Positions 1-64,000 of a stretch of DNA of 64,000 nucleotides are shown here, piece after piece (position 1 is the stretch's first letter; each line of letters opens with the position of its first letter). A program made the position numbers and the translations under genes. The notes beneath the pieces are model-generated. The model was not told the origin of the DNA. It was given only the letters and a program-made list of their open reading frames with translations, and searched no databases. Origin of the DNA: an uncultured Octadecabacter sp. Its GTDB lineage: Bacteria > Pseudomonadota > Alphaproteobacteria > Rhodobacterales > Rhodobacteraceae. The stretch is taken from the NCBI GenBank assembly GCA_937891785.1, contig CALAGN010000038.1:1-64000 (forward strand), given 5' to 3'.

Positions 1-228
1 GCGAACCAATATCTTGGGCAAATCGAAGGCGATGTGTTGGACTCGGTCCTCGGCAACGTCGGCACCGTAATTGCCTTTCGGACCAGCCCTATGGATGCGC
101 CACTCCTCACGCGACATTTCGATGGCGTCGCGGCGCGCGATCTCATCGCAATGCCCAACTACAGAATGATGGTGCGGCTGATGGTCGATGGGGAAAGGAC
201 GAAGGCATTTACCGCGAGGGGCGTGTGA
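1..228 (+). CDS. Conjugation/HerA-type ATPase (DUF87-like), C-terminal fragment
   Basis: The reading frame is open from base 1 and stops at 226-228, so only the last 75 residues are present; the gene starts outside the window. The sequence contains ANQYLGQ, then LGNVGTVIAFRTSPMDAPLL, then a short beta-rich tail. This order (ANQxL, lGNvGtxixFR, xxDAxxL) is the usual C-terminus of type IV secretion DNA-binding/DUF87 (HerA-type) ATPases found on conjugative or integrated elements. The Walker motifs are outside the window, so the subfamily cannot be named. The stop codon lies only 10 bases before the transposase remnant, so the extreme C-terminus may have been altered by an insertion. Family assignment is fairly secure; role in transfer is inferred. 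Confidence 0.6.
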   Translation, partial: ANQYLGQIEGDVLDSVLGNVGTVIAFRTSPMDAPLLTRHFDGVAARDLIAMPNYRMMVRLMVDGERTKAFTARGV

Positions 229-238
229 GCAGGGCGAC

Positions 239-698
239 TCAAGTACCGCCTGTCGGGCAATGGTCAAACAACTCGAATAGCTCCTCCACCTTACCTGTCT
301 GCGCCAGCGCGTCTCGATAAAGCCAAACTGTCTTGGCCTTGGGGACACGATCCCCAAGGCCAACCCCAGAAAACGCCCTCTCAGTGATGCTATGCATCGC
401 CTGCCTGGTAAGACATGAACGAAAGTTTGTCGCGGATCTGATACTCGGTCTGATCGGCGGAAAGGTTGTAAAGTACGCTTAGGACCGGCGTTTTGAACAT
501 CAGCACGGCGTCTATCGGCTTGCGCCCGTCGCGGGACGTGCGATCCGCGACGGGCTGTCGCCACAGCAGCTCCAGCGCCAGACGAAACTTCTTCCAGCGC
601 ACCACGGCATCGATCTCAAGCAGCGGGTCTTTCTTTGCGTCCAGGCTCGCGCAACAGTCCGAAAGATCGAAAAACCCAACTGTGCCAAGAACACTCTC
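239..698 (-). pseudogene. IS5-family transposase remnant (N-terminal part, frameshifted)
   Basis: Read on the minus strand, this stretch encodes GTVGFFDLSD, then DPLLEIDAVVRWKKFRLALE, GRKPIDAVLMFK, LYNLSADQTEYQIRDKLSFM, and in another frame GLGDRVPKAKTVWLYRDALA and VEELFELFD. This is the typical order of the N-terminal half of an IS5-family DDE transposase. There is no usable start codon (a TGA at 699-701 precedes the reading), a frameshift lies at roughly 370-410, and the fragment ends at a stop at 239-241 before any DDE catalytic region. It is a decayed insertion sequence with no intact ends that I can see. It separates the ATPase fragment from the catabolic genes and accounts for the only sizeable gap (229-711) at this end. 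Confidence 0.75.
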
Positions 699-711
699 TC
701 ATCAAATACGG

Positions 712-1644
712 TTATTTAGACCCATAGGCGCTGACGTCAGACAGCAGGGGTATACGGCATCCATCCATTTTTGCATGTGCGGCAATAACGGCATGACTAC
801 CAATAAAGACGTCACCTCGGGCGCGGGCGTGGCGCAAAAGCTCGTCCAGAATCCAGATGCGGGACCGATATCCGATCACAAAAGGATGCATGACCAGCTG
901 GCATACCCCCCCTTCGTCACAGGCCGCGTCGAATTCGCGCAGGAATATTTGAAGGACGTCGTCGGGCGTCAGGGTGGGCCGCGTCGGAGGCACCCTATTG
1001 AATAGCAGATAAACGGCATCATCACGGACCCAATCCACCGGCACTTCGACAAGACCAGTCGCAGTCCCGTCGCAAATTAGTTCGTAGCAGCTGTCATCAG
1101 CCATCATTGATGAGTCATATGAAAACCCGGCGTCGGCCACTAAGCGGATGGTATGGTCGCTTAGATCCCAGTGAGCTGCACGGTGGCCGACGGGTCGTTG
1201 GCCAGAAAGTCGTTCCAGCGTGTCGCGGGATCGGTGTAGCAGATCGCGCTCCTCGGTCTTGGTTAAAGTTCCGTTGGGTTCGTGAATCCATCCATGCACC
1301 CCGATCTCGTGACCTGCGTCGGCTATGCGGCGCGGCTCTTCTGGGTCAATTAAAGCCGAAACTGCGGGGATGAAAAATGACGCTTGGGCATCATGCTTGC
1401 TCAGCGTGTCCAAAATCCGTGGAACGCCCACGCGTCGTCCAAATTCGCCCCAGCCCAAGCGTCCAACCGCGTGGCGCCCACCGCCCATTTCGAATGTCTC
1501 GTGATCACAATCAAATGACAGCGCAAGCGCGGCTTTAGCTCCATTCGGCCAATTCGCGGGCGCCAACCGCTTGCCTGCGCGCACGCGATTTACATAGTCA
1601 CGCCAGACGGATTCCGGCCAATTCTGTGGTGGTATGTCATCCAT
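712..1644 (-). CDS. NodB-type polysaccharide deacetylase family hydrolase
   Basis: This 310-residue protein has a NodB carbohydrate esterase fold. The first motif is SFDCDHE (Asp45, Asp47, His48, Glu49), and the second is HGWIHE with His117 and His121 spaced as in metal-binding deacetylases. There is no signal peptide, which argues for a cytoplasmic role on a small C-N amide rather than a cell-wall polymer; cyclic-imide or allantoinase-like hydrolases share this fold. It is the last gene of the minus-strand operon that begins at the solute-binding protein (12188), with a 154-base gap behind the BKACE gene. Its 3' end abuts the transposase remnant but the reading frame looks complete. The substrate is unknown; deacetylation of an amino sugar is the main alternative. 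Confidence 0.75.
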   Translation of the reverse strand: MDDIPPQNWPESVWRDYVNRVRAGKRLAPANWPNGAKAALALSFDCDHETFEMGGGRHAVGRLGWGEFGRRVGVPRILDTLSKHDAQASFFIPAVSALIDPEEPRRIADAGHEIGVHGWIHEPNGTLTKTEERDLLHRSRDTLERLSGQRPVGHRAAHWDLSDHTIRLVADAGFSYDSSMMADDSCYELICDGTATGLVEVPVDWVRDDAVYLLFNRVPPTRPTLTPDDVLQIFLREFDAACDEGGVCQLVMHPFVIGYRSRIWILDELLRHARARGDVFIGSHAVIAAHAKMDGCRIPLLSDVSAYGSK

Positions 1645-1798
1645 ATTGAAGTCCTAGGTTTGGAAAAAGGGCAGTTTCCTTAGCTGACTATAGGTTGGGG
1701 CATCAAGGTTCATTTCGTTTGAGCTCAGATAACTAAAAACATGCGTTTGCTAGTATCGTTCGCTAGGCATTCCTATCCTGCAGGCTCCGAAGCTTGGG

Positions 1799-2629
1799 CT
1801 ACGGGCAGTTCAATCCGAGGATTTCGCGGGCTTGCTGCCAAGTGGCGACCGGACGTTCGTATTTTTCGCAAAGGCTTACAGCACGCTGCACCAAGGCAGC
1901 GTTGGACGGGGCGAGTGTGTCGCTGTCAATCCGCACGTTGTCTTCGAGACCCGTGCGGGTGTGGCCGCCCTTGGCGATGGCCCATTCGTTGATCGTCAAC
2001 TGCGCCGGTCCGATGCCAGCGGCGCACCAAACTGCGTCAGGGGCGAGCCGTTTGAGGGTTTCGATATAGAAATCGAAGATCGGTTCATCTGCGGGCATCG
2101 CATTCTTAACGCCCATGACGAACTGAACGTAGAGCGGCCCCTTGAGGCGCCCGTCAGCAGCCATGCGCGTCGCTTGCACAATGTGGCTAAGATCGAAGGC
2201 TTCGATCTCGGGCTTAATGTCGTAGGCGATCATCTCGGAGGCTAACCAATCCACCAGATCGGGGCAGTTTTCATACACGCGAGTCGGGAAGTTGTTTGAG
2301 CCGACAGACAGTGACGCCATATCGGGGCGCAAGGGCAGCATGCCACCGCGCTCGCGACCGGCACCGGACCTTCCACCTGTGGAATGCTGGATGATCATGC
2401 CCGGGCAATGCGTCTCCAAACCCTCTTTGAGGCGTGCAAACCGTTCGGGGTCAGACGTTGGTTTGCCGTCGTCGTCACGCACATGGCAATGGGCAATGGC
2501 GGCCCCCGCTTCGAACGCGGCATGAGTGCTCTCGATCTGTTCGGCAATCGTGATAGGGACTGCAGGGTTGTTGTCCTTTGTTGGCAGGGATCCCGTTATG
2601 GCGACGCAGATGATGCAAGGGTTTGGCAT
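1799..2629 (-). CDS. Beta-keto acid cleavage enzyme (BKACE, DUF849)
   Basis: Proteins of this family (the type member is 3-keto-5-aminohexanoate cleavage enzyme, Kce) react a beta-keto acid with acetyl-CoA to give acetoacetate and a new acyl-CoA, using a metal in a TIM barrel. The 276-residue product begins MPNPCIICVAITGS and has the HCH metal-binding motif (His47, His49), followed by VRDDDGKPTSD and the HSTGGRSG segment, all family hallmarks. The start at 2629 gives the normal N-terminus; an upstream in-frame extension into the aldehyde dehydrogenase gene is not conserved in style. The gene begins 4 bases after that gene's stop, so translation is probably coupled. It implies that the pathway produces a beta-keto acid. 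The exact acyl substrate cannot be read from sequence. Confidence 0.88.
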   Translation of the reverse strand: MPNPCIICVAITGSLPTKDNNPAVPITIAEQIESTHAAFEAGAAIAHCHVRDDDGKPTSDPERFARLKEGLETHCPGMIIQHSTGGRSGAGRERGGMLPLRPDMASLSVGSNNFPTRVYENCPDLVDWLASEMIAYDIKPEIEAFDLSHIVQATRMAADGRLKGPLYVQFVMGVKNAMPADEPIFDFYIETLKRLAPDAVWCAAGIGPAQLTINEWAIAKGGHTRTGLEDNVRIDSDTLAPSNAALVQRAVSLCEKYERPVATWQQAREILGLNCP

Positions 2630-2633
2630 TATG

Positions 2634-4106
2634 CTATAACCCGCCGATACAGGTGTATTTCGTTTCAAGGTAATCGTTGATGCCCTGCCACGATCCTTCT
2701 TTGCCAAGGCCGGATTCCTTAAGGCCGCCGAACGGAATCTCGGGCATCACGATCAATACTTCGTTGATGCCGATCAGACCGTATTCCAGCTGGTCTTGTA
2801 GGCGGAACATACGGGCGAGGTCGCGCGTATAGGCATAGCACGCGAGGCCATATTCGGTGTCATTGGCCGAGGCGATGACATCGGACTCGGTTTCGAAGCG
2901 GTAGACCGGCGCGACGGGGCCGAAAATTTCTTCGGTTGTGACGCGCATGTCCGGTGTTGCACCTGCAATGACGGTCGGTTGATAGAATAACCCGCCGCGC
3001 GCGTGCGGCGCACCGCCTGCAACCAGATCACCGCCTTTAGAAAGCGCGTCGGCGACCAATTCCTCGATCTTGTCGAGCGCCTGCGTGTCGACAAGCGGGC
3101 CTTGCTCGGCACCGTCTTCGTTTCCCGGTGCGACCTTCAGCGCTGAAACGCGGGCGGCAAATCTTTCGACAAAACGGTCGTAGATGCCCGCCTGCACGAA
3201 TAGACGATTGGTGCAGACACAGGTCTGGCCCGCGTTGCGAAATTTGGCGATGATAGCGCCGTCAATTGCAGCGTCTAAATCGGCGTCGTCGAAAACGATG
3301 AAAGGGGCGTTGCCCCCCAGTTCCATCGACATGCGTTTCACAGTGCCTGACGCTTCGGCCAGCAACTGCTTTCCTATTTCGGTTGACCCAGTGAAGGTGA
3401 TTTTCCGAACTTTGGGGTTCGACGTGATCTCGGCCCCGATGGCACGGGCGCTGCCGGTGACAATATTCACCACGCCGGGAGGAAAGCCGCATTGTTCTGC
3501 AAGGTGGCCCCATACCAGCGCTGAAAGTGGCGTCGCACTGGCCGGTTTGACAATAACGGTGCAGCCGGCAGCGAGGGCGGGGCCCAGTTTGCGCGCCAGC
3601 ATCGAAGAGGGAAAATTCCACGGGGTGATCGCAGCGACCACACCGACGGGGTGGCGTGTCGTCATCAATTTGCGACCAGCTACGGGCGAGGGAATGACTG
3701 CACCGTCAGTGCGGCGGGCTTCTTCTGCGAACCAAAGCACATATGCGGCCGAGGACGCGACCTCGGCCCGCGCTTCTGCCAGCGGTTTGCCTTGTTCGGC
3801 CGTCATCATCGCGGCCATCGGTTCGAGGTTGTCCAGAATTGCGTCGTGCAGTTTGCGCATCAATGCAACGCGCTGGCCAAGTGGCATTGTTGAATAGGCC
3901 GGAAACGCGGCGTGGGCGGCGTCAATCGCGCGGCGGGTCTCGTCGGTGCCGGCATTCGGGACGGTCGCGACCACTTCACCGGTTGCGGGGTCGGTGACAT
4001 CGAAGGAAGAGCCGTCATCGGCCCCGACCCATTGTCCGTCGATCAGGTTCTTTTGACGGATCAGATGGGCAAAGCTCGTGTCGGCAGGTCGAAGTGGGCG
4101 GTTCAT
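2634..4106 (-). CDS. NAD(P)-dependent aldehyde dehydrogenase, succinate-semialdehyde dehydrogenase-like
   Basis: This 490-residue enzyme oxidises an aldehyde to a carboxylate with NAD(P). It has the full ALDH catalytic set: Asn164 in TPWNFPSS, Glu262 in MELGGNAPF and nucleophile Cys296 in [11 protein letters not shown]. The [11 protein letters not shown] segment and overall length match GabD-type succinate- and glutarate-semialdehyde dehydrogenases. Its first four bases overlap the stop of the class III aminotransferase gene (4103-4106). A transaminase followed by a semialdehyde dehydrogenase is the classic route for omega-amino acids: amine to aldehyde, then acid. A semialdehyde substrate is therefore likely, but which one is inference. 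Confidence 0.88.
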
Positions 4107-5482
4107 GACAGGACCTCATAAGTTGCGGTGCGTAACGCGGCTGTGACGATGTCGATCTCATCGCGGGTGATGCAAAGTGGCGGGGCAAAGCCCACGATGT
4201 TACCTTCTGGCATCGCACGCGCGATGACGCCAAGGCGGGTCATCGCCTCAGAGATTTGTGGACCGACAGTCATCGGCATGAACCATTTGCCTTCGGTGGG
4301 ATCATCCATGAATTCGACGGCAACCATCAGGCCAACGCCCCGAATTTCGGCCACATTGGGGTGGTCGCCCACGGCTTCGGTTAATGCCTGAATAAGGTAA
4401 GCACCGTTGTCACGGGCGTTGTCCACAAGACCAAGGCTATCGACGAGATCGAGCGTCGCGACACCAGCGGCAGCGCCGATAGGATGGGCAGAATAGGTCC
4501 AGCCGTGGGCAAGTGCGCCAAAATCATCGGACCCTTGCATCAGGACATCAAAGACCCGCTGCGAAATAATCGACCCTGACAGCGGCGCATAGGCCGACGT
4601 CAGCCCTTTGGCGATGGTCATGAAATCAGGGCGTAATCCATAGTGTTGTGATCCGAACATGGACCCTGTGCGACCAAAGCCCGTGACGACCTCGTCAGCG
4701 ATCAGCAAGATATCGTGGCGGTCCAGTACCTCTTGGACACGCGCCCAATAGCCTTCTGGCGGCGGGATCAACCCACCAGTGCCCATCGCGGGTTCGCCGA
4801 CAAAAGCGCAAACGGTGTCAGGGTCCTCGCGCAGGATCATCGCTTCGAGTTCGTCGATCAGAAAGTCGAGAAATTGCCCCTCGTCCATATCGCGGTCGGG
4901 GCGGCGTAGGTAATGGGGGCAGTGGGTGTGCAGGAACCCATCGAGCGGCAAATGGAACCGTGCGTGATAAGCTGCGAGTCCCGTCATCGACCCCGACACC
5001 AAGCCCGAGCCATGATAAGCGCGCCAACGGCTGATGATCTTACGCTTTTCGGGTTTGCCGCGCAGAATATTGTAATGCCAAGCCAGTTTGACATTGGTTT
5101 CGTTTGCATCGGACCCCGACAGGCCGAAATAGACCCGCGCCATATGATCTGGCGCGCGGTCCATGACCATCTTGGCCAGCTTGATGGCAGGCTCGTTTCC
5201 GTGACCCGCGAAGGCGTGGAAATAGGCCAGTTTGTGGGCTTGCTCGGATATTGCGTCTGCAATTTCAGTGCGCCCGTATCCGGCGTTGACGCAATAAAGG
5301 GCAGCGAAGGCATCCAGAAATTTGTTGCCGTCGCGGTCAGTGACATAGACCCCGTCACCGCCTGTAATGATCCGGCCCGGTACGGTGCCGCGCGCGTGGT
5401 TAGCGGTGTGCGTTGTCGGATGCAGCAGATTATCGCGGTCCCAAGCTGCAAGTGTGTCGTTCAAAAGGGCGTCTGTTGTCAT
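4103..5482 (-). CDS. Class III (omega-amino acid) PLP aminotransferase
   Basis: This 459-residue fold-type I PLP enzyme transfers an amino group, usually from an omega-amino acid or amine to pyruvate or 2-oxoglutarate. Visible landmarks are the phosphate-binding SGSDANET region (about 122-129), the RAYHGS segment, [13 protein letters not shown] with PLP-binding Asp263, and the Schiff-base Lys292 in [14 protein letters not shown]. Length and motifs fit the beta-alanine:pyruvate/taurine aminotransferase group. The start overlaps the upstream SDR stop by four bases (5479-5482) and the stop overlaps the aldehyde dehydrogenase start in the same way, so the three are translationally coupled. Together with the dehydrogenase it should convert an amino group at a chain end to a carboxylate. 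Confidence 0.9.
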
Positions 5483-6171
5483 ATCAGGCTCTCATATCGG
5501 GTGTTGGCGACCAGTTCGGGGACACTGGCCTGATTGGGCAGTGCCAGCAGCATCGTGACAAGGCCCGCCACGGTTTCAGGCGTTAGGCGATCGGCCTTTG
5601 GCGTCACGCCGGGGATATTGGCGATCAGATCGGTGTCGATGGCACCGGGGCAAAGGGCCGTCGCGCGAACGCCATCATCATAACCGGCAGCCCGCGTCGC
5701 TTGGGTCATCGCCAGCAGCGCATGTTTCGTCATCGAATACCCCACGGACGTGCCCTGCCGAAACCGCTTGGCGTCCGTAGAGGCGATGTTGACAACACGT
5801 CCCTCGCCGCAAGCCCGCAGATGGGGCAGGGCGGCGCGGATCAGACGGAACGGTGCCTTGACGTTGATGGCCCAAAGGTCGTCAAGATCATCTTCGCTCC
5901 CTTTGTCAAAATCGACCATCCGCAAGATGCCCGCGTTATTGACCAAAGCATTGAGGTGGCCGTGCTGCGCAACTGTTGCGTCGACCCAAGCGAGGGCAGA
6001 GGCCGGATCGGTTGCGTCGAACGGATGCGCCGATATGGCATCGCCGAACTGGTCGGCCTGCGTAAGGTCGCGCAAGCCAAGCGATACCGTCCAGCCCGCA
6101 TCAATCAGTGCGCGCGTGATAGCAGCCCCCAAGCCGCGCCCGCCGCCCGAGACCATCACAACCTTTGTCAT
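5479..6171 (-). CDS. Short-chain dehydrogenase/reductase (SDR)
   Basis: This 230-residue classical SDR has the nucleotide-binding glycine motif GGGRGLG (9-15), the NNAG segment, and an active site with Ser plus Tyr-x3-Lys (GYSMTKHA). It is expected to oxidise or reduce an alcohol/ketone with NAD(P). The start at 6171 is chosen because [11 protein letters not shown] is the normal SDR N-terminus and its ATG overlaps the stop of the previous gene (TAATG), whereas the longer frame adds a non-SDR leader. The C-terminus is short for the family but ends cleanly. It belongs to the importer-aldolase-aminotransferase operon; the substrate is unknown. Confidence 0.85.
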
Positions 6172-6956
6172 TAGAACAGTCCCTGATAGACGCCGCCGTC
6201 GTTGACGATGTTCTGGCCGGACATGAACCCAGCCTGATTGGAACACAGGTACGCGATCAGATCACCGCATTCGGCAGGGTCGGCAAAACGACCTGCGGGG
6301 CAGTTTTCTAGCCGGTTCTGCACGATTGCCTCGTAGGTTGTGTTGCCGCGTTTGGCATGGCCGTGCAGATTTGTTTGAAGGGCATCTGTGTCGAAAAGAC
6401 CCGGGCAGACCGAATTGATAGTTACGTTATGGCCGATCAACTCGCGTGTCATAGCCGCAGTCGCACCGGAAAGCGCAAGGCGCGCTGCGTGGGTATGGGC
6501 GAACCCGACCTGCGGGAACTTAATGAAACTAACAGACATATTGACGATCCGGCCAAATTTCTGTGCTTTCATGGCAGGAGCAACTGCCTGGATCATTTCG
6601 ACGGAGGACATGAAATGCACTTCCATCCAGTACCGCCAGTCTTCCGGCGTGATCTGATCGTAGGGCGTTGGCACCTGACGGACACCGGGGTTATTCACCA
6701 GAATATCACACTTTCCGCCAGCGGCCTCCAGCATTGCAGCGCGTCCTTCGGCGCTGTTGAAATCCGCGGGAACGGCAATCGCTTCGACCCCGAACTCGTC
6801 GCGGATCGCCTGCGCCGCCTCTTCCAGCGGGCCTTGGGTGCGGGCGTTCATGATCACTGAAACACCTTCGCGGGCAAGTGCGCGGGCGGTCGCAAGACCG
6901 AGACCCCGACTGGCGGCTGCGACGATTGCTTTGCGTCCGGTCAAGCCAAGATCCAT
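6171..6956 (-). CDS. SDR-fold protein lacking the usual Tyr-x3-Lys active site
   Basis: This 261-residue protein starts MDLGLTGRKAIVAAASRGLGLATA, a Rossmann fold with the SDR glycine motif, and has NNPGVR in place of the usual NNAG. Where classical SDRs carry Tyr-x3-Lys it reads FAHTHAARLALSG, with no Tyr and Arg in place of Lys. This layout is known from an atypical SDR subfamily annotated as 3-oxoacyl-ACP reductase-like, so it is probably a family feature rather than decay. The rest of the protein (VCPGLFDTDAL, NDGG near the C-terminus) is intact. It lies 32 bases behind the DapA-like gene and overlaps the next SDR by one base. Its chemistry is uncertain. Confidence 0.78.
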   Translation of the reverse strand: MDLGLTGRKAIVAAASRGLGLATARALAREGVSVIMNARTQGPLEEAAQAIRDEFGVEAIAVPADFNSAEGRAAMLEAAGGKCDILVNNPGVRQVPTPYDQITPEDWRYWMEVHFMSSVEMIQAVAPAMKAQKFGRIVNMSVSFIKFPQVGFAHTHAARLALSGATAAMTRELIGHNVTINSVCPGLFDTDALQTNLHGHAKRGNTTYEAIVQNRLENCPAGRFADPAECGDLIAYLCSNQAGFMSGQNIVNDGGVYQGLF

Positions 6957-6988
6957 GTTCGTTAACTCCTAATGTGTTTCTCGCGCAG

Positions 6989-7906
6989 CTAGGCGACGCG
7001 CTTTGTGTTGGTGACCAGTTGGTCCATTCCTGCCAGCAGGGAATTGAGTGCGGGCCCTTCGAGCGCGCGCAGTGGCGGACGAAGTTCGCCGGCCCCCGGA
7101 AAGCCTGATGCGTTCATCACAGCCTTGGTCGCAGGGTAGAGCGTGCGCCCGCCCGAAGTGAATAGGTCAGTCATTGCGATGCCGGTCTCCTGCAATTTCC
7201 ACGCTTCGTCCATGCGCCCTGCGGCTGTTGCGTGCCAAAGTTGCATGCAGTCGGTCCAGACATTGGGAAAGCAGTCGATATGGCCGTCCGCGCCTGCGAG
7301 CGATGCCGCGACGCCCAAGGTCGATGACGGGCCGCAGAATACGCGGATGCGATCTTTGACAGTGGTGAGAGTGCGATGGAAATTTCCCCAATTGCCGCTG
7401 CTTTCCTTGATGGCGACAACGTTGTCCAAATCGGCCAGCCGATCCGCAATCGCAGGCGTGATCGCGTTCCCTGCGTTTCCGGGGATGTTGTAAAGCACGA
7501 TGGGCAGGGTCGCCTTGGCGTTAATAGCCTCGAAGTGTGCGATGATTTCGGCGTCTGTGAGGTGCGCAAAAAAGGGCGGCAAGACCAGCGCGGCATCGGC
7601 CCCGGCAGAACGCGCGGCATCGATCTGTTCGATGACTTCGCTTTCTGTAATCGCGGCGGCGCCGATAATTGCAGGGCCACGATTCTTGCATGACGAAACT
7701 GTCAATTGCGCCAATCGTTCGCGTTCCGCGAATGAAAGCGTCCAGAATTCTCCAGTGCAGCCAGCTGCAATAATTCCCGTTGCACCTGCGGCCAACAACC
7801 GGCCGAGATTGGCTGTGAACCCCTCGTCGTCAAGTGAATGATCGGGCCGAAAAGCGGTCGTGACCGCAGGCATCGGACCGGACCAGGATATGCTATCTCT
7901 ATTCAT
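6989..7906 (-). CDS. Dihydrodipicolinate synthase/N-acetylneuraminate lyase family aldolase (copy 1)
   Basis: This 305-residue TIM-barrel class I aldolase or dehydratase forms a Schiff base with a 2-oxo acid. It shows GCTGEFWTLSFAERERL (49-65), the catalytic Tyr139 in VLYNIPG and Schiff-base Lys167 in AIKESSGN. ATG at 7906 (MNRDSISW) gives the usual family N-terminus; it overlaps the end of the transporter ATPase gene by eight bases. Members of this family handle sialic acid, 2-keto-3-deoxy sugars, hydroxyproline-derived pyrroline acids and other substrates, so dapA itself is not implied. Its position directly after an ABC importer suggests an early step on the imported compound. Confidence 0.87.
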   Translation of the reverse strand: MNRDSISWSGPMPAVTTAFRPDHSLDDEGFTANLGRLLAAGATGIIAAGCTGEFWTLSFAERERLAQLTVSSCKNRGPAIIGAAAITESEVIEQIDAARSAGADAALVLPPFFAHLTDAEIIAHFEAINAKATLPIVLYNIPGNAGNAITPAIADRLADLDNVVAIKESSGNWGNFHRTLTTVKDRIRVFCGPSSTLGVAASLAGADGHIDCFPNVWTDCMQLWHATAAGRMDEAWKLQETGIAMTDLFTSGGRTLYPATKAVMNASGFPGAGELRPPLRALEGPALNSLLAGMDQLVTNTKRVA

Positions 7907-9050
7907 TGGCGGCTTTCTGTAGCTTCGGTTTGGTCTTGTCAGGATTGTGTTTGGTCTTGAGCGGCGCAGTTTCATGCGGGCGGTTCAGGCGCGCACCATG
8001 CGGGCCAGCCCCAAAGATGTGGGCGTGTTCGGCCTCAAGCGTCAGTTGAACAGACTCGCCGATTGACCAGCTTTGCGGCGCTGGCACGCGGCCTGTCAGG
8101 CGGTGCCCGCCTTCCAAACCGATAATGACGATGTTTTCGTGGCCGGTCTTTTCGACAACCTGAATGACGCCCTGCACAGGGCCGGTTCCGATGCTGACAT
8201 GTTCTGGCCGCACACCTAGACAAGCAGGGCCAGCCGTGGCCTCGTCGGTCAGCGGACCCACCGGCATCGACAAACCTGGCGCATTAAATGTCCAGACGCC
8301 GCCCGTTTGACTCAAATCGCCATCAATCAGCGTCATGCCCGGCGTGCCGATAAAGCTGGCGACAAAGCGGTTTGCAGGCTCGGCGTAGACTTGGGCCGGG
8401 GGCGCAAACTGCTGAAGCTTGCCGCCCTCCATGACCGCAATCCGGTCGGACATCGTCATCGCCTCGAGTTGGTCGTGGGTCACATAAACCATCGTGCGAC
8501 CAAGACGTCGGTGAAGCTCCACCAACTCGACTCGCATGTAGCCGCGCAGTTTTGCATCAAGGTTCGACAGCGGCTCATCCAGCAGGAATACCTGAGGGTC
8601 CCGCACGAGCGCGCGCCCTAGCGCGACGCGCTGTTGCTGCCCCCCAGAAAGCTGCCGTGGTTTGCGTTTCAGCAGTTCCGTCAGTTGCAACAGTTCAGCC
8701 GTTTTGGCGACTGCGGCAAGACGCTCCGCTTTGCCGACACCGCGTTTCTTGAGGGGGTAGCCAATATTGTCGCCAACGGTCAGATGCGGGTACAAAGCGT
8801 ATGATTGGAACACCATAGCGATGTCGCGCTGCCCCGGTGCCAGATCATTGACCACTCGGTCGCCGATTTGAATGTCGCCAGAGCTTGGAAACTCCAAACC
8901 CGCCAGCATCCGCAAAGTCGTCGTTTTGCCACAGCCTGACGGGCCAAGCAGCGATACAAATTCGCCCTCGGCGATGGACAAGTCCAAGCCGTGGACTGCG
9001 GTGAAGGCACCGAATTTTTTCTGAACTTTGGAAAAGACCACTTCGGCCAT
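7899..9050 (-). CDS. ABC importer ATP-binding subunit, MalK/UgpC type
   Basis: This 383-residue ATPase energises uptake through the two permeases encoded just upstream. It has Walker A GPSGCGKTT (36-44), the signature LSGGQQQRVALGRAL, Walker B VFLLDEPLSNLD, and a C-terminal OB-fold/TOBE region of about 130 residues typical of CUT1 sugar transporters, which lets such ATPases take regulatory partners or energise more than one importer. It follows the permease gene by three bases. The C-terminal tail beyond TOBE is Lys/Pro-rich and overlaps the aldolase start. CUT1-type systems usually carry oligosaccharides, polyols or glycerol phosphates; the ligand here is not known. Confidence 0.92.
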   Translation of the reverse strand: MAEVVFSKVQKKFGAFTAVHGLDLSIAEGEFVSLLGPSGCGKTTTLRMLAGLEFPSSGDIQIGDRVVNDLAPGQRDIAMVFQSYALYPHLTVGDNIGYPLKKRGVGKAERLAAVAKTAELLQLTELLKRKPRQLSGGQQQRVALGRALVRDPQVFLLDEPLSNLDAKLRGYMRVELVELHRRLGRTMVYVTHDQLEAMTMSDRIAVMEGGKLQQFAPPAQVYAEPANRFVASFIGTPGMTLIDGDLSQTGGVWTFNAPGLSMPVGPLTDEATAGPACLGVRPEHVSIGTGPVQGVIQVVEKTGHENIVIIGLEGGHRLTGRVPAPQSWSIGESVQLTLEAEHAHIFGAGPHGARLNRPHETAPLKTKHNPDKTKPKLQKAANE

Positions 9051-9053
9051 GGG

Positions 9054-9881
9054 TTACCCTTTCACGCCGCCGGCACCGAAGCCGCGGGTTAGATAGCTTT
9101 GCAGGAAAGCGAAAACGATGATCAGCGGCACCGACATCATCACGGATGCGGCCATCAGCAATGACCACTCGATATTGAAGCTGGAAATCAGCATGTTCAT
9201 CACACCGGTCGTCAGGGGACGCGAACTATCCGAATTCACTAGCACGAGCGCGTAAAGGTATTCGTTCCAGCTTAGGATGAACGTGAATAGTGCTGTCGAA
9301 ATGATGCCCGGTAGCAGTTGCGGTAGGATCACGTCGCGAAACGCGCCCATCCGTGTCGCCCCGTCGCACAGGGCAGCACTTTCCAGGTCTTCTGGAATGC
9401 CCGCCATGAACGACCGCAGAAGCCACAGCGCGTAAGGTAACGCAAAGGTGGTGTAGGCGATCACAAGGCTAAAGATCGTGTTGGACACACCCAAGCCGAC
9501 AAGCAGCAAATAAAGCGGAATAATCAGGACGACCGACGGAAGCAAATAGGTGAACAGGACCAGAAACGCGAGGCTTTCACGGCCGCGGTATTTGAACCGC
9601 ACAAGGCTGAACGCGCCGAGCGTGGCCACGGCCACAACAACTAATGTAGTGGCGGATGACAAAATGATCGAGTTACGGAAATAGATCAGGAAGTTTGTTT
9701 CGCTTAGCAGCTTCCAATAGTGTTCGAACGTCCATGTCTCAGGCAAGATGGTGGGCGGGCGGCGAAACAGCTCGAACCCTGGCTTGACGGAGGTGACCAG
9801 CATCCAGAACAGCGGGAAGGCCACTGCCAGAACGATTGACCATGCCATGAGGTTGAACAGGATTTTCCGGAACGTCAGCAT
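9054..9881 (-). CDS. ABC importer permease, MalG type (CUT1)
   Basis: This 275-residue inner-membrane protein has six predicted hydrophobic segments and the cytoplasmic coupling motif for the ATPase around EDLESAALCDGATRMGAFRDVILPQLLPG (EAA loop, about residues 170-198). It begins MLTFRKILFNLMAWSIVLAVAFPLFWML, a normal MalG-type first helix. Its start overlaps the stop of the other permease by one base, so the two are coupled and should form the heterodimeric channel. Substrate specificity cannot be told from the permease. Confidence 0.92.
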   Translation of the reverse strand: MLTFRKILFNLMAWSIVLAVAFPLFWMLVTSVKPGFELFRRPPTILPETWTFEHYWKLLSETNFLIYFRNSIILSSATTLVVVAVATLGAFSLVRFKYRGRESLAFLVLFTYLLPSVVLIIPLYLLLVGLGVSNTIFSLVIAYTTFALPYALWLLRSFMAGIPEDLESAALCDGATRMGAFRDVILPQLLPGIISTALFTFILSWNEYLYALVLVNSDSSRPLTTGVMNMLISSFNIEWSLLMAASVMMSVPLIIVFAFLQSYLTRGFGAGGVKG

Positions 9882-10777
9882 TATGATCCCTCGTCGTCTT
9901 TGGTGCGGCGGATGTAGACGATCATGAACACCAGCATGATCAGCATCATGACCACGGCATAGGCGGATGCCATGCCCATGTCATTCAGGGCAAAAGCCTC
10001 TTGATAGACAAGCAATGGCAGGGTTTGCGTATCGTTCAGTGGCCCACCGCCCGTCAGCAGGAAAATCAGGTCGAATTCCTTGAAGTCCCAAATCGCGCGC
10101 AACATCACGATGACCACCAACACGTCGCGCAATTGGGGAAGCGTTATGTCGAAGAACCGGGCGATTGGTCCGGCGCCGTCAATTTTGGCGGCCTCATAGA
10201 GGGCGTCGGGAATGGATTGCAGGCGGGCCAGCACCGCGATGACGACAAACGGGAAATACTTCCACGCGCCGACCATAATAACCGAGATCATTGCGTTGGG
10301 CATTGTGCCCAGAAAATCCATCGGAAAGTCGATAATACCGACCTTCATAAGCAAGTGGTTCAGGATACCGTAAAGGTCATTAAACAGCCATTTCCAAACC
10401 AGCACGGCGACCACCGTTGAGATAAAGTAGGGGAAAAGGATCAGCGAACGTGCGAGGCTGCGAAACCAGATGTTCTGGTGCAGGACGAGCGCCATGCCGA
10501 TGCCAAAGATAAGTTGCAGCGACAGGCTGCCAATCGTCCAGATCAAGGTGTTCTTGAGTGCGTTCCAGAACTTGCCGCTTTGCAACAGCTCGGCATAGTT
10601 GCTCAGGCCGACCCATTCGCCTTCCAGCGTCGGGGTGAAAACATTGTAGAACGACAGATAGATGGCCGAAAACAGCGGATAGACAATGACCGCGCTGAAG
10701 ATCAGCACCGTAGGCGCGATCAGGGTCAAGCCAAGGGCCGCATAGCGCCGCTCTAGCAGGGTTTTCTGGCGGGACAT
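9881..10777 (-). CDS. ABC importer permease, MalF/UgpA type (CUT1)
   Basis: This 298-residue membrane protein has a short cytoplasmic N-terminus (MSRQKTLLERRYAALGL), then about six transmembrane helices, and an EAA loop at ALYEAAKIDGAGPIARFFDITLPQL. It pairs with the MalG-type permease downstream. The gene lies 73 bases after the solute-binding protein gene, and that gap holds a strong hairpin (10794-10821) that may lower permease expression relative to the binding protein. Confidence 0.92.
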   Translation of the reverse strand: MSRQKTLLERRYAALGLTLIAPTVLIFSAVIVYPLFSAIYLSFYNVFTPTLEGEWVGLSNYAELLQSGKFWNALKNTLIWTIGSLSLQLIFGIGMALVLHQNIWFRSLARSLILFPYFISTVVAVLVWKWLFNDLYGILNHLLMKVGIIDFPMDFLGTMPNAMISVIMVGAWKYFPFVVIAVLARLQSIPDALYEAAKIDGAGPIARFFDITLPQLRDVLVVIVMLRAIWDFKEFDLIFLLTGGGPLNDTQTLPLLVYQEAFALNDMGMASAYAVVMMLIMLVFMIVYIRRTKDDEGS

Positions 10778-10790
10778 AAGAGACTTTCAT

Positions 10791-10823
10791 AGTGCGGTCG
10801 CCCCGTTGAGGGAGCGACCGCTG
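10791..10823 (-). other. Intercistronic hairpin between binding-protein and permease genes
   Basis: An inverted repeat GCGGTCGC (10794-10801) and GCGACCGC (10814-10821), flanked by a further A-T pair, forms an 8-bp perfect GC-rich stem with a 12-base loop. There is no T-run after it on the minus strand, so it is not a standard terminator. Such hairpins behind binding-protein genes commonly protect upstream mRNA or reduce read-through, giving more binding protein than permease. The stem is seen in the sequence; the role is inference. Confidence 0.6.
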
Positions 10824-10850
10824 TCATTTACTGACAAGGTCAAGCTAGGC

Positions 10851-12188
10851 TTAGCCCTGCATGATGCCTTCGATCGTGCTGGACGCAACGCTAAGGGCTT
10901 CATCGACGTTATCGCCGTTCAGCACAACCTTTTGAACCAGATCAGCGATCACGTTCGAGCCGATGATCTCGCCGGCCTTGTCGTTGGAAGCGTGCGCTGT
11001 GCTTTCATAGCCAAGGTTGAACCCGCCAGCGGCAGCTGCCGCCATAACGTCAACTTCTTCCGGATATTTCTGGATGATGTCGTTGTCCTGATACATTGGG
11101 TTTTCGTTGATCGACTTAAGCACCGGAAGAACGTGCCCTGGTGCTGCATGCAGCTGCTGAATGTAGCCCTCGGGATCGAACAGGAACGCTGCGAACATTT
11201 TTGCGGCGTCTTTCTGTTGCGACTGGGCCGGAATGAACACCGACGGGAAGTCGTTGAAAGTCCAAGGCGCAACATCAGCCGAGATACGCGGATAGGTCAC
11301 GCAAGTGACGTGATCAGCTATGCCGGGATTTTGGTCACGCACGTTTGCCAAGACCCGCCCTGTGTAAATGCCGGATGCCGTGGCACCTGACACAAAAGCC
11401 GTCAGGCTTTCGCCCCAAGAATAGTTGGTGGCGCCGGGAGGGCAGAACTCGCGCATTTCGCGGTAGAATTCCAGCGCATTGCGTGTGCCTTCGTTATCAA
11501 TTGCGACCTGTAGGTCGGGGGTGAAGACTTGGCCGCCGGCCTGATGGATGAAACCGATAAAGATAAGCGACGTCATCGAATTGCTGCCATAGGGCAGGGG
11601 CGCACCGTAAATGCCACCGGTTTGCATCGCCGACATTGCTGCGCGCATCTCGTCCCATGTGGTCGGGGCGTTCTCGATGCCTGCTTGCTCCATCAAATCC
11701 TTACGCAACCACATCATGTTTGCGGCCGAATTGCCGATGCCGGTGCCGCAGTAATTGCCGTCAGCCGTGCGGAAAACGTCATTGGCACCTGAGTAGAAAT
11801 CATCAGCACCGATTGCATTGATCACGTCATCAAAGGGTTCGACCAACCCGTTTGCGTAATAAGACTGCACGGCAAAGGACGGCAGGTGCGTGACAATATC
11901 AGGCACTTCACCAGACGAGAACGCAGCGGCCAGTTGTGGCGCATAGCCTTCGTCCGAAGTCGTTTCAAACACAACGGTGATTTCAGGATGCAGGGCTTGG
12001 AATTTTGCAATCTGGAACTCATAGGCAGCCACCTGTGCAGGCGCTCCCTGCGGCGACCACCAACGAATTGTCGTGTTGGCTTGAGCGCGTGCACTGAAAG
12101 GCATCGCAGCCAGCGCGGTTGTTGCCGTCATGCCCATTAGGGCTGTGCGACGTGAAATACTATTCGAAAGTATCGAGCGTTTGGTCAC
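10851..12188 (-). CDS. ABC importer periplasmic solute-binding protein (sugar family 1), probable Tat substrate
   Basis: This 445-residue protein should capture the substrate in the periplasm for the permeases encoded downstream. The start is a GTG at 12188 with GGGAGA seven bases upstream. The leader MTKRSILSNSISRRTALMGM contains a twin-arginine motif (SRRTALM), a hydrophobic stretch and cleavage near ARA-QAN, so export through Tat is likely. The mature part (TTIRWWSPQGAPAQV, KFQALHPEITVVFETT) is typical of family 1 extracellular binding proteins of CUT1 systems. It is the first gene of the operon and is divergent from the IclR regulator with the operator at 12215 between them. Ligand unknown. 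Confidence 0.9.
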   Translation of the reverse strand: MTKRSILSNSISRRTALMGMTATTALAAMPFSARAQANTTIRWWSPQGAPAQVAAYEFQIAKFQALHPEITVVFETTSDEGYAPQLAAAFSSGEVPDIVTHLPSFAVQSYYANGLVEPFDDVINAIGADDFYSGANDVFRTADGNYCGTGIGNSAANMMWLRKDLMEQAGIENAPTTWDEMRAAMSAMQTGGIYGAPLPYGSNSMTSLIFIGFIHQAGGQVFTPDLQVAIDNEGTRNALEFYREMREFCPPGATNYSWGESLTAFVSGATASGIYTGRVLANVRDQNPGIADHVTCVTYPRISADVAPWTFNDFPSVFIPAQSQQKDAAKMFAAFLFDPEGYIQQLHAAPGHVLPVLKSINENPMYQDNDIIQKYPEEVDVMAAAAAGGFNLGYESTAHASNDKAGEIIGSNVIADLVQKVVLNGDNVDEALSVASSTIEGIMQG

Positions 12189-12214
12189 CGTGTTCTCCCA
12201 CCTAATTTGAATTT

Positions 12215-12243
12215 GTTCACATAGCGAACGATTGTGCGATAAT
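12215..12243. promoter_or_regulatory. IclR-type tripartite operator, site a (importer operon/iclR)
   Basis: GTTCACATAGCGAAC (12215-12229) is an inverted repeat with GTTC/GAAC ends, followed after four bases by a third half-site, GTGCGATAAT (12234-12243). The same layout recurs at five other intergenic gaps in block 1. This copy lies 27 bases upstream of the importer GTG and about 140 bases upstream of the likely iclR start, so it could control both divergent units, including autoregulation. The arrangement resembles PcaU/PobR-type operators of the IclR family; protein binding is inferred. Confidence 0.7.
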
Positions 12244-12385
12244 TGATCGTTCTGCTGAGTCGTGCAAGCACAAAAATCAGAATCTGTAGATTCGACGTTG
12301 ACGATTCTTGTGATAGGAAGGCGTGAACAATGACGTGCAGGGCACAATCCTTGGCGCGACCGCAATCGAACATCAAGGAAAACGC

Positions 12386-13261
12386 ATGGCAAAAGCAACT
12401 GACGGCAAAAAGAGCAAGGCGGCGGCCAAGAACAAGAACGTTGGCCGGTCTGGTTTAATGACCGCTGCCGACGATCTTGACGACAACTCCACTGATGAAA
12501 TCGTTAGTTCACGGGACTACGTCATCTCTCTGGCTCGTGGGCTGGAAGTGCTACGCGCTTTCAATCGGACGCGACGGAAGATGACCTTGTCCGACGTGGC
12601 CGCCGAGACCGGAAATACCCGTGCGGGCGCGCGACGCATTTTGCTGACTCTCGTGCGAGAGGGCTATGCAGTTGCGGACGGGCGGCTTTTTGACCTCACA
12701 CCACAGGTGCTGGAGCTGGGATTCTCGGTGCTGTCGTCAAAAGGAACATGGGACATTGCCCGCCCGTTCATGGAACATCTCTCTGAGGAAACCCGTGAAA
12801 GTGTCTCTGCCGCAGTTCTGGATGAATACAGTGTCGTTTATGTCAGCGGCACCCAGTTTCACCGTGTGATCAGTGTCGGCATTACCGTAGGTCGCCGATT
12901 TCCGGCCCATTGCACCGCGACAGGCCGCGTCCTATTGGCGGCACTCCCCGAGGAGCAATGGCCTGACATGCTGAATGCGATTTCGCTTACCCGCATGACT
13001 GACCGCACCGTCACCGACAAAAATGCCTTTCGGGAAATTCTCAAAGACGTCCGTGCCAAGGGCTGGGCGTTGGTGGATCAGGAATTGGAGCATGGGCTTT
13101 TGTCGATTGCAGTGCCAGTTTACCAATCCTCCGGCGGCATCATCGGTGCTATCAATGTGGGTATCCCGACACTTCGGATGACCCCCGAAGGGATGGTGAC
13201 GGAAATCCTTCCGAAGCTACAGGCGACGGTGGACAGCATCGCGCTGGCGCTCAGACGTTAA
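12386..13261 (+). CDS. IclR-family transcriptional regulator (PcaR/PcaU/PobR type)
   Basis: This 291-residue regulator has a basic, Lys/Ala-rich N-terminal tail, a winged helix-turn-helix (about residues 50-110, with LSDVAAETGNTRAGARRILLTLVREGYA), and a C-terminal IclR effector domain (TGRVLLAALPEEQW, LEHGLLSIAVPVYQ, INVGIPTLRM). The start at 12386 follows AAGGA by six bases; a GTG at 12323 in the same frame is possible. It is the only regulator in block 1 and is divergent from the importer operon. Six matching operators suggest it controls the whole block. Its stop overlaps the convergent FAD oxidase stop in a shared TTAA. Whether it activates or represses, and its effector, are not visible. 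Confidence 0.9.
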   Translation: MAKATDGKKSKAAAKNKNVGRSGLMTAADDLDDNSTDEIVSSRDYVISLARGLEVLRAFNRTRRKMTLSDVAAETGNTRAGARRILLTLVREGYAVADGRLFDLTPQVLELGFSVLSSKGTWDIARPFMEHLSEETRESVSAAVLDEYSVVYVSGTQFHRVISVGITVGRRFPAHCTATGRVLLAALPEEQWPDMLNAISLTRMTDRTVTDKNAFREILKDVRAKGWALVDQELEHGLLSIAVPVYQSSGGIIGAINVGIPTLRMTPEGMVTEILPKLQATVDSIALALRR

Positions 13262-14385
13262 TTTGCGAAACGGGCAGGTGAGAACGGACCGGCGTCAAAG
13301 TCGGTCGGTGCGTCCATCGCTATTTGCGCGGCCATCCGACCAACCAACGGCCCAAGCGTGTAGCCGGCGTCGCCCGGTATCGCCATGATGATCCGTTTCG
13401 TGTAGGGCAGGGGGCCAATCACTGATGCGCCATCAATCGTTGTGTTCATTCCGGCCCATGTTCGGATTACCTTAAGGCTCGAGATTGCAGGGGCCAATCG
13501 CGCCGCAAGGGCGACGTTCTGCAACATGGAATCGTGGCGAACTGTTGGAGGGGCGTGGCTTCCCTGGCTTGTTGCAGGCCAGCCGCCGCCGATCACGATC
13601 TGGCCCGAGCTGAATTGCTTCAAGGTGATTGACCGCTCGGCATGCTGCACAAGGTGATTGATGACAGGCGCACCGGGTTCGGTGATGTTCATGTGCAATG
13701 GTTCTGCGCGCGTCGGTAGCGTGACGCTAAAGGCATTTACCAAATCGCCCGATCCCCAAGCCGCGGCGATAACGACCTGATCAGCGTGCAAGGTGGCGTC
13801 TGGCGTATCTATCTCGACGTCGTGCGACGTCATGCGAAGTTGTGTCACCCGATCTGTGAGGCGTGTGACGCCAGCCGCTTCTGCCCGCCTTTTCAACAAA
13901 CGGTTTGCAAGTAGCGGGTTCAGTTTGCCTTCGTCGCGGCACAGTTCGGCGCCGACGATCTGCGGCCCAAGCCAAGGCGCAATCCTGTCAAGACTTACGC
14001 GGTCTAGTAACTCGACTGACAGCCCTTTCGCCGCTTCGCGTGCCGCCTTTTTTTCCAGAAAGGCCAGTTGATCGGCGGTCTCTGCCAGCATCAGACCGCC
14101 TTTGCGGACCAACTCGACCCCGCCCAGCGCAGCGTCGAGTTTCACCCATTCCTCCGCCGCAGCGCGGTAGAACGGCAATGCGGCCTCAACATTGGGAACC
14201 TGATCAGGATAAAGCCGCATGAACCGGCTTTGCATCTGTACATGAAGCGATCCGGCATTGGCATCGGATCCGGCATTTACGCCTGCGTCGACCAGCGTGA
14301 CTTTCGCCCCAGCCTCGGCCAGCGTGATCGCGGTGATTGTTCCCGTCACGCCGCCGCCGATGACCAGAATGTCAGGCTTCGCCAT
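13258..14385 (-). CDS. DAO-family FAD-dependent oxidoreductase (opine/D-amino acid oxidase-like), copy 1
   Basis: This 375-residue flavoenzyme of the D-amino-acid/glycine oxidase fold should oxidise a secondary or primary amine to an imine. It has the FAD-binding GGGVTG motif (10-15) after MAKPDILVI, the DANAGSLHVQMQS segment, and a C-terminal GDAGYTLGPLVGR FAD-contact region. The start at 14385 gives a normal Rossmann N-terminus; the frame overlaps the preceding fused oxidoreductase gene by 14 bases. With that gene it makes an HcnABC/OoxAB-like set, in which this protein is the catalytic HcnC/OoxB-type subunit. It is about the size and style of the oxidase at 21634-22776. Confidence 0.85.
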   Translation of the reverse strand: MAKPDILVIGGGVTGTITAITLAEAGAKVTLVDAGVNAGSDANAGSLHVQMQSRFMRLYPDQVPNVEAALPFYRAAAEEWVKLDAALGGVELVRKGGLMLAETADQLAFLEKKAAREAAKGLSVELLDRVSLDRIAPWLGPQIVGAELCRDEGKLNPLLANRLLKRRAEAAGVTRLTDRVTQLRMTSHDVEIDTPDATLHADQVVIAAAWGSGDLVNAFSVTLPTRAEPLHMNITEPGAPVINHLVQHAERSITLKQFSSGQIVIGGGWPATSQGSHAPPTVRHDSMLQNVALAARLAPAISSLKVIRTWAGMNTTIDGASVIGPLPYTKRIIMAIPGDAGYTLGPLVGRMAAQIAMDAPTDFDAGPFSPARFAN

Positions 14386-16033
14386 CGAGCGCCTCTTGGG
14401 CGGCAAGGATCGCGGAAATCGCCACGGGTTTGATCGGCACGCGCGGTGCGAAAAAGCTGAGATCCTCAATCGGTTTGCCGGTCGTTTCGGCCACCATCCG
14501 CGCGACCACAGGCCCGCAGTAACGCCCTTGACAACGTCCCATGCCGACCCGTGTCGCGCGTTTCAAAGTGCCTGCATGACCCGGCCGATCATCCAGTCCG
14601 ACTTGGATATCATCCAAGGTCAGTTCCTCGCAGCGACAGATCGGCGTGTCCCCCGACAGCGCCGCAACGCCGCGCGGGGCGATGTCGTAAAGCCGCCAGA
14701 GACGGGATTGGAACCGACGATGGCGGGTTAGCGCCCGCTGGGCGCCGTGCAGATCATAGGCATCGCCAAACCCGCTCGCGGCGGCGGCGTGAGCGCCCGC
14801 AATCGTGCCCTCGACACGTGCCGCTGGCGCACCGCCCAGCCCTTTGCAATCGCCAACTGCATATAACCCCGACACGGAGGTTTGCATCGTGGGATCGGTT
14901 TGGCACCTTAAATGGCCCATCTTGGTGTCATAATGCATCTTTGCCCCCAACAGGCGCAGGATTTCGTTCTGTGGCTCAAAACCGGCGTTCATACACAGGG
15001 CGTCGACGGTGACGGTTTCTTCATCTCCCCCAGCCCCCTGAAACGTAGCTGCCAACGCTCCATCCTGTTTGGCGACTCCGGTCAAATCGCAGGCACTGCG
15101 AACCGCCACGCCCATACGCCGCAGGGCCAGTTCCATCTTCAGACCCTTTAGGGTTAACATCGGCCCCGATACTGCCATAGCCAGCGCGGCGAGCGGACGA
15201 GTAGCGGGGTGAGATGCGCGGTCCGCCAGTCGCACAATTTCGGCCCCCCCGCGGGTGAGTTCCAATGCGACCTGAAGGTTCAGCGGACCTGACCCGCAAA
15301 TTGCGACGCGCTGCCCCGGCAGTGTGCCATAACTGCGCCACAGAGTTTGGGCCGCACCGGTCGTCATCACGCCGGGCAGCGTCCAACCGGGAACCATGAC
15401 GGGGCGCTCATAGGCACCGGTCGCAACAATCGCCATATTGGGGCGTGCGATGATAGGGGTTTCCCCCTGCTGGGCGAGAAACAACAACGGGTCGAACGCG
15501 CCCCAGATTTCGACCCCGCTCAGGATTTCGGCACCGGACGCTACCGCCGCAGCCACAAGATCTGCACCGTCGCCCTGCTGCGCGTCCAGAACCGAGCCAT
15601 CGGCGGATTGTTTGTAATACTGCCCGCCCGCAACCTTGCGTTCATCCAGTATCACCACACGCGCTCCAGCCTTTGCCGCAGCAATGGCCGCCGATAAGCC
15701 ACCCGCACCGCCACCAATCACGAGCACATCCGGCGTCAGGTGGAGGGGGTCGGACGGGGGAGGCGCAGACCCCGTGAACGCGGGAAATGGCACCTGACGC
15801 GTCACCGTCATGCCGTCTTTGGCCGGTGACATGCATGCCCGCACATTCGGTTTTCCATCAACTGTTACCAGACAGTCCTGACATACGCCCATTCCACAGA
15901 ACATCCCGCGCTCTGCAGACTTCGCAGTTTCGCGGAAATTGCGATGGCCGGCTTTCGTCAACGCGGCGGCAAGGCTCTGCCCCGTCTTGGCGGTGATGGC
16001 ATGTCCTTGAAACGTAAAGGTGATCTTAGTCAT
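14372..16033 (-). CDS. Fused HcnA-HcnB-like [2Fe-2S]/FAD oxidoreductase (opine oxidase A type)
   Basis: The 553-residue protein joins three modules. Residues 1-90 form a [2Fe-2S] domain with Cys46, Cys51, Cys54 and Cys67 (CxxxxCxxC then C). From about residue 100 there is an FAD/NAD(P)-binding pyridine-nucleotide disulfide reductase-like domain starting DVLVIGGGAGGLSAA. The C-terminus is a BFD-like iron-sulfur region with CRCEE and, further on, GRCQGRYC. HcnA and HcnB are separate genes in hydrogen cyanide synthase, but fused forms occur with opine, D-hydroxyproline or sarcosine-type oxidases. It probably passes electrons from the DAO subunit encoded next. It overlaps the preceding dehydrogenase-like gene by eight bases. 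Substrate unknown. Confidence 0.85.
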   Translation of the reverse strand: MTKITFTFQGHAITAKTGQSLAAALTKAGHRNFRETAKSAERGMFCGMGVCQDCLVTVDGKPNVRACMSPAKDGMTVTRQVPFPAFTGSAPPPSDPLHLTPDVLVIGGGAGGLSAAIAAAKAGARVVILDERKVAGGQYYKQSADGSVLDAQQGDGADLVAAAVASGAEILSGVEIWGAFDPLLFLAQQGETPIIARPNMAIVATGAYERPVMVPGWTLPGVMTTGAAQTLWRSYGTLPGQRVAICGSGPLNLQVALELTRGGAEIVRLADRASHPATRPLAALAMAVSGPMLTLKGLKMELALRRMGVAVRSACDLTGVAKQDGALAATFQGAGGDEETVTVDALCMNAGFEPQNEILRLLGAKMHYDTKMGHLRCQTDPTMQTSVSGLYAVGDCKGLGGAPAARVEGTIAGAHAAAASGFGDAYDLHGAQRALTRHRRFQSRLWRLYDIAPRGVAALSGDTPICRCEELTLDDIQVGLDDRPGHAGTLKRATRVGMGRCQGRYCGPVVARMVAETTGKPIEDLSFFAPRVPIKPVAISAILAAQEALDGEA

Positions 16034-16991
16034 CGTCGCTCTCATCCAACAGTTTATCGCGTGCTGCAATCAGTTGGGCGACCGCTTGCGCGCGCCACGC
16101 AACACGGGCCGGAATATCCTGTTCTTGCAAAAACTCGCGTCGCTCGGCAGTGACACGCGCCACCAGTGCATCGGTCCAATCGACAGTTTCACCCCGCGCT
16201 TCCCCCATACGTTTGTAGGCCGGCCCCATACGGGCTGCATGGGCGCCGATCCCGCCAGGTGTGTTGAGTTCTGCTGTCTCGAACGGGCCGGACAACGCCC
16301 AGCGTGGACCAAGACCAAGTCGCATAATAGCGTCAATTCCTGCGACATCCGTCACGCCCTCCGCGACAAGCCGATAAGCTTCGCGCAGCACAGCGCCTTG
16401 CAGCCTGTTCAACACGAACCCTTCAATCTCGTGCCCCAGTTCGACCGTGGCAAAGCCCGCAGCGCTGAAAAGCTGCGCTGCCTTGGTGGTGAAACGCTGA
16501 TCGGTTCCGGCTGCCGGTACAAGTTCGATCACGCGCAAGATCGAGGGCGGATTGACGGGATGCGCAACCAGACAGCGGGCTTGCTCTGCTTTATCTGGCA
16601 CAATGAGCGAGATGGTGATGGCCGAGGATGCGGTCGCCAGTACGGTCTCGGGCCCGGTTTCACGCAAGAGTTTGGTGAATATGCCTTGCTTGGCCTCAAG
16701 GTTCTCCGGCCCGCATTCAAGAACAAGGGCTGCCGTTCGTAGATGATCATCTGGCGCGGCAGTAACCACAACGGTGCCCGCGGTATCCTTGGATAGGCCA
16801 GCCGTTGTGATTGCCTGATGCTGATGTGCCAATGCGGTAGGGACCGCGTCGCGCCGTGCGACATCAGGGTCGACCAACAGAACCTGTGCGCCGGCTTCGG
16901 AAAAAGCAGCAGAAAACGCGACACCGATTGACCCTGCGCCAAGGATGACAATTGGAGAGCTATTCAAAAGGGTCTTCGGAATATCTTGCAT
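16026..16991 (-). CDS. 3-hydroxyacyl-CoA dehydrogenase-like NAD-dependent oxidoreductase
   Basis: This 321-residue protein has an NAD-binding Rossmann domain (IVILGAGSIGVAFSAAFSEAG, about 14-34) and the helical C-terminal domain of the hydroxyacyl-CoA dehydrogenase superfamily (VAHPVNPP, GFVLNRLQGAVLREAYRLVAEGV). It is the length of lambda-crystallin/L-gulonate 3-dehydrogenase and of the carnitine dehydrogenase NAD domain, so it may oxidise a free 3-hydroxy acid rather than a CoA ester. A 3-keto acid product would suit the BKACE at 1799. No thioesterase domain is attached. The ATG at 16991 lies at the predicted transcription start, with no ribosome-binding site, suggesting a leaderless message. 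Confidence 0.8.
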   Translation of the reverse strand: MQDIPKTLLNSSPIVILGAGSIGVAFSAAFSEAGAQVLLVDPDVARRDAVPTALAHQHQAITTAGLSKDTAGTVVVTAAPDDHLRTAALVLECGPENLEAKQGIFTKLLRETGPETVLATASSAITISLIVPDKAEQARCLVAHPVNPPSILRVIELVPAAGTDQRFTTKAAQLFSAAGFATVELGHEIEGFVLNRLQGAVLREAYRLVAEGVTDVAGIDAIMRLGLGPRWALSGPFETAELNTPGGIGAHAARMGPAYKRMGEARGETVDWTDALVARVTAERREFLQEQDIPARVAWRAQAVAQLIAARDKLLDESDDD

Positions 16992-16993
16992 AT

Positions 16994-17018
16994 GTTCACA
17001 TAACGCACAACTGTGCGA
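16994..17018. promoter_or_regulatory. IclR-type tripartite operator, site b
   Basis: GTTCACATAACGCAC (16994-17008) is followed after four bases by GTGCGAAGTA (17013-17022), matching the other five sites in half-sites and spacing. It lies in the 56-base gap between the divergent dehydrogenase (start 16991) and SDR (start 17048) and covers the predicted -10 box of the former. Binding there would be expected to block transcription, or to need an activator position on the other side for the SDR. Inference from sequence only. Confidence 0.7.
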
Positions 17019-17027
17019 AGTAGGCAA
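16998..17027 (-). promoter_or_regulatory. Predicted sigma-70-type promoter for a leaderless message
   Basis: On the minus strand, TTGCCT (17027-17022) and TTATGT (17003-16998) are separated by 18 bases. Seven bases beyond the -10 box is the A of the ATG at 16991, so transcription would begin at or next to the start codon. This fits the lack of any Shine-Dalgarno sequence there. The boxes are only moderate matches to consensus. Confidence 0.4.
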
Positions 17028-17047
17028 TCTGTTAGTTTGTATTTTAG

Positions 17048-17821
17048 ATGGAGGACCGGAAATTGGCAAAGGATGTCTCGTTGGATGGGCGCGTTGCGGT
17101 TGTAACGGGGGCTGCACGCGGTCTGGGTCGCGCAATCGCGGAACGGCTTGCCGCAGCAGGTGCGACGATCGTTGCGGTGGATCTTCCTGCGGCGTTGGGC
17201 GACATACCAGACACGTGGCAACATGCTCCGATCGACCTCGCGCATGATGATGCTGACAAAAAACTCGCGCAACTGGCGGCGCGGCTTGGCACGGTGGATA
17301 TCGTGATTGCGAATGCTGGTCTCGTGCCGCCGTGGCGCGGTTTGGACGCGTTGGATCGCGCTGAATGGGACCGTGTGATGCGGGTCAATACTTGGGGTGT
17401 TGCCGCGACGATCGGCGCTTTTTCCGCAGCCCTAGAAAGATCCGGTCACGGGTCGATTGTCGCGATGGCATCAATCAACGGCTATGTGGCCCACCCGAAA
17501 CAAGCGCTCTACACGGCATCCAAACATGCGGTGATCGGCATTACGCGCGCAGCGGCGCTTGATCTTGGGCCGCGTGGTGTTCGCGTGAACGCGCTTGCGC
17601 CTGGCCCGATTGCAACCGAGGCCCTTCTGGCCCGCCTTGAGACCCGTCAGAAGGCCGGTGGTCTTGCGGCGGACGCAGCGTTGAAAGACTTAGCAGGTGG
17701 GACGGCACTTGACCGCCTCGCCACGCCCGAAGACGTGGCGAACGCGGCGCATTTTCTGGCATCGGATGCCTCGGCTGGCATGACGGGTGTCATCCTGCCA
17801 GTCGAGGCGGGCCTTTCTTAG
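17048..17821 (+). CDS. Short-chain dehydrogenase/reductase (SDR)
   Basis: This 257-residue classical SDR has GAARGLG at the NAD(P) site, IANAGL, a catalytic Ser in MASINGY and Tyr-x3-Lys in YTASKHA, ending in a normal C-terminus (MTGVILPVEAGLS). It should interconvert a hydroxyl and keto group. An alternative start is the TTG at 17063, which has GGAGG eight bases upstream and would remove five residues. It is divergent from the hydroxyacyl-CoA dehydrogenase-like gene with operator b between them, and its stop overlaps the convergent sugar-isomerase gene by four bases. Confidence 0.87.
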   Translation: MEDRKLAKDVSLDGRVAVVTGAARGLGRAIAERLAAAGATIVAVDLPAALGDIPDTWQHAPIDLAHDDADKKLAQLAARLGTVDIVIANAGLVPPWRGLDALDRAEWDRVMRVNTWGVAATIGAFSAALERSGHGSIVAMASINGYVAHPKQALYTASKHAVIGITRAAALDLGPRGVRVNALAPGPIATEALLARLETRQKAGGLAADAALKDLAGGTALDRLATPEDVANAAHFLASDASAGMTGVILPVEAGLS

Positions 17822-18657
17822 GGGCGACCCTTCCAGCCGTTAGCCGCTAGGATGTCATGGCTGGCCTTGATGTCACCGTCGGGGTCGGCCCCGTCCTGAA
17901 GCGCGTCGGTGATGATTTCCAGCACTGTCACGCCAGTATAACCGATATCATCAAGTGCCTTAGCCACGGGGGCCGTGTCGACAATGCCGGTGCCAAGGCG
18001 CTCGTGCTTGAACTCGCCAAAGCCAGAATCCGAGACATGAACGTTCTTGCACATATCACCCAGAAGCCGGATCGCGTCGGCCGGGTCTTCCTTGATATAT
18101 GCACCATTGCAAACGTCGTAATTCACGCCGATCTCGGGCCCGATTAGCTTGGCCGTGTCGATCATGTCCTGCACCGTTGGCAGATAAGTGAAAGGCACGT
18201 TTTCCAACAGCAGTTCCACGCCGGTGCCTTTGGAATAAGCCAAGAGTTCCTGCATGCCTTCGACGAACCAGTTCAGCATCCAGTCGCGGGGCGGGTTGAT
18301 CAGGCTGTTCACGGGGCCGGGGATGGCGACGACGTAGGGACATTCCCATTCGGCGGCCAGATCAATAGCCTCTTTGTAGCGGTCAAGCGTATAGGCGCGC
18401 ATCAGCCGGTCGACGCCGTTGGGGTTATTGTCCAAGGCAGGGTAGCAAAAACTGCTGAACCGCCCGCCTTCGCCATTCAGCCACGATTTGTATTCGCGGC
18501 GTTCCTTGACCGTCAGTTCCCGAGGCCAACAATGTGGCGGGAAAATCATCATCTCGTATGTATCGAAGCCCAAGGCCTTGAGATGCTTCAGCGCATCAAG
18601 CCCGCTGTGGGAATAAAGAAATGGAAAGGTGCTGGCAGCGACATCATGTTGGGGCAT
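17818..18657 (-). CDS. Sugar phosphate isomerase/epimerase-like TIM-barrel protein
   Basis: This 279-residue protein belongs to the xylose isomerase-like AP-endonuclease-2 superfamily. Acidic and histidine positions typical of the metal site are visible: LLLENVPF (Glu), NYDVCNGAY (Asp), KNVHVSDSGFGEF (His, Asp) and TVLEIITD (Glu). Members isomerise or epimerise ketoses, inositol-derived intermediates or hydroxypyruvate, so the exact activity is open. It is monocistronic, divergent from the Old Yellow Enzyme gene and under operator site c. Confidence 0.8.
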   Translation of the reverse strand: MPQHDVAASTFPFLYSHSGLDALKHLKALGFDTYEMMIFPPHCWPRELTVKERREYKSWLNGEGGRFSSFCYPALDNNPNGVDRLMRAYTLDRYKEAIDLAAEWECPYVVAIPGPVNSLINPPRDWMLNWFVEGMQELLAYSKGTGVELLLENVPFTYLPTVQDMIDTAKLIGPEIGVNYDVCNGAYIKEDPADAIRLLGDMCKNVHVSDSGFGEFKHERLGTGIVDTAPVAKALDDIGYTGVTVLEIITDALQDGADPDGDIKASHDILAANGWKGRP

Positions 18658-18693
18658 TGTGGAGCTTTCTGCTTGTCAGGGTTATCGGGGCAT

Positions 18694-18727
18694 GTTCAAA
18701 TAACGCACAAACGTTACCATACCGCAC
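18694..18727. promoter_or_regulatory. IclR-type tripartite operator, site c
   Basis: GTTCAAATAACGCAC (18694-18708) is followed after four bases by GTTACCATACCGCAC (18713-18727), so here the third element extends into a second near-complete repeat. It sits between the divergent sugar-isomerase-like gene (start 18657) and the Old Yellow Enzyme gene (start 18786) and could serve both. The match to the other sites is clear; binding is inferred. Confidence 0.7.
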
Positions 18728-18785
18728 ATCCTATACCGCGGGTGCAACGCGGATCAATCTCATTTTCGGAAGGTGTTTCTCGCAG

Positions 18786-19886
18786 ATGACCAGCCAATTA
18801 TTTTCACCGTTCGATTTGGGGGGGCTGGAACTGCCCAACCGTATCGTTGTCTCGCCGATGTGCCAGTATGCGGCCACCGATGGCGTGCCTGGGCCTTGGC
18901 ACCACGCGCATCTCGGGCAGTTCGCGATGTCCGGCCCGGGCCTGATCTTTGTTGAAGCTACCGGCGTGGAGCCAAATGGGCGGATCACTCCCGGTTGCAC
19001 CGGACTATATGACGACGCGACCGAAGCGGCCTTTGCCGAGATTGTCACTTTCATAAAATCCGTGGGCGACAGCCGCGTCGGCATCCAGTTGAGCCACGCG
19101 GGACGCAAGGGCAGCACCTCCGCCCCATGGGAAGGTGGCGGGCTGATCGAAGGGGCAGGAGGATGGACCCCTGAAGCACCCTCGGTCGTGCCCTATCTTC
19201 CGGGCTGGCCGGCACCGCAGGAAATGGATGCGGCGGCGCTGGATCGCGTGAAAGACGCCTTTGCCGAGTCCGCGCGGCGGGCTGGCCGTGCTGGGTTTGA
19301 CGTGGTCGAAGTCCACGCAGCGCACGGGTATTTGCTGCATCAATTCCTGTCACCGATCACCAATACCCGCACCGATAGTTATGGTGGCTCGCTCGAAAAC
19401 CGGATGCGCTTTCCGTTGGAAGTCTTTGCGACCGTGCGAGCGGCATTCCCCGCCGACCGTCCCGTCATCCTTCGCTTGTCGGCGACAGACTGGATTGAAG
19501 GTGGGTGGGATATGGAGGGCTCGATTGCCTTCACATCGGCGCTGAAGGACCTTGGTTGCGCAGCCATCGATGTGTCCTCGGGCGGGTTGGACCAAAAGCA
19601 GGCCATCATCACAGGGCCGGGTTATCAGGTCGGGTTTGCGGAAACCTTGCGCCGCGAAGTCGGTATTCCGGTCATAGCGGTCGGACAGATCACCGACCCC
19701 GTTCAGGCCGAGACCATCATTGCCACGGGACAGGCCGATCTGGTCGCCCTTGCACGCGGCATGTTGTGGGATCCGCGCTGGACGTGGAAAGCGGCACTTG
19801 CCCTGGGCGCAGAGATATCACTGCCCGCGCCCTATGCGCGCTGCAATCCCGCACTGGCGGCGAAACCTTTTGTCACAAGGACCTGA
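18786..19886 (+). CDS. Old Yellow Enzyme, YqjM-type NADH:flavin oxidoreductase
   Basis: This 366-residue FMN TIM-barrel enzyme reduces activated C=C bonds or demethylates/oxidises amines in related members. It has Cys26 in SPMCQYAATDG, which is the redox-sensing cysteine position of YqjM, then SHAGRKGS, HAAHGYLLHQFLSP with the substrate-binding His pair, and the YGGSLENR motif. The ATG at 18786 gives the normal short N-terminus (MTSQLFSPFDLGG); the frame is open upstream but lacks family features. It is followed three bases later by an SDR gene, an apparent two-gene operon under operator c. Confidence 0.92.
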   Translation: MTSQLFSPFDLGGLELPNRIVVSPMCQYAATDGVPGPWHHAHLGQFAMSGPGLIFVEATGVEPNGRITPGCTGLYDDATEAAFAEIVTFIKSVGDSRVGIQLSHAGRKGSTSAPWEGGGLIEGAGGWTPEAPSVVPYLPGWPAPQEMDAAALDRVKDAFAESARRAGRAGFDVVEVHAAHGYLLHQFLSPITNTRTDSYGGSLENRMRFPLEVFATVRAAFPADRPVILRLSATDWIEGGWDMEGSIAFTSALKDLGCAAIDVSSGGLDQKQAIITGPGYQVGFAETLRREVGIPVIAVGQITDPVQAETIIATGQADLVALARGMLWDPRWTWKAALALGAEISLPAPYARCNPALAAKPFVTRT

Positions 19887-19889
19887 GCG

Positions 19890-20651
19890 ATGGGCGAGTT
19901 AACTGGAAAAACTGTGATCGTGACTGGTGCCTCCAAAGGTATCGGCGCGGCGACGGCACAGGCGATGGTCTCGGCGGGGGCCAACGTTATCGCACATTAC
20001 GGTGGCGACAAGGCAGGCGCTGAGGCCGCAACGGGCGGCAAAGCCACGCTGATCCAAGGGGATTTCACCGATATGGGTGCGGTTGACGCGTTCTGGCAAA
20101 ACGTGTTGGATGCGGCCAATGGCTGGGTCGACGTGCTGGTCAACAATGCTGGCATTATGCGCCAGACTGGTGGCATCAGCGATCCGATCGAGGATTGGGA
20201 CAGGGTCTGGACCGAGGCGTTGGCCGTCAATGTCACAGCACCTGCGCGGCTGATGCGCCATGCCGTGCGCGGCTGGTTAGAGGCTGATCAGTCCGGTGCC
20301 ATCATCGGCATTGGCAGCTGGGTGACGACCCGAGGCACAGCTAATCCGGGCGCGATTGCTTACGCGGCGTCGAAGGCGGCGATTTCGGCAGCGACCAAGA
20401 CTGTGGCGCGCAATTACGCGGCACAGGGCATCCTTGCCTATGTCATTTCCCCCGGAGTCGTCGCAACGCAAATGTCGGTCGACAGTGCCGCCACGACAGG
20501 CGGAATTGAGGCCGTGACTGCGACATTGCCGATGGGCGAATGGGTCCCACCTTCTGATATCGCGGAAACAGCGGTGTTTCTGGCGTCAGGCCGCGCCCGC
20601 CATCTGACGGGTGCGACCATTGACCTAAACGGTGCGGCCTACATCAGATGA
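19890..20651 (+). CDS. Short-chain dehydrogenase/reductase (SDR)
   Basis: This 253-residue classical SDR has GASKGIG (13-19), NNAGIM, catalytic Ser in GIGSWVT and Tyr-x3-Lys in YAASKAA, and a complete C-terminal LTGATIDLNGA segment. It is a probable NAD(P)-dependent alcohol/ketone oxidoreductase cotranscribed with the Old Yellow Enzyme. Its stop lies two bases from the convergent DapA-like gene. Substrate unknown. Confidence 0.88.
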   Translation: MGELTGKTVIVTGASKGIGAATAQAMVSAGANVIAHYGGDKAGAEAATGGKATLIQGDFTDMGAVDAFWQNVLDAANGWVDVLVNNAGIMRQTGGISDPIEDWDRVWTEALAVNVTAPARLMRHAVRGWLEADQSGAIIGIGSWVTTRGTANPGAIAYAASKAAISAATKTVARNYAAQGILAYVISPGVVATQMSVDSAATTGGIEAVTATLPMGEWVPPSDIAETAVFLASGRARHLTGATIDLNGAAYIR

Positions 20652-20653
20652 TG

Positions 20654-21607
20654 TTAGGCGGCAGCGGCGTCGCGGGCCTCGATTTCATCGACGATGCGGT
20701 CGAGTTTGGCCATCAGGGGCACCATCTTGGCGACACGGTGTTCGCCCTCAGCCCCAAGCGAGGCAAAGGTCGTGATCGGCGCACGTACGTCACCAACCGG
20801 ATATCCCGCCGCCGCCGCAAGCGCCTTGGAATAACACTGATGCCCGTAAAGTGGGTGGCCGTCGGTGATGATCGTGTCGAACTCGGAGATAACGGACTGC
20901 ACGGCTTGCACATCATCCCAGCGGCCTTGCTCAGCCCATTCGACAAACTTGACGGTCGCGCGGGGGATGTAGTTGCCGTAGGGGTTCACGTAACCAACCG
21001 CGCCCATCTTGTAGCTTTCCTGCACGCGGCTTCCGGCCCAGACATTCATCAACCCGTCGCTTTCGACGATGATGTCGTGAATGCGTTCCCAGTGTTGCGA
21101 GGCCTCTTTGATAAAACGGATCTGCGGGAAGGCTTTAGTCAGCTTGCCGACCAGTTTCGCACTCATATCAACGCGCGATGTGAAGGGGTTATTATAAAGC
21201 ATAATCGGCAGGTCACAGCCTTCGCAGATCGCTTTGTAGTAGTTGAAAATCTCGTCTTCTGTCGGGGTGTAGTAGTAGGGCGGGATGATCATCAATCCGT
21301 CAGCGCCAAGGTCCTGCGCCTGTTTGGAATAGCGCACGGCATTGGGCGTGTAGGCATTCATAGTGCCGACCATAACCGGAATACGGCCTGCGATGTGCTT
21401 GACAGTCGCGGCAACGAACTCCTCGCGCTCCTTATCATTGATGGTCAGAAATTCGCCGGTGGTTCCAAGGATGATGATGCCCGGAACGCCCGACGCCATT
21501 TGCCAGTCGAGGAAGCGTTCCCAAGCGGGATAATCAATGGCGACGCCACCTTCGGTGAAGGGCGTAACGGTGACAGTGTAGCTGCCGGAAAAATGTGTCT
21601 TGGTCAT
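20654..21607 (-). CDS. Dihydrodipicolinate synthase family aldolase (copy 2)
   Basis: This 317-residue DHDPS-family enzyme has LGTTGEFLTINDKER (48-61), catalytic Tyr138 in MLYNNPF and Schiff-base Lys167 in FIKEASQ. It differs clearly from copy 1 (YNNP rather than YNIPG, KEAS rather than KESS), so the two probably use different 2-oxo substrates. Its start is only 26 bases from the start of the divergent FAD oxidase, so at least one promoter must lie inside the neighbouring coding sequence. Confidence 0.87.
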   Translation of the reverse strand: MTKTHFSGSYTVTVTPFTEGGVAIDYPAWERFLDWQMASGVPGIIILGTTGEFLTINDKEREEFVAATVKHIAGRIPVMVGTMNAYTPNAVRYSKQAQDLGADGLMIIPPYYYTPTEDEIFNYYKAICEGCDLPIMLYNNPFTSRVDMSAKLVGKLTKAFPQIRFIKEASQHWERIHDIIVESDGLMNVWAGSRVQESYKMGAVGYVNPYGNYIPRATVKFVEWAEQGRWDDVQAVQSVISEFDTIITDGHPLYGHQCYSKALAAAAGYPVGDVRAPITTFASLGAEGEHRVAKMVPLMAKLDRIVDEIEARDAAAA

Positions 21608-21633
21608 GAGGTGGTCCTTTGACGGGTGGTGAG

Positions 21634-22776
21634 GTGAAAACTGTAGATGTCATTGTGATTGGCGGAGGCATCACCGGAATGCTGACCGCGTGGAATCTGG
21701 CCGAGGCGGGGCGTGAAGTCGTGCTGTTGGAAGCGGGCGAGTTGGGGGCGCAGGCTTCGGGTGCCAATGCGGGCAGTCTGCATTTGCAAATCCAGTATCC
21801 CGAGTTTGCGAAATACGGTGAAGACTGGGCGCGCGCCTATGGCCCGTGCTTGGGGTTTCTCAAGGACTCGATGGCGTTGTGGCAAGACCTGTCGCGGCGC
21901 ACAGGCGAAGACCTTGGCGTGAAGATCGGCGGTGGCATCGTCGTCGCGCAGACCGCCGCGCAGATGAAACTGATTGAACGCAAAGCCTTGATCGAGGCCG
22001 CGCATGGCGTCGAAACACAGGTCCTCGACCGCGCCGCGCTGTTCAAGCTTGCGCCATTCCTGTCCGAAAAGGCGATCGGTGGGGGATTTTGCCCGTTGGA
22101 AGGAAAGGCGAACACATTGCGCGTGACGCCCGCGGTGCAAGCCTGCGTCGAACAAGCGGGCGTGACCGTGATGCGCAACTCGCCTGTGACGGGGATCGAG
22201 GCAAAGGGGCAGGGATATCGTGTGACGACCGTCAAAGGTTCGTTTCATGTGCCAAAGGTTGTCAACGCAGCTGGTGCTTCGGCTGGCAAGATCGCGGCCA
22301 TGTTGGGCCTGAGTATTGAAATCGACGGCTTTCCGCTTCAGGTCACAGTGACCGAACCCGTCGCCCCGCTGATCCCGCATCTGATCTACTCGGCTGCTGG
22401 AAAGCTGTCGTTGAAACAGGCCCCGAACGGCGCATGCATCATTGGTGGTGGATGGTCCGCCGCCAAACGCAACGACGGAACCCTTGCGACCGATCCCGTT
22501 AGCCTGACGGGAAACATGGCCATCGCGGCCGATGTCGTACCGCAGGTTGGACAGATGCGCGCGTTGCGCAGTTGGACGGCATGGGTCAACGGCACACCTG
22601 ACTGGCGCCCTATTCTGGGCGAATTGCCGGCAGCGCCGGGGTTCTTCCTTGCGTTGTTTCCATGGGTCGGGTTTAGTGGTGCACCCATGACGGCCAAGGT
22701 GACGGCCGAATTGGTCTTGGGGCAACGCGACACCGCTTCGCTTAGGGGCATCTCTGTTCTCGCAGACCGAGGCTGA
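21634..22776 (+). CDS. DAO-family FAD-dependent oxidoreductase (glycine/D-amino acid oxidase-like), copy 2
   Basis: This roughly 380-residue flavoenzyme has an N-terminal FAD motif in VIVIGGGITGMLTAWNLAEAG, the GANAGSLHLQIQYPEF segment and a C-terminal region around FPWVGFSGAPM. It shares the xANAGSLHxQxQ signature with the oxidase at 13258-14385, so the two are paralogues. The start is a GTG at 21634 (MKTVDVIVIGGG) behind a purine-rich GGTGGTGAG; a TTG at 21619 is an alternative. It is probably a secondary-amine or D-amino-acid oxidase releasing an imine. It converges on gcvPB with five bases between the stops. Confidence 0.83.
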   Translation: MKTVDVIVIGGGITGMLTAWNLAEAGREVVLLEAGELGAQASGANAGSLHLQIQYPEFAKYGEDWARAYGPCLGFLKDSMALWQDLSRRTGEDLGVKIGGGIVVAQTAAQMKLIERKALIEAAHGVETQVLDRAALFKLAPFLSEKAIGGGFCPLEGKANTLRVTPAVQACVEQAGVTVMRNSPVTGIEAKGQGYRVTTVKGSFHVPKVVNAAGASAGKIAAMLGLSIEIDGFPLQVTVTEPVAPLIPHLIYSAAGKLSLKQAPNGACIIGGGWSAAKRNDGTLATDPVSLTGNMAIAADVVPQVGQMRALRSWTAWVNGTPDWRPILGELPAAPGFFLALFPWVGFSGAPMTAKVTAELVLGQRDTASLRGISVLADRG

Positions 22777-22781
22777 CATCG

Positions 22782-24344
22782 TCATTGCCGCCGACGCTCG
22801 GTTCTGTCTATCGCTCCGGTCTTGCGTTGATAGGCGCGCCAAGTCATCGCCCACTTTTCGGGATCTTCGAAAACATCCCCCTTTACCTGCGCGATCGGCT
22901 GGTTGTGCGGTGCGGACTTGACCATCTCGGGATCGGTTCGTGCTTCATGCGTGATTTGGGCGATAACGTCGATCCAAAGGTCGATGTCTTCTTTCGACCA
23001 CAACTCACCCGCTTCCGGGGTGAAAGGTTCGGCGACAATCCACGGTTCGTGGCTCATCCAGAATGGATCAATGCCGAAGTCCGCCATGCGGTTGGCGACG
23101 TCAACCGTCCCGACCCCTGTTTCCTCGCACAACGGGGCAAATGACCAGCGTGTCATTTCCATGCGGTTCACCGAAATCTCGGGGTTGGAAATTACCAGCC
23201 CCGGTATTTCGGACAGTCGTTTGTCCATATAGTTATTCGCGACGACAGAAATGTCCGAGGCCAGTTTGATCCCTTCGGCCCCCATCCCGCGCGTCCATGC
23301 GTAGGCTTTCACGACCTGAGGAACGTTACCCCAGAACTCGCGGACCTTACCCGCAGATTTCGGGCGGTCATTGTCGAGGATGAATTTTTCGCCAGATTTC
23401 ACCACGACGGGGCAGGGCAGGTAGGGCGCTAATGCGTCGCAACAACCAAACGCACCCACAGCGGGGCCACCGCCCGCTTTTGGCGCGCCAAAAGTCTTGT
23501 GTAACATGAACATGCATGCGTCAAAGCCCAACTCGCGGGCGGAAAGCCTGCCCATCACCCCGTTAAAGTTGGCGTGGTCGTAAAAACAGAGCGCTCCCGC
23601 CTCTTTCGCCACCCGCACCCATTCTTTGATTTCGGGATTATAGATGCCCATGTCGTCGGGATTGTTGATCATGATCAGCGCCGTCTTGTCACTGACGGCG
23701 GCTTTCAGGGCGTCCAGAGAAGGATACCCGTTTTCCTCTAGCGGAAGGTTCACAATTTTGAAACCCGCCGCTGCGGCGGTTGCCGGATTGCAGGGGTGCG
23801 CCTGGATCGACGTGATCATCTCGGTGCGCTGGTCCAGCATGCCGTGATCAGCCCAGTAGGCGCGCGCAATGATGGCCATTGTATAAGCCGCGTCGGCACC
23901 GCCTCCCGCTTGGAAAATGAACTGATCCATGCCCGACAGTGATTGCAGGATACCATCAAAGTCATGAAAAATGCTTAGAACACCCTGCAACGTGTCGGGG
24001 TGCTGATAGGGATGCACCTCGGCCAGTTCGGGGCGCAACGTTGCGTATTCCGACGTCTTGGAATTGTATTTCATCGTGCATGTGCCGAACAGGCTGACCC
24101 CCATCATGCCAAGCGTCATCTGGCTTAGGTGCAGGTAATGGCGTTGCGCTTCAAACTCTGTAATTTCGGGCAGCTCGGGGCGATCCTTGCGCGCCATGTT
24201 CGACGGGATGAGATCAGCGCCGACGGCCTTGGAGACCTCGGCCTCGGGCTCCGGGAATATCTGGCCGCGACCACCCGGTCGGCCCATTTCCATGACAATC
24301 GGTTCATCCCATTTGGCGGCGTGAAATTCGAGCAAGCGGGTCAT
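22782..24344 (-). CDS. gcvPB: Glycine dehydrogenase (decarboxylating) subunit 2
   Basis: This 520-residue fold-type I PLP protein is the C-terminal half of P-protein of the glycine cleavage system, which decarboxylates glycine and loads aminomethyl onto the lipoyl arm of H-protein. It has GTCTMKYNSK (88-96), the HPYQHPDTLQG segment, and the PLP Lys283 in MLHKTFGAPKAGGGP. Subunit 1 precedes it with a four-base overlap. The two-gene form is normal in some bacteria, but H, T and L proteins are not encoded nearby, so it must borrow them or act on something else. Confidence 0.92.
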   Translation of the reverse strand: MTRLLEFHAAKWDEPIVMEMGRPGGRGQIFPEPEAEVSKAVGADLIPSNMARKDRPELPEITEFEAQRHYLHLSQMTLGMMGVSLFGTCTMKYNSKTSEYATLRPELAEVHPYQHPDTLQGVLSIFHDFDGILQSLSGMDQFIFQAGGGADAAYTMAIIARAYWADHGMLDQRTEMITSIQAHPCNPATAAAAGFKIVNLPLEENGYPSLDALKAAVSDKTALIMINNPDDMGIYNPEIKEWVRVAKEAGALCFYDHANFNGVMGRLSARELGFDACMFMLHKTFGAPKAGGGPAVGAFGCCDALAPYLPCPVVVKSGEKFILDNDRPKSAGKVREFWGNVPQVVKAYAWTRGMGAEGIKLASDISVVANNYMDKRLSEIPGLVISNPEISVNRMEMTRWSFAPLCEETGVGTVDVANRMADFGIDPFWMSHEPWIVAEPFTPEAGELWSKEDIDLWIDVIAQITHEARTDPEMVKSAPHNQPIAQVKGDVFEDPEKWAMTWRAYQRKTGAIDRTERRRQ

Positions 24345-25747
24345 GCGAGGACCTCCTTCAATGTATCACACAGGCGGCGGATATCTGCAGCGGTATGCAC
24401 TTCGGTCACGCAGTAAAGCGCGGACTGGCCAAGGTTAAGGCCTTCGTCCGAAATGTCCTTGCCGCCGAAAATGCCATGGGTGCGTAGTGCGGTATTGATC
24501 TCGGCGACGGACTTGCCTGTGGAATCGAAATTCACCACGAATTCCTTGAAATGCCCGTCGGGCCAGACGACGGAAACGCCAGGGATGTCCGCCAACAAGC
24601 GTGCGGCATAGCGTGCGCGTGACACGATCAACCGGCCTAGTTCCGCAAAACCTTCGGGGCCAAGCAAGCTCATGTAAACTGCTGCCGCAATGGCCCAAAG
24701 GTATGTAGAATTGCCGGTCCAATCGTTGCCATCCTCGCGCATCCCGTAAGAGTTCTGATGCGGGCAGGCGAGACCAAATCCGAACTCTCCTTCGCGCTGC
24801 GTTTCGGCGATTGAGACCAAAAACCCGTTGTAGGTTCGCACATAGCGTTCCTCGTCGCGCGACGCGATAAAGCCGCCCGCGCCACCACCACATTGCATAT
24901 GAACACCAAGTGGTTGCACAGGACCAGTGACGATATCCGCGCCGTAATCGCCAGGGGCCGTTATGACACCAAGGCTGGCCGGATCGACGCCCACAATCGT
25001 TTCCGCACCCGCGGCACGCGCGAGTTTTGAAATCTGGGTCGCTTCGGATTCAATCGTGCCCAGATAGGCAGGGTTTTCGAAATAGACGGCGGCGACGTCA
25101 TCGCCGAGCTTTGCTTTCAGGTCCTCCAAATCCAGCCGGCCTGTGGCAGGATCTGCGGCTAGCGTGACCACTTCGATGCTGCCGTCCATATCGCGGGGCT
25201 GACAGTAGGTGCGGATCACCGAAAGGCGCTCGGGGTCAGACAACTGCGACACAAGTACCTTGGATCTGCCGGTGATCCGCGCGGCCATACGCATGGCGTG
25301 GCCAATTGCGCACCCCCAAGAATAGACCGGCAATTGCACCACATCGAGGTTCAGTAACGCGCCCAATTGCGATGAAAACTCGAACCACGCCTGATTGCGG
25401 CCATGATCGGATTGATAGCTCCCCCAGACATTTGTCGCGAACTCTGTCCGGCCGACAATCTCGTCCACGACGGCTGGTACGTGATGTTGCCAGACCCCTG
25501 CGCCGAGGAAGCTAAGATTGACCTCGCAATCGCCGTTGCGTTTCAGGCGGGTCACCAAATCCCGGCGCAATTCCATCTCGGACGTCAGTGCGGGCGGCAT
25601 ATCCAGCGGTGTCTTGCGATAATGATCCTGCGGGATCTGTTCAAACAGTTCCGCAACAGTGGATGCGCCGATCTCGGCCAGCATCGCATCAATTGCGCCG
25701 GGGGCCGACAGGGCCATCCACGGGTGTGATTTGGTGTCAGTAGGCAT
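24341..25747 (-). CDS. gcvPA: Glycine dehydrogenase (decarboxylating) subunit 1
   Basis: This 468-residue partner of GcvPB corresponds to the N-terminal half of single-chain P-protein. Recognisable segments are FLGAGVWQHHVPAVVDEI, the Q-S-D-H-G region, and VGVDPASLGVITAPGDYGADI with the Asp-containing loop. The start at 25747 (MPTDTKSHPW) follows GAGGAAG by six bases; a longer frame to 25822 would run up to operator d and is unlikely. The operon gcvPA-gcvPB has its own promoter region with operator site d, separate from the NAD kinase gene just upstream. Confidence 0.92.
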   Translation of the reverse strand: MPTDTKSHPWMALSAPGAIDAMLAEIGASTVAELFEQIPQDHYRKTPLDMPPALTSEMELRRDLVTRLKRNGDCEVNLSFLGAGVWQHHVPAVVDEIVGRTEFATNVWGSYQSDHGRNQAWFEFSSQLGALLNLDVVQLPVYSWGCAIGHAMRMAARITGRSKVLVSQLSDPERLSVIRTYCQPRDMDGSIEVVTLAADPATGRLDLEDLKAKLGDDVAAVYFENPAYLGTIESEATQISKLARAAGAETIVGVDPASLGVITAPGDYGADIVTGPVQPLGVHMQCGGGAGGFIASRDEERYVRTYNGFLVSIAETQREGEFGFGLACPHQNSYGMREDGNDWTGNSTYLWAIAAAVYMSLLGPEGFAELGRLIVSRARYAARLLADIPGVSVVWPDGHFKEFVVNFDSTGKSVAEINTALRTHGIFGGKDISDEGLNLGQSALYCVTEVHTAADIRRLCDTLKEVLA

Positions 25748-25814
25748 GTGGCGCTTCCTCGTTTTGATCTTGCATGGCGTCGGGCAGGGGTTGATTCTGC
25801 TCGCCTTGCCAGAA

Positions 25815-25839
25815 TTGCACAAAAGTTCGCATAACGCAC
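25815..25839. promoter_or_regulatory. IclR-type tripartite operator, site d (gcvPA-gcvPB)
   Basis: On the minus strand GTGCGTTATGCGAAC (25839-25825) is followed after four bases (TTTT) by a third half-site, GTGCAATTCT (25820-25811). It is in the 100-base gap between the NAD-kinase-like gene end (25848) and the gcvPA start (25747), giving this operon its own control point in the same regulon. Confidence 0.7.
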
Positions 25840-25847
25840 ACTGCGAT

Positions 25848-26960
25848 TCAACCCGTTGATAATAGCATCATGGTTTCCCTTCCACGACCTGTGCGCACGC
25901 GATGATATCCGGCGAGTTCTGCATCAAGCGCGGGCACGCCGCTGTCGATCCATAGCACCGGTTGAGCGAGCCCTCTGAGTTTGTCCTCAGCTCCTAATAT
26001 GATGAGTCCGTCACGCCCCGCGCGTGTCAAGACGGCGGGACTGATCTGCTGGTTTCCACGTCCAATTAGGAACCCTTGTTGTCCGGTCACACCCAGCACG
26101 ATCCGCACCGGGGCGGTGGAAGTCAGCGCCTCAAGCTCTGCTGCGCCAAGATCGCGACCGATCACGGCACCATCGCGCATCGCATCAATCCCCAAGATCG
26201 TGGGTGTTTGCCCCGCCGCGCGCATGACGACGCCCGCGCTAGTGCCCGGCCCAATGACATAAAGTGTGTCTGGTTCCATCTGTTCGACGACTTCGGCTGC
26301 GGCCCCCGCGAGGGCGGTGCCCCAGTCGACCCGTGGCCCACCCTTGGCGGCTTGCATGCGGTTGCGCTGCACAGGAACGCGGGCGTGCCCATAAAGCACT
26401 GGCGCAATATGGCCCGCACGCAAGGCGGCCTCGTCAATGTCCATAACCTCGGCTTCGTCATTCCAGTCGATCCGATCGGGTGTTGTGTAGATGTCGGCTA
26501 TCAACCCACCAGCGGCTTCCGGCGTCACGGCGAACACACCGGAGTGCATTTTAACGCCACAAGGAATGCCCAAGGTCGCTTGGTTCGCGGCAAGAGCCGC
26601 ACAAACATCGCGCGCTGTTCCATCGCCCCCCGCAAAGACGATCAACTCGCAATTGCCCATCGCCGCGATAGCTGCGCGTGTGTCGCAGGCCGATCCATTC
26701 TGGTTGGCGATTTGGATCACCGACAGGTCCAGATTGATCCCGTTTGCCCAGTCCGCGCCTAGGTCGCCCGCAGCGACGGTCAACTCCGCACCCGGCACCC
26801 GATCGGCAAATCGCATTAAGGCACGGCACGCGCGCAAGCCCGCTTGCGGAACCGCGCCGCGTGCAAGCGCCTCGGACACGGTATCCGGCCCGTCGGTTCC
26901 CTTGAGCCCGACGCGCCCGCCCAATCCTGCGATGGGATTTACGATAAGTCCGATTTTCAT
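25848..26960 (-). CDS. AcoX-type ATP-NAD kinase family protein
   Basis: This 370-residue protein has an NAD kinase/diacylglycerol kinase-like fold: MKIGLIVNPIAGLGGRVGLKG at the N-terminus and the diagnostic GGDGTARD nucleotide motif near residue 110. The length and the GPGTSAGVV and LGIDAM segments match the AcoX group rather than housekeeping NadK. It would phosphorylate NAD, perhaps to supply NADPH-linked SDRs and the OYE here, though AcoX function is poorly defined. The start at 26960 follows AAAGG by five bases. It is divergent from the aldo/keto reductase-RidA gene with operator e between them. Confidence 0.82.
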   Translation of the reverse strand: MKIGLIVNPIAGLGGRVGLKGTDGPDTVSEALARGAVPQAGLRACRALMRFADRVPGAELTVAAGDLGADWANGINLDLSVIQIANQNGSACDTRAAIAAMGNCELIVFAGGDGTARDVCAALAANQATLGIPCGVKMHSGVFAVTPEAAGGLIADIYTTPDRIDWNDEAEVMDIDEAALRAGHIAPVLYGHARVPVQRNRMQAAKGGPRVDWGTALAGAAAEVVEQMEPDTLYVIGPGTSAGVVMRAAGQTPTILGIDAMRDGAVIGRDLGAAELEALTSTAPVRIVLGVTGQQGFLIGRGNQQISPAVLTRAGRDGLIILGAEDKLRGLAQPVLWIDSGVPALDAELAGYHRVRTGRGRETMMLLSTG

Positions 26961-27002
26961 ACACGCCTTTGCCATGTTCACTGCAAAGGTTCTTGCAGTG
27001 TA

Positions 27003-27031
27003 GTTCATTATCCGCACAGTTGTTCGCAAAA
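27003..27031. promoter_or_regulatory. IclR-type tripartite operator, site e
   Basis: GTTCATTATCCGCAC (27003-27017) is followed after four bases by GTTCGCAAAA (27022-27031). It lies in the 82-base gap between the divergent AcoX-type kinase (start 26960) and the AKR-RidA gene (start 27043), within 12 bases of the latter's start. This is among the cleanest third half-sites of the set. Confidence 0.7.
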
Positions 27032-27042
27032 TGGAGGATGAC

Positions 27043-28533
27043 ATGAGAATGACCGTGGAGAAAGCCAAGATTGGGCGTGGCGTGCCGCTTCATCGGCTCG
27101 TGACCGGACTGTGGCAGATGGCCGATCAGGAACGCGACGGGAAAGCGTTTGATCTGGACGGCGCCGCTGACGCGCTGGTGGAGTATGCCCGCGACGGTTT
27201 CGGCAGTTTTGATATGGCCGACCATTATGGCAGCGCCGAAATCGTTGCAGGCATGGCGCACAAGGCGATGCGAGAGGCGGGCGAGGAACCCCCAACGATC
27301 CTGACAAAATGGTGCCCCGAACCCGGTCCGATGGATGCGGGCACTGTGCGTAAGGGCGTCGAGACCGCTCTCAAGCGGCTCGATTTGCCCGTGATTGACG
27401 TGATGCAATTGCATTGGTGGCGCTACGAATCTCCGGAATACCTCACCGCGCTGGGGCACTTGATGCGGCTGCGGGAGGAAGGCCTGATCCGCGAGATCGG
27501 GTTAACGAATTTTGACGCGGCACATTTGCATCTGGTCGTGAAGGAAGGGATTGAAATCGCATCGAATCAGGCCTGTTTTTCGTTGCTGGATCGGCGAGCG
27601 GCGGGGGCGTTGAGCGCCGTGGCCAAGGTCAACAACGTAGCGATCCTTGCCTTTGGAACACTTTGTGGCGGGTTTCTTTCCGACAAATGGATCGGGCAGA
27701 ACGAACCTGCCCAGATCGCGGATTGGAGTCGGATGAAATACAAACGCTTCATTGATGCCAGCGGCGGCTGGGACCGCTTTCAGTCGCTCCTGACCGCAGT
27801 CGGTCGCGTTGCCAAGAAACACAGCGTGTCGGTCAGCAATGTGGCGACCGCATGGACCTTGGGTCATCCCGCCATCACCTCCACGATCATTGGCGCGCGC
27901 CTTGGAGAAGCAGAGCATCGCAACGACAACAAGCGCGCCTTGAACCTTGTGCTGGACGCGGACGATACCGCACAGATCAAGGCAGAACTGGCAGGGCTGA
28001 TATCAATCCCAGGGGATTGCGGTGATGAGTATCGTAAGCCTCCGTTCCTGACCGCGTCCGGCGATTTAAGCCATCATCTGAACGCCTTGCCGCCTGTCTT
28101 CCCCGTTGTGAGCAGCGCCGCGCGGCCCGAGCGCACCCGCGTCGAAAGTGGCTCGATCTGGGAGGAGAAAGCCGGTTTTTCCCGCGCTATGCGCAGTGGC
28201 AATCGTATCTCGGTGAGCGGTACAACTGCGACTGATCCTGCGGGCAAACCAATCGCACAGAGCGATGTTGCCGCACAGGCGATCTATGCTTTGGATAAGA
28301 TTTCTGCCGCAATCGAGGCCTTGGGCGGGAGCCTGAACGACGTAACGCGAACCCGGATCTATCTTCGCCACGAGGTCGACTGGGAAGCCGTCTCAGCCGT
28401 TCATGCCCGTTATTTTAAAGCGGTCCGCCCAGCCAATACCTTGATAGCGGGCATTGGCCTGATTGGCCCTTACGACGTTGAAATCGAAGCTGAGGCAGAT
28501 ATTTCCGACGTTCGAGTCGCGGGCGGGGATTGA
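27043..28533 (+). CDS. Aldo/keto reductase fused to a RidA (YjgF/L-PSP) domain
   Basis: This 496-residue protein has two parts. Residues 1 to about 340 are an aldo/keto reductase with the catalytic set Asp57 (FDMADHYGS), Tyr62, Lys89 (ILTKW) and His124 (MQLHWW). From about residue 370 to the end there is a RidA-like domain (NRISVSGTTATDPAG, QAIYALDKISAAIEALGGSLNDVTRTRIYL, GIGLIGPYDVEIEAEA). RidA proteins hydrolyse reactive imines and enamines; the fusion suggests coupling of imine release and reduction of the resulting carbonyl. The start at 27043 has GGAGGA five bases upstream; an ATG at 27031 is inside that region. It has operator e in front and operator f behind it. Confidence 0.87.
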   Translation: MRMTVEKAKIGRGVPLHRLVTGLWQMADQERDGKAFDLDGAADALVEYARDGFGSFDMADHYGSAEIVAGMAHKAMREAGEEPPTILTKWCPEPGPMDAGTVRKGVETALKRLDLPVIDVMQLHWWRYESPEYLTALGHLMRLREEGLIREIGLTNFDAAHLHLVVKEGIEIASNQACFSLLDRRAAGALSAVAKVNNVAILAFGTLCGGFLSDKWIGQNEPAQIADWSRMKYKRFIDASGGWDRFQSLLTAVGRVAKKHSVSVSNVATAWTLGHPAITSTIIGARLGEAEHRNDNKRALNLVLDADDTAQIKAELAGLISIPGDCGDEYRKPPFLTASGDLSHHLNALPPVFPVVSSAARPERTRVESGSIWEEKAGFSRAMRSGNRISVSGTTATDPAGKPIAQSDVAAQAIYALDKISAAIEALGGSLNDVTRTRIYLRHEVDWEAVSAVHARYFKAVRPANTLIAGIGLIGPYDVEIEAEADISDVRVAGGD

Positions 28534-28555
28534 CAGAATCTCCAAATCAATGGCC

Positions 28556-28584
28556 ATATGCGCACGAAAGTTCGCAATGCGCAC
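28556..28584. promoter_or_regulatory. IclR-type tripartite operator, site f (amino-acid importer operon)
   Basis: On the minus strand GTGCGCATTGCGAAC (28584-28570) is followed after four bases (TTTC) by GTGCGCATAT (28565-28556). The element lies 75 bases upstream of the importer binding-protein start (28660), in the gap after the AKR-RidA gene. Orientation is reversed relative to sites a, b, c and e, as at site d. Confidence 0.65.
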
Positions 28585-28659
28585 AATGCGCTGTTGCGAT
28601 CCTTTCCAGTCATGGCGCCCAGATCATCAAGGGTGCCGCCCAACTTTGGAGGAAAACGA

Positions 28660-29472
28660 ATGTTGAAACGCAGTTTCCTGGCCGCAGCCCTGTCCGGGCT
28701 CGCTATTGTGGCCACACCCTTTACCGCCGCCGAGGCGCGCTCACTGGATGAAGTTCTGTCCGAAGGCGTGCTGCGAGTGGGCATCAACCCCAACTTCCCG
28801 AATATGAGCACGCGCAATGACGCAGGCGAATGGGTCGGCTTTGATATCGACATCGCAACCGCGCTGGCCGAGGGGCTTGGCGTCGAAGTTGAGTGGGTTC
28901 CCACCGAAACAGCGCAGCGTGTGCCGTTCCTCGTTTCGGATCGCATCGACATTTCGTTGGGTGCGCTGACACGCAATGCAAGCCGGGCGATGCTGATCGA
29001 CTTTACCGTACCGCTTCACACCGAAGTTCTTGCCGTGCTGACAACCAGTGCAATCGAAGGCGACACTTGGGAAGATTTCAACACTGAGGGCATGACATTG
29101 GCCAACATGCGCGGCAACTGGACCGTTGGTTGGGCTGAAGAAAACATGCCCAACGTTGAAATCGAACTGGTCGACAGCATTGCCGATACGGTGCGTTTGG
29201 TCGCACAAGGTCGCGCCGATGCAATCGTCGAAAACATCGACTTCTTCATGTCCTTCACCGAGAACTATCCTGACGTTGATTGGCGTGTTGTGGAGAACCC
29301 GATCTTTGTGGCGTATTGCGCAATTGGCGTCGCCCAAGGAAATGAAGACCTGACCGAAGTCCTGAATGTGATCCTCTACAACCTGCATTCATCGGGAATG
29401 GTTAACGACACGTGGGAAGCCAACTATGGTTCGCCCATGCTGCGCGAAGTTGTTCCGAACCCTTACTTCTAA
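28660..29472 (+). CDS. Amino-acid ABC importer periplasmic binding protein (family 3)
   Basis: This 270-residue protein has a Sec signal peptide (MLKRSFLAAALSGLAIVATP, cleavage probably near AEA-RS) and a family 3 binding domain (LRVGINPNFPNMS, GEWVGFDIDIATALAEGLGVEVEWVP, TRNASRAMLIDFTVP, ADAIVENIDFFMSF). It should bind a polar amino acid or related compound for the permeases encoded downstream. GGAGGA lies seven bases before the ATG. First gene of a four-gene operon under operator f. Confidence 0.92.
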   Translation: MLKRSFLAAALSGLAIVATPFTAAEARSLDEVLSEGVLRVGINPNFPNMSTRNDAGEWVGFDIDIATALAEGLGVEVEWVPTETAQRVPFLVSDRIDISLGALTRNASRAMLIDFTVPLHTEVLAVLTTSAIEGDTWEDFNTEGMTLANMRGNWTVGWAEENMPNVEIELVDSIADTVRLVAQGRADAIVENIDFFMSFTENYPDVDWRVVENPIFVAYCAIGVAQGNEDLTEVLNVILYNLHSSGMVNDTWEANYGSPMLREVVPNPYF

Positions 29473-29486
29473 TCAACACTTACTTA

Positions 29487-29523
29487 CCGCCCCTGGCCAG
29501 ATGATTTTGTCGGGCTGGGGGCG
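29487..29523 (+). other. Intercistronic hairpin after the amino-acid binding-protein gene
   Basis: CCGCCCC (29487-29493) pairs with GGGGCGG (29517-29523); pairing continues inward through GGCC/GGGC-type pairs to about 12 bp with two wobbles. No T-run follows, so it is more likely a stabilising or attenuating structure that keeps binding protein in excess over the permease, as in the importer operon at 10.8 kb. Confidence 0.5.
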
Positions 29524-29544
29524 GGCAAGGTGCCCTGACAGACA

Positions 29545-30222
29545 ATGAACTATAACTTTCAATACGGCGTGGTCTGGGACAATTTCGGTGCCTTGATGGA
29601 GGGCGCTTGGCTGACATTTCAGCTGGGCGTTTTTGCTTTCGCGGGTGGTATCCTGATTGGGCTGTTGTGCGCGTCGATCAAGACCTATGGGCCTTGGCCG
29701 TTACGTCTGTTGGTTGATACCTACGTGGTGTTCATCACCAACACGCCCGCACTAATCCAGATATATTTTCTATATTTCGGCCTGCCAGAGCTTGGCGTGC
29801 GCTGGTCAAACGAGGCGTGTGTGCTGATCGGCCTTGTGCTGAATGCTGGCGCCTACTTGACCATGATCCTGCGTGCGGGCTTTTTGTCGGTCCGCAAGAA
29901 CGAACTTGAAGCAGGGCTTACGCTTGGCTTTTCGGTTGTTCAGCAAATCCGCTATATCATTGTGCCGCATATCGCCAAGGCGGTGTATCCCGCGCTTGCC
30001 AATTTCTTCATTGTTGTCCTCGTCATGGGCACATCCGTCGGCGCGTTGATCGGGGTCGATGAACTGACCGGACAGGCTATTAATCTTTCTTCGATCAATT
30101 ACCGCTGGCTTGAATACTTCTCGGTCGTGGCTGTGATCTATGTTGTCTTAACGTTCGTGGCATCTGTCGGGCTCGCGCTTTTGGGCCGGTGGGCATTCCG
30201 CGTACGGGTCAGGATATTCTGA
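29545..30222 (+). CDS. Polar amino-acid ABC importer permease (HisM/GlnP type), subunit 1
   Basis: This 225-residue inner-membrane protein has about five hydrophobic segments, the N-terminal motif LMEGAWLTFQLGVFAFAGG, DTYVVFITNTPALIQIYFLYFGLP, and the ATPase-coupling EAA loop (NELEAGLTLGFSVVQQIRYIIVPHIAKAV). This is the standard layout of polar amino-acid importers. The last base of its stop is the first base of the next permease's ATG (TGATG). It should dimerise with that permease. Confidence 0.92.
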   Translation: MNYNFQYGVVWDNFGALMEGAWLTFQLGVFAFAGGILIGLLCASIKTYGPWPLRLLVDTYVVFITNTPALIQIYFLYFGLPELGVRWSNEACVLIGLVLNAGAYLTMILRAGFLSVRKNELEAGLTLGFSVVQQIRYIIVPHIAKAVYPALANFFIVVLVMGTSVGALIGVDELTGQAINLSSINYRWLEYFSVVAVIYVVLTFVASVGLALLGRWAFRVRVRIF

Positions 30223-30935
30223 TGGAACGTATCCTTGAACAGATCCCGCGCTTTTTTACAGCCGATAACATGGCATTGCTGCTGCAATCGGCGGGCCTCA
30301 CTCTCGCGATGACAGTTGCGGGCTGCGTGATCGGTTTTGGGCTGGCCTTTGTTCTGGTCTATCTGCGTCAGACGCCGGGTCGGTGGGCCTTGCCATTACG
30401 GGTTATCTGCGTCGCCTATGTCGAAGTGTTCCGCCGCATCCCGTTCATCGTTGTAATCTATCTGGTATTATTCTTTATCCAGACCGTCGCAAGCAATGCG
30501 TCACTCTTTACGATCGCGGTCATTTCGATCTGTATCTATGCCATCGCTTACACGGCCGAGATCATCCGTGGCGGGCTTGAATCCGTGCCGCTGACGCAGA
30601 TGGAAGCCGCCCGTGCAATGAACTTTGGTCGCCTGCGCACGCTGGTCACAATCACCTTGCCCCAGGCTTGGCCCGTCATCCTGCCGCCCGCGATTGCGTT
30701 TGCAGTCAGTTTTATCAAGGACACTGCGCTGGTCAGCCAGATCGGCGTGTTCGAGCTGACGTTTCGCGGCAAGGAACTGAACAACCAAGGATACTCCGGC
30801 ATCCTCGTCTTTGGCACGATTGCCATGTGTTATTTTCTTATGTCCTTCCCGCTCAGCATGCTGGGCCAATATCTGGAGAAACGGCTTGCCACACCTCGCA
30901 GTGAACAATCTGCGCGCAAAATACGGCGCACTTGA
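30222..30935 (+). CDS. Polar amino-acid ABC importer permease, subunit 2
   Basis: This 237-residue inner-membrane protein shares the family pattern (LLQSAGLTLAMTVAGCVIGF, YVEVFRRIPFIVVIYLVLFFI, EAA loop VPLTQMEAARAMNFGRLRTLVTITLPQAW). ATG at 30222 overlaps the previous stop and is preferred over the in-frame GTG at 30189 inside the previous gene. The C-terminus overlaps the start of the ATPase gene by about 50 bases. Confidence 0.92.
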   Translation: MERILEQIPRFFTADNMALLLQSAGLTLAMTVAGCVIGFGLAFVLVYLRQTPGRWALPLRVICVAYVEVFRRIPFIVVIYLVLFFIQTVASNASLFTIAVISICIYAIAYTAEIIRGGLESVPLTQMEAARAMNFGRLRTLVTITLPQAWPVILPPAIAFAVSFIKDTALVSQIGVFELTFRGKELNNQGYSGILVFGTIAMCYFLMSFPLSMLGQYLEKRLATPRSEQSARKIRRT

Positions 30936-31623
30936 AGTTCTGAAAGGCGTCAGCTTTTCGATTGAAAAAGGGCAGGTTGTTGCCTTGGTCGGCCCGTCAG
31001 GGTCGGGAAAATCCACGGTTTTGCGCACGCTTGTGGGGTTGACGCCAGTGACGGGCGGCAATGTCACAATCCACGACGATAAGATTGATTATGCCAGTTC
31101 CGGTTCGCTGCGGCGCGCGCGTGATCAGATGGCAATTGTGTTTCAGCAATACAACCTGTTCCAGAACATGCGCATCATCGACAACGTGACCGTGGCACCA
31201 GTCAAGATCAAGAAACGCCCCAAGGACGAGGCCCGTGCCGATGCGGAACGACTTCTGGCGATGGTCGGGCTTGCGGACAAATTGAATGCCTTTCCAGATC
31301 AGCTTTCAGGCGGTCAGCAGCAACGTGTGGCGATTGCCCGTGCGTTGGCTTTGCACCCCGAGATACTATTGCTGGATGAAGTAACATCGGCACTCGATCC
31401 AGAACTGGTGAACGAAGTGCTGGACAGTATCCGCCAACTTGCGAAAGACGGTATGACGATGATTTTGGTAAGCCACGAAATGGCATTCGTTCGCGAGGTG
31501 GCTGACAAAGTTGTTTTCATGGACGGCGGCAGCGTGGTTGAGGAAGGGCTGCCCGAAGTTCTTTTCGATGCTCCCAAGACTGACCGCGCGCGCGAGTTTT
31601 TCGGCAAGATCCTGCGCCACTAA
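30886..31623 (+). CDS. Polar amino-acid ABC importer ATP-binding subunit
   Basis: This 245-residue ATPase of the HisP/GlnQ type has Walker A GPSGSGKST, the Q-loop VFQQYNLFQNM, signature LSGGQQQRVAIARAL, Walker B ILLLDEVTSALD and the H-loop SHEM. The start is probably the TTG at 30886 with GGAGAA five bases upstream; the GTG at 30901 (VNNLRAKYG) is the alternative. Either way it lies inside the end of the permease gene. It completes the importer operon and is the last gene of block 1. Confidence 0.9.
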   Translation: MPHLAVNNLRAKYGALEVLKGVSFSIEKGQVVALVGPSGSGKSTVLRTLVGLTPVTGGNVTIHDDKIDYASSGSLRRARDQMAIVFQQYNLFQNMRIIDNVTVAPVKIKKRPKDEARADAERLLAMVGLADKLNAFPDQLSGGQQQRVAIARALALHPEILLLDEVTSALDPELVNEVLDSIRQLAKDGMTMILVSHEMAFVREVADKVVFMDGGSVVEEGLPEVLFDAPKTDRAREFFGKILRH

Positions 31624-31852
31624 GAAGAGCCCTACGTCGAAGTCTCAGGCTGGCCGATCGAAAATATAGATGATGCACTCCGGCCTAGCATACAGCCGAG
31701 CTGACTGCGCAACCAAACTTGCGCCGGTTTGACTCGCGCTTAATAGCCTCATCTAAACTCTCAAAAGGTCCGACAGTATCGCGTTGTGCCACGGCACGGG
31801 CAATCGATGCTTTTCGCGAAGGCGTCGAGGGTCCTTGTCCGTCGATCACCAA
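31624..31852. other. Gap between the two catabolic blocks; no gene recognised
   Basis: Between the amino-acid importer operon and the block 2 terminator I find no conserved gene. A 66-residue minus-strand frame (31685-31885) starts inside the terminator stem and has no recognisable motif. No clear terminator for the plus-strand importer operon is visible here. Confidence 0.5.
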
Positions 31853-31887
31853 CAAAAAAGGGTGCCAGATCCTAAGATCCGGCACCC
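31853..31887 (-). terminator. Rho-independent terminator of the peptide-binding-protein gene
   Basis: Read on the minus strand, GGGTGCC (31887-31881) pairs with GGCACCC (31866-31860), with inner GATC/GATC pairing around a short loop, and a run of six T residues follows directly (31859-31854). It lies 33 bases behind the stop of the binding-protein gene at 31920, so that gene is probably a single transcript unit or the last gene of one. Confidence 0.85.
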
Positions 31888-31919
31888 AGCTATAGCAAGC
31901 GACAGGGAGAAATGCTTGC

Positions 31920-33473
31920 TTAGTTCAGTCCAGCGTTGAACAGGTAGACCTTTTCGTCGGGACGCGGTGACCAGTCGACCCGATTGCTGACACCATAGAA
32001 GTCTGGCTGGAAATAGAGGTGCAACCATGGACCATCGTCGTAGAAGACCTGCAGCATCTCGTTGACGATTTCGCGCGTTTCTTCTGCGCTTGTCGCCGCT
32101 GCGATGTCTGCCCAACGGTCGAACCAACGTGGATCATCCCAGTGGGTGTAGTTGGTGCCGGCATCGACGGCCGCCAGATCGGTCATGTCATAGAGTGGGC
32201 TCCAGAGCGCACCACCGGATCCGATGAAGTAGAGCGGACCAGCATTACGTTCGCGGATGATCGGGATGTAGACGCTCGACCATTCCATGATCTGCAAATC
32301 GACATCCAGACCTACGTCACCCAACATCTGGGCGATTGCCTGCACAACGTTGGCGTCGTTCAGGTAGCGGCCTTGGCCTGCCTGAAAGGCAATCGAGAAA
32401 CGGTTGCCGTCGTCGCCACGTGGCCAGCCAGCTGCGTCCAAAAGACGCTCGGCTTCTGCAGGATCATAGGGGTAAGGTTCGATATCAGGGTGCGCATTTT
32501 GCGGGTTCACGATACCGGTCATCCGCTCACACTCAAAGTTCAGGAGTTGGCTACAAATGCTTGGCACGTCAATTGCATATTGCAAGGCGCGACGCACAGC
32601 CGGGTCCTGAATGGCATCGCCACCGGGTTCCATCGCCATCGTGTCGCTGAGGTTAAAGCCCACATACATCCGGCGTGTGCCTTGGATAGGGTCAACTGAG
32701 GCGATGCCGCTGGCGTTGATCACATCCATCTGATCGGGAGCAACATTGGTGATGATGTCGATATTGCCGGCAATCAGTTCGGCCGAACGAGTCGACGCTT
32801 CGGGGATGATCCGCCAGACGATGCGGTCAAAGCCCACATCGGCACCTTCGACGGCTTCTAGCACAACTTCTGAGCCAGGACGCCAGTCAACCATTTGGTA
32901 TGGGCCTGAACCGATTGGATTGCGTGATGCCTCGTCAAGAGACATCGCTTCGTAGCTGTCTTTGCAGTGAATAAAGACTTCGGCGATCAGGCCGAACGCG
33001 ATCGGGTTTTTGGCACCGACGTTGATCTGCACGCGCAAATCATCAAGTGCTTCGGCACTTTGAAAATCAATCGAGCTGAAAACGAAACCGGGTGTGTTGC
33101 CGGTAAAGGCATTTTCAGGGTCCGCCGCGCGGTTGAACGAATAGGCGGCATCCTCGGCTGTCAGCGCCTCGCCGTCGTGGCAGGTCAGCCCTTCGTTCAG
33201 CGTATAGACATATGCCAGACCATCCTCTGAAATCTCCAAGGTGGTGGCAATATCAGGACTGGCGACACCGTCACCGCCCATCGAAAAGAGCGTCCCGAAA
33301 ACATGGCGCGCAATGTTGGAATTGTCCCGCGAAGAAATCGCGGAAGGATCCATTGTGTTGATATCCGCACTTAGCCCGACAATGATCGTGTCGTCGGCGG
33401 CCTGTCCAAAGGCCCCCGTTGTAAGCGCGATGCTGGCAGCGCCTGCTGCGAGCAAGTTGTATAGTCTTGGCAT
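31920..33473 (-). CDS. Peptide/opine-type ABC importer periplasmic binding protein (SBP family 5)
   Basis: This 517-residue family 5 binding protein (DppA/OppA-like) has a Sec signal (MPRLYNLLAAGAASIALTTG, cleavage near FGQ-AAD) and the domains expected: LSADINTMDPSAISSRDNSNI, YTLNEGLTCHDGEALTAEDAAYSFNR, QGTRRMYVGFNL and RRALQYAIDVPSI. Family 5 proteins bind peptides, opines, nickel or glutathione, so the ligand is open. Start at 33473 has AAAGGA six bases upstream. It is separated from its permease and ATPase genes by the GntR regulator gene and ends at a strong terminator. Confidence 0.92.
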   Translation of the reverse strand: MPRLYNLLAAGAASIALTTGAFGQAADDTIIVGLSADINTMDPSAISSRDNSNIARHVFGTLFSMGGDGVASPDIATTLEISEDGLAYVYTLNEGLTCHDGEALTAEDAAYSFNRAADPENAFTGNTPGFVFSSIDFQSAEALDDLRVQINVGAKNPIAFGLIAEVFIHCKDSYEAMSLDEASRNPIGSGPYQMVDWRPGSEVVLEAVEGADVGFDRIVWRIIPEASTRSAELIAGNIDIITNVAPDQMDVINASGIASVDPIQGTRRMYVGFNLSDTMAMEPGGDAIQDPAVRRALQYAIDVPSICSQLLNFECERMTGIVNPQNAHPDIEPYPYDPAEAERLLDAAGWPRGDDGNRFSIAFQAGQGRYLNDANVVQAIAQMLGDVGLDVDLQIMEWSSVYIPIIRERNAGPLYFIGSGGALWSPLYDMTDLAAVDAGTNYTHWDDPRWFDRWADIAAATSAEETREIVNEMLQVFYDDGPWLHLYFQPDFYGVSNRVDWSPRPDEKVYLFNAGLN

Positions 33474-33605
33474 TGGCTTTCCTTTCACCTGATGGATGGA
33501 CTTCGGCGAACTGTATTTCGTCTTTTATTGCTTTTGGTCAGTCCGGGTTTGGGTAGAACCGAAGCCATCGTCGGGCGGCAGCCGCCTAATGTCAGAGCTT
33601 CGGGG

Positions 33606-34301
33606 TCACGGGGTTTGCACGATGGTCGCCGGATCAAAGGCGGCCAGAATGCGTGTATGGTCAGAAATGAGCTTGATGGCGCGTTTGGCGTCGCCATCGG
33701 CGAGGGCCTGCACGATTGGCGGATGGTTTCCTGCAACCTCGGACAGGTTACGTTCGTCACGATTGCGCAGGGCCATGATCTGGTGAATGCGCAGGTAAAG
33801 GTTCTTCCATGACGCAAGAAGTAAGTCATGATCAGCCAAGCGGATCAGCGCGTGATGGAAGGCTTCATCTGCGGCGACGAGGGCTTCGAAATTGTCGGCT
33901 TCGGCGGCGGCGGTCATTTCATCGCAATGGGTCCGCAAGAGATCAAGGGACGCGCCATTTTCGAGAATGCGGCGCGCCGCCATAACTTCGAACACTTCGC
34001 GCAATGAATATGTCTCGGCGACCTCGCGTGCGGTCAGCGGTTTTACGCGCTTGCCCTTATAGGCAATGGTTTCCACCAGCCCGTCGTTTTCAAGAATCTG
34101 GATCGCCTCGCGAATGGGCGCGCGCGACACATTCATTTGCTCGGCGAGCGCTGTTTCAACAAGGCTGGCGCCGGGGCGGAGCCGCCCGCTTAGGATGGCA
34201 TTGCGCAGTCGGTCAGCCACCTGCACGCGCAAAGGCACATTCTCGATGGGCGCGATGTCGCTTGGCATGGCGTTGGAAACCGCCGGTTTAGAGATGGTCA
34301 T
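33606..34301 (-). CDS. GntR-family transcriptional regulator, FCD (FadR-like) subgroup
   Basis: This 231-residue regulator has an N-terminal winged helix (VADRLRNAILSGRLRPGASLVETALAEQMNVSRAPIREAIQILENDGLV, about 25-75) and an all-helical FCD ligand domain with metal-type positions (Asp in AADEAFHHALI, His in FHHAL, His in GNHPPIV, His in SDHTRIL). GGAGG lies nine bases before the ATG. It is the only regulator in block 2 and probably responds to a small organic acid. The TGTCGACAAT element upstream (34506) and at two other control regions suggests autoregulation plus control of the block. Confidence 0.9.
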   Translation of the reverse strand: MTISKPAVSNAMPSDIAPIENVPLRVQVADRLRNAILSGRLRPGASLVETALAEQMNVSRAPIREAIQILENDGLVETIAYKGKRVKPLTAREVAETYSLREVFEVMAARRILENGASLDLLRTHCDEMTAAAEADNFEALVAADEAFHHALIRLADHDLLLASWKNLYLRIHQIMALRNRDERNLSEVAGNHPPIVQALADGDAKRAIKLISDHTRILAAFDPATIVQTP

Positions 34302-34686
34302 TGTTGTGGTCCTCCAAAGTACTCACGACTTGCCTGTCGGGCGGCCGGATGCGGCCGTGGGTCGGAACATAGACCGACAGGAAGGTGGCGAAACTCAATG
34401 GAGGAAACGTCTTCGATGGCAACAGTAATCGACAAGCCACAAGTCGATTGGATGCAACTTGTGGTTCCTGTCCCATCATCAGCGCGAGGATTCGCAATTG
34501 TGTAATGTCGACAATCCATAGGTGGACAATGCGACGTGACTTTGTGGGTTGTCAAGTATCCATGATTGCTAAGGGCAGCTGCGATGAGGGATTACCTTTT
34601 ACGCGAGGCTTTTGGTCAGCCAGAATAGCCCAAGCAGCCGAGCGGCAGGCGGTCGGCGCGGTAGCAGACAACAGTTTTTGATTGGC
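34302..34686. other. 385-base intergenic region with candidate GntR operator
   Basis: The gap between gntR and the peptide importer ATPase gene contains TGTCGACAAT at 34506-34515 and a related TGGACAAT at 34523-34530, about 200 bases upstream of gntR. On the minus strand a TTGACA box lies at 34554-34549. I see no gene: the only longer frame (34385-34681, plus) has no recognisable motif. Confidence 0.4.
34506..34515. promoter_or_regulatory. Candidate GntR/FCD operator, site 1 (gntR)
   Basis: TGTCGACAAT, containing a GTCGAC palindrome core and matching the TnGTnnnACnA style of FadR-subgroup operators. It also occurs in the two other large control regions of block 2 (36893 and 52112). Short palindromes of this kind occur by chance in GC-rich DNA, so this rests on location and shared flanks. 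Confidence 0.45.
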
Positions 34687-35655
34687 CTAAGTGGTGTGAA
34701 TGCACGCGCTGCTATGGCCGGGACCGACCGATTTCAACGTCGGCACGACCTTGGCGCACTCGGCAGTCGCCATCGGACAGCGCGTTCGGAAAACACAACC
34801 GGACGGGGGGTTGATCGGGCTTGGAATGTCGCCCTTCAGGACCACGCGGTCACGGCGTTTGCCGGGTTCAGGTATCGGCACCGCAGAAAGCAAGGCTTGC
34901 GTATAAGGATGGTTGGGCCGCGCATAAAGATCGGCGGCAGAGGCAATTTCCATGACCCGCCCCAGATACATCACAATGACACGGTCACAGATATGCTCGA
35001 CCACGCCCAAATCATGGGCGATGAACAGCATCGTCAGGTTGAGGTCGGTTTTCAGGTCCTCAAGCAGATTGATAACCTGCGCCTGGATTGACACATCCAG
35101 GGCCGAAACCGGTTCGTCCGCGACGATGAACGCGGGTTCGACAGCAAGGGCGCGGGCGATGCCGATCCGCTGGCGCTGACCACCGGAAAATTCATGCGGA
35201 AAACGGTCAAGGTGGTCGCGCGAAAGTCCGACTTTTTCCAGCAGCGCGGCGGCGCGGTCCTCGTATTCGGTGGGGCCGCCGATCCGGTGCAATCGTAAAG
35301 GGTGGGTCAGGATTTCGCGCACTTTTTCGCGGGGATTCAGGCTGGCATAAGGGTCTTGAAAGATGATTTGCATCTGCTTGCGATAGGCGCGCATTTCGGA
35401 CGCACTCAGGCCCATCACATCCGTTCCGTCAAAACGCACCGCGCCGCTTGTCGCTTCTTCCAGCCGCAGGATCGTGCGTCCGACCGTCGTTTTGCCGGAC
35501 CCGCTTTCGCCAACCAGCCCGATGACCTCTCCGGCGTGGACGTCGAACGATATCCCGTCGACTGCTTTCACATTGTTTGTGACACGTTGCAGCACACCTC
35601 CGTAAATCGGGAAGTATTTGCGCAGATCATCAACCTGGAGGAGTGGGGGCGTCAT
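34687..35655 (-). CDS. Peptide-type ABC importer ATP-binding subunit (DppF/OppF type)
   Basis: This 322-residue ATPase has Walker [10 protein letters not shown], signature [15 protein letters not shown], Walker [19 protein letters not shown] and a C-terminal oligopeptide-transporter extension with [14 protein letters not shown], a cysteine-rich region seen in Dpp/Opp ATPases that can carry an iron-sulfur cluster. It overlaps the DppD-type gene by four bases and forms the second ATPase of the importer. Confidence 0.92.
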
Positions 35656-36686
35656 GATACCAGCCTCTCGTTGAGGTTCAGTTCACGCCAACGGGCGCAG
35701 CGGATCATATGGCCGTCACTTGCCTCCTCCAGCGCGGGCAGTGCCGCCTTGCAAACATCCGTGGCAAACGCACAGCGCGGATGGAACCGGCAGCCGTCCG
35801 GCAGGCTGGTTAGGGCGGGCACCGTGCCGGGAATGGCCTCGAGGCGCCTTTTCTTGATTGACGACCCAAGCCGCGGGATCGAGTTCATAAGACCGGCCGT
35901 ATAAGGCATGCGTGGATTGCGGAAAATGTCCTCGACGCTGGCGGTTTCGACCACTTGGGCGCCATACATCACGACGACGCGATCCGCGATTTCGGCCACG
36001 ACACCCAGATCATGGGTGATGAATATGATCGCCATCCCCAGTTTCTGTTGCAGGTCCTTCATCAACTCCAGCATTTGCGCCTGAATCGTCACATCAAGCG
36101 CCGTCGTCGGTTCGTCCGCGATCAGGATGCGCGGTTCGCATGCCAGTGCCATCGCAATCATCGCGCGCTGACGCATGCCGCCCGACATCTCGTGGGGATA
36201 GTTGTCAACACGGGCCTTTGGTTCGGGGATGCCTACCAGCTCAAGCATTTCAATCGCGCGGGCGCGGGCTTTGGATTTTGACAGCTTCTGATGCCGGATG
36301 ACCATCTCGGCGATCTGCTGGCCAATCGTGTGGACCGGATTCAAGCTGGTCATCGGCTCTTGAAAGATCATGCCGATTTCTTTGCCACGAATTTCTCGCA
36401 TTTCGGCGTCTGAGAGTTTGGTGATTTCGCGCCCATTCAGTTTGATACTGCCAGCGGACACACGCCCGACATCTTTCGGCAAAAGCCCCATTATCGAAAG
36501 GCTGGTGACTGATTTACCCGACCCGCTTTCGCCCACGATCGCCAAGGTTTCGCCAGCGTGGACCTTAAAGCTGACACCATCCACAGCCCGAATCGAAAGC
36601 CGTTTGGACAGTTCAAACGTCGTTTGCAGATCGCTCACTTCCAAAAGGGGCGTTTCGGCTGGCACGGGCTGATCCTCAAGCGACAT
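35652..36686 (-). CDS. Peptide-type ABC importer ATP-binding subunit (DppD/OppD type)
   Basis: This 344-residue ATPase has Walker [10 protein letters not shown]-loop [13 protein letters not shown], signature [15 protein letters not shown], Walker [19 protein letters not shown] and the C-terminal extension with [15 protein letters not shown]. First gene of the minus-strand ATPase pair; divergent from the permease operon across a 416-base control region containing GntR site 2. Confidence 0.92.
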
Positions 36687-37102
36687 GTTTCATCACCCCT
36701 TGCCCTAAGGCAAAAACGGTCCCTGAATTCTGGTGGCGCGGGGTGGCGGTCCCTACGATATCATCGGACATTTTCTTATTCGCTTTCCCTTGGCCCGGGT
36801 CGCCATACATTCGGTCATTCTCGCCGCTCCCGGTCTGATTTCCCGATTTGCATGCTTGACGGGTCGGAACCCACATGATTTGGTTGGTCCACTGTCGACA
36901 ATCTATAACCTACCTTGGGAGAACATCGAATTGAATGTCAAGCATCCCAAGAAGGTGACCGTGGAAAAGATGGGGGGAAGGCCGATGTCCGGGGCGAAAA
37001 CTTACAAGTGTGCTGTTCATTCGAACGGGTGTAAGCACCGCCTCGTGCCGAAAACCCGCCACGCCACATTCGCAATGACACTCGGATAAAGGGCGCCGCA
37101 CC
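36687..37102. other. 416-base divergent control region of the peptide importer
   Basis: This region separates the ATPase pair (minus) from the permease pair (plus). It contains the TGTCGACAAT element at 36893-36902 within a plausible plus-strand promoter (TTGGTT at 36880-36885, 18 bases, TATAAC at 36904-36909), leaving a leader of about 185 bases before the DppB-type gene. A 118-residue plus-strand frame here (36733-37089) has no recognisable motif. No other gene is seen. Confidence 0.5.
36893..36902. promoter_or_regulatory. Candidate GntR/FCD operator, site 2 (importer permeases and ATPases)
   Basis: TGTCGACAAT sits in the spacer of the predicted promoter, directly before the TATAAC -10 box, so a bound repressor would exclude RNA polymerase. 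The geometry (operator core abutting the -10 box) is the same as at site 3. Confidence 0.5.
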
Positions 37103-38077
37103 ATGTGGACATTCCTTGCTAGACGCCTGCTTCAAAGCATCATCGTGTTGATCGGCGTTACATTGATCAGCTTTATTTCGCTGCAAATGGGCGGCGATCC
37201 AACCTATTTGTTTGTATCGGAAAATGCGAGTGTCGAAGAAATAGCCCGCGCCCGCGAGGCGTTGGGCTTTGATCGTCCGCTTTATGTTCAATACCTTAGC
37301 TACATCTGGAACGCCCTTCAGGGCGATTTTGGCAACTCGCTGAGTTACCGTCAACCGGCGATGGACGTGGTCCTTCAATCTATGCCCGCGACAATCGAAC
37401 TGACCTTCTTTTCCTTGGTGTTGGCAATCGGCCTGTCGATCCCGCTAGGCATTTACGCCGCCTTGAACCGTGGCAAACCCGTTGATGGCGGGATTATGAC
37501 ATTTGCGATGCTGGGCCAGTCGATTCCGAATTTCTGGATGGGAATCATGATGATTCTGTTCTTCGGGCTTTACCTGCGGTGGTTCCCGATCTCGGGCCAC
37601 GTGCCATTCTTGGAACCGCTGTTCGACGGTGATTTTGCCACTGCATTCGGTAATCTGCCACGCTCGATCTACTACATGATCATGCCGTCGATTGCGGTGG
37701 GAACCTATACGTTGGCCCGCAATGCGCGCCTGATCCGGTCGTCGATGCTAGAGGTCCTCCAGCAGGATTATGTCCGCACTGCCCGCTCCAAGGGGATTTC
37801 CGAGCGCCGCGTGGTTATCCATCACGCGATGCGCAATGCGTGGCTGCCAGTCATCACGATGATCGGGCTGGAATTCGGTTTCCTGCTTGGTGGCGTGGTC
37901 GTGGTTGAAACGGTGTTTTCCTACCCGGGCATTGGCCGGCTGGTCTTTAACGCGATCAACCAGCGCGACATTCCCGTTGTACAGGCTTCGGTCATCTTGC
38001 TGGCCGTGATCTTTATCCTTCTGAACCTGATCGTCGATATGATCTATGCGCGGCTTGATCCGCGCGTGAAACTGTAA
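37103..38077 (+). CDS. Peptide-type ABC importer permease (DppB/OppB type)
   Basis: This 324-residue membrane protein begins MWTFLARRLLQSIIVLIGVTLISF, the standard first helix of DppB-type permeases, has the large periplasmic loop after it (ARAREALGFDRPLYVQYLSYIWN), five further hydrophobic segments and the coupling loop VLQQDYVRTARSKGISERRVVIHHAMRNA. It pairs with the DppC-type permease 12 bases downstream to form the channel. Confidence 0.93.
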   Translation: MWTFLARRLLQSIIVLIGVTLISFISLQMGGDPTYLFVSENASVEEIARAREALGFDRPLYVQYLSYIWNALQGDFGNSLSYRQPAMDVVLQSMPATIELTFFSLVLAIGLSIPLGIYAALNRGKPVDGGIMTFAMLGQSIPNFWMGIMMILFFGLYLRWFPISGHVPFLEPLFDGDFATAFGNLPRSIYYMIMPSIAVGTYTLARNARLIRSSMLEVLQQDYVRTARSKGISERRVVIHHAMRNAWLPVITMIGLEFGFLLGGVVVVETVFSYPGIGRLVFNAINQRDIPVVQASVILLAVIFILLNLIVDMIYARLDPRVKL

Positions 38078-38089
38078 AAGGCACGCGAC

Positions 38090-39028
38090 ATGGCTGACAA
38101 CACACCTGCCCCAAGTTCTGCCACGACCCAAGCCGTGGGCGGTATGGCCACGTCCTACCGCCGCAAAGAGTTGCGCCGTGCATTTGAAAGCATGGTCACC
38201 AGTCGATGGGCTTTGGTGGGCATGTTGATCCTTTTGATTGTGACCTTCGTTGCGGTGTTCGGGCCGCAGCTGGCGCCGTTCGATCCCAACCGTCAAAACA
38301 TCATGATGCGCCTGCTTGAGCCGGGCGAGGCAGGGGCAGGGGACTTAACCTACTGGCTTGGCTCGGATCAATTGGGGCGGGATGTTCTGTCGCGGCTGCT
38401 TTATGGCGCGCGGGTGTCTTTGTTGGTGGGCGTCGCGGCAATTGCTGTTGGTGGCACCTTGGGTACCGTTGCAGGGCTGGTTTCGGGCTATTTCGGCGGC
38501 TGGATCGACGATGTCATCATGCGGCTCGGCGATATCCAGCTGGCATTTCCGTTCATCCTTTTGGCGATCATGTTCCTTGTGGTTCTTGGACCGGGGTTGG
38601 TGAACATCATCCTTGTTCTGGGTATCGGCCAGTGGATCACCTATGCGCGGATCGTGCGCGCGCAGACGCTAAGCTTGCGCGAAAAGGAATATGTCGAGGC
38701 CGCCCGCGCGATGGGCGATAGCACGTTCTCGATCCTATTCCGTACGATCCTGCCCAATATCGTCGCGCCACTGACAGTCATCGCGTCGTTCAACGTGGCT
38801 GGCGTCATCCTGTCCGAAGCGGCACTGTCGTTTCTTGGCCTTGGCGTGCCACCGGATGTTCCGACCTGGGGCAGCATGCTGTCGGAAAGCCGCGACCACC
38901 TGTTGTCGAACAAATGGTGGATGGCGGTGTTCCCGGGCCTAGCAATTGTGTTCACCGTTCTGGCGTTCAACATTATCGGCGACTGGCTGCGCGACTTTCT
39001 TGATCCGCGCCTCAAGGAAAACGGCTAG
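38090..39028 (+). CDS. Peptide-type ABC importer permease (DppC/OppC type)
   Basis: This 312-residue membrane protein has the DppC layout: a cytoplasmic N-terminus, first helix WALVGMLILLIVTFVAVFGPQLAP, the LGSDQLGRDVLSRLLYGARVSL motif, and coupling loop KEYVEAARAMGDSTFSILFRTILPN. The stop overlaps the convergent ABC exporter gene by four bases. Confidence 0.93.
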   Translation: MADNTPAPSSATTQAVGGMATSYRRKELRRAFESMVTSRWALVGMLILLIVTFVAVFGPQLAPFDPNRQNIMMRLLEPGEAGAGDLTYWLGSDQLGRDVLSRLLYGARVSLLVGVAAIAVGGTLGTVAGLVSGYFGGWIDDVIMRLGDIQLAFPFILLAIMFLVVLGPGLVNIILVLGIGQWITYARIVRAQTLSLREKEYVEAARAMGDSTFSILFRTILPNIVAPLTVIASFNVAGVILSEAALSFLGLGVPPDVPTWGSMLSESRDHLLSNKWWMAVFPGLAIVFTVLAFNIIGDWLRDFLDPRLKENG

Positions 39029-40920
39029 GACTTCTGCGTTTCGCCTGCGTCAATTCCGCCTTCCGGAAGATCATCAAACGACGAATAGTTCACGTTGTTC
39101 AGTTGGGCATAAAGCCCGTTGTGCGCCATCAGTTGATCATGGTTGCCTTGTTCAAGCACCTCACCCGCCTGCAAGACGATGATCTTGTCGGCGTTGCGAA
39201 TGGTCGCCAAGCGGTGCGCGATCACAAGCCCAGTGCGACCCGTTAGCAACGTCACCAACGCCTTTTGGATCAGCATTTCGGTGTAGCTGTCGATGCTGGC
39301 CGTCGCTTCATCCAAGACCAGAATGCGTGCATCAGCGATAAGGGCGCGGGCAAAGCTGATCAATTGTCGCTGCCCAAGCGAAAGCGCGCCGCCGCGTTCG
39401 CCCATGACGGTCTCATACCCTTCGGGCAGCGTGACGATAAAGTCATGCGCGCCGACAGCTTTTGCTGCGGCGATCACGTCCTGTTTTGTGGCGTCGGTTT
39501 TGTTAAAGCGAATGTTCTCGATCACCGTGCCGCTGAACAGATAGGGCTCTTGCAAGACCATCGCGATTTCGCGGCCAAGCGAGTTTTGCGACACGTCGCG
39601 CACGTCGTGTCCGCTGACTAAAACCTGCCCGTCTTGCACGTCGTAGAACCGCTTGAGCAGCGACATAGCACTGGATTTGCCCGACCCGGTTGGGCCAACC
39701 AAGGCAACGGTTTCGCCCGGATTTACTTTGAAGCTTACATTTTTCAGCACCGGATTGGCCGGATTATAGCCAAAGGTCACGTCGCGAAATTCAACCGCAC
39801 CGTCCATGTCATGGGGCAGGTCCACGGCATTGGGCGCATCTTTGATATCCACGCGCACATCCAGAACGTCGATCAGCCGTTGGCCAGACGCCATCGCGCG
39901 CTGCATCACCGAATACTGCATCGTCAGTGACCGGATCGGATCAAAAAACCGCTGGATGTAAAACAGGAACGCGACCATGACGCCGACTTCCAGCTGTTGC
40001 CCCAGCACCATCGTGCCCCCGACGACGACGACGACCGCCATTGCAATGCCTGTCAGGCTGTCCACGATCGGCACCATCACCTGCGCGAACTTCGAGGCAG
40101 TGCGATGCGCGTGCAGGGTGGCCAGCGCCTTGTCGTTGTAAAGATCGAAATTGATCGACTGGCGATCCATGCTTTGCACCGTGCGCACCCCGTGAATGGC
40201 TTCGGCCAGCGCGCCGTTGGTCACCGAATTCGCCTCGTGTGCGGCCATGAATGCGGTGCGCGCACGGGGCAGCCAGACGATACGCACCAAAAACAGCACG
40301 GGCAGAACGCATAGCGTGAGCAGGCCCAACGGCACGTTCAGCCAAAGCATCGAAATGATGATCCCGAACAAAAGCACGATATCACCGACTGACAGCACCG
40401 AGGTTTCCAGAAATTCCTGCATGGCATTCACATCGCCCTGCAAGCGCGACATCAAGCGCCCGACTTCGGTCTTGTCCATAAAGCTAAGTGAGACATCCTG
40501 CAAATGGCTGAACATGGCAGTGCGAATATCGAACAGGACGTTTTCCGCAGCCTTGCCCACCACGCTTTCCTGCACCCATGTGGAGCCGTAATTCAGGCCC
40601 GTCGCGATCACAAAAGCGATCATCGCCGTGCGCAATGCGGTTTGACCCGCAGCATCCGCCGTCAACCCGTTGTCAATCGCGTAGCTGATGATCAGCGGGA
40701 TCGCGAGTTGCGTGCCCGTAAAGACCAGCACAGCGATGATAGAAATGAACAGCAGGCGCTTGTAGGGCCGCACGAACTCCCAGATGCGCATGACGATGTT
40801 GCGGTCAAACACCCGCCCGAACATTTCTTCCTCGATCCGGTGCGATCCGACAACCGCGCGCGGCGGGCGGCGTCCGTTGTCACGGATATCGCCGCGTTCG
40901 ACTTCAAGTTCTTCACTCAT
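39025..40920 (-). CDS. ABC exporter half-transporter with canonical catalytic Glu (partner 2)
   Basis: This 631-residue protein joins an N-terminal six-helix exporter domain (about 40-330) with a C-terminal ATPase: Walker A GPTGSGKSS, Q-loop VLQEPYLFSG, signature LSLGQRQ and Walker B ILVLDEATASID with the catalytic Glu. The signature deviates from LSGGQ. With the other half-transporter, which has Asp in place of the catalytic Glu, it fits a type IV heterodimeric exporter with one degenerate ATP site. The genes overlap by four bases. Cargo unknown. Confidence 0.9.
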   Translation of the reverse strand: MSEELEVERGDIRDNGRRPPRAVVGSHRIEEEMFGRVFDRNIVMRIWEFVRPYKRLLFISIIAVLVFTGTQLAIPLIISYAIDNGLTADAAGQTALRTAMIAFVIATGLNYGSTWVQESVVGKAAENVLFDIRTAMFSHLQDVSLSFMDKTEVGRLMSRLQGDVNAMQEFLETSVLSVGDIVLLFGIIISMLWLNVPLGLLTLCVLPVLFLVRIVWLPRARTAFMAAHEANSVTNGALAEAIHGVRTVQSMDRQSINFDLYNDKALATLHAHRTASKFAQVMVPIVDSLTGIAMAVVVVVGGTMVLGQQLEVGVMVAFLFYIQRFFDPIRSLTMQYSVMQRAMASGQRLIDVLDVRVDIKDAPNAVDLPHDMDGAVEFRDVTFGYNPANPVLKNVSFKVNPGETVALVGPTGSGKSSAMSLLKRFYDVQDGQVLVSGHDVRDVSQNSLGREIAMVLQEPYLFSGTVIENIRFNKTDATKQDVIAAAKAVGAHDFIVTLPEGYETVMGERGGALSLGQRQLISFARALIADARILVLDEATASIDSYTEMLIQKALVTLLTGRTGLVIAHRLATIRNADKIIVLQAGEVLEQGNHDQLMAHNGLYAQLNNVNYSSFDDLPEGGIDAGETQKS

Positions 40921-42737
40921 GTCGCGGGCTCCTCGGAACGGATTTGCAGGTCATGCAAGGCTTTGTAGCGCCCGCCAAGTGCCAGCAATTCCGCATGGCT
41001 GCCTTGTTCGACGATGCGACCCTGTTCGATGAACATGATGCGGTCAGCGTGCATCAATGAATTCAAACGGTGCGCGACAATGATCGTCACACGCTCGCTT
41101 GCTTTTGCTTGGATCGTGGTTCTGATCCGCCGTTCGGTGCCTGCATCGACGGCGGCTGTGCTGTCATCAAAAATTAGCACCGAAGGGCGCAGCATCAGCG
41201 CGCGCGCGATCGTCATCCGCTGGCGCTGCCCACCCGAAAGCGACGCGCCGCGTTCCCCGACAACGGTTTCATAGCCCGCCGGAAGGGTCGCGATAAATTG
41301 ATCAAGCTGCGCCGAGGCGCTGGCATCGGCAATCTGTGATGGCGGCGCCCACGGGTCGCCATAGGCGATGTTGTTTTCAAGGCTGGTGGTGAACAGGAAC
41401 GCATCCTGCTGCACCACGGCAACCGCGTTGCGGACCGACCGCAATGTCACGTCCCGAATGTCTTGCCCGTCAAGGGTGATCGCCCCCTCGGTCACATCGT
41501 AAAACCGCGGGATCAGGTGGGCGATGGTCGACTTGCCGCTACCCGGTGGACCAATCAAAGCGATTGTTTCGCCACGTCGGGCGGCAAAGCTGAGACCCTG
41601 AAGGGTGGGCTGCACCGCCGCCGGATAGGTGAACCCGACAGCTTCGAACCGCAAAACCCCATCGGTAATCTGCAAATCGGGCGCATCGGGTTTGTCCGTG
41701 ATGGCCAGATCCAGATCAAGCAGCGCAAATATCCGTTCACCGCAGGTCGAGGTGCGGGCAAAGGAATTGACCAGCATCCCCAGCTGGCGCACCGGCATTT
41801 GCAGGATCGTCATAAAGGTCAGGAACGAGGCGAGCGTGCCAACGGTGATCTCTCCTGAGACGACCTTGCCGCTGCCGACCCACAAAACCAGCCCCATGGA
41901 TATCAGAAACGAAAATGTCATCATCGAGGTGTTGCGCACACGAATGTCGACACGTTCATGCGCCAGTTCCAACGCGTTTTCCGAGGCGTCGTCGTATTTC
42001 TCCATCTCGTGCGATTTTGCAGCAAAGGCGCGCACGACACGGATACCGCCAAGGTTTTCCTCCATGACGCGGCTTAGGACTGAAAGACGGTTCTGCAATT
42101 CCAGCCATGTCCCGCGCAGTTTCAGCTGCGTCACTGATGATCGCCACGCGACGAAGGGCACGAAACTGAGTGCAAGCAGGCCAAGCGTTAGATCGGTGGA
42201 CAGCAACAGATAGCCCCCGATCCCGATCAGCATGCTGAGCAGCACAATCCTGACAAGGCCGGTGGAAAAGAACATCCGCACCCCTTCAAGGTCTAGCATC
42301 CCGAGCGTGATCAGATCGCCCGAATGGACACGGTCATGGAAACCGAAACTCAGCCGCTGGATTTTTTCGTAATATGACAGGCGCAGCGTATAGCCGATGT
42401 TGTGGCCGACACTTTCGCTAAAGTAGTTCTGAAACACAGTGAACGTGCCGCGCGCGACCCAAACAGCCAGCACCAGCCATGCCGTCGTCCACAGCGCTGC
42501 CGTCGCGGCTTCGGCATTGGCGGCCCCTGACACCAGCGCCTGCGTCTGGTCAACCGCGCGGCCCAGCAAAATTGGGATCAACAGTTGCAGCCCCGCAGCG
42601 ATCACCGTCGAGACAAGCGAAATTGTAACCATCCAAGGGCTTTTCAATGCCAGCCGCGTCACCCGCAGGATTGTGTTAAAACCGCTTTTCCAGCCAACCG
42701 TGTCGGTGGGGCGCATGATTTCGGTGGCGGTTGCCAT
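40917..42737 (-). CDS. ABC exporter half-transporter with degenerate Walker B (partner 1)
   Basis: This 606-residue exporter half has six transmembrane helices (about 30-320) and an ATPase with Walker A GPPGSGKST and signature LSGGQRQRMTIARAL, but Walker B reads VLIFDDSTAAVD, with Asp where catalytic Glu is usual. That substitution together with LSLGQ in the partner places the inactive site at one interface, as in TM287/288-type and BmrCD-type pairs. The start at 42737 has AAAGGA seven bases upstream. The gene is 61 bases behind the allantoinase-like gene and the last transcriptional pair of the leftward operon. Confidence 0.9.
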   Translation of the reverse strand: MATATEIMRPTDTVGWKSGFNTILRVTRLALKSPWMVTISLVSTVIAAGLQLLIPILLGRAVDQTQALVSGAANAEAATAALWTTAWLVLAVWVARGTFTVFQNYFSESVGHNIGYTLRLSYYEKIQRLSFGFHDRVHSGDLITLGMLDLEGVRMFFSTGLVRIVLLSMLIGIGGYLLLSTDLTLGLLALSFVPFVAWRSSVTQLKLRGTWLELQNRLSVLSRVMEENLGGIRVVRAFAAKSHEMEKYDDASENALELAHERVDIRVRNTSMMTFSFLISMGLVLWVGSGKVVSGEITVGTLASFLTFMTILQMPVRQLGMLVNSFARTSTCGERIFALLDLDLAITDKPDAPDLQITDGVLRFEAVGFTYPAAVQPTLQGLSFAARRGETIALIGPPGSGKSTIAHLIPRFYDVTEGAITLDGQDIRDVTLRSVRNAVAVVQQDAFLFTTSLENNIAYGDPWAPPSQIADASASAQLDQFIATLPAGYETVVGERGASLSGGQRQRMTIARALMLRPSVLIFDDSTAAVDAGTERRIRTTIQAKASERVTIIVAHRLNSLMHADRIMFIEQGRIVEQGSHAELLALGGRYKALHDLQIRSEEPAT

Positions 42738-42798
42738 ACGTCTTTCCTTTGTGGTGCAGGCCAGACGTCTTGCGCTGGACGCTACCTGACTTGAAGCA

Positions 42799-44184
42799 TC
42801 ATTTTGCGGCGGCAGGAGTGACAAATTCCCCTGCACCTTGCACCCCCACGACATCCCCGTTCAAGAACACGGTGTTGCCCCTGAGTATGGTCTGCGTGAC
42901 CCGACCGCGCAGGCGGCGTCCCTCGAAAAGGTGGGCAACCTCGCGGGCATGGGTATGGAGCGTTTCGGCGCTGATCACGGTTTCACCAGCCAGATCAACG
43001 ATAGTCACATCCGCCGCACTTCCCGGCAGTAATGCGCCTTTGAACGGGTAAAGACCATAGCGCCGCGCCCCGTTTGCACAGATCAGATCATGGGCGCGTT
43101 TCAGGCTCAGGCGGCCGTTGGCCACCGCGTCAAGCATCGCGGGCAGGATGAATTCGATCCCCGGAACACCCGGTGGCGCGGCAGGGAAATTCCCTTCGGC
43201 GGCTTGTTTTTCGGCCTTGGCAAAAGGGGCGTGATCGGTGGTGACGTAGTTGATCACCCCGTCTTCGATGGCCTGCCAAAGCGCGTCCTGATCGGCCTGA
43301 TGGCGGATGGGCGGATTGACCTTGGCGTAGATGCCCGCCTTTGCGACGTCCTTTTCAGTGGTGAAAAGGTAATGCGGGCAGGTTTCGGCGGTAAAATCGG
43401 ATGTGCCAGCAAAATCGCGCAGGACCTGCACGGTCTGCGCCGAGGTCACATGGGCGATGTGTAATTTGGCCTGTGCGGTCATGTTCATGGCCAGCAGTTT
43501 GGCCACGGCCACCGCCTCGCAAATGGCGGGGCGCGATTTGCCGTGGGTGGCCGCATCGGCCGGATCAAGCGCCTTGGCCGCGTCCTCGTAATGGGCCAAC
43601 AACGCGGCACTTTCGGCATGGACAACGACGGGCAGGCCGGTATCGGCCAATAGCTGCAAGGCGCGCAACTGGTCGGCCTCGTCGGGGAATGCCAGCCCTT
43701 CAAATTCGTCGGCACGACCGGCGGGCGATGGCGTGGTGAAAATCTTCCACGCGATGCAGCCGATCTCCATCATCTTGTCGCGGCTGGCCTTGGTCAGATC
43801 GCCGGGTGCGGCGTAAAGGGCAAAGTTGATGACGGCGTTTTCGCTGAAATGGTCACGACGGCGCGCCAGTTCTCCGGGCGTAGAGCAGCAAGGTTTCGAA
43901 ATGGGCATTTCGAACAGGGTCGTGACGCCACCAGCCGCTGCCGCGCGGGTTTCGGACAGGACAGTGCCCCGTTCCGGATAGGCAGGCGCGCGGACATGGA
44001 AATGGATATCAACTATGCCGGGCAAGGCGGTCTTGCCCGCAGCGTCGATCGTTTCAGTCGCGGTGGGCGCGGTTCCGGCGGCGTAAACGCCCGCGACTTT
44101 GCCATCCGCCAACCCCAGATCGACACGGTGAAGACCATGGGGCAACAGCACGTCGCCGCCCGTAATGAGTGTATCCAAAACCAT
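42799..44184 (-). CDS. Allantoinase/dihydroorotase/hydantoinase-like cyclic amidohydrolase
   Basis: This 461-residue metal-dependent amidohydrolase should open a cyclic amide or ureide ring. It has all ligands of the binuclear site: HFH (His61, His63), the carbamylated lysine Lys147 (CIAWKIF), His189 (VVVHAES), His245 (HIAHVTS) and Asp317 (TTDHAPF). Length and the NPPIR segment match allantoinase and long dihydroorotases; the absence of other pyrimidine genes argues against pyrimidine synthesis. ATG at 44184 overlaps the previous stop (TGATG). It may act with the PuuE- and AllA-like products on the other arm of block 2. Confidence 0.87.
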   Translation of the reverse strand: MVLDTLITGGDVLLPHGLHRVDLGLADGKVAGVYAAGTAPTATETIDAAGKTALPGIVDIHFHVRAPAYPERGTVLSETRAAAAGGVTTLFEMPISKPCCSTPGELARRRDHFSENAVINFALYAAPGDLTKASRDKMMEIGCIAWKIFTTPSPAGRADEFEGLAFPDEADQLRALQLLADTGLPVVVHAESAALLAHYEDAAKALDPADAATHGKSRPAICEAVAVAKLLAMNMTAQAKLHIAHVTSAQTVQVLRDFAGTSDFTAETCPHYLFTTEKDVAKAGIYAKVNPPIRHQADQDALWQAIEDGVINYVTTDHAPFAKAEKQAAEGNFPAAPPGVPGIEFILPAMLDAVANGRLSLKRAHDLICANGARRYGLYPFKGALLPGSAADVTIVDLAGETVISAETLHTHAREVAHLFEGRRLRGRVTQTILRGNTVFLNGDVVGVQGAGEFVTPAAAK

Positions 44185-45614
44185 CACTTCAGGCCCAGTT
44201 CGGTCAATGCCTTGGCCACACCGTCCAGATTTGTCAGATGCATCGAGGCATAGTTGGGCGACAAAACGACGCCGTGACCACCCGCGCGATAGGTCGCCAT
44301 GACCGACCGATACGCGATGTCAGGCGTGCATTTAGCTTGATCTGCGCGCACGCGGGGCGCATCAATGCCAAGGCCCATGAAAACCTTGGCCTTGTCATGC
44401 ACACCGCGCAGCGCCTCGGCGCATTGGCCGTAAACATAGGTGTCGGGGTCCAGCCCTTCTTGCACGACGCGATCAAGATCTGCGCCTTGGATGCCAAGGA
44501 TATCGTCCATGATCTTCATCGCCACGGATGGATCGAAATCACGCAGGATCGTCTTTTGGAAAAAGCCGAACTCTTTGTGCCAAATCTCGCCGGATTGGTG
44601 CTGATAGGTGATCGGCTTGACCCAATCGGCATACATCGTTTGTTCGTCCCACGGCCATTGCGCGCGGCGGAACAGGTTGAAATGGTTGCGGTTCCAGACG
44701 TTCAGACCAAAGGGCAGGTTGGGCTTGCACCATTTGACCAGCCCGTAAAGCTCGCGGTCGAGGTCTTTGTTCCGCTCAAGCCAGAACCGTTCCCAGATCA
44801 GGACTTCGGGGTTTTCCAGCAGGGTCCGGATAAAGGTAATGAACGCCCCGTCGTCGAATTCCTTGCCGGCCAGCGCATCCTGCATGAATTCATACATGGC
44901 GATGCAGCCACGGCGGCAGGCCTCGACATCAATGCCGCGCGCGATCGCTTCGTTGCGCGACGCTTCCGAGAAATCGCCCGGGGCTTCGCCTTGCATCATC
45001 TGGTCAAACGGGCTGTTGCGTTCGTTGCACCACATGATCCCGTCGATGTCATAGTTGCGCACCTGATCTTCGATGATTGCGTGCATCCAGTTGCGATAGT
45101 CGGGGTTCGATGTGCTAGGCTCGTCCTTGCGCACACCGAAGACGTCGACTTCCATGCAAGTGGCAAGGTTGGGGATCTCGATGTTGTTGACTGATCCGTG
45201 GCCCGCATATTTGAAGAACGGCTCCATCAGTTCGACATAGACTTTCATGCCGCGCTTGTGGGCTTCGGGGATCACCAGATCAAGGATGTCGATCCCTTCC
45301 ATTTCCTTATCCGTCGCGCGGAAGTCCTTGATCAGCGTCTTGGAATAATAGCGCGGATCGGGGTTGAAATAGGCGCCGCCCTTCATCGTGAAGGGTTCGG
45401 GCACGCCATGATCGGGCCAACCGTCAAGTTTGTGGGCAATGCTGCGCCCCGTCTTGAGGCCAAGCCAGCTCACCGTGCCGAGCATCAACACATTGACGCC
45501 AACACGGTCCTGCAACGTGTCCAGAACCGTATCGACACCTTCGTCGATAAAGCTGATCGGACTGACTTGGATGCCGACAAATTTTTCGGCCCTATCAGGT
45601 TTCATATTGCTCAT
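44184..45614 (-). CDS. Unrecognised TIM-barrel/glycoside hydrolase-like protein
   Basis: I do not recognise this 476-residue protein with confidence. It is soluble, has no signal peptide, and is rich in Trp, Asp and Glu. Segments such as VIPEAHKRGMKVYVELMEPFF, NYDIDGIMWCNERNSPFD and GLNVWNRNHFNLFRRAQWPWDEQ resemble beta-alpha barrel enzymes of the glycoside-hydrolase-like (DUF187/GHL10) type, with an E-x-N-type turn after a strand. It overlaps the aminotransferase stop by four bases and the allantoinase-like gene by one, so it belongs to the same pathway. The cytoplasmic location suggests a small-molecule substrate rather than a polymer. Confidence 0.6.
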   Translation of the reverse strand: MSNMKPDRAEKFVGIQVSPISFIDEGVDTVLDTLQDRVGVNVLMLGTVSWLGLKTGRSIAHKLDGWPDHGVPEPFTMKGGAYFNPDPRYYSKTLIKDFRATDKEMEGIDILDLVIPEAHKRGMKVYVELMEPFFKYAGHGSVNNIEIPNLATCMEVDVFGVRKDEPSTSNPDYRNWMHAIIEDQVRNYDIDGIMWCNERNSPFDQMMQGEAPGDFSEASRNEAIARGIDVEACRRGCIAMYEFMQDALAGKEFDDGAFITFIRTLLENPEVLIWERFWLERNKDLDRELYGLVKWCKPNLPFGLNVWNRNHFNLFRRAQWPWDEQTMYADWVKPITYQHQSGEIWHKEFGFFQKTILRDFDPSVAMKIMDDILGIQGADLDRVVQEGLDPDTYVYGQCAEALRGVHDKAKVFMGLGIDAPRVRADQAKCTPDIAYRSVMATYRAGGHGVVLSPNYASMHLTNLDGVAKALTELGLK

Positions 45615-46798
45615 GCCGCACCCCCTTTGTGGGCTTTGATAAAGCCGTTGATCCGGCCCATTGCTTCTTTGATGATGGGCAGGGGCTGAAGGTACGAAAT
45701 GCGAATGAAGTCGCTATCGGGTTCGCCGAACATGTCACCGGGGAAGACCATCACGCCGGTTTCGCGTAGCAGGTTTTCGCAGAATGGTTTGGCCTTCATG
45801 TCTGTCGCGGCAATGTTGGTGTAGATATAAAACGCACCACCCGGCGCGCCGTAACTTAGACCCGCGTCGGCCAACGCGCCCATCAGATAGTCGCGTCGCT
45901 CGGCATAATCGCGGAATGTCGCCTCCATCTCGTCCTGCGGGCCGGTCAGTGCGGCAAGGGCCGCGAACTGCGACACTGTGCAGGTATTGATCGACAGCGT
46001 GTGGCGCGGCTCGGTCAGCTTTTCGACAAAATCCGCCGGGGCCGCCATATAGCCGACCCGCCAGCCGGTCATCGCGTAGGTCTTGGAAAACCCGTTCAGG
46101 GTGATCGTGCGCTCTTTCATGCCGGGCAGGGTGGCCAGCGACAGATGCTCGTACGGCGGATAGATCAGCTTGGCATAAATCTCGTCGGCGATGACCAGAA
46201 TGTCATGCTTGATCGCAAGCTCTGCAATCTTGCGGATCACGTCGGGCGGCGTCACGGCCCCTGTAGGGTTGTTTGGCGAAACCAGCACAAACATGCGGGT
46301 TTTGGGCGTGATCCGTTTCTCGATCTCGGCCACATCCAGCGCGAAGTCATCCTTTTGATAGGTCGGCACGGGAATGGGAATACCGCCGCACAGATGCACA
46401 GCGGTGTCGTAGGTGGTGAAGCGAGGCGAGGTGATCAACACCTCGTCGCCTTCTTGCACCAGCCCCAACATGCACAGCATGATGCTTTCCTGCACGCCCG
46501 CCGTGACGATGATCTCGTCCGCGTCGTAGTCCAACCCGTATTCGGCCTTCAGGTTGTCGCAGATCGCTAGACGCAACTGCGGCAGGCCGGTCGGACCGGT
46601 ATAGTGATGTTGGTTTTCATCAAGCGCCTTCTTGGCCGCCTCAACGATGTGTTTTGGCGTGTGAAAGTCAGGGTCGCCGCGCCCCAGCGCGATGACGTTA
46701 TCAAGGCCCGCTGCGATGCCTAGCATCTTGGTGCGGAACGATCCGTCTTCTTCGACGATGCGCGAGGCGGTGCGTTTCAGCAAAAGTGATTGGGTCAT
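45611..46798 (-). CDS. Class I PLP aminotransferase (aspartate aminotransferase-like), copy 1
   Basis: This 395-residue fold-type I enzyme has the SPNNPTG substrate-binding motif, Asp205 in IADEIYAKL, and the PLP Lys239 in NGFSKTYAMTGWR. It transfers the amino group of an alpha-amino acid to a 2-oxo acid. The start at 46798 lies one base after the stop of the amidohydrolase gene. It is clearly paralogous to the enzyme at 53800-54999 (shared PPDxxRKIAELAxKHD segment), but the active-site surroundings differ enough that different partners are likely. Confidence 0.9.
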   Translation of the reverse strand: MTQSLLLKRTASRIVEEDGSFRTKMLGIAAGLDNVIALGRGDPDFHTPKHIVEAAKKALDENQHHYTGPTGLPQLRLAICDNLKAEYGLDYDADEIIVTAGVQESIMLCMLGLVQEGDEVLITSPRFTTYDTAVHLCGGIPIPVPTYQKDDFALDVAEIEKRITPKTRMFVLVSPNNPTGAVTPPDVIRKIAELAIKHDILVIADEIYAKLIYPPYEHLSLATLPGMKERTITLNGFSKTYAMTGWRVGYMAAPADFVEKLTEPRHTLSINTCTVSQFAALAALTGPQDEMEATFRDYAERRDYLMGALADAGLSYGAPGGAFYIYTNIAATDMKAKPFCENLLRETGVMVFPGDMFGEPDSDFIRISYLQPLPIIKEAMGRINGFIKAHKGGAA

Positions 46799-46799
46799 T

Positions 46800-48026
46800 T
46801 CAGTGCATCCTTTTGCCATCAATGAAGGTCATCTCGACCTTCTCAAGTGCGGTGAGGTCTTGGTCAGGCTTGCCGTCGACCACGATCATGTCGGCCAGCT
46901 TTCCAGCCTCCAAAGTGCCAAGTGTATCGCCAAACCCGTTCAACACCGCCGCGCGGGCGGTAATTGCGCGCAGGGCGTCAAGGTTGTCAGGGCAAACGCC
47001 GACTTCGACCATGAAACCCAGTTCGGGCACGATTCGGTCGTGTTCGACGGCGGGACTGCCAGCATCGGTACCAAACACAATCGGCACACCGGCCTTGGCG
47101 GCGCGGATCAGGCCGTCAAAGCGCGACTTGTCAGCGACAGCATTTTGGCGTTCTTCGATCTTCCATTCAGGGATACCAAAGGCGCGGGCAATGTCGGGAT
47201 TGGCCTGAATGACCAGCGCCGAAAACGTAGTGACGATGGGCAGTTTCTTGTCGAGCAGGAGCTGGATCGTCTTGTCCGTCATCGACCCGCCGTGTTCGAT
47301 GCAATCCACGCCAAACTCGGCCACCCGCGCGATGCAGGCGTCATAGGTTGCATGGGCCGTGACAGGCAGGCGGTTGCGATGGGCTTCGTCAATGACAGCA
47401 TGAAGTTCTTCGTCGGTAAATTCCAGCGTGTCATGGCAGGCCATGATCTTGATCAGATCGGCACCGCCTTTGACCTGATCACGCACAGCGCGGCGCATCT
47501 CGTCGGCGCCACTGGCTTCGCGGCAAACCCAATAGGTATGCCCACCGGTTTGAATGATGCTTTCACCAGACACCAACAGGCGCGGGCCGGGGAAAATCCC
47601 CTGCGCGACGGCCTGTTTGGTAAACAGGTTGGCATTGTGGACGCCCAGATCGCGGACCAATGTGATCCCTGCGCGCAGGCTCTTGATCATGTTGCCCGCC
47701 GCCTTGTAGGCGCGGATTTCCGGCGCGTCGAACATGCTTTGTTGGCTCAGCTCGTGGATGCCGTCCCAGCTGAGGTGCGCGTGACTGTTCATCATGCCCG
47801 GCATCAGCGTTTTGCCATGTGTGTCGGTCGCATCGACGCCCTTGGGCGCATCGGCCCGTTTGCCAACGGCAGCGATCTTTCCGTCTTTCAGGTGGACATA
47901 ACCGTCTTCGATCACCTCGTCCCCGACGCAGGTGATGACACGACCAAAGAACAGACTTTCGACAGCGGGGGCGTCGAACATTGGCTTTGTGATTTTCTGG
48001 TATTTCCAAGCGGCTGGTTCAGGCAT
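46800..48026 (-). CDS. Metal-dependent amidohydrolase (imidazolonepropionase/prolidase-like)
   Basis: This 408-residue amidohydrolase has the HxH motif (His82, His84 in NSHAHL), the lysine in DLIKIMACHD, histidines in TAHATYD and CIEHGG, and the final Asp in FGTDAGS: a full binuclear metal site. The layout matches the imidazolonepropionase-related group that includes Xaa-Pro and Xaa-Arg dipeptidases (prolidases). In a block with a peptide importer and three other peptidases a dipeptide or cyclic-imide substrate is likely. GAGGAG lies eight bases before the ATG. Confidence 0.85.
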   Translation of the reverse strand: MPEPAAWKYQKITKPMFDAPAVESLFFGRVITCVGDEVIEDGYVHLKDGKIAAVGKRADAPKGVDATDTHGKTLMPGMMNSHAHLSWDGIHELSQQSMFDAPEIRAYKAAGNMIKSLRAGITLVRDLGVHNANLFTKQAVAQGIFPGPRLLVSGESIIQTGGHTYWVCREASGADEMRRAVRDQVKGGADLIKIMACHDTLEFTDEELHAVIDEAHRNRLPVTAHATYDACIARVAEFGVDCIEHGGSMTDKTIQLLLDKKLPIVTTFSALVIQANPDIARAFGIPEWKIEERQNAVADKSRFDGLIRAAKAGVPIVFGTDAGSPAVEHDRIVPELGFMVEVGVCPDNLDALRAITARAAVLNGFGDTLGTLEAGKLADMIVVDGKPDQDLTALEKVEMTFIDGKRMH

Positions 48027-48038
48027 CTCTATGGCTCC

Positions 48039-49202
48039 TCAAATTGCAATTACGCGGGCGTCGATAGGCGTGTCGGATTGAAAGCGGGACGGGGTGTCGA
48101 CCCCTGATTCAGTCACAATCATTGTGTTGATCGTGCGGTATCCATCAAGGCCGGGGCGGTAGACGCCTGGCTCATTCGAGAAAACCATATTGGTTTGGAC
48201 CTGCGTGTTATCTCCTGGCGCGAGCCAAGGCGCTTCGTGGCCCTGCAGCCCCATGCCGTGACCGATCCGGTGGCGTATAGCGTCGCCCAGATCGGCGGCG
48301 CGGAGGGCGTCAAGTGCCGCATCGTTGACGGCTGTGCAGGTCTGACGTGTGGCGCAAGCGTTTACACCGGCGTCATTGCATTCTTGCATCGCCGTCATGA
48401 TCCGGTTTTGTTCGGGGCTGATGTCACCCACAATCAGCGTGACGCCACTTTCGGCGTGATAACCGCCAAGGCTAGCACCGATCCCTGCGATCAGTGTTTC
48501 GCCGGGTTGCGGCCTGCGTTCTAGCACCGCGCCATGGGGCAGGGCGGCGCGCGGCCCCGAATGAACACTTGCGGTGATGCCCATCGGCGTGCCGGAAAAA
48601 GCGGCCTTGTGCTTCGCCATCAAAGCACCACGCGCATGGCCCATGGCATCAGACATAAGATCGGCCTCGGTTCCGCCTTTGGCGATGATATCGCCAGCCG
48701 CAGCATGCAGCCGGATCAGGAAAAGGTCGGCGAACTTGGCAGCCTCGATTGTGAGGGCGATTTCTTCGGGCTTTTTGATGCTACGCACCAGCATTGCGTA
48801 ATCGGTCAGGTCCAAACCGCTTAGTTTGGCCCGCGCAGCATCTAGGAGTGCAGCATCCAGTTGATCAATGGCGATGGACTTGCGCCCGATTTGGTCAAGC
48901 ATCCACAGGACGGCAGGCACGTCACCCGGGAACTCGTCATAAAAGCGCAGATCAGTTAGCCCCGTGCCTTCGGCATTTTCGCGTTCCAAACCAGGCAGCA
49001 TCAGGATCGGATCACCTGAGACCGGCAACCAAACCCCCACCGGGCGTTCGTTAGCGGACAGAAACAGCCCCGTTGCATAGGCCATATTAGGAGCACTTAG
49101 CAAAAGTAGACCATCTAAGCCTGCCGCATCAGCCCTTGCGCGAAGACGATCGCGGGCACGTGCAAAAAACGCGGTATCAAGGGGGCGAAGGCCTTTGTTC
49201 AT
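48039..49202 (-). CDS. M24 (creatinase/aminopeptidase P fold) protein with altered metal ligands
   Basis: This 387-residue protein has a creatinase N-terminal domain (LLLSAPNMAYATGLFLSANERP) and a pita-bread C-terminal domain. Of the five metal ligands of prolidases (Asp, Asp, His, Glu, Glu), His (IGHGMGLQGHE) and the first Glu (SNEPGVY) remain, but the first Asp position reads Ala (LIAGIGA), the second reads Glu (HAES) and the last reads Asn (RTINTMIVTE). Loss of metal ligands is the state of true creatinases, which hydrolyse a C-N amidine bond without metal. A creatinase-like hydrolase is therefore as likely as a peptidase. It overlaps the Ldh2 gene by four bases. Confidence 0.78.
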   Translation of the reverse strand: MNKGLRPLDTAFFARARDRLRARADAAGLDGLLLLSAPNMAYATGLFLSANERPVGVWLPVSGDPILMLPGLERENAEGTGLTDLRFYDEFPGDVPAVLWMLDQIGRKSIAIDQLDAALLDAARAKLSGLDLTDYAMLVRSIKKPEEIALTIEAAKFADLFLIRLHAAAGDIIAKGGTEADLMSDAMGHARGALMAKHKAAFSGTPMGITASVHSGPRAALPHGAVLERRPQPGETLIAGIGASLGGYHAESGVTLIVGDISPEQNRIMTAMQECNDAGVNACATRQTCTAVNDAALDALRAADLGDAIRHRIGHGMGLQGHEAPWLAPGDNTQVQTNMVFSNEPGVYRPGLDGYRTINTMIVTESGVDTPSRFQSDTPIDARVIAI

Positions 49203-50287
49203 AGGGTGTCACCCGTGTAACGACCGATCCCTTCAAGAGCCGTCTTTAGCCTCAATTCCTGGCCAAGCGCCTGCATGTCAGCCAATACAACATCATCGAT
49301 CGGCACGCCGTTTTCGGACTTTGTCGCAGTGCGGCGCGCCTCCTGTTCACCTGGAACAAGAATTTCATCAAAGCCAGGACGAAGCGCGCGTGTCTTGGCC
49401 ATCTGCACGAATTCACCCATGCGAGTGGCATAATCTTCGGGATCCATGAACCATGAAATATCAATGGCTTGGAAGTAATGCGATACATCAAGTTTGTTCG
49501 GATTCGAATATGGTTTCAACCCAAAACCACCGCCCGACAGCACACCTGTCAGGGCTTCGGTCATAAAGGCAAGGCCATAGCCCTTGTGCCCGCCAATCCC
49601 CAAAAGCGGCCCCTTCAGGGCGGCGGCAGGATCATCGGTTTCGTCCCCGTCCGGCGTGATCGCCCAGTCGAGTGGCATTTTCTTACCTTCGCGGATCAGC
49701 CAGTTCATCATCCCTTTGCCAGCGGTGGTGATGGCGATATCGAGAACCGTCGGAAAGCCCTGATCGGATGGCGCTGCGATGGACCACGGGTTCGTTCCCG
49801 TCACACCTTCGCGCCCGCCCCAAGGGGCCATTTCGGGGCCAGCATTCGTGAATGCGATACCGATGCAACCGTGGTCCAAGGCCTGACAGGCATGTACCGC
49901 GCTTGATCCGTAGTGGGTCGAATTACGCACGATCACCGTGCCGATCCCGCCCTCTTTAGCCTTTTTGATCGCAAGGCGCATGGCCTTGGACGCGGCCACC
50001 GTGCCGATCCCGTTATGGGCATCGACCAGTGCCAACGCCGGACCTTCTTTGACGATGGACCAGCCGGCGCGGGGATCGATCTCGCCATTGCCGATCCGTT
50101 CGTGATAGCGGCGCAATCGTGCGACGCCCTGACCCTGACCGGGGTGAAAACGTAGCTCTGAAAAGATCAGGGCGTCGGCAAAAATCAACGCATCTTCAGC
50201 CGTGAGGCCAAGCGCCTCAAAGCCTTCGGAAACAAAGCGGCGCAAGGTTTCGCGGTCGACGTTGGTCATCGGGATTGGCTGGCTCAT
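49199..50287 (-). CDS. Ldh2/malate-lactate dehydrogenase family oxidoreductase
   Basis: This 362-residue NAD(P)-dependent oxidoreductase of the YlbC/DpkA/AllD family shows the typical segments LRFHPGQGQGVARLRRY, HNGIGTVAASKAM, VRNSTHYGS (catalytic His), GREGVTGTNPWSIAAP, and GGHKGYGLAFMTEALTGVL. Members reduce 2-oxo acids or cyclic imines (delta1-piperideine-2-carboxylate, ureidoglycolate), all fitting the ureide/imine theme of this block. It overlaps both neighbours by four bases. Specific substrate not known. Confidence 0.88.
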   Translation of the reverse strand: MSQPIPMTNVDRETLRRFVSEGFEALGLTAEDALIFADALIFSELRFHPGQGQGVARLRRYHERIGNGEIDPRAGWSIVKEGPALALVDAHNGIGTVAASKAMRLAIKKAKEGGIGTVIVRNSTHYGSSAVHACQALDHGCIGIAFTNAGPEMAPWGGREGVTGTNPWSIAAPSDQGFPTVLDIAITTAGKGMMNWLIREGKKMPLDWAITPDGDETDDPAAALKGPLLGIGGHKGYGLAFMTEALTGVLSGGGFGLKPYSNPNKLDVSHYFQAIDISWFMDPEDYATRMGEFVQMAKTRALRPGFDEILVPGEQEARRTATKSENGVPIDDVVLADMQALGQELRLKTALEGIGRYTGDTL

Positions 50288-51162
50288 GCGCGTAGCTCCA
50301 GAATATCGGCAATGTTCGTGCCCGGTGCGTCAAAGCTGCCCAACTGGCCCGCAGGGGCTGTCATCACGATAGTCATACCGGGGCCATAGCCCGCGCGCGG
50401 CCCATCCGTTTGGCCGACGATCCCGATGCTCATCGCGCCGCGCAAATAGCCGTGGTTGTAGCGGCTGTCGGTGTCCTGAATGGCGACGACATCGCCCAAC
50501 CGCAGCTTGTCGAGGCCGTGCTTTGCCAGTTCGGCACGATCAGTGGATTGGATATGCAGCGAACCGCCCTCAGAGGTAAGGCCAGCCCCCGCGCCGACGA
50601 AATGTGGTGGCACGGTGCCGCAGACGCCAATCTTGAGTGCGCCATCCTCAAGCCGCTTGGGAAGGGCATCGAAAAGCGTCGGAGACAGTGATTTGAACGC
50701 CACATCGGGGCAATCCGGTACGGTCATACCGACGCCTTCGCTTTTGACCAGTATCTGATCATCGACAGCAATCTTGCGGCGCGTTTCGACGTCAAAGTGG
50801 ATGATGACCTGATCGGAAAAGCGACCGGATTTTCCGGTGACGATACCGCGCGCGCCTTTAGCGGCACCACTGGTAATCATCGCTTCGTTGCCCACGCAGG
50901 CAAAGACGTTCAGGCCGCGATTTTTGTTGGCATCGGGGTGTGCGATGCTGACAGATGGGTGGATGCAATCGCCTGCCCATCCAAAGGCGCTGTCGCCGAC
51001 CGTGACGTTGTAGACGATGCCGCCAAACGTCGGCCAAAGGAATGCCTTGCCATCTGAATCAAGGCGGTAAGGCTCGGCTGGCAGGCCGGAAAGTGAAGGA
51101 TTGGCGACGAGGCCAAGAACAGAGACCGTCACAAGATCAGCGGCGTTGGTTTGAATGTTCAT
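50284..51162 (-). CDS. DUF4438-like protein, copy 1
   Basis: This 292-residue protein is a clear homologue of the preceding gene's product; shared landmarks are AFGWAGDxxxPxVSI, CxGNEAMxTSGxAxGxRGIVxGxxG, a QILVKSEGVGMTVPDCPDVAFKSLSPTLFDAL segment and a C-terminal GPGMTIVMTAPAGQL. I believe this is the DUF4438 family, known from structure but of unknown function. Rows of Asp/His (HPDANKNRG, IQDTDSRYNHGY) could bind a metal. Start at 51162 lies one base after the previous stop. Confidence 0.65.
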   Translation of the reverse strand: MNIQTNAADLVTVSVLGLVANPSLSGLPAEPYRLDSDGKAFLWPTFGGIVYNVTVGDSAFGWAGDCIHPSVSIAHPDANKNRGLNVFACVGNEAMITSGAAKGARGIVTGKSGRFSDQVIIHFDVETRRKIAVDDQILVKSEGVGMTVPDCPDVAFKSLSPTLFDALPKRLEDGALKIGVCGTVPPHFVGAGAGLTSEGGSLHIQSTDRAELAKHGLDKLRLGDVVAIQDTDSRYNHGYLRGAMSIGIVGQTDGPRAGYGPGMTIVMTAPAGQLGSFDAPGTNIADILELRA

Positions 51163-51163
51163 A

Positions 51164-52027
51164 TCAGGCTCCGAGATCAAGAAGGGTTGCGAGGGTTGCG
51201 CTTGGGTCGACGGTAAAATCGATATTGCCCGCACGCGCGGTCATAAGGGTGAGGATGCCGGGGCCATGTCCGGTCATGATACTGTCGCCGTGGATGCACA
51301 GGCAGATCGACACCGCATCTTCGCGATACGACCGCCCCCAGTGGTGATCGGCGTGGCGAATGGCGACCAGATCGCCAAGACGCATTTGGTCGATCCCCAG
51401 TTCTGCCATCAAGGCACGGTCGCCCGACATCAGGTCTTGGTCCACATATTCCGAGTTCAGTTCAGCGCCGGATCCCATGATGCGCACGGGCAATTCCATT
51501 GCGACGTTCACATGCAGCCTGCCCGCAGTTTCGGTGATCCCCATTGCGTGAAACAGGCGGGGGCTCATCTTTTTCAGGGCGACCCCGGGATAGTCTGTCA
51601 GCGCAAGGCCCTGACCCTTTGTCATCACTTGAATCCGGTCGCCGGGTGCCATCACCTCGTGCGCTTCGGGTGAAAACTGCACCAGAATGCGCGCGTGTTC
51701 GCCGACCACAATGCCCCGTTCCCCAGCTGCCATTCCAGAGGTCACCATCGCCTCGTTGCCGATGCAATTCATGTAGTGCAGCGCGTGGTGACGGCCGGAA
51801 TTTGCGTCATCATCAATCGAAACGCCCGGTTCCACATGGTCGCCCGCCCACCCGAAAGCGCGGTCGCCGCAGCGCACATTATAGGTAATTCCGAACATCC
51901 CTGGTAGGATCGTCGCCCGCCCGTCGGGGTGCGGGATATACTGCCCGGGACGCACCGAAGGCGTTGTTATCGCGCCTGATACGGCCATCTCGACCAGACT
52001 GTTCTCGTTTGTTTTCAAACTTGGCAT
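51164..52027 (-). CDS. DUF4438-like protein, copy 2
   Basis: This 287-residue protein is the first gene of the leftward block 2 operon. It shares with copy 1 the AFGWAGDHVEPGVSI, NCIGNEAMVTSGMAAGERGIVVG and HGPGILTLMTARAGNI segments, plus an Asp/His-rich IRHADHHWGRSYRED loop. The start at 52027 has AAGGAG nine bases upstream and a well-placed promoter with GntR site 3. Two adjacent, diverged copies suggest a heteromeric complex or two related substrates; function unknown. Confidence 0.65.
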   Translation of the reverse strand: MPSLKTNENSLVEMAVSGAITTPSVRPGQYIPHPDGRATILPGMFGITYNVRCGDRAFGWAGDHVEPGVSIDDDANSGRHHALHYMNCIGNEAMVTSGMAAGERGIVVGEHARILVQFSPEAHEVMAPGDRIQVMTKGQGLALTDYPGVALKKMSPRLFHAMGITETAGRLHVNVAMELPVRIMGSGAELNSEYVDQDLMSGDRALMAELGIDQMRLGDLVAIRHADHHWGRSYREDAVSICLCIHGDSIMTGHGPGILTLMTARAGNIDFTVDPSATLATLLDLGA

Positions 52028-52106
52028 GGGGCGGGACTCCTTAACGGGCTTTATCGGCGGACTGGCGCAATGTTTTGGTTTGACTCCCGCTGGCTTCCTT
52101 GCCATC

Positions 52107-52136
52107 AGTATATTGTCGACATTGCATTTGTCTGAA
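52107..52136 (-). promoter_or_regulatory. Divergent control region with candidate GntR operator, site 3
   Basis: The minus strand carries TGTCGACAAT (52121-52112) directly followed by TATACT (52112-52107), a good -10 box, with a weak TTCAGA (52136-52131) 18 bases upstream. Transcription would start about 73 bases before the copy 2 DUF4438 gene. The gap of 215 bases also serves the rightward operon starting at 52243, so one operator could control about 25 kb in both directions. Confidence 0.5.
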
Positions 52137-52242
52137 TGAGATACACGAGCCAAATGGATAGTCAAGCACCCCGCGTCCACGCCGCCGGATTCGTGAAAAC
52201 CGCAGCGCAGCGCGCGAAACGCCAAGAGGAGAATGGCCAGAG

Positions 52243-53769
52243 ATGAGTTATGCTGGATTGATTGAGGTGACGGGCCGCGTAAATGATTTCCTGAACGCAG
52301 GGTCTGTCTTGTCATGGGATGCGCGCACGATGATGCCAAAGGCAGGTGCCGGGAGCCGATCCAAACAGTTGGCAACCCTCGCGGTCGCCGCGCGCAACCT
52401 GCTTTGCTCTGACGAAATGAAGCGGGAGCTGGACGGCGCCGAGGCCGAAGTTTCCGGCACGGCAAGCGACAGCCCCGAAGCGCGCATTGTTGCGCAGGTT
52501 CGCGAAGCCATTGACTATCATGAACGTATCCCGACCGAGCTCTTGCGGCGCAAAACGGAACTAGGTGCAGCGGCACACGAGGTCTGGGCCGAAGCGCGTG
52601 AAAAGGCGGATTTTTCACTGTTTGCGCCAGCGCTGACCACGATGGTCGATATCAACCGTGAAATGGCGCAGGCAATCGGGTTTGAAGAACACCCCTATGA
52701 CGCACTGATGTATCGGTTCGAGCCGGGCACGACGACAGCGGGGCTAAAGACCCTGTTTGCCCGCCTTCGCGAGGGGATGATCCCGCTGGTGCGTGCAATT
52801 GCCGACGCTGAAAAACCGCACTCGGATTTCCTGTTTCGCGACTATCCCGTCGATGCCCAGATGCAATTTGCACTGAAGATGGCAAAGCGGATTGGCTATG
52901 ACACCGACCGCGGTCGGCTTGATACCACCGTGCATCCCTTCGAGGTGTCGTTCACCCGAAATGACGTGCGGATCACCACGCGGGTTGCCACGGACTATAT
53001 GCCAATGTCGCTGTTTGGCGCCCTGCACGAAGCGGGCCATGCGATGTATGAGCAAGGCGTTGACCCGGCCTATACGCGCACGCCGCTGGCGACGGATCTG
53101 ATCAGTCTTTATGCCGTTGGGGGCGTTAGTTTTGGCGCGCACGAAAGCCAGTCGCGCCTGTGGGAAAACCATGTTGGCCGCAGCCGCGCATTCTGGGCCA
53201 ATCACATGGGCGATATCAAGGCGGCCTATCCCGGCATCCTAGACGATGTGACGGACGAGGAGTTTTACCGCGCCGTAAACCGGTCCGAGCCGAGCTTTAT
53301 TCGGGTCGAGGCCGACGAGCTGACCTATGATTTCCACATCATGCTGCGCGCCGAGCTTGAGGCCAAGATGGTCGACGGTTCGCTTGAAGTGGCGGACCTG
53401 CCCGAAGCATGGAATGCCGCGATGAAGGAATATTTGGGCGTTGATGTTCCCGATGATGCGCAGGGCGTTCTGCAGGACGTGCATTGGTCGTCGGGCCAGA
53501 TCGGGACGTTCTGCAACTACACAATTGGCAATATCATGGCGGCGCAACTGTTCGACACCGCCACCAGCGAAAACCCCGGCATCCAGACAGCGCTTGATGG
53601 CGCGGACTATGCGCCGCTGCGCAATTGGCTGACCGACAAAGTTGCCCAACATGGCCGCCGTTATACCCGCGACGAATTGCTGGAAAATGCGACTGGTCGC
53701 GCGCTTGATCCCGAACCCTACATCGCCCACCTGACTCGCAAATTCACCGACATTTACGCACTGTCATGA
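52243..53769 (+). CDS. M32 metallocarboxypeptidase (carboxypeptidase Taq type)
   Basis: This 508-residue cytoplasmic protease removes C-terminal residues from peptides. It has the zinc motif HEAGH (His262, Glu263, His266) and the M32-specific HESQSR motif (His300-Glu301), with the normal family length and helical composition. First gene of the rightward block 2 operon, with GAGGAG about 12 bases before the ATG. Together with the peptide importer it argues for imported peptides or peptide-like compounds. Confidence 0.93.
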   Translation: MSYAGLIEVTGRVNDFLNAGSVLSWDARTMMPKAGAGSRSKQLATLAVAARNLLCSDEMKRELDGAEAEVSGTASDSPEARIVAQVREAIDYHERIPTELLRRKTELGAAAHEVWAEAREKADFSLFAPALTTMVDINREMAQAIGFEEHPYDALMYRFEPGTTTAGLKTLFARLREGMIPLVRAIADAEKPHSDFLFRDYPVDAQMQFALKMAKRIGYDTDRGRLDTTVHPFEVSFTRNDVRITTRVATDYMPMSLFGALHEAGHAMYEQGVDPAYTRTPLATDLISLYAVGGVSFGAHESQSRLWENHVGRSRAFWANHMGDIKAAYPGILDDVTDEEFYRAVNRSEPSFIRVEADELTYDFHIMLRAELEAKMVDGSLEVADLPEAWNAAMKEYLGVDVPDDAQGVLQDVHWSSGQIGTFCNYTIGNIMAAQLFDTATSENPGIQTALDGADYAPLRNWLTDKVAQHGRRYTRDELLENATGRALDPEPYIAHLTRKFTDIYALS

Positions 53770-53799
53770 TCGCATGACCACGCGAAGGAAGGACCAAAA

Positions 53800-54999
53800 A
53801 TGACTGCACTCGACCCACGGCTCGCCAAACGCGTGAAGCTTTCCGACGGGGGACTGATCACCAAAATGCTCGACATCGCCGATGGCCTTGAAGACGTGAT
53901 CAAGCTTGGCCGTGGCGACCCTGATCTGGATACGCCCGCGCACATCATCAAAGCGGGGCAAGAGGCGCTGGCCAATGGCGCGACCCATTATACGCACCCG
54001 CTGGGGATCGAGCCCCTGCGCGCTGCCATTGCCGATAATATCCGCCACTATGGCGGCGCTGATTATGCAAATGACGAAATTATGATCACGCCCGGCGGGC
54101 AACAGGGCATGTTCATCATCGCCCTGTCGCTGCTGAACCCTGGTGATGAAATCATCGTGCCGTGCCCGGGCTATAACCCTTACCAGCAGGCGGCAGAAAT
54201 GTCCGACGCCGTGGTGCGCAAGGTTCCGATGACGATGGAGACCAATTTCACCCTGACCGTGGATATGGTCGAGGCGCATATCACGCCGAAATCCAAAATC
54301 CTTGTGCTGATCAACCCCAACAATCCGACAGGCACCGTCACGCCACCTGACGAAGTGCGCAAGATTGCCGAACTGGCCAAAAAACACGATCTGATCATGA
54401 TCTCGGACGAGATTTATGCCCGCCTGACCTTTGGCAACAACACGGTTGTGCCGGTCGCTTCCTTACCGGGGATGAAAGAACGCACAATCACGCTCAGTGG
54501 CTTTTCAAAGGCCTATGCGATGACTGGCTGGCGTATCGGTTATCTGGCTGGTCCGCGCGCGCTGATCGCGCCGATGTCCGAGGTGAACCACGCCTTTGCT
54601 ATTTCTACCGCCGCCGTCAGCCAACATGCCGCCCTTGCCGCCATGACAGGATCACAGGACTGCGTGGAAGAAATGCGCCAGACCTATGACGGGCGCCGCA
54701 AAGCGATTTGCGAAGGATTGGACGCGATCGGTATGAGCTACGCCGAACCGCAGGGCGCTTTCTATGTCTATGCCAACGTGGCCAGCCTTGGCCTTGGGAT
54801 CACCGCCGGTGCCTTTTGCGAACGGCTTTTGGCGGACGGGCATGTGATGATGTATCCCGGCACGATTTATGGCGATCACACCGACGATTTTGTGCGCATG
54901 TCGATGACCCAGCCGGTAGACCGGATCAAGATCGCGATGAAGCGCATGGCCGACGTCGTCGAGAGTTTTCACGCTGACCACAGCCAACCCGCAGAATAA
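53800..54999 (+). CDS. Class I PLP aminotransferase (aspartate aminotransferase-like), copy 2
   Basis: This 399-residue fold-type I enzyme has YTHPLGIEPLR, PNNPTGTV, Asp203 in ISDEIYARL and the PLP Lys237 in SGFSKAYAMTGWR. It is a paralogue of the aminotransferase at 45611-46798 on the other arm. AAGGAAGGA lies seven bases before the ATG. Alpha-amino acid transamination is expected; amino donor and acceptor unknown. Confidence 0.92.
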   Translation: MTALDPRLAKRVKLSDGGLITKMLDIADGLEDVIKLGRGDPDLDTPAHIIKAGQEALANGATHYTHPLGIEPLRAAIADNIRHYGGADYANDEIMITPGGQQGMFIIALSLLNPGDEIIVPCPGYNPYQQAAEMSDAVVRKVPMTMETNFTLTVDMVEAHITPKSKILVLINPNNPTGTVTPPDEVRKIAELAKKHDLIMISDEIYARLTFGNNTVVPVASLPGMKERTITLSGFSKAYAMTGWRIGYLAGPRALIAPMSEVNHAFAISTAAVSQHAALAAMTGSQDCVEEMRQTYDGRRKAICEGLDAIGMSYAEPQGAFYVYANVASLGLGITAGAFCERLLADGHVMMYPGTIYGDHTDDFVRMSMTQPVDRIKIAMKRMADVVESFHADHSQPAE

Positions 55000-55013
55000 A
55001 CGAGGACCGCAAA

Positions 55014-55505
55014 ATGACCGTAAAATCAGATAACCCCAACGTCAAAAGCATCAAGCACATGGCCTTTGCCGTGAAAGATGCCACCGCCGCGCTCGAGGCC
55101 TATGCCAAGTTCCTGCATGTGCCTGCCGACACCGAAGTCATCCATTTCCCGAAATCCGGCAACAAGGTGGCGCTCTTTTATCTAGGCGGCATCGAATACC
55201 AGCTGTGCCAATCGACGGAAGTTGGCGGGCGTTTTGATGCGTGGATCAAAGAACGCGGGGCCGAAGGGCTGCATCACATTTGTTACGAGGTCGATGATAT
55301 CGACGTGGCACTGGCCCATGCGCAGGCGCAGGGCGCGGACCTTCGCGAATGCAAGGCCTGCAAAAAGACCGGTAGCCACGCCCACCCAGAAGGTTGGGTC
55401 GCGTTCCTAGATAACGATGCGGGGGGCATCGAGATTGAATTTATGCAGGTCTATACGCCCGCACAGCTTGCGGCCTATGAAAAGTCGGGGGCACAAGCAG
55501 TATGA
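55014..55505 (+). CDS. VOC-family protein (methylmalonyl-CoA epimerase/glyoxalase-like)
   Basis: This 163-residue protein has the paired beta-alpha-beta-beta-beta fold of the vicinal oxygen chelate superfamily: MAFAVKDATAALEAYAKFL at the N-terminus, EGLHHICYEVDDIDVALAHAQAQG with a His ligand in the middle, and GIEIEFMQVYT with a Glu ligand near the end. The layout matches methylmalonyl-CoA epimerase. An isomerase or ring-cleavage role is possible. Fourteen bases after the aminotransferase and overlapping the next gene by four. Confidence 0.85.
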   Translation: MTVKSDNPNVKSIKHMAFAVKDATAALEAYAKFLHVPADTEVIHFPKSGNKVALFYLGGIEYQLCQSTEVGGRFDAWIKERGAEGLHHICYEVDDIDVALAHAQAQGADLRECKACKKTGSHAHPEGWVAFLDNDAGGIEIEFMQVYTPAQLAAYEKSGAQAV

Positions 55506-56500
55506 GCACGGATGCAAAACAAACCCTGACAGTCGGCACGGCCACGGCCAAACCGGGCGAAATGCAACGCGGGGCGATCCCTGCCGGTGATCTGGCTGGC
55601 GGCATCAAGGTCGAAATTCCCGTCGTTGTGATCAACGGTGCGGGGGCCGGCCCAACCTTCTGGGTCAACGCCGCGATCCACGGTGACGAGCCCGAGGGCC
55701 CTCTGGCCTGCGCAATTGCGGCTAAACAGATCGACCCGACCAAGCTGCGCGGTGCGGTCGTGTTGGTGCCCTGCGTCAACCCGCTGGCATTTTCCGCCGC
55801 CGAGCGCGGCAATCCGCTTGATACCTTCGCCTATGATATGAATCGCATCTATCCCGGCAGGCCCGACGGCTATTTCAGCGACCGTGTTGCCGACTCCCAT
55901 TGGCAAGCGATGCAGGACGTGGCCGACTTGGAAATTTCGATCCATTCCGGCGGTGCGCATTCGTTCCTTGATAAGGCGATCTTTGTCGACGAACGCCCTG
56001 AAAGTGTCGAACTGGCCAAAGCGATGGGGACCGGTTGGGGCTGCATCATGTCCAACTTTACCAAGGCGGGCAGCCCGATGGCGGCGATGAACAATGCGGG
56101 CAAGGTCGGCATTACCGTCGAGCTTGGCGGGCGCTCTTATACCTCGCCCGAGCGGTTCCGCTATGTGGGTGACGAGTTGGCCAAGTCGATCCTGAACATC
56201 TGCTACCACTACGATATGCTGGACGGCACCGCGACCTATCCAGACGATGCAACCAAAGGCCAGCAAGAGGCGTTGCTGGCCCCCGCATCCGGCATCTTCC
56301 TGCCCGACGAAGGGGTCGATTTTCTGACGATGATGAAGAAGGGCACCAAGATCGCCCGCATTATCAATATTTTCGGTGACGAAGTCGGGGAACTTCACGC
56401 GCCGGCAGACGGTATGTTCTTTGGCCTGCGTGCCTTGCCGAACGTCAATCAAGGCGATTGGTGCTGCTTCTTCAACAAGGTGGAGGGTCCCCGTGATTGA
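55502..56500 (+). CDS. Aspartoacylase/succinylglutamate desuccinylase family deacylase
   Basis: This 332-residue zinc enzyme of the M14-like N-acyl amino acid deacylase family has HGDEPEG with His60 and Glu63, MNRIYPGR and ISIHSGG with His148, completing the Zn site, and a likely catalytic Glu in VELGG. It should remove an acyl group from an amino acid or amine, as DoeB does in ectoine catabolism. It overlaps the VOC gene start by four bases. The C-terminal region (ASGIFLPDEGVDF...KIARIINIFGDEVG) is the family's usual beta-barrel. Confidence 0.9.
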   Translation: MSTDAKQTLTVGTATAKPGEMQRGAIPAGDLAGGIKVEIPVVVINGAGAGPTFWVNAAIHGDEPEGPLACAIAAKQIDPTKLRGAVVLVPCVNPLAFSAAERGNPLDTFAYDMNRIYPGRPDGYFSDRVADSHWQAMQDVADLEISIHSGGAHSFLDKAIFVDERPESVELAKAMGTGWGCIMSNFTKAGSPMAAMNNAGKVGITVELGGRSYTSPERFRYVGDELAKSILNICYHYDMLDGTATYPDDATKGQQEALLAPASGIFLPDEGVDFLTMMKKGTKIARIINIFGDEVGELHAPADGMFFGLRALPNVNQGDWCCFFNKVEGPRD

Positions 56501-56527
56501 TGTGAGGTATCTTTCGGGGGCGGGCAA

Positions 56528-57439
56528 ATGAACCGGTCCCGCGACCTCGCAGGCTATGGCGCAAACCCGCCTGATATCCGCTGGCCAAACGGCGCGGGAC
56601 TGGCGGTGAATTTCGTGCTGAACGTCGAAGAAGGCTCGGAGTATTCGGTCGGCGATGGCGACGGTCGCTCGGAAAGCGCGCTCAGCGAAGTGCGTGCCTC
56701 CCGTGTGCCGCAGGGCGACCGCGATCTGGCGGCAGAATCGATGTATGAATACGGCAGCCGCGTGGGGTTCTGGCGGCTTTATAACCTGTTTCGAAAACGC
56801 GAGTTGCCGCTCACGATTTTCGCAAGCGCCGTGGCACTGGAGCGCACGCCTGATATCGCCGCTGCCATTGCCGCGACCGACTGGGACGTTTGTGCGCACG
56901 GGCACCGCTGGATTGAACACTACCATTTGAACCCGGAAGCCGAAGCCGAACAGATCGCGCTGGCCTTTGACAGCCTGACAAAGTCGGTAGGCCGTGCGCC
57001 GCGTGGTTGGTACTGCCGCTATTCGGCGTCGACCGCGACGCGGGGTTTGGTGGTGGCGCATGGTGGCTATGATTACGACAGTGACGCCTATAATGACGAC
57101 TTGCCCTACTGGACGCAGGTAGATGGCAACCCGCATCTGGTTGTGCCCTATTCGATGGTAACGAACGATGCCAAGTTCCTGTCGGGCGATGTCTTTTCAG
57201 CCCGCGATTACGCCGATTTTTTGATCGACACTTTCGACGTTCTGCTGGCTGAATCCAAAGACATGCCCCGCATGATGTCGATCGGCCTGCATTCCCGCAT
57301 TATCGGTCATCCGGGCCGTATGGCCGGATTGATCCGCTTCATGGATCATATCGCGGACAGGGCTGATATCTGGGTTTGTGGCCGTGACCAGATTGCAGAC
57401 TTCTGGCGCGAGAACGTGCCGCCGGAACAGCGCGGATGA
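56528..57439 (+). CDS. puuE: PuuE-type allantoinase/NodB-fold cyclic amide hydrolase
   Basis: This 303-residue NodB-fold protein matches the metal-independent allantoinase PuuE: FVLNVEEGSE where classical deacetylases have Asp-Asp, then HGHRWIEH (His126, His131), YGSRVGFWRL and a C-terminal GLHSRIIGHPGRMAGL. PuuE opens the hydantoin ring of allantoin to allantoate. There is no uricase or transthyretin-like gene nearby, so the physiological substrate may be a substituted hydantoin rather than allantoin. It overlaps the AllA-like gene by four bases. Confidence 0.85.
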   Translation: MNRSRDLAGYGANPPDIRWPNGAGLAVNFVLNVEEGSEYSVGDGDGRSESALSEVRASRVPQGDRDLAAESMYEYGSRVGFWRLYNLFRKRELPLTIFASAVALERTPDIAAAIAATDWDVCAHGHRWIEHYHLNPEAEAEQIALAFDSLTKSVGRAPRGWYCRYSASTATRGLVVAHGGYDYDSDAYNDDLPYWTQVDGNPHLVVPYSMVTNDAKFLSGDVFSARDYADFLIDTFDVLLAESKDMPRMMSIGLHSRIIGHPGRMAGLIRFMDHIADRADIWVCGRDQIADFWRENVPPEQRG

Positions 57440-57921
57440 CCGGCAAATCCCTCAAGCTGTGCGCACCAGATCCGGTCGCCTTTGCGCCATACGGCGCGTT
57501 TGTGATCCCCCCGGATCAGCCGGGCGAGAGGCGGTTTTTCAGCGATGCCCTGATCGAACGGCCCGTAGCAAGCGCCCCTGTCTTGCACGTCAACTTTGTG
57601 CAGCCGCTTACCCTGCCAATGTCTGTCGCGCGAATTGAACGCCATCCACATGCCGCACAGTGTTTCTTCCCGCTTGATGTGTCCCGCTATGTCGTGGTGG
57701 TGATGCCATCTGACGCTGACGGGCGCCCTTGCCGCGATCAGGCGCTAAGCTTTCTGGTGCCCGGAACGATGGGCGTGATCTATCACACCGGCGTCTGGCA
57801 TTTGGGCGCGACGGTTCTGGACCGGCCCGGCCATTTTACCGTTCTGATGTGGCGCGGGGATGCGCCGCAAGACGATGTATTCCTCGATATTGAGCCCTTG
57901 ACCCTGATCGACGCTGATTAA
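57436..57921 (+). CDS. allA: Ureidoglycolate lyase-like protein (AllA family)
   Basis: This 161-residue cupin-like protein has the AllA landmarks ARIERHPHAAQCFFPL (Glu68, His70) and GTMGVIYHTGVWHLGATVL (Trp121, His122). AllA cleaves ureidoglycolate to glyoxylate and urea. Paired by overlap with the PuuE-like gene, it completes a ring-opening then C-N lyase order, but no allantoate amidohydrolase of the usual type is present unless the M20 enzyme at 62614 serves. Confidence 0.85.
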   Translation: MTGKSLKLCAPDPVAFAPYGAFVIPPDQPGERRFFSDALIERPVASAPVLHVNFVQPLTLPMSVARIERHPHAAQCFFPLDVSRYVVVVMPSDADGRPCRDQALSFLVPGTMGVIYHTGVWHLGATVLDRPGHFTVLMWRGDAPQDDVFLDIEPLTLIDAD

Positions 57922-57962
57922 CCACCGCAGGTCCGAAAGGCCCGCCAAGAAAGAAGAAACCA

Positions 57963-58865
57963 ATGACCGCACGCAAAATTGAATTGTTCGTTCCCGTCAT
58001 CACGCCCTTCGCGTCCGACCTGTCCTTGGATACGGACCGCTTTGTGACCAACGCCAAGGCTTTGCTCGCGGCAGGCGCGCATGGCTTGGCCCCGTTTGGC
58101 ACCACAAGCGAGGCCAACTCGGTTTCGGTCGCCGAACGTATGGCAGCACTCGAGGCGCTGATCGGCGCTGGCATTTCGCCATCGCAACTGATCCCCGGCA
58201 CTGGATGTTGCGCTGCGGCGGACACCATCACCCTGTCGGCACATGCGACCAAGCTGGGCTGTCGCGGTGTCTTGATGCTGCCGCCGTTCTTTTACAAAGG
58301 CGTGAGCGATGAGGGCGTTTTCAACGCCTACGCCCAAGTCATTGACGCAGTCGGACCGGACCTGCGCGTTTATCTTTATCACATTCCGCAAATGTCCGGT
58401 GTGCCGATCACGCTTAACCTGATCGAACGGCTGCTTGCCGCTTATCCAAATGCCATCGTCGGCCTGAAAGACAGTTCCGGAAACTGGGAAAACACTGCGT
58501 CCGTCATCGCGGCCTTTCCGCAGATTGATACCTATTCTGCGTCTGAATCGCTGATCCCTGAAAACGTCGCCGCCGGTGGGGCTGGATGTATTAGTGCCAG
58601 TCTCAATGTGAATCCTAAGGGGATACGGGCGTTGCTTGACGGATTAAGCGGGCCTGACCACAAGGCACTGCACGATCAGGTCAGCGCGGTGCGCAAGATA
58701 TTCGAAAGCCTGCCCCTGATCCCTGCGATCAAGGCTGCGGTTGCCCAGCAATGGGCGGATCCCGAGTTTGCCCGCGTCCGCCCGCCATTCGTTGATTTGG
58801 GGCCCGAGCATGCAGACGCCATTTCCGAGGCCGTGCGTCTGGCTGGCCCGCAGACGCCGCGATGA
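57963..58865 (+). CDS. Dihydrodipicolinate synthase family aldolase (copy 3)
   Basis: This 300-residue DHDPS-family enzyme has FGTTSEANSVSVAERM (45-60), catalytic Tyr139 in YLYHIP and Schiff-base Lys169 in GLKDSSGN. The third DapA homologue in the window, differing from the other two in the Tyr motif (YHIP against YNIP and YNNP). It probably cleaves or dehydrates a 2-oxo acid formed downstream of the aminotransferases. Overlaps the epimerase gene by four bases. Confidence 0.87.
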   Translation: MTARKIELFVPVITPFASDLSLDTDRFVTNAKALLAAGAHGLAPFGTTSEANSVSVAERMAALEALIGAGISPSQLIPGTGCCAAADTITLSAHATKLGCRGVLMLPPFFYKGVSDEGVFNAYAQVIDAVGPDLRVYLYHIPQMSGVPITLNLIERLLAAYPNAIVGLKDSSGNWENTASVIAAFPQIDTYSASESLIPENVAAGGAGCISASLNVNPKGIRALLDGLSGPDHKALHDQVSAVRKIFESLPLIPAIKAAVAQQWADPEFARVRPPFVDLGPEHADAISEAVRLAGPQTPR

Positions 58866-59794
58866 CGGGCGCACCGATCCTTGTCACGGGCGCGGGCGGT
58901 TTTGTCTGCTCTGAAATCGCCCTTGCCCTGTCCCGCGCAGGGCATGACGTCGTGGCTGTGGATCAACACTTTGATGCGGCAACCGTCGCCCGCCTGAAAA
59001 CTGTCCGCCGGATCGAAGGCAACCTGCCGGACGTTTTCACACGCGGCGATCTGGGCGGGGTTTCGGCCGTTATCCACGGCGCTGCGATCACTGCATCACC
59101 TGAACGTCTTGGCATCAGCAATGCCGCCCATATCCGGCGCAATATGGAGATGCTGACGTCGGCGCTTGATTTCGCCCGCAGCGCAGGGGCCAACCGGTTC
59201 CTGTTTCTTAGTTCGATGGGCGTGTTCGAGCCGCATGACCTTCCCGCGCCTGGCGGGTTTTTCACCGAAGCGACGCGCCCCACTGCAACCTGCACCTATT
59301 GCGCCGCCAAACAGGCTGGCGAACTGCTGACCACAGCCGCCGCAGATGACAATTTCACCACATTCAGCCTGCGCCTTGGCAATATCTTTGGCCCGAACGA
59401 GGCCCTGCGCGAAACCCGCCAGCATCTTTGTCTTGTCATGCGCATGATCGCCGAGGCCCAAAGCAGCGGTATCATCACCGTCCAATCGCCCGAGGCGCGG
59501 CGTGAATGGTCTTGGCTGCCTGATCTGGCTGATACAATTGTGCGGCTCGTCCAGGATTTACCTGTGGCCGGACCGCGGGTTCTCCATGCAGGAAGGCCAC
59601 CTGTTGTCGCCGACCTCACGCTGGCGCGTGCGATTGCCGGACGGCTGAGTGGCACAACAATCCGCCTCGCGTCACCGCCCGACGCCATTCGCCCGCCGAT
59701 GGCTAGCGGCGCGCCAAGCGTCTTTGACACGACACAATGGACACCAATCGAAACCGCACTTGACGCATTGATCCCGTTGCAGGTGGCGTCATGA
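58862..59794 (+). CDS. NAD(P)-dependent epimerase/dehydratase (extended SDR)
   Basis: This 310-residue extended SDR has TGAGGFVCS at the nucleotide site, an acidic residue after the second strand (VDQH), catalytic Ser in LSSMG and Tyr-x3-Lys in YCAAKQAGE, with RLGNIFGP after it. It resembles nucleotide-sugar epimerases and their small-molecule relatives (such as uronate dehydrogenases). Overlaps neighbours by four bases on both sides, so translation is coupled. Substrate unknown. Confidence 0.85.
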   Translation: MTGAPILVTGAGGFVCSEIALALSRAGHDVVAVDQHFDAATVARLKTVRRIEGNLPDVFTRGDLGGVSAVIHGAAITASPERLGISNAAHIRRNMEMLTSALDFARSAGANRFLFLSSMGVFEPHDLPAPGGFFTEATRPTATCTYCAAKQAGELLTTAAADDNFTTFSLRLGNIFGPNEALRETRQHLCLVMRMIAEAQSSGIITVQSPEARREWSWLPDLADTIVRLVQDLPVAGPRVLHAGRPPVVADLTLARAIAGRLSGTTIRLASPPDAIRPPMASGAPSVFDTTQWTPIETALDALIPLQVAS

Positions 59795-60831
59795 CGCCAA
59801 TTCGCCTGATCATCATCGGACTTGGCGCGCGTGCCCGCACGTGGCTTCAGGTGGCGCAAGCCAACCCCGATATTGATATCGTCGCGCTTTGCGATCCCGA
59901 TCCTGCTGCCCGTGATCGTGCGGCGGAACAATTCCCCGACATCCCGATCGGCGCGGATATTACCGACGTGATCACCACTGATGCCGACGCGGTTCTGCTT
60001 TGCACACCACCGGGCGGGCGCGAAGGCCAGATTGCGGCGGCCTGCGCACAGGGGCTTGCCATTCTGGCCGAAAAGCCGCTGTCGGACGATGTGATCACCG
60101 CCGCCCGTTTTGTCGACATGGCCGAACAAGCGGGCGTTCATCTGATTGTCGGCCTTAATTTTCGCTACCTTGCGGTGACGCAGGAAATGCGGCGTCTGCT
60201 GACCAGCGGCGCTATCGGCAAGCCCGAGTTCGGCCGGTTTATCTATGAACGCTGGCGCGACGGCACACAGGACTGGCTGAACAAATACCCGCTGACGATG
60301 GATCACCCGATGTTGTGGGAACAGTCGATCCACCACTTCGATCTGATGCGCTATGTCTATGATGCCGAGCCTGCGCATATTCAGGCCCATACCTTTAACC
60401 CAAGCTGGACGATGTATGCGGGTGACACCAATGTGTCGGCCCTGATCGCGTTCGAAAACGGGATGAGCGTCAACTATCAGGGCACATGGCAATCGGGCCA
60501 CGAGCCGATGAATTTCAACTGGCGCACCGACGGCTCCGAAGGGATCGTCGTGCAGCGGGAAATGTTCGGCGATCTGGCATGGGCCAAACGGATGCAGACT
60601 GACCTGACGCCTGTTCCGCTGCCCGAACATACCCCGTGGATTACCGATGCGGTGGCCCTGCTTAAGTCGTTCGTCGCAACCTGCCGCGGTGCGGAACCGG
60701 AATGCACCGGACGCGACCACTTGCAGTCTTTATTTATGTTGCAGGCCTGCATCCTTGCCTCGGACCGTCGCGCGACAGTCGAAATCGAAGAAGTCCGCGC
60801 CCTCACATCACCAAAGGAGACACCATGTTAA
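59791..60831 (+). CDS. Gfo/Idh/MocA-family oxidoreductase, copy 1
   Basis: This 346-residue NAD(P)-dependent dehydrogenase has the N-terminal Rossmann motif GLGARARTWLQVAQA, ALCDPDPAARDRAAEQFPD and the diagnostic AEKPLSDD (EKP), then the C-terminal substrate domain with HHFDLMRYVY. It oxidises polyols, sugars, inositols or related compounds in known members. Its last seven bases overlap the next gene, a second member of the same family. Confidence 0.9.
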   Translation: MTPIRLIIIGLGARARTWLQVAQANPDIDIVALCDPDPAARDRAAEQFPDIPIGADITDVITTDADAVLLCTPPGGREGQIAAACAQGLAILAEKPLSDDVITAARFVDMAEQAGVHLIVGLNFRYLAVTQEMRRLLTSGAIGKPEFGRFIYERWRDGTQDWLNKYPLTMDHPMLWEQSIHHFDLMRYVYDAEPAHIQAHTFNPSWTMYAGDTNVSALIAFENGMSVNYQGTWQSGHEPMNFNWRTDGSEGIVVQREMFGDLAWAKRMQTDLTPVPLPEHTPWITDAVALLKSFVATCRGAEPECTGRDHLQSLFMLQACILASDRRATVEIEEVRALTSPKETPC

Positions 60832-61907
60832 ACGTAGGCATCATTGGCGCGAGCTTTGCGCGCGACGCTTATCTTCCTGCCTTTGCGCACATTAGAGGCG
60901 CGAGAGTCGTGGCCTTGGCTTCGGGCCGTCTGGAAAGTGCAAAGGCCGCGGCGGCACCCCACGGGATTGCGGCTGTCTATGACGACTGGAAAAAAATGCT
61001 GGCGGACCACACGCTTGACCTTGTGTGCATCGCGACACCAACAGTGATGCACGCCCCGATGGTGCTGGCCGCGATTGCAAGCGGCGCTCATGTTTTGTGC
61101 GAAAAGCCGACAGCGATTAATGCTGGCGAGGCGCGTGTGATGTTGGCTGCGGCACGCAAGGCCAACAGGCTGCATATGGTCGATCACGAATTGCGGTTTA
61201 ACCCGACCCGCGCGCGGATTGCCGAACTGATCCACGGCGGCGATCTGGGGGACATTCGCCACGTCAACATCACCAATATCGGCGCATCGTGGGCCGATCC
61301 GGCCTCGCGCCCCAAGGGCGACTGGTGGTCGGATGCGACGATGGGCGGCGGACGTTTGGGGGCCAACGGCTCGCATCAAGTCGACATGCTGCGCTGGTGG
61401 CTTGGGGAACCTACTTCGGTCATCGGCCAGGCCTTGACTGTCATCCCCGACCGCGTTTGCAAGAACACCGGCGAGGCCTGGACCGCAACCGCCGACGACC
61501 TCTCGCATATGACGCTCGAGATGCAATCGGGTGCTTTGGCGCAGGTCTTCATGAGCGGCGTTGCAGCCGCGAATATGGGCAATGAAACGCAAGTGTTCGG
61601 GTCCAAAGGAACGATCACCTTATCCAACGGCGACGAGAAACTGTATTTCGCCAAAGCAGGCGAGAGTTTCAAGGATATCACCGTCGACGATCCGCACGCC
61701 AAACTGGAAGGGCTGAATAAGGGCATCTGGAATGTCTCGGTCCTTGCGGCGCTGCAAGAACTGACCGCTGCCATCACCGAAGATCGCGGATTGAAACGTG
61801 GCGCAAGCTTTGTCGACGGGTTGCGCAACCAGATGGTGCTTGATGCGGTGATTGCATCGACCACCAGCCGCAAGTGGGAAGACCTTGATATGGCGGGGGC
61901 CGTCTGA
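60825..61907 (+). CDS. Gfo/Idh/MocA-family oxidoreductase, copy 2
   Basis: This 360-residue protein has the same two-domain layout: MLNVGIIGASFARDAYLPAF, the EKP motif in VLCEKPTAIN, and the conserved HELRFNP and NGSHQVDMLRWWLG segments. Start at 60825 has AAAGGAG six bases upstream; the frame is open further upstream within the previous gene but lacks family sequence. It is followed by an SDR whose ATG overlaps its stop (TGATG). Substrate unknown. Confidence 0.9.
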   Translation: MLNVGIIGASFARDAYLPAFAHIRGARVVALASGRLESAKAAAAPHGIAAVYDDWKKMLADHTLDLVCIATPTVMHAPMVLAAIASGAHVLCEKPTAINAGEARVMLAAARKANRLHMVDHELRFNPTRARIAELIHGGDLGDIRHVNITNIGASWADPASRPKGDWWSDATMGGGRLGANGSHQVDMLRWWLGEPTSVIGQALTVIPDRVCKNTGEAWTATADDLSHMTLEMQSGALAQVFMSGVAAANMGNETQVFGSKGTITLSNGDEKLYFAKAGESFKDITVDDPHAKLEGLNKGIWNVSVLAALQELTAAITEDRGLKRGASFVDGLRNQMVLDAVIASTTSRKWEDLDMAGAV

Positions 61908-62617
61908 TGCACAAACTGGCAAATCAACGGGTCGTTATTACCGGCGCAGGGCAAGGGCTGGGTGCCGCGATTGCACGGGTCTTTGCGGGTCAGGGCGCTG
62001 ATCTGGTGTTGATGGATGTGAATGCCGACGGTCTGGACGCGGTGAACGCGCAGATCGGCGGCAAGGCAAAGTGTGTCGCGGTTGATCTGACCGATGCCGC
62101 CGCCACGGACAAGGCCATCGCAGCGCTTGATGGTCTGATTGATACGCTGATCCACAACGCCGCAATCCTGCGCCCCGAACCGCTGGAAAACGTGAGCCTT
62201 GCGACGTTCCAAGCCACGATGAACGTCGGCATTCAGGCCGCCTTTCAACTGTCCCAAGCGGTATGGCCGCATATGAAGGCAAACGGCGGCGCGTTGATCT
62301 TTGTGTCCTCGCAGTCGGGCATCAAAGGCTTTGTTGATGAAACTGCCTATTGCGCCGCCAAACACGCGCTTGAGGGATTTTCCAAATGCCTTGCGATGGA
62401 AGGCGAGGCGCACGGCATCGTGTCCTGCACGATCACGCCGGGCATGTTCATGCACACGCCGATGTCCGAGCGGGTCTATACACCCGATCTGAAAAAGAAA
62501 TGGGTGGAGCCCGACCGGCTGGCCCCCGCCTTTGCCCATATCGCCACCACGCGCGACATGGCCCTTAGCGGGCAGCGACTGAACGCATGGGATTTGTCAC
62601 AGGAGTTTCCGCTATGA
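61907..62617 (+). CDS. Short-chain dehydrogenase/reductase (SDR)
   Basis: This 236-residue classical SDR has GAGQGLG at the NAD(P) site, HNAAIL in place of NNAG, catalytic Ser in VSSQSG and Tyr-x3-Lys in YCAAKHALEG. With the two Gfo/Idh/MocA enzymes and the extended SDR it makes four consecutive dehydrogenase genes, suggesting successive oxidation of a hydroxylated intermediate. The next gene's ATG overlaps its stop by four bases. Confidence 0.87.
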   Translation: MHKLANQRVVITGAGQGLGAAIARVFAGQGADLVLMDVNADGLDAVNAQIGGKAKCVAVDLTDAAATDKAIAALDGLIDTLIHNAAILRPEPLENVSLATFQATMNVGIQAAFQLSQAVWPHMKANGGALIFVSSQSGIKGFVDETAYCAAKHALEGFSKCLAMEGEAHGIVSCTITPGMFMHTPMSERVYTPDLKKKWVEPDRLAPAFAHIATTRDMALSGQRLNAWDLSQEFPL

Positions 62618-63966
62618 AAGATATCTACGACTACATCGACGCGCACGCGGATGAATTCGTGGCCGATTTGCAGGCCTTTGTGCAGCAGCCTTCAATCTCG
62701 GCGCAGGACATTGGCTTGCGCGAATGTGCAACGCTGATCCGCGATATGATGCACCGCGATGGCCTGCCCGCCGAGTTTCATGAGTTGGAGGAGGGGCCGC
62801 CGGTTGTTTACGGCGAAGTCCCGTCGAAATCAGCCAAGACGCTGCTGTGCTATTCGCACTATGACGTCCAGCCGCCCGAGCCGATCGAGGCTTGGACGCA
62901 AGGTGGCCCGTGGTCCGGTGCTGTCATCGACGGTGTGCTTTACGGGCGCGGGGCGACCGACAACAAGTCGGGCGTGCTGGCATTCAATAAGGCCGCCAAG
63001 GCGTTTCTTGCCGTGCGCGGCGAGGTGCCTGTTGGCCTCAAGCTGTTGATCGAGGGCGAAGAAGAAATCGGCTCGCCCAACCTTGGGCCTTGGGCCAAGA
63101 AAAATGCCAAGATGCTGGAAGCGGACGGAATGCACTGCCTTGATGGCAGTCTGGAAATCGGCGTCGAAGTGCCTGATGTTTCGCTTGGCCTGAAATCGGT
63201 GCTGTTCGTCGAGTTGATCGCCCGCGGTGCGCGCACTGACGTGCATTCGCTGAACGCGCCGCTGGTGCCGAACCCTGTTTGGGACTTGGTGCATGCGCTG
63301 GCTACGATCATGGACCGCGAAAAGAATATCCTGATCCCGAACTGGGCCGAGGGCATCTATGTCCCCAACGATGAGGACATGGGCTATCTGGCCGACAAGG
63401 CCGCGCGGATAGATTTCGATATGCTCAAGGATGAAATGGGTGTCGAAGAGTTTGCCCTTGGCCGTGATGGCGTTGATGCGCTGAAGGCGCGGACCTATGA
63501 ACCCACAGCGAATATTCAAGGCATCATCGGCGGTTACACAGGCAAAGGCACCAAGACGATCGTGCCGTCGGAGGCCCGCGTGCGGATGGATTTCCGGCTG
63601 ATCCCGAATATCTCGCCTGCCAAAGCAATCGTGAAACTGCGCGACCATCTGAAAGCGCAGGGCTTTGACAACATCGAAGTCGTGGGCGAAGCGCGCACCG
63701 AAGACCCTTACAAGATTTCCGCCCGCGAAGACATTTCCGTGTCGATCATCGCCGCTGCACACGAGGTTTATGGCGAGCCACCCATCGTCAATGGCGTGTC
63801 AGCCGAGGGCGCGATCCTGAAACACGTCTGGATCCCATGTGTGTTGACCGGCTTTGCCAATCCCGGCTGCAACCTGCATGCGCCGGACGAGAACATTCAC
63901 GTCGATAAATACATCCAAGGCATCAAATACGCTGCCGCCATCATGGAACATTTCGGGCGCAGCTAA
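62614..63966 (+). CDS. M20-family metallopeptidase/amidohydrolase
   Basis: This 450-residue dizinc enzyme has the M20 ligands: His82 and Asp84 in YSHYDVQPPEP, the bridging Asp116 in GRGATDNKSG, and Glu150-Glu151 in IEGEEEIGS. The length and WTQGGPWSG segment match dipeptidases of the PepV/CNDP type; M20 also contains allantoate and carbamoyl-amino acid amidohydrolases, which would fit the ureide genes. ATG at 62614 overlaps the SDR stop and is preferred over an earlier in-frame start. Confidence 0.9.
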   Translation: MKDIYDYIDAHADEFVADLQAFVQQPSISAQDIGLRECATLIRDMMHRDGLPAEFHELEEGPPVVYGEVPSKSAKTLLCYSHYDVQPPEPIEAWTQGGPWSGAVIDGVLYGRGATDNKSGVLAFNKAAKAFLAVRGEVPVGLKLLIEGEEEIGSPNLGPWAKKNAKMLEADGMHCLDGSLEIGVEVPDVSLGLKSVLFVELIARGARTDVHSLNAPLVPNPVWDLVHALATIMDREKNILIPNWAEGIYVPNDEDMGYLADKAARIDFDMLKDEMGVEEFALGRDGVDALKARTYEPTANIQGIIGGYTGKGTKTIVPSEARVRMDFRLIPNISPAKAIVKLRDHLKAQGFDNIEVVGEARTEDPYKISAREDISVSIIAAAHEVYGEPPIVNGVSAEGAILKHVWIPCVLTGFANPGCNLHAPDENIHVDKYIQGIKYAAAIMEHFGRS

Positions 63967-63987
63967 GGCCCGCGAAAGGACACGATC

Positions 63988-64000
63988 ATGCCACACGTCG
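63988..64000 (+). CDS. Start of a further gene, truncated by window end
   Basis: An ATG at 63988 follows GAAAGGA by 9 bases and reads Met-Pro-His-Val before the window ends. Its distance (21 bases) and strand make it the next gene of the rightward operon. Only four codons are visible, so no product can be named. Confidence 0.4.

Follow-up and report, generated by a model that had tools for sequence, protein, structure and literature searches.

Relatives of the PuuE allantoinase open small cyclic imides, according to two sources (PMC3084791; PMC9304392), and the second of these gives 64% identity between HxnM of A. nidulans and a P. putida cyclic imide hydrolase homologue. Cyclic amidohydrolases carry a metal ligand set of HxH, Lys, His, His and Asp, as set out in PMC9863593. 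Proteins resembling both groups are encoded in a 64,000-nucleotide stretch of DNA of an uncultured Octadecabacter sp., the whole of which is called the window here.

The genes for the amidohydrolase AHb462, PuuE2, AllA2, Ldh2 and an M20 peptidase are real and correctly placed, and profile matches bear out the preliminary description, in which allantoinase/dihydroorotase-like, PuuE-like and AllA-like genes had been listed at these positions, along with an Ldh2 dehydrogenase. The two ring-opening-type enzymes, AHb462 and PuuE2, belong to different families, which supports that part of the original proposal. All these genes lie within an island of ~25 genes (~31.9–64 kb; Table 1) that comprises a peptide-type ABC importer, five peptidase-type hydrolases, two aminotransferases, a GHL10-like protein, two DUF4438 proteins and sugar-type dehydrogenases. 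The last of these are a poor fit to a plain hydantoin or peptide. Ldh2 scores 232.6 with the sulfolactate dehydrogenase model and at most 171.7 with ureidoglycolate dehydrogenase models, all below cut-off. The M20 protein, previously considered a possible ureide-type enzyme, looks dipeptidase-like instead, with no carbamoylase model among the best 25 of 35 listed models, and neither a carbamoylase (N-carbamoyl-amino-acid hydrolase) nor an allantoicase, either of which would link PuuE2 with AllA2, was recognised in the island.

Table 1. Features of the island and their positions in the window
Feature	Position	Strand	Basis
SBP5 peptide-type substrate-binding protein, AppA/DppA-like	31920..33488	-	Pfam SBP_bac_5 231.9 bits; nearest PDB 5isu, then 1xoc AppA
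GntR/FCD regulator, presumed for the island	33606..34301	-	Pfam GntR and FCD
Operator-like palindrome 1	34499..34520	.	198 bp upstream of GntR; score 26.5
OppD and OppF ATPases	34687..36686	-	Pfam ABC_tran and oligo_HPY
Operator-like palindrome 2	36886..36907	.	Between divergent OppF and OppB; score 23.7
OppB and OppC permeases	37103..39028	+	Pfam BPD_transp_1
Two ABC exporter half-transporters, membership optional	39025..42737	-	Pfam ABC_membrane; start of the upstream one set at 42737
AHb462 cyclic amidohydrolase, hydantoinase/allantoinase/dihydroorotase type, accessory gene	42799..44187	-	NCBIfam, PDB relative, metal motifs
GHL10-like, suspected glycosidase-type barrel, island marker	44184..45614	-	Pfam GHL10 23.8 bits, below cut-off 27.9
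AT1, class I PLP aminotransferase-type	45611..46798	-	Start 46798; 46% identity to AT2
AH408 amidohydrolase, Xaa-Pro dipeptidase/arginine carboxypeptidase kind	46800..48026	-	NF051886 203.8 bits (cut-off 500); 3mtw, 3be7
M24 peptidase, PepQ-like	48039..49202	-	Pfam 127.3 bits; NF040821 100.6 bits (cut-off 630)
Ldh2 dehydrogenase	49199..50287	-	Pfam Ldh_2 361 bits
DUF4438 protein a	50284..51162	-	Pfam; TM1086 structure 3n99; start assigned
DUF4438 protein b	51164..52027	-	Pfam; start placed past the ORF's long 5' extension
Operator-like palindrome 3	52107..52128	.	Between divergent DUF4438b and M32 operons; score 26.4
M32 carboxypeptidase	52243..53769	+	Pfam 579.6 bits
AT2, class I PLP aminotransferase-type	53800..54999	+	Profile matches
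VOC protein, methylmalonyl-CoA-epimerase-like	55014..55505	+	TIGR03081 59.7 bits (cut-off 114.95)
AstE/AspA-type zinc deacylase, DoeB-like	55502..56500	+	Profile matches
PuuE2, PuuE-type (NodB fold) ring-opening enzyme without UraD domain	56528..57439	+	TIGR03212, 3cl6
AllA2, ureidoglycolate-lyase-type protein	57436..57921	+	Pfam Ureidogly_lyase
DHDPS-family aldolase or lyase	57963..58865	+	Profile match
NAD-dependent epimerase/dehydratase	58862..59794	+	Profile match
Gfo/Idh/MocA dehydrogenase 1	59791..60831	+	Profile match
Gfo/Idh/MocA dehydrogenase 2	60825..61907	+	Profile match; start assigned
SDR dehydrogenase	61907..62617	+	Profile match
M20 dipeptidase-like peptidase	62614..63966	+	Profile match; start assigned

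The earlier statement that purine degradation genes are lacking holds for the window, where xanthine dehydrogenase, urate oxidase and a transthyretin-like gene were not seen (the ORFs of 1–31 kb being partly judged by eye), and neither OHCU decarboxylase nor the molybdenum-enzyme domain, both searched for across the genome, was placed on the window's contig. It fails for the genome: XdhB (1217.6 bits, cut-off 849.5) and XdhC are encoded on contig 30, and urate oxidase (Urate_ox_N), HIU hydrolase, PuuE-UraD, AllA1 and an NCS2 permease on contig 74. This PuuE-UraD passes TIGR03212 (495.7 bits, cut-off 424.6) and AllA1 its NCBIfam model (282.7 bits, cut-off 260). Given that the genome has its own canonical purine set with PuuE and AllA, the PuuE2 and AllA2 of the window are diverged paralogues that fall below the curated cut-offs. 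OHCU decarboxylase is present in 26 of the 30 genomes that carry the island.

A 22-bp palindrome is found at three window sites, each beside island operons, under a model built from 12 sites of other genomes, although its core was first spotted in the window, which makes this portion of the model non-independent. The next-best window position scores 10.4, and 100 shufflings of the window yielded a top score of 22.4 (mean of best, 12.2). The divergent junction at M32 scores 15.9–29.5 in 15/15 other genomes, each left out of its own model; no site is scored for the junction in G088 (-6.0) or the OppF/OppB junction in G068 (11.5). On its own, the 12-mer turns up often in the genome (218 places at two mismatches or fewer, versus 43 for the reversed control). 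GntR orthologues occur in the compared stretches of at least 10 of the 30 genomes. Under the sequence model, contig 74 (best 9.2) and the XdhB-bearing part of contig 30 (best 8.3) show no operator-like palindrome. The conserved palindrome beside the island operons, together with its absence from contig 74, supports a single regulon apart from purine breakdown, and the island, to judge from its sequence, is probably a jointly switched set. This agrees with the earlier proposal of one regulon that includes the peptide-type importer. The counter-evidence envisaged in the preliminary description, namely two allantoin-specific enzymes and a full purine route elsewhere under the same regulator, is only half borne out: a purine route exists, but with its own PuuE and AllA, and without the palindrome.

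Conservation was assessed in 30 genomes chosen by this PuuE, which is therefore present in 30/30 by selection; GHL10, AT1, AT2 and AstE are likewise each found in all 30, AllA in 27 and the AHb462 orthologue in 26, these counts being lower bounds given that the compared stretches differ in length. AllA was not seen within the examined stretches of three island genomes (G087, G089 and G090). The AHb462 orthologue adjoins GHL10 in 24 of the 26 genomes that have it; AHb462 is an accessory island gene, and PuuE is core. GHL10 itself is found in 7 of 248 genomes of the family, and the ABC exporter half-transporters have close relatives in the stretches of 2 and 6 of the 30 genomes. The gene block is kept from Rhodobacteraceae to Gemmatimonadota, suggesting that the grouping exceeds chance.

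We propose, with a probability of about 0.4, that the ureide-type genes are part of one GntR-controlled catabolic island that is distinct from purine breakdown and processes an amide-linked, peptide-like compound. Gene content, cross-phylum conservation, operator-like sites and paralogy to the purine route were computed; the pathway steps are what we infer. SBP5/OppBCDF would import the compound, AH408, M24, M32, M20 and AstE would free amino acids from it, and AT1 and AT2 would transaminate these. PuuE2 may hydrolytically open a cyclic ureide or imide of the fragment, and AHb462, in most carriers, a related ring; AllA2 could then split the resulting ureido or alpha-hydroxy-amide acid into a 2-oxo acid, e.g., glyoxylate, and urea or an amide. 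Ldh2, Gfo/Idh, SDR, the epimerase and the DHDPS-type enzyme might route the carbon skeleton to central metabolism. The substituted hydantoin or other cyclic ureide proposed earlier is still one option, but was overstated given the peptidases, aminotransferases, GHL10-like protein and sugar-type dehydrogenases; with five peptidase-type genes and two aminotransferases, this set points to a larger amino-acid conjugate. Our best guess for the substrate is a peptide-like molecule that includes a cyclic ureide or a cyclic imide. It is possible, albeit doubtful, that this is an undescribed catabolic pathway, present in Alphaproteobacteria, Gemmatimonadota and partly Acidobacteriota, in which more than 20 genes serve the use of some widespread natural product of the amino-acid-conjugate type. 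Purine-type enzymes would have been recruited into it, PuuE2 to open a ring other than allantoin and AllA2 to free a 2-oxo acid, glyoxylate or another, from an alpha-hydroxy-amide of peptidyl type.

Alternatively, the island could hold a second allantoin route, with PuuE2 and AHb462 as allantoinases and AllA2 as ureidoglycolate lyase, that scavenges external allantoin beside unrelated peptide genes. The family assignments are compatible with this: PuuE2 matches P. fluorescens 3cl6 over its full length (E=5.5e-85, 288.7 bits) and retains the residues conserved across the whole alignment, AllA2 matches Pfam PF04115 (70.4 bits, cut-off 23), and the best NCBIfam model of AHb462 is AllB (TIGR03178). 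However, the scores are below the curated cut-offs for PuuE2 (351 bits with TIGR03212), for AHb462 (284.5 bits, cut-off 357.85) and for AllA2 with all eight NCBIfam AllA models listed (best 70.1 bits, cut-off 212). At positions 214 and 218 (3cl6 numbering) PuuE2 has V and A; D214 and M218 are found in 11/11 purine-context rows, and V/T/A and A/T/V, respectively, in 34/34 island rows. A branch of length 0.4 with 100/100 support parts the PuuE2 side of the tree from that of 3cl6 and contig 74. A Rhodobacteraceae MAG, L066, labelled purine in this tree yet excluded from the 11-row count, encodes a PuuE2-type protein with V214, C218 and H265 in a stretch that also carries urate-oxidase-like (35%) and guanine-deaminase-like (46%) genes, and in gammaproteobacterial loci a permease and a carbamoylase-family M20 accompany the PuuE2/AllA2 pair. 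Given these ureide contexts, PuuE2 might still act on allantoin. Nevertheless, contig 74 already supplies this chemistry, the ring-opening genes are tightly co-conserved with peptidases and aminotransferases, the transporter is peptide-type rather than nucleobase-type, and no allantoicase match was obtained (the search was also blank in every control genome), which together make a second allantoin route rather unlikely.

It is also unlikely that PuuE2, rather than being a ureide enzyme, hydrolyses cyclic imides or cyclic dipeptides in an island degrading peptide-derived cyclic imides or diketopiperazines, with AllA2 as a lyase acting on an alpha-hydroxy-amide. NodB-fold HxnM opens 3-hydroxypiperidine-2,6-dione (PMC9304392), the island encodes the Xaa-Pro-type peptidases M24 and AH408 (both under model cut-offs), and a Granulicella GHL10 relative lies among genes named like those of hydroxyproline breakdown. 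On the other hand, PuuE2 scores far higher with 3cl6 than with 3qbu of the HP0310/imidase branch (46.1 bits), and the sugar-type dehydrogenases have no tie to cyclic dipeptides.

AHb462 has the binuclear cyclic amidohydrolase ligand motifs HxHxRxP, K, H, H and D, beginning at residues 60, 146, 188, 243 and 316, which we take by motif to be its metal ligands; in an alignment of 27 sequences, at least 93% share the ligand letters. Plain 5-substituted hydantoin use, i.e., import of D- and L-hydantoins and their opening by AHb462 and PuuE2, is improbable: L-hydantoinase 1gkr is the best solved relative of AHb462, and gammaproteobacterial PuuE2 also lies beside genes read by eye as HyuA/HyuB and the carbamoylase-family M20, but the island's M20 is dipeptidase-type, with no N-carbamoyl-amino-acid hydrolase recognised, and AH408, M24, M32, AstE, GHL10 and Gfo/Idh are left unexplained.

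If the ureide-type genes do belong to an island that processes a peptide-like compound, proteins that databases would label allantoinase and ureidoglycolate lyase work in another pathway here, and carriers would be credited with purine breakdown in error if these genes were taken as its sign. As a compact unit with a recognisable operator, found repeatedly in cultured strains, the island offers its GntR and binding protein as direct handles on the nitrogen-rich compound eaten.

Among known systems, the Granulicella plasmid pACIX901 cluster has a GHL10 homologue (31.6% identity to the island protein) with an aminopeptidase P gene next to it and a GntR regulator close by, and no PuuE, AllA or amidohydrolase is among its 15 listed features, in a table that declares itself incomplete. 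AHb462 matches both models of ErtD, the hydantoin-5-propionate amidohydrolase of ergothioneine use, below cut-offs (276.6 and 242.7 bits; cut-offs 650 and 600), and no other Ert genes are among the families listed for the scanned island proteins. Ectoine breakdown by DoeA-DoeB-DoeD is alike in the logic of its kit, i.e., an M24 enzyme, an AstE-type deacylase and an aminotransferase, but differs in sequence (DoeB model 105.9 bits, cut-off 402.7; DoeA model 40.8, cut-off 613). HxnM and the P. putida imidase, which open a cyclic imide ring, belong to the same superfamily as PuuE2, although their branch is distant and not its closest. The PuuE allantoinase is of the same family over its full length, whereas PuuE2 lacks the UraD domain, has D214 and M218 replaced and is encoded in a peptide-type island rather than a purine locus.

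The island, about 25 genes in the region of 31.9-64 kb of the window, may constitute a single regulon, as suggested by the palindrome TGTCGACA, which is common, along with matching flanks, to three junctions of the window (see the table below). The cyclic amidohydrolase AHb462 belongs to the left operon, in which the genes mostly overlap or abut, and PuuE2 and AllA2 belong to the right one. The core of this palindrome was first spotted in the window itself, and the model used for scoring was trained on 12 sites of other genomes, Gemmatimonadota and Rhizobiales among them. These sites come from a search of the island stretches of 30 genomes with the 10-mer (at most one mismatch), which yielded 77 matches; 19 of these, spread over 14 genomes, fall where no island gene was matched, a count from which some sites are missing because the query ORF of DUF4438b spans the junction. 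Seven of the 19 were dropped by judgement: a duplicate in L031, the L165 site that lies 52 bp from OppF, the L159 site flanked by OppD and M32, one next to OppF in L032 and three more. Among exact 10-mers, seven of nine distinct ones lie outside island-gene matches, where 23% of the bases lie (binomial 0.0008).

Positions of the features discussed (in the window unless another locus is named) and palindrome scores
Feature	Position	Assignment or context	Score
AHb462	42799-44187	hydantoinase/allantoinase/dihydroorotase kind; metal-ligand motifs present
Ldh2	49199-50287
PuuE2	56528-57439	solved PuuE allantoinases align over its full length
AllA2	57436-57921	ureidoglycolate lyase by Pfam
M20 protein	start 62614	top-scoring models dipeptidase-type
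Palindrome 1	34499	upstream of the GntR gene	26.5
Palindrome 2	36886	between divergent OppF and OppB	23.7
Palindrome 3	52107	between long divergent operons headed by DUF4438b and M32	26.4
Polysaccharide-deacetylase-fold protein	712-1644	outside the island; 57.7 bits to TIGR03212
Further catabolic genes	1799-27068
Split glycine decarboxylase-like pair	22782-25822	within the preceding stretch
AllA2-type and PuuE2-type parts in one open frame	L053 3902-5269	Actinomycetota MAG
M14 zinc carboxypeptidase	L160 8088-10787	alphaproteobacterial MAG, near the island; initial part of the ORF looks wrong-frame
GHL10 homologue	L175 9857-11401	Granulicella plasmid pACIX901

Apart from these three sites, the next-best score in the 64-kb window is 10.4, and the best single score among 100 shuffles of the window is 22.4. 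At the purine genes elsewhere in the same genome, the best scores are 9.2 (contig 74) and 8.3 (the XdhB stretch). Without its flanks, the 12-mer occurs often in the genome. At no more than one mismatch there are 16 places, three of them those of the window; the best score among the 7 inspected of the other 13 is 17.4, inside a predicted gene.

For validation in the other genomes, every divergent junction detected between adjacent island genes was scored with the genome in question excluded from the model (21 rows, 20 distinct, given that one of G065 appears twice). The score is at least 15 in 18 of the 21 rows, the others being G086 (14.1), the OppF/OppB junction of G068 (11.5) and G088 (-6.0). 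The M32 junction scores 15.9-29.5 in all 15 testable genomes, including G061, G067, G069, G073, G074 and G078, none of which contributed a training site; among the non-M32 junctions, those of G088 and G068 fail and that of G086 is lower. With 200 shuffles per row, the observed score was reached by none in 18 rows, by one in the rows of G073 and G068, and by 147 in that of G088. The protein that binds the palindrome would be GntR (33606-34301), the presumed regulator.

The same block of genes is found near PuuE2 relatives in Rhodobacteraceae, Rhizobium, Gemmatimonadota and others, among the best 80 of 489 such relatives in named genomes. The 30 genomes were reached via 31 of these 80 loci, picked for visible island genes or a close PuuE, with the short island-bearing contigs L011, L023, L027 and L030 set aside. 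The presence of PuuE in 30/30 follows from this selection; that of GHL10, a suspected glycosidase-type barrel and the most constant marker (30/30), is not a selection effect. AHb462 (at least 51% identity) is present in 26 of the 30 and directly adjoins GHL10 in 24 of these 26. For the remaining genes, the counts are lower bounds for the stretches examined, with a minimum identity of 43% (AllA and the epimerase, 33%): AT1, AT2 and AstE, 30; VOC and Gfo1, 29; AllA and M32, 27; AH408 and epimerase, 26; Ldh2 and Gfo2, 25; SDR, 24; DUF4438 a and b, 23; M24, M20 and OppC, 21; OppF and DHDPS, 17; SBP5 and OppB, 15; OppD, 14; GntR, 10. On account of such co-conservation, the idea that the island genes are chance neighbours was rejected. 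In Telmatospirillum, Acidobacteriaceae, Hyphomicrobiales and Methylobacterium MAGs, the set is smaller and lacks an AHb462 orthologue. The distribution of the island is sparse and patchy: GHL10 was detected in 7 of the 248 genomes of the family of the window, its own included. Cultured strains that carry the island include Limimaricola pyoseonensis DSM 21424 and Rhodophyticola porphyridii MA-7-27.

Several peculiarities of individual genomes were observed. AHb462 and GHL10 are each present in two copies in the MAG G081 (contigs 33 and 241), and the AHb462 matches of seven genomes (L101, L102, L109-L113) cross one stop codon, perhaps at the extreme end of the gene. The locus L017 bears the name of the actinobacterium Enemella evansiae; its genome (G075) gives matches at the same positions and with the same scores as G003, from the family of the window, so the name is probably wrong.

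The enzymes named in the preliminary description, AHb462, PuuE2, AllA2 and Ldh2, are all found where it had placed them. Its further claim, that these ureide-type hydrolases occur without purine degradation genes, holds for the window but not for the genome. Contig 74 encodes urate oxidase, transthyretin-like HIU hydrolase, a PuuE-UraD fusion, AllA (AllA1), an NCS2 permease and, as found by a search of the same genome, OHCU decarboxylase, which is also present in 26 of the 30 island carriers; contig 30 encodes XdhB (above the cut-off) and XdhC. Given that a purine set with PuuE-UraD and AllA is located elsewhere in the genome, the PuuE and AllA of the window are second copies. With a cut-off of 424.6 bits, the score is 351 for PuuE2 and 495.7 for the contig-74 copy; AllA2 reaches at most 70.1 against a cut-off of 212, and AllA1 282.7 against 260. 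A degenerate remnant of purine breakdown was rejected in view of the intact set elsewhere and the open, conserved genes of the window. The search for allantoicase gave no match in any control genome either and hence is uninformative.

In the PuuE tree (86 rows), a 100/100 branch, to be read as rough support given the unsettled bootstrap and flagged long branches, separates the PuuE2 side from the side that includes 3cl6, the contig-74 protein and the loci that encode urate oxidase, HIU hydrolase and UraD. D214 and M218 are present in 11/11 purine-context rows, a count that excludes L057, L072 and L076, which have no tested purine context and were included as purine in an earlier tally; in the island rows, position 214 is V (30), T (3) or A (1), and position 218 is A (31), T (2) or V (1). 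One rhodobacteraceal locus, L066, carries the purine label, yet is placed on the PuuE2 side; it combines a PuuE2-type protein with urate-oxidase-like and guanine-deaminase-like genes in one stretch, and because of these neighbours, PuuE2 could still have a role in allantoin conversion. In AllA2, the Asp of the Asp-Arg motif of AllA1 is replaced by Met in 28/28 rows, with Met-Trp in 23. In gammaproteobacteria, PuuE2 and AllA2 are likewise paired, accompanied there by a permease and a carbamoylase-family M20. Four gammaproteobacterial loci (L037, L040, L041 and L046) combine PuuE2 with a varying mix of AllA2, NCS1-type permease, carbamoylase-family M20 and HyuA/HyuB-type genes.

For GHL10, the structure predicted from a three-sequence alignment has a mean pLDDT of 37.7, and the profile yields weak amylase- and Cwp19-type matches in the PDB (best E 0.005). 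A distant homologue in Granulicella adjoins aminopeptidase P and genes named like those of hydroxyproline breakdown, a neighbourhood that we treat as no more than a lead to function. On pACIX901, the gene lies between peptidyl-prolyl isomerase and aminopeptidase P, with proline racemase family, DHDPS and aldehyde dehydrogenase genes in the vicinity. AstE, searched against plasmids, gave no match. The further catabolic genes of the window include a beta-keto acid cleavage type acetyltransferase (above the cut-off), a succinate-semialdehyde-type dehydrogenase, a class III aminotransferase, two DAO-type oxidases, a SoxA-like oxidoreductase and two DHDPS-type genes.

Taken together, we propose that the SBP5/OppBCDF importer would take up an amide-linked compound, the peptide bonds of which would be cleaved by the amidohydrolase AH408, M24, M32, M20 and AstE; the aminotransferases AT1 and AT2 would carry out transamination, a ring would be opened by PuuE2, plus AHb462 in most carriers, and AllA2 would act as a lyase. 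Mycosporine-like amino acids, cyanobacterial peptides, glycated arginine or lysine and hydroxyproline-rich peptides are only ideas for the substrate, prompted in part by gene neighbourhood; as to use of ectoine or ergothioneine, the respective models score far under the cut-off. Judged by titles and the starts of abstracts, the open-licence literature yielded no description of the island, which may be described elsewhere, and no paper on DUF4438 or on mycosporine breakdown was found in that literature. With respect to known systems, three papers describe relatives of PuuE that open cyclic imides, the PuuE substrate as small and cyclic, and PuuE itself, unlike HP0310, as an enzyme that does not bind the usual metal of the family (PMC9304392, PMC3084791, PMC9863593).
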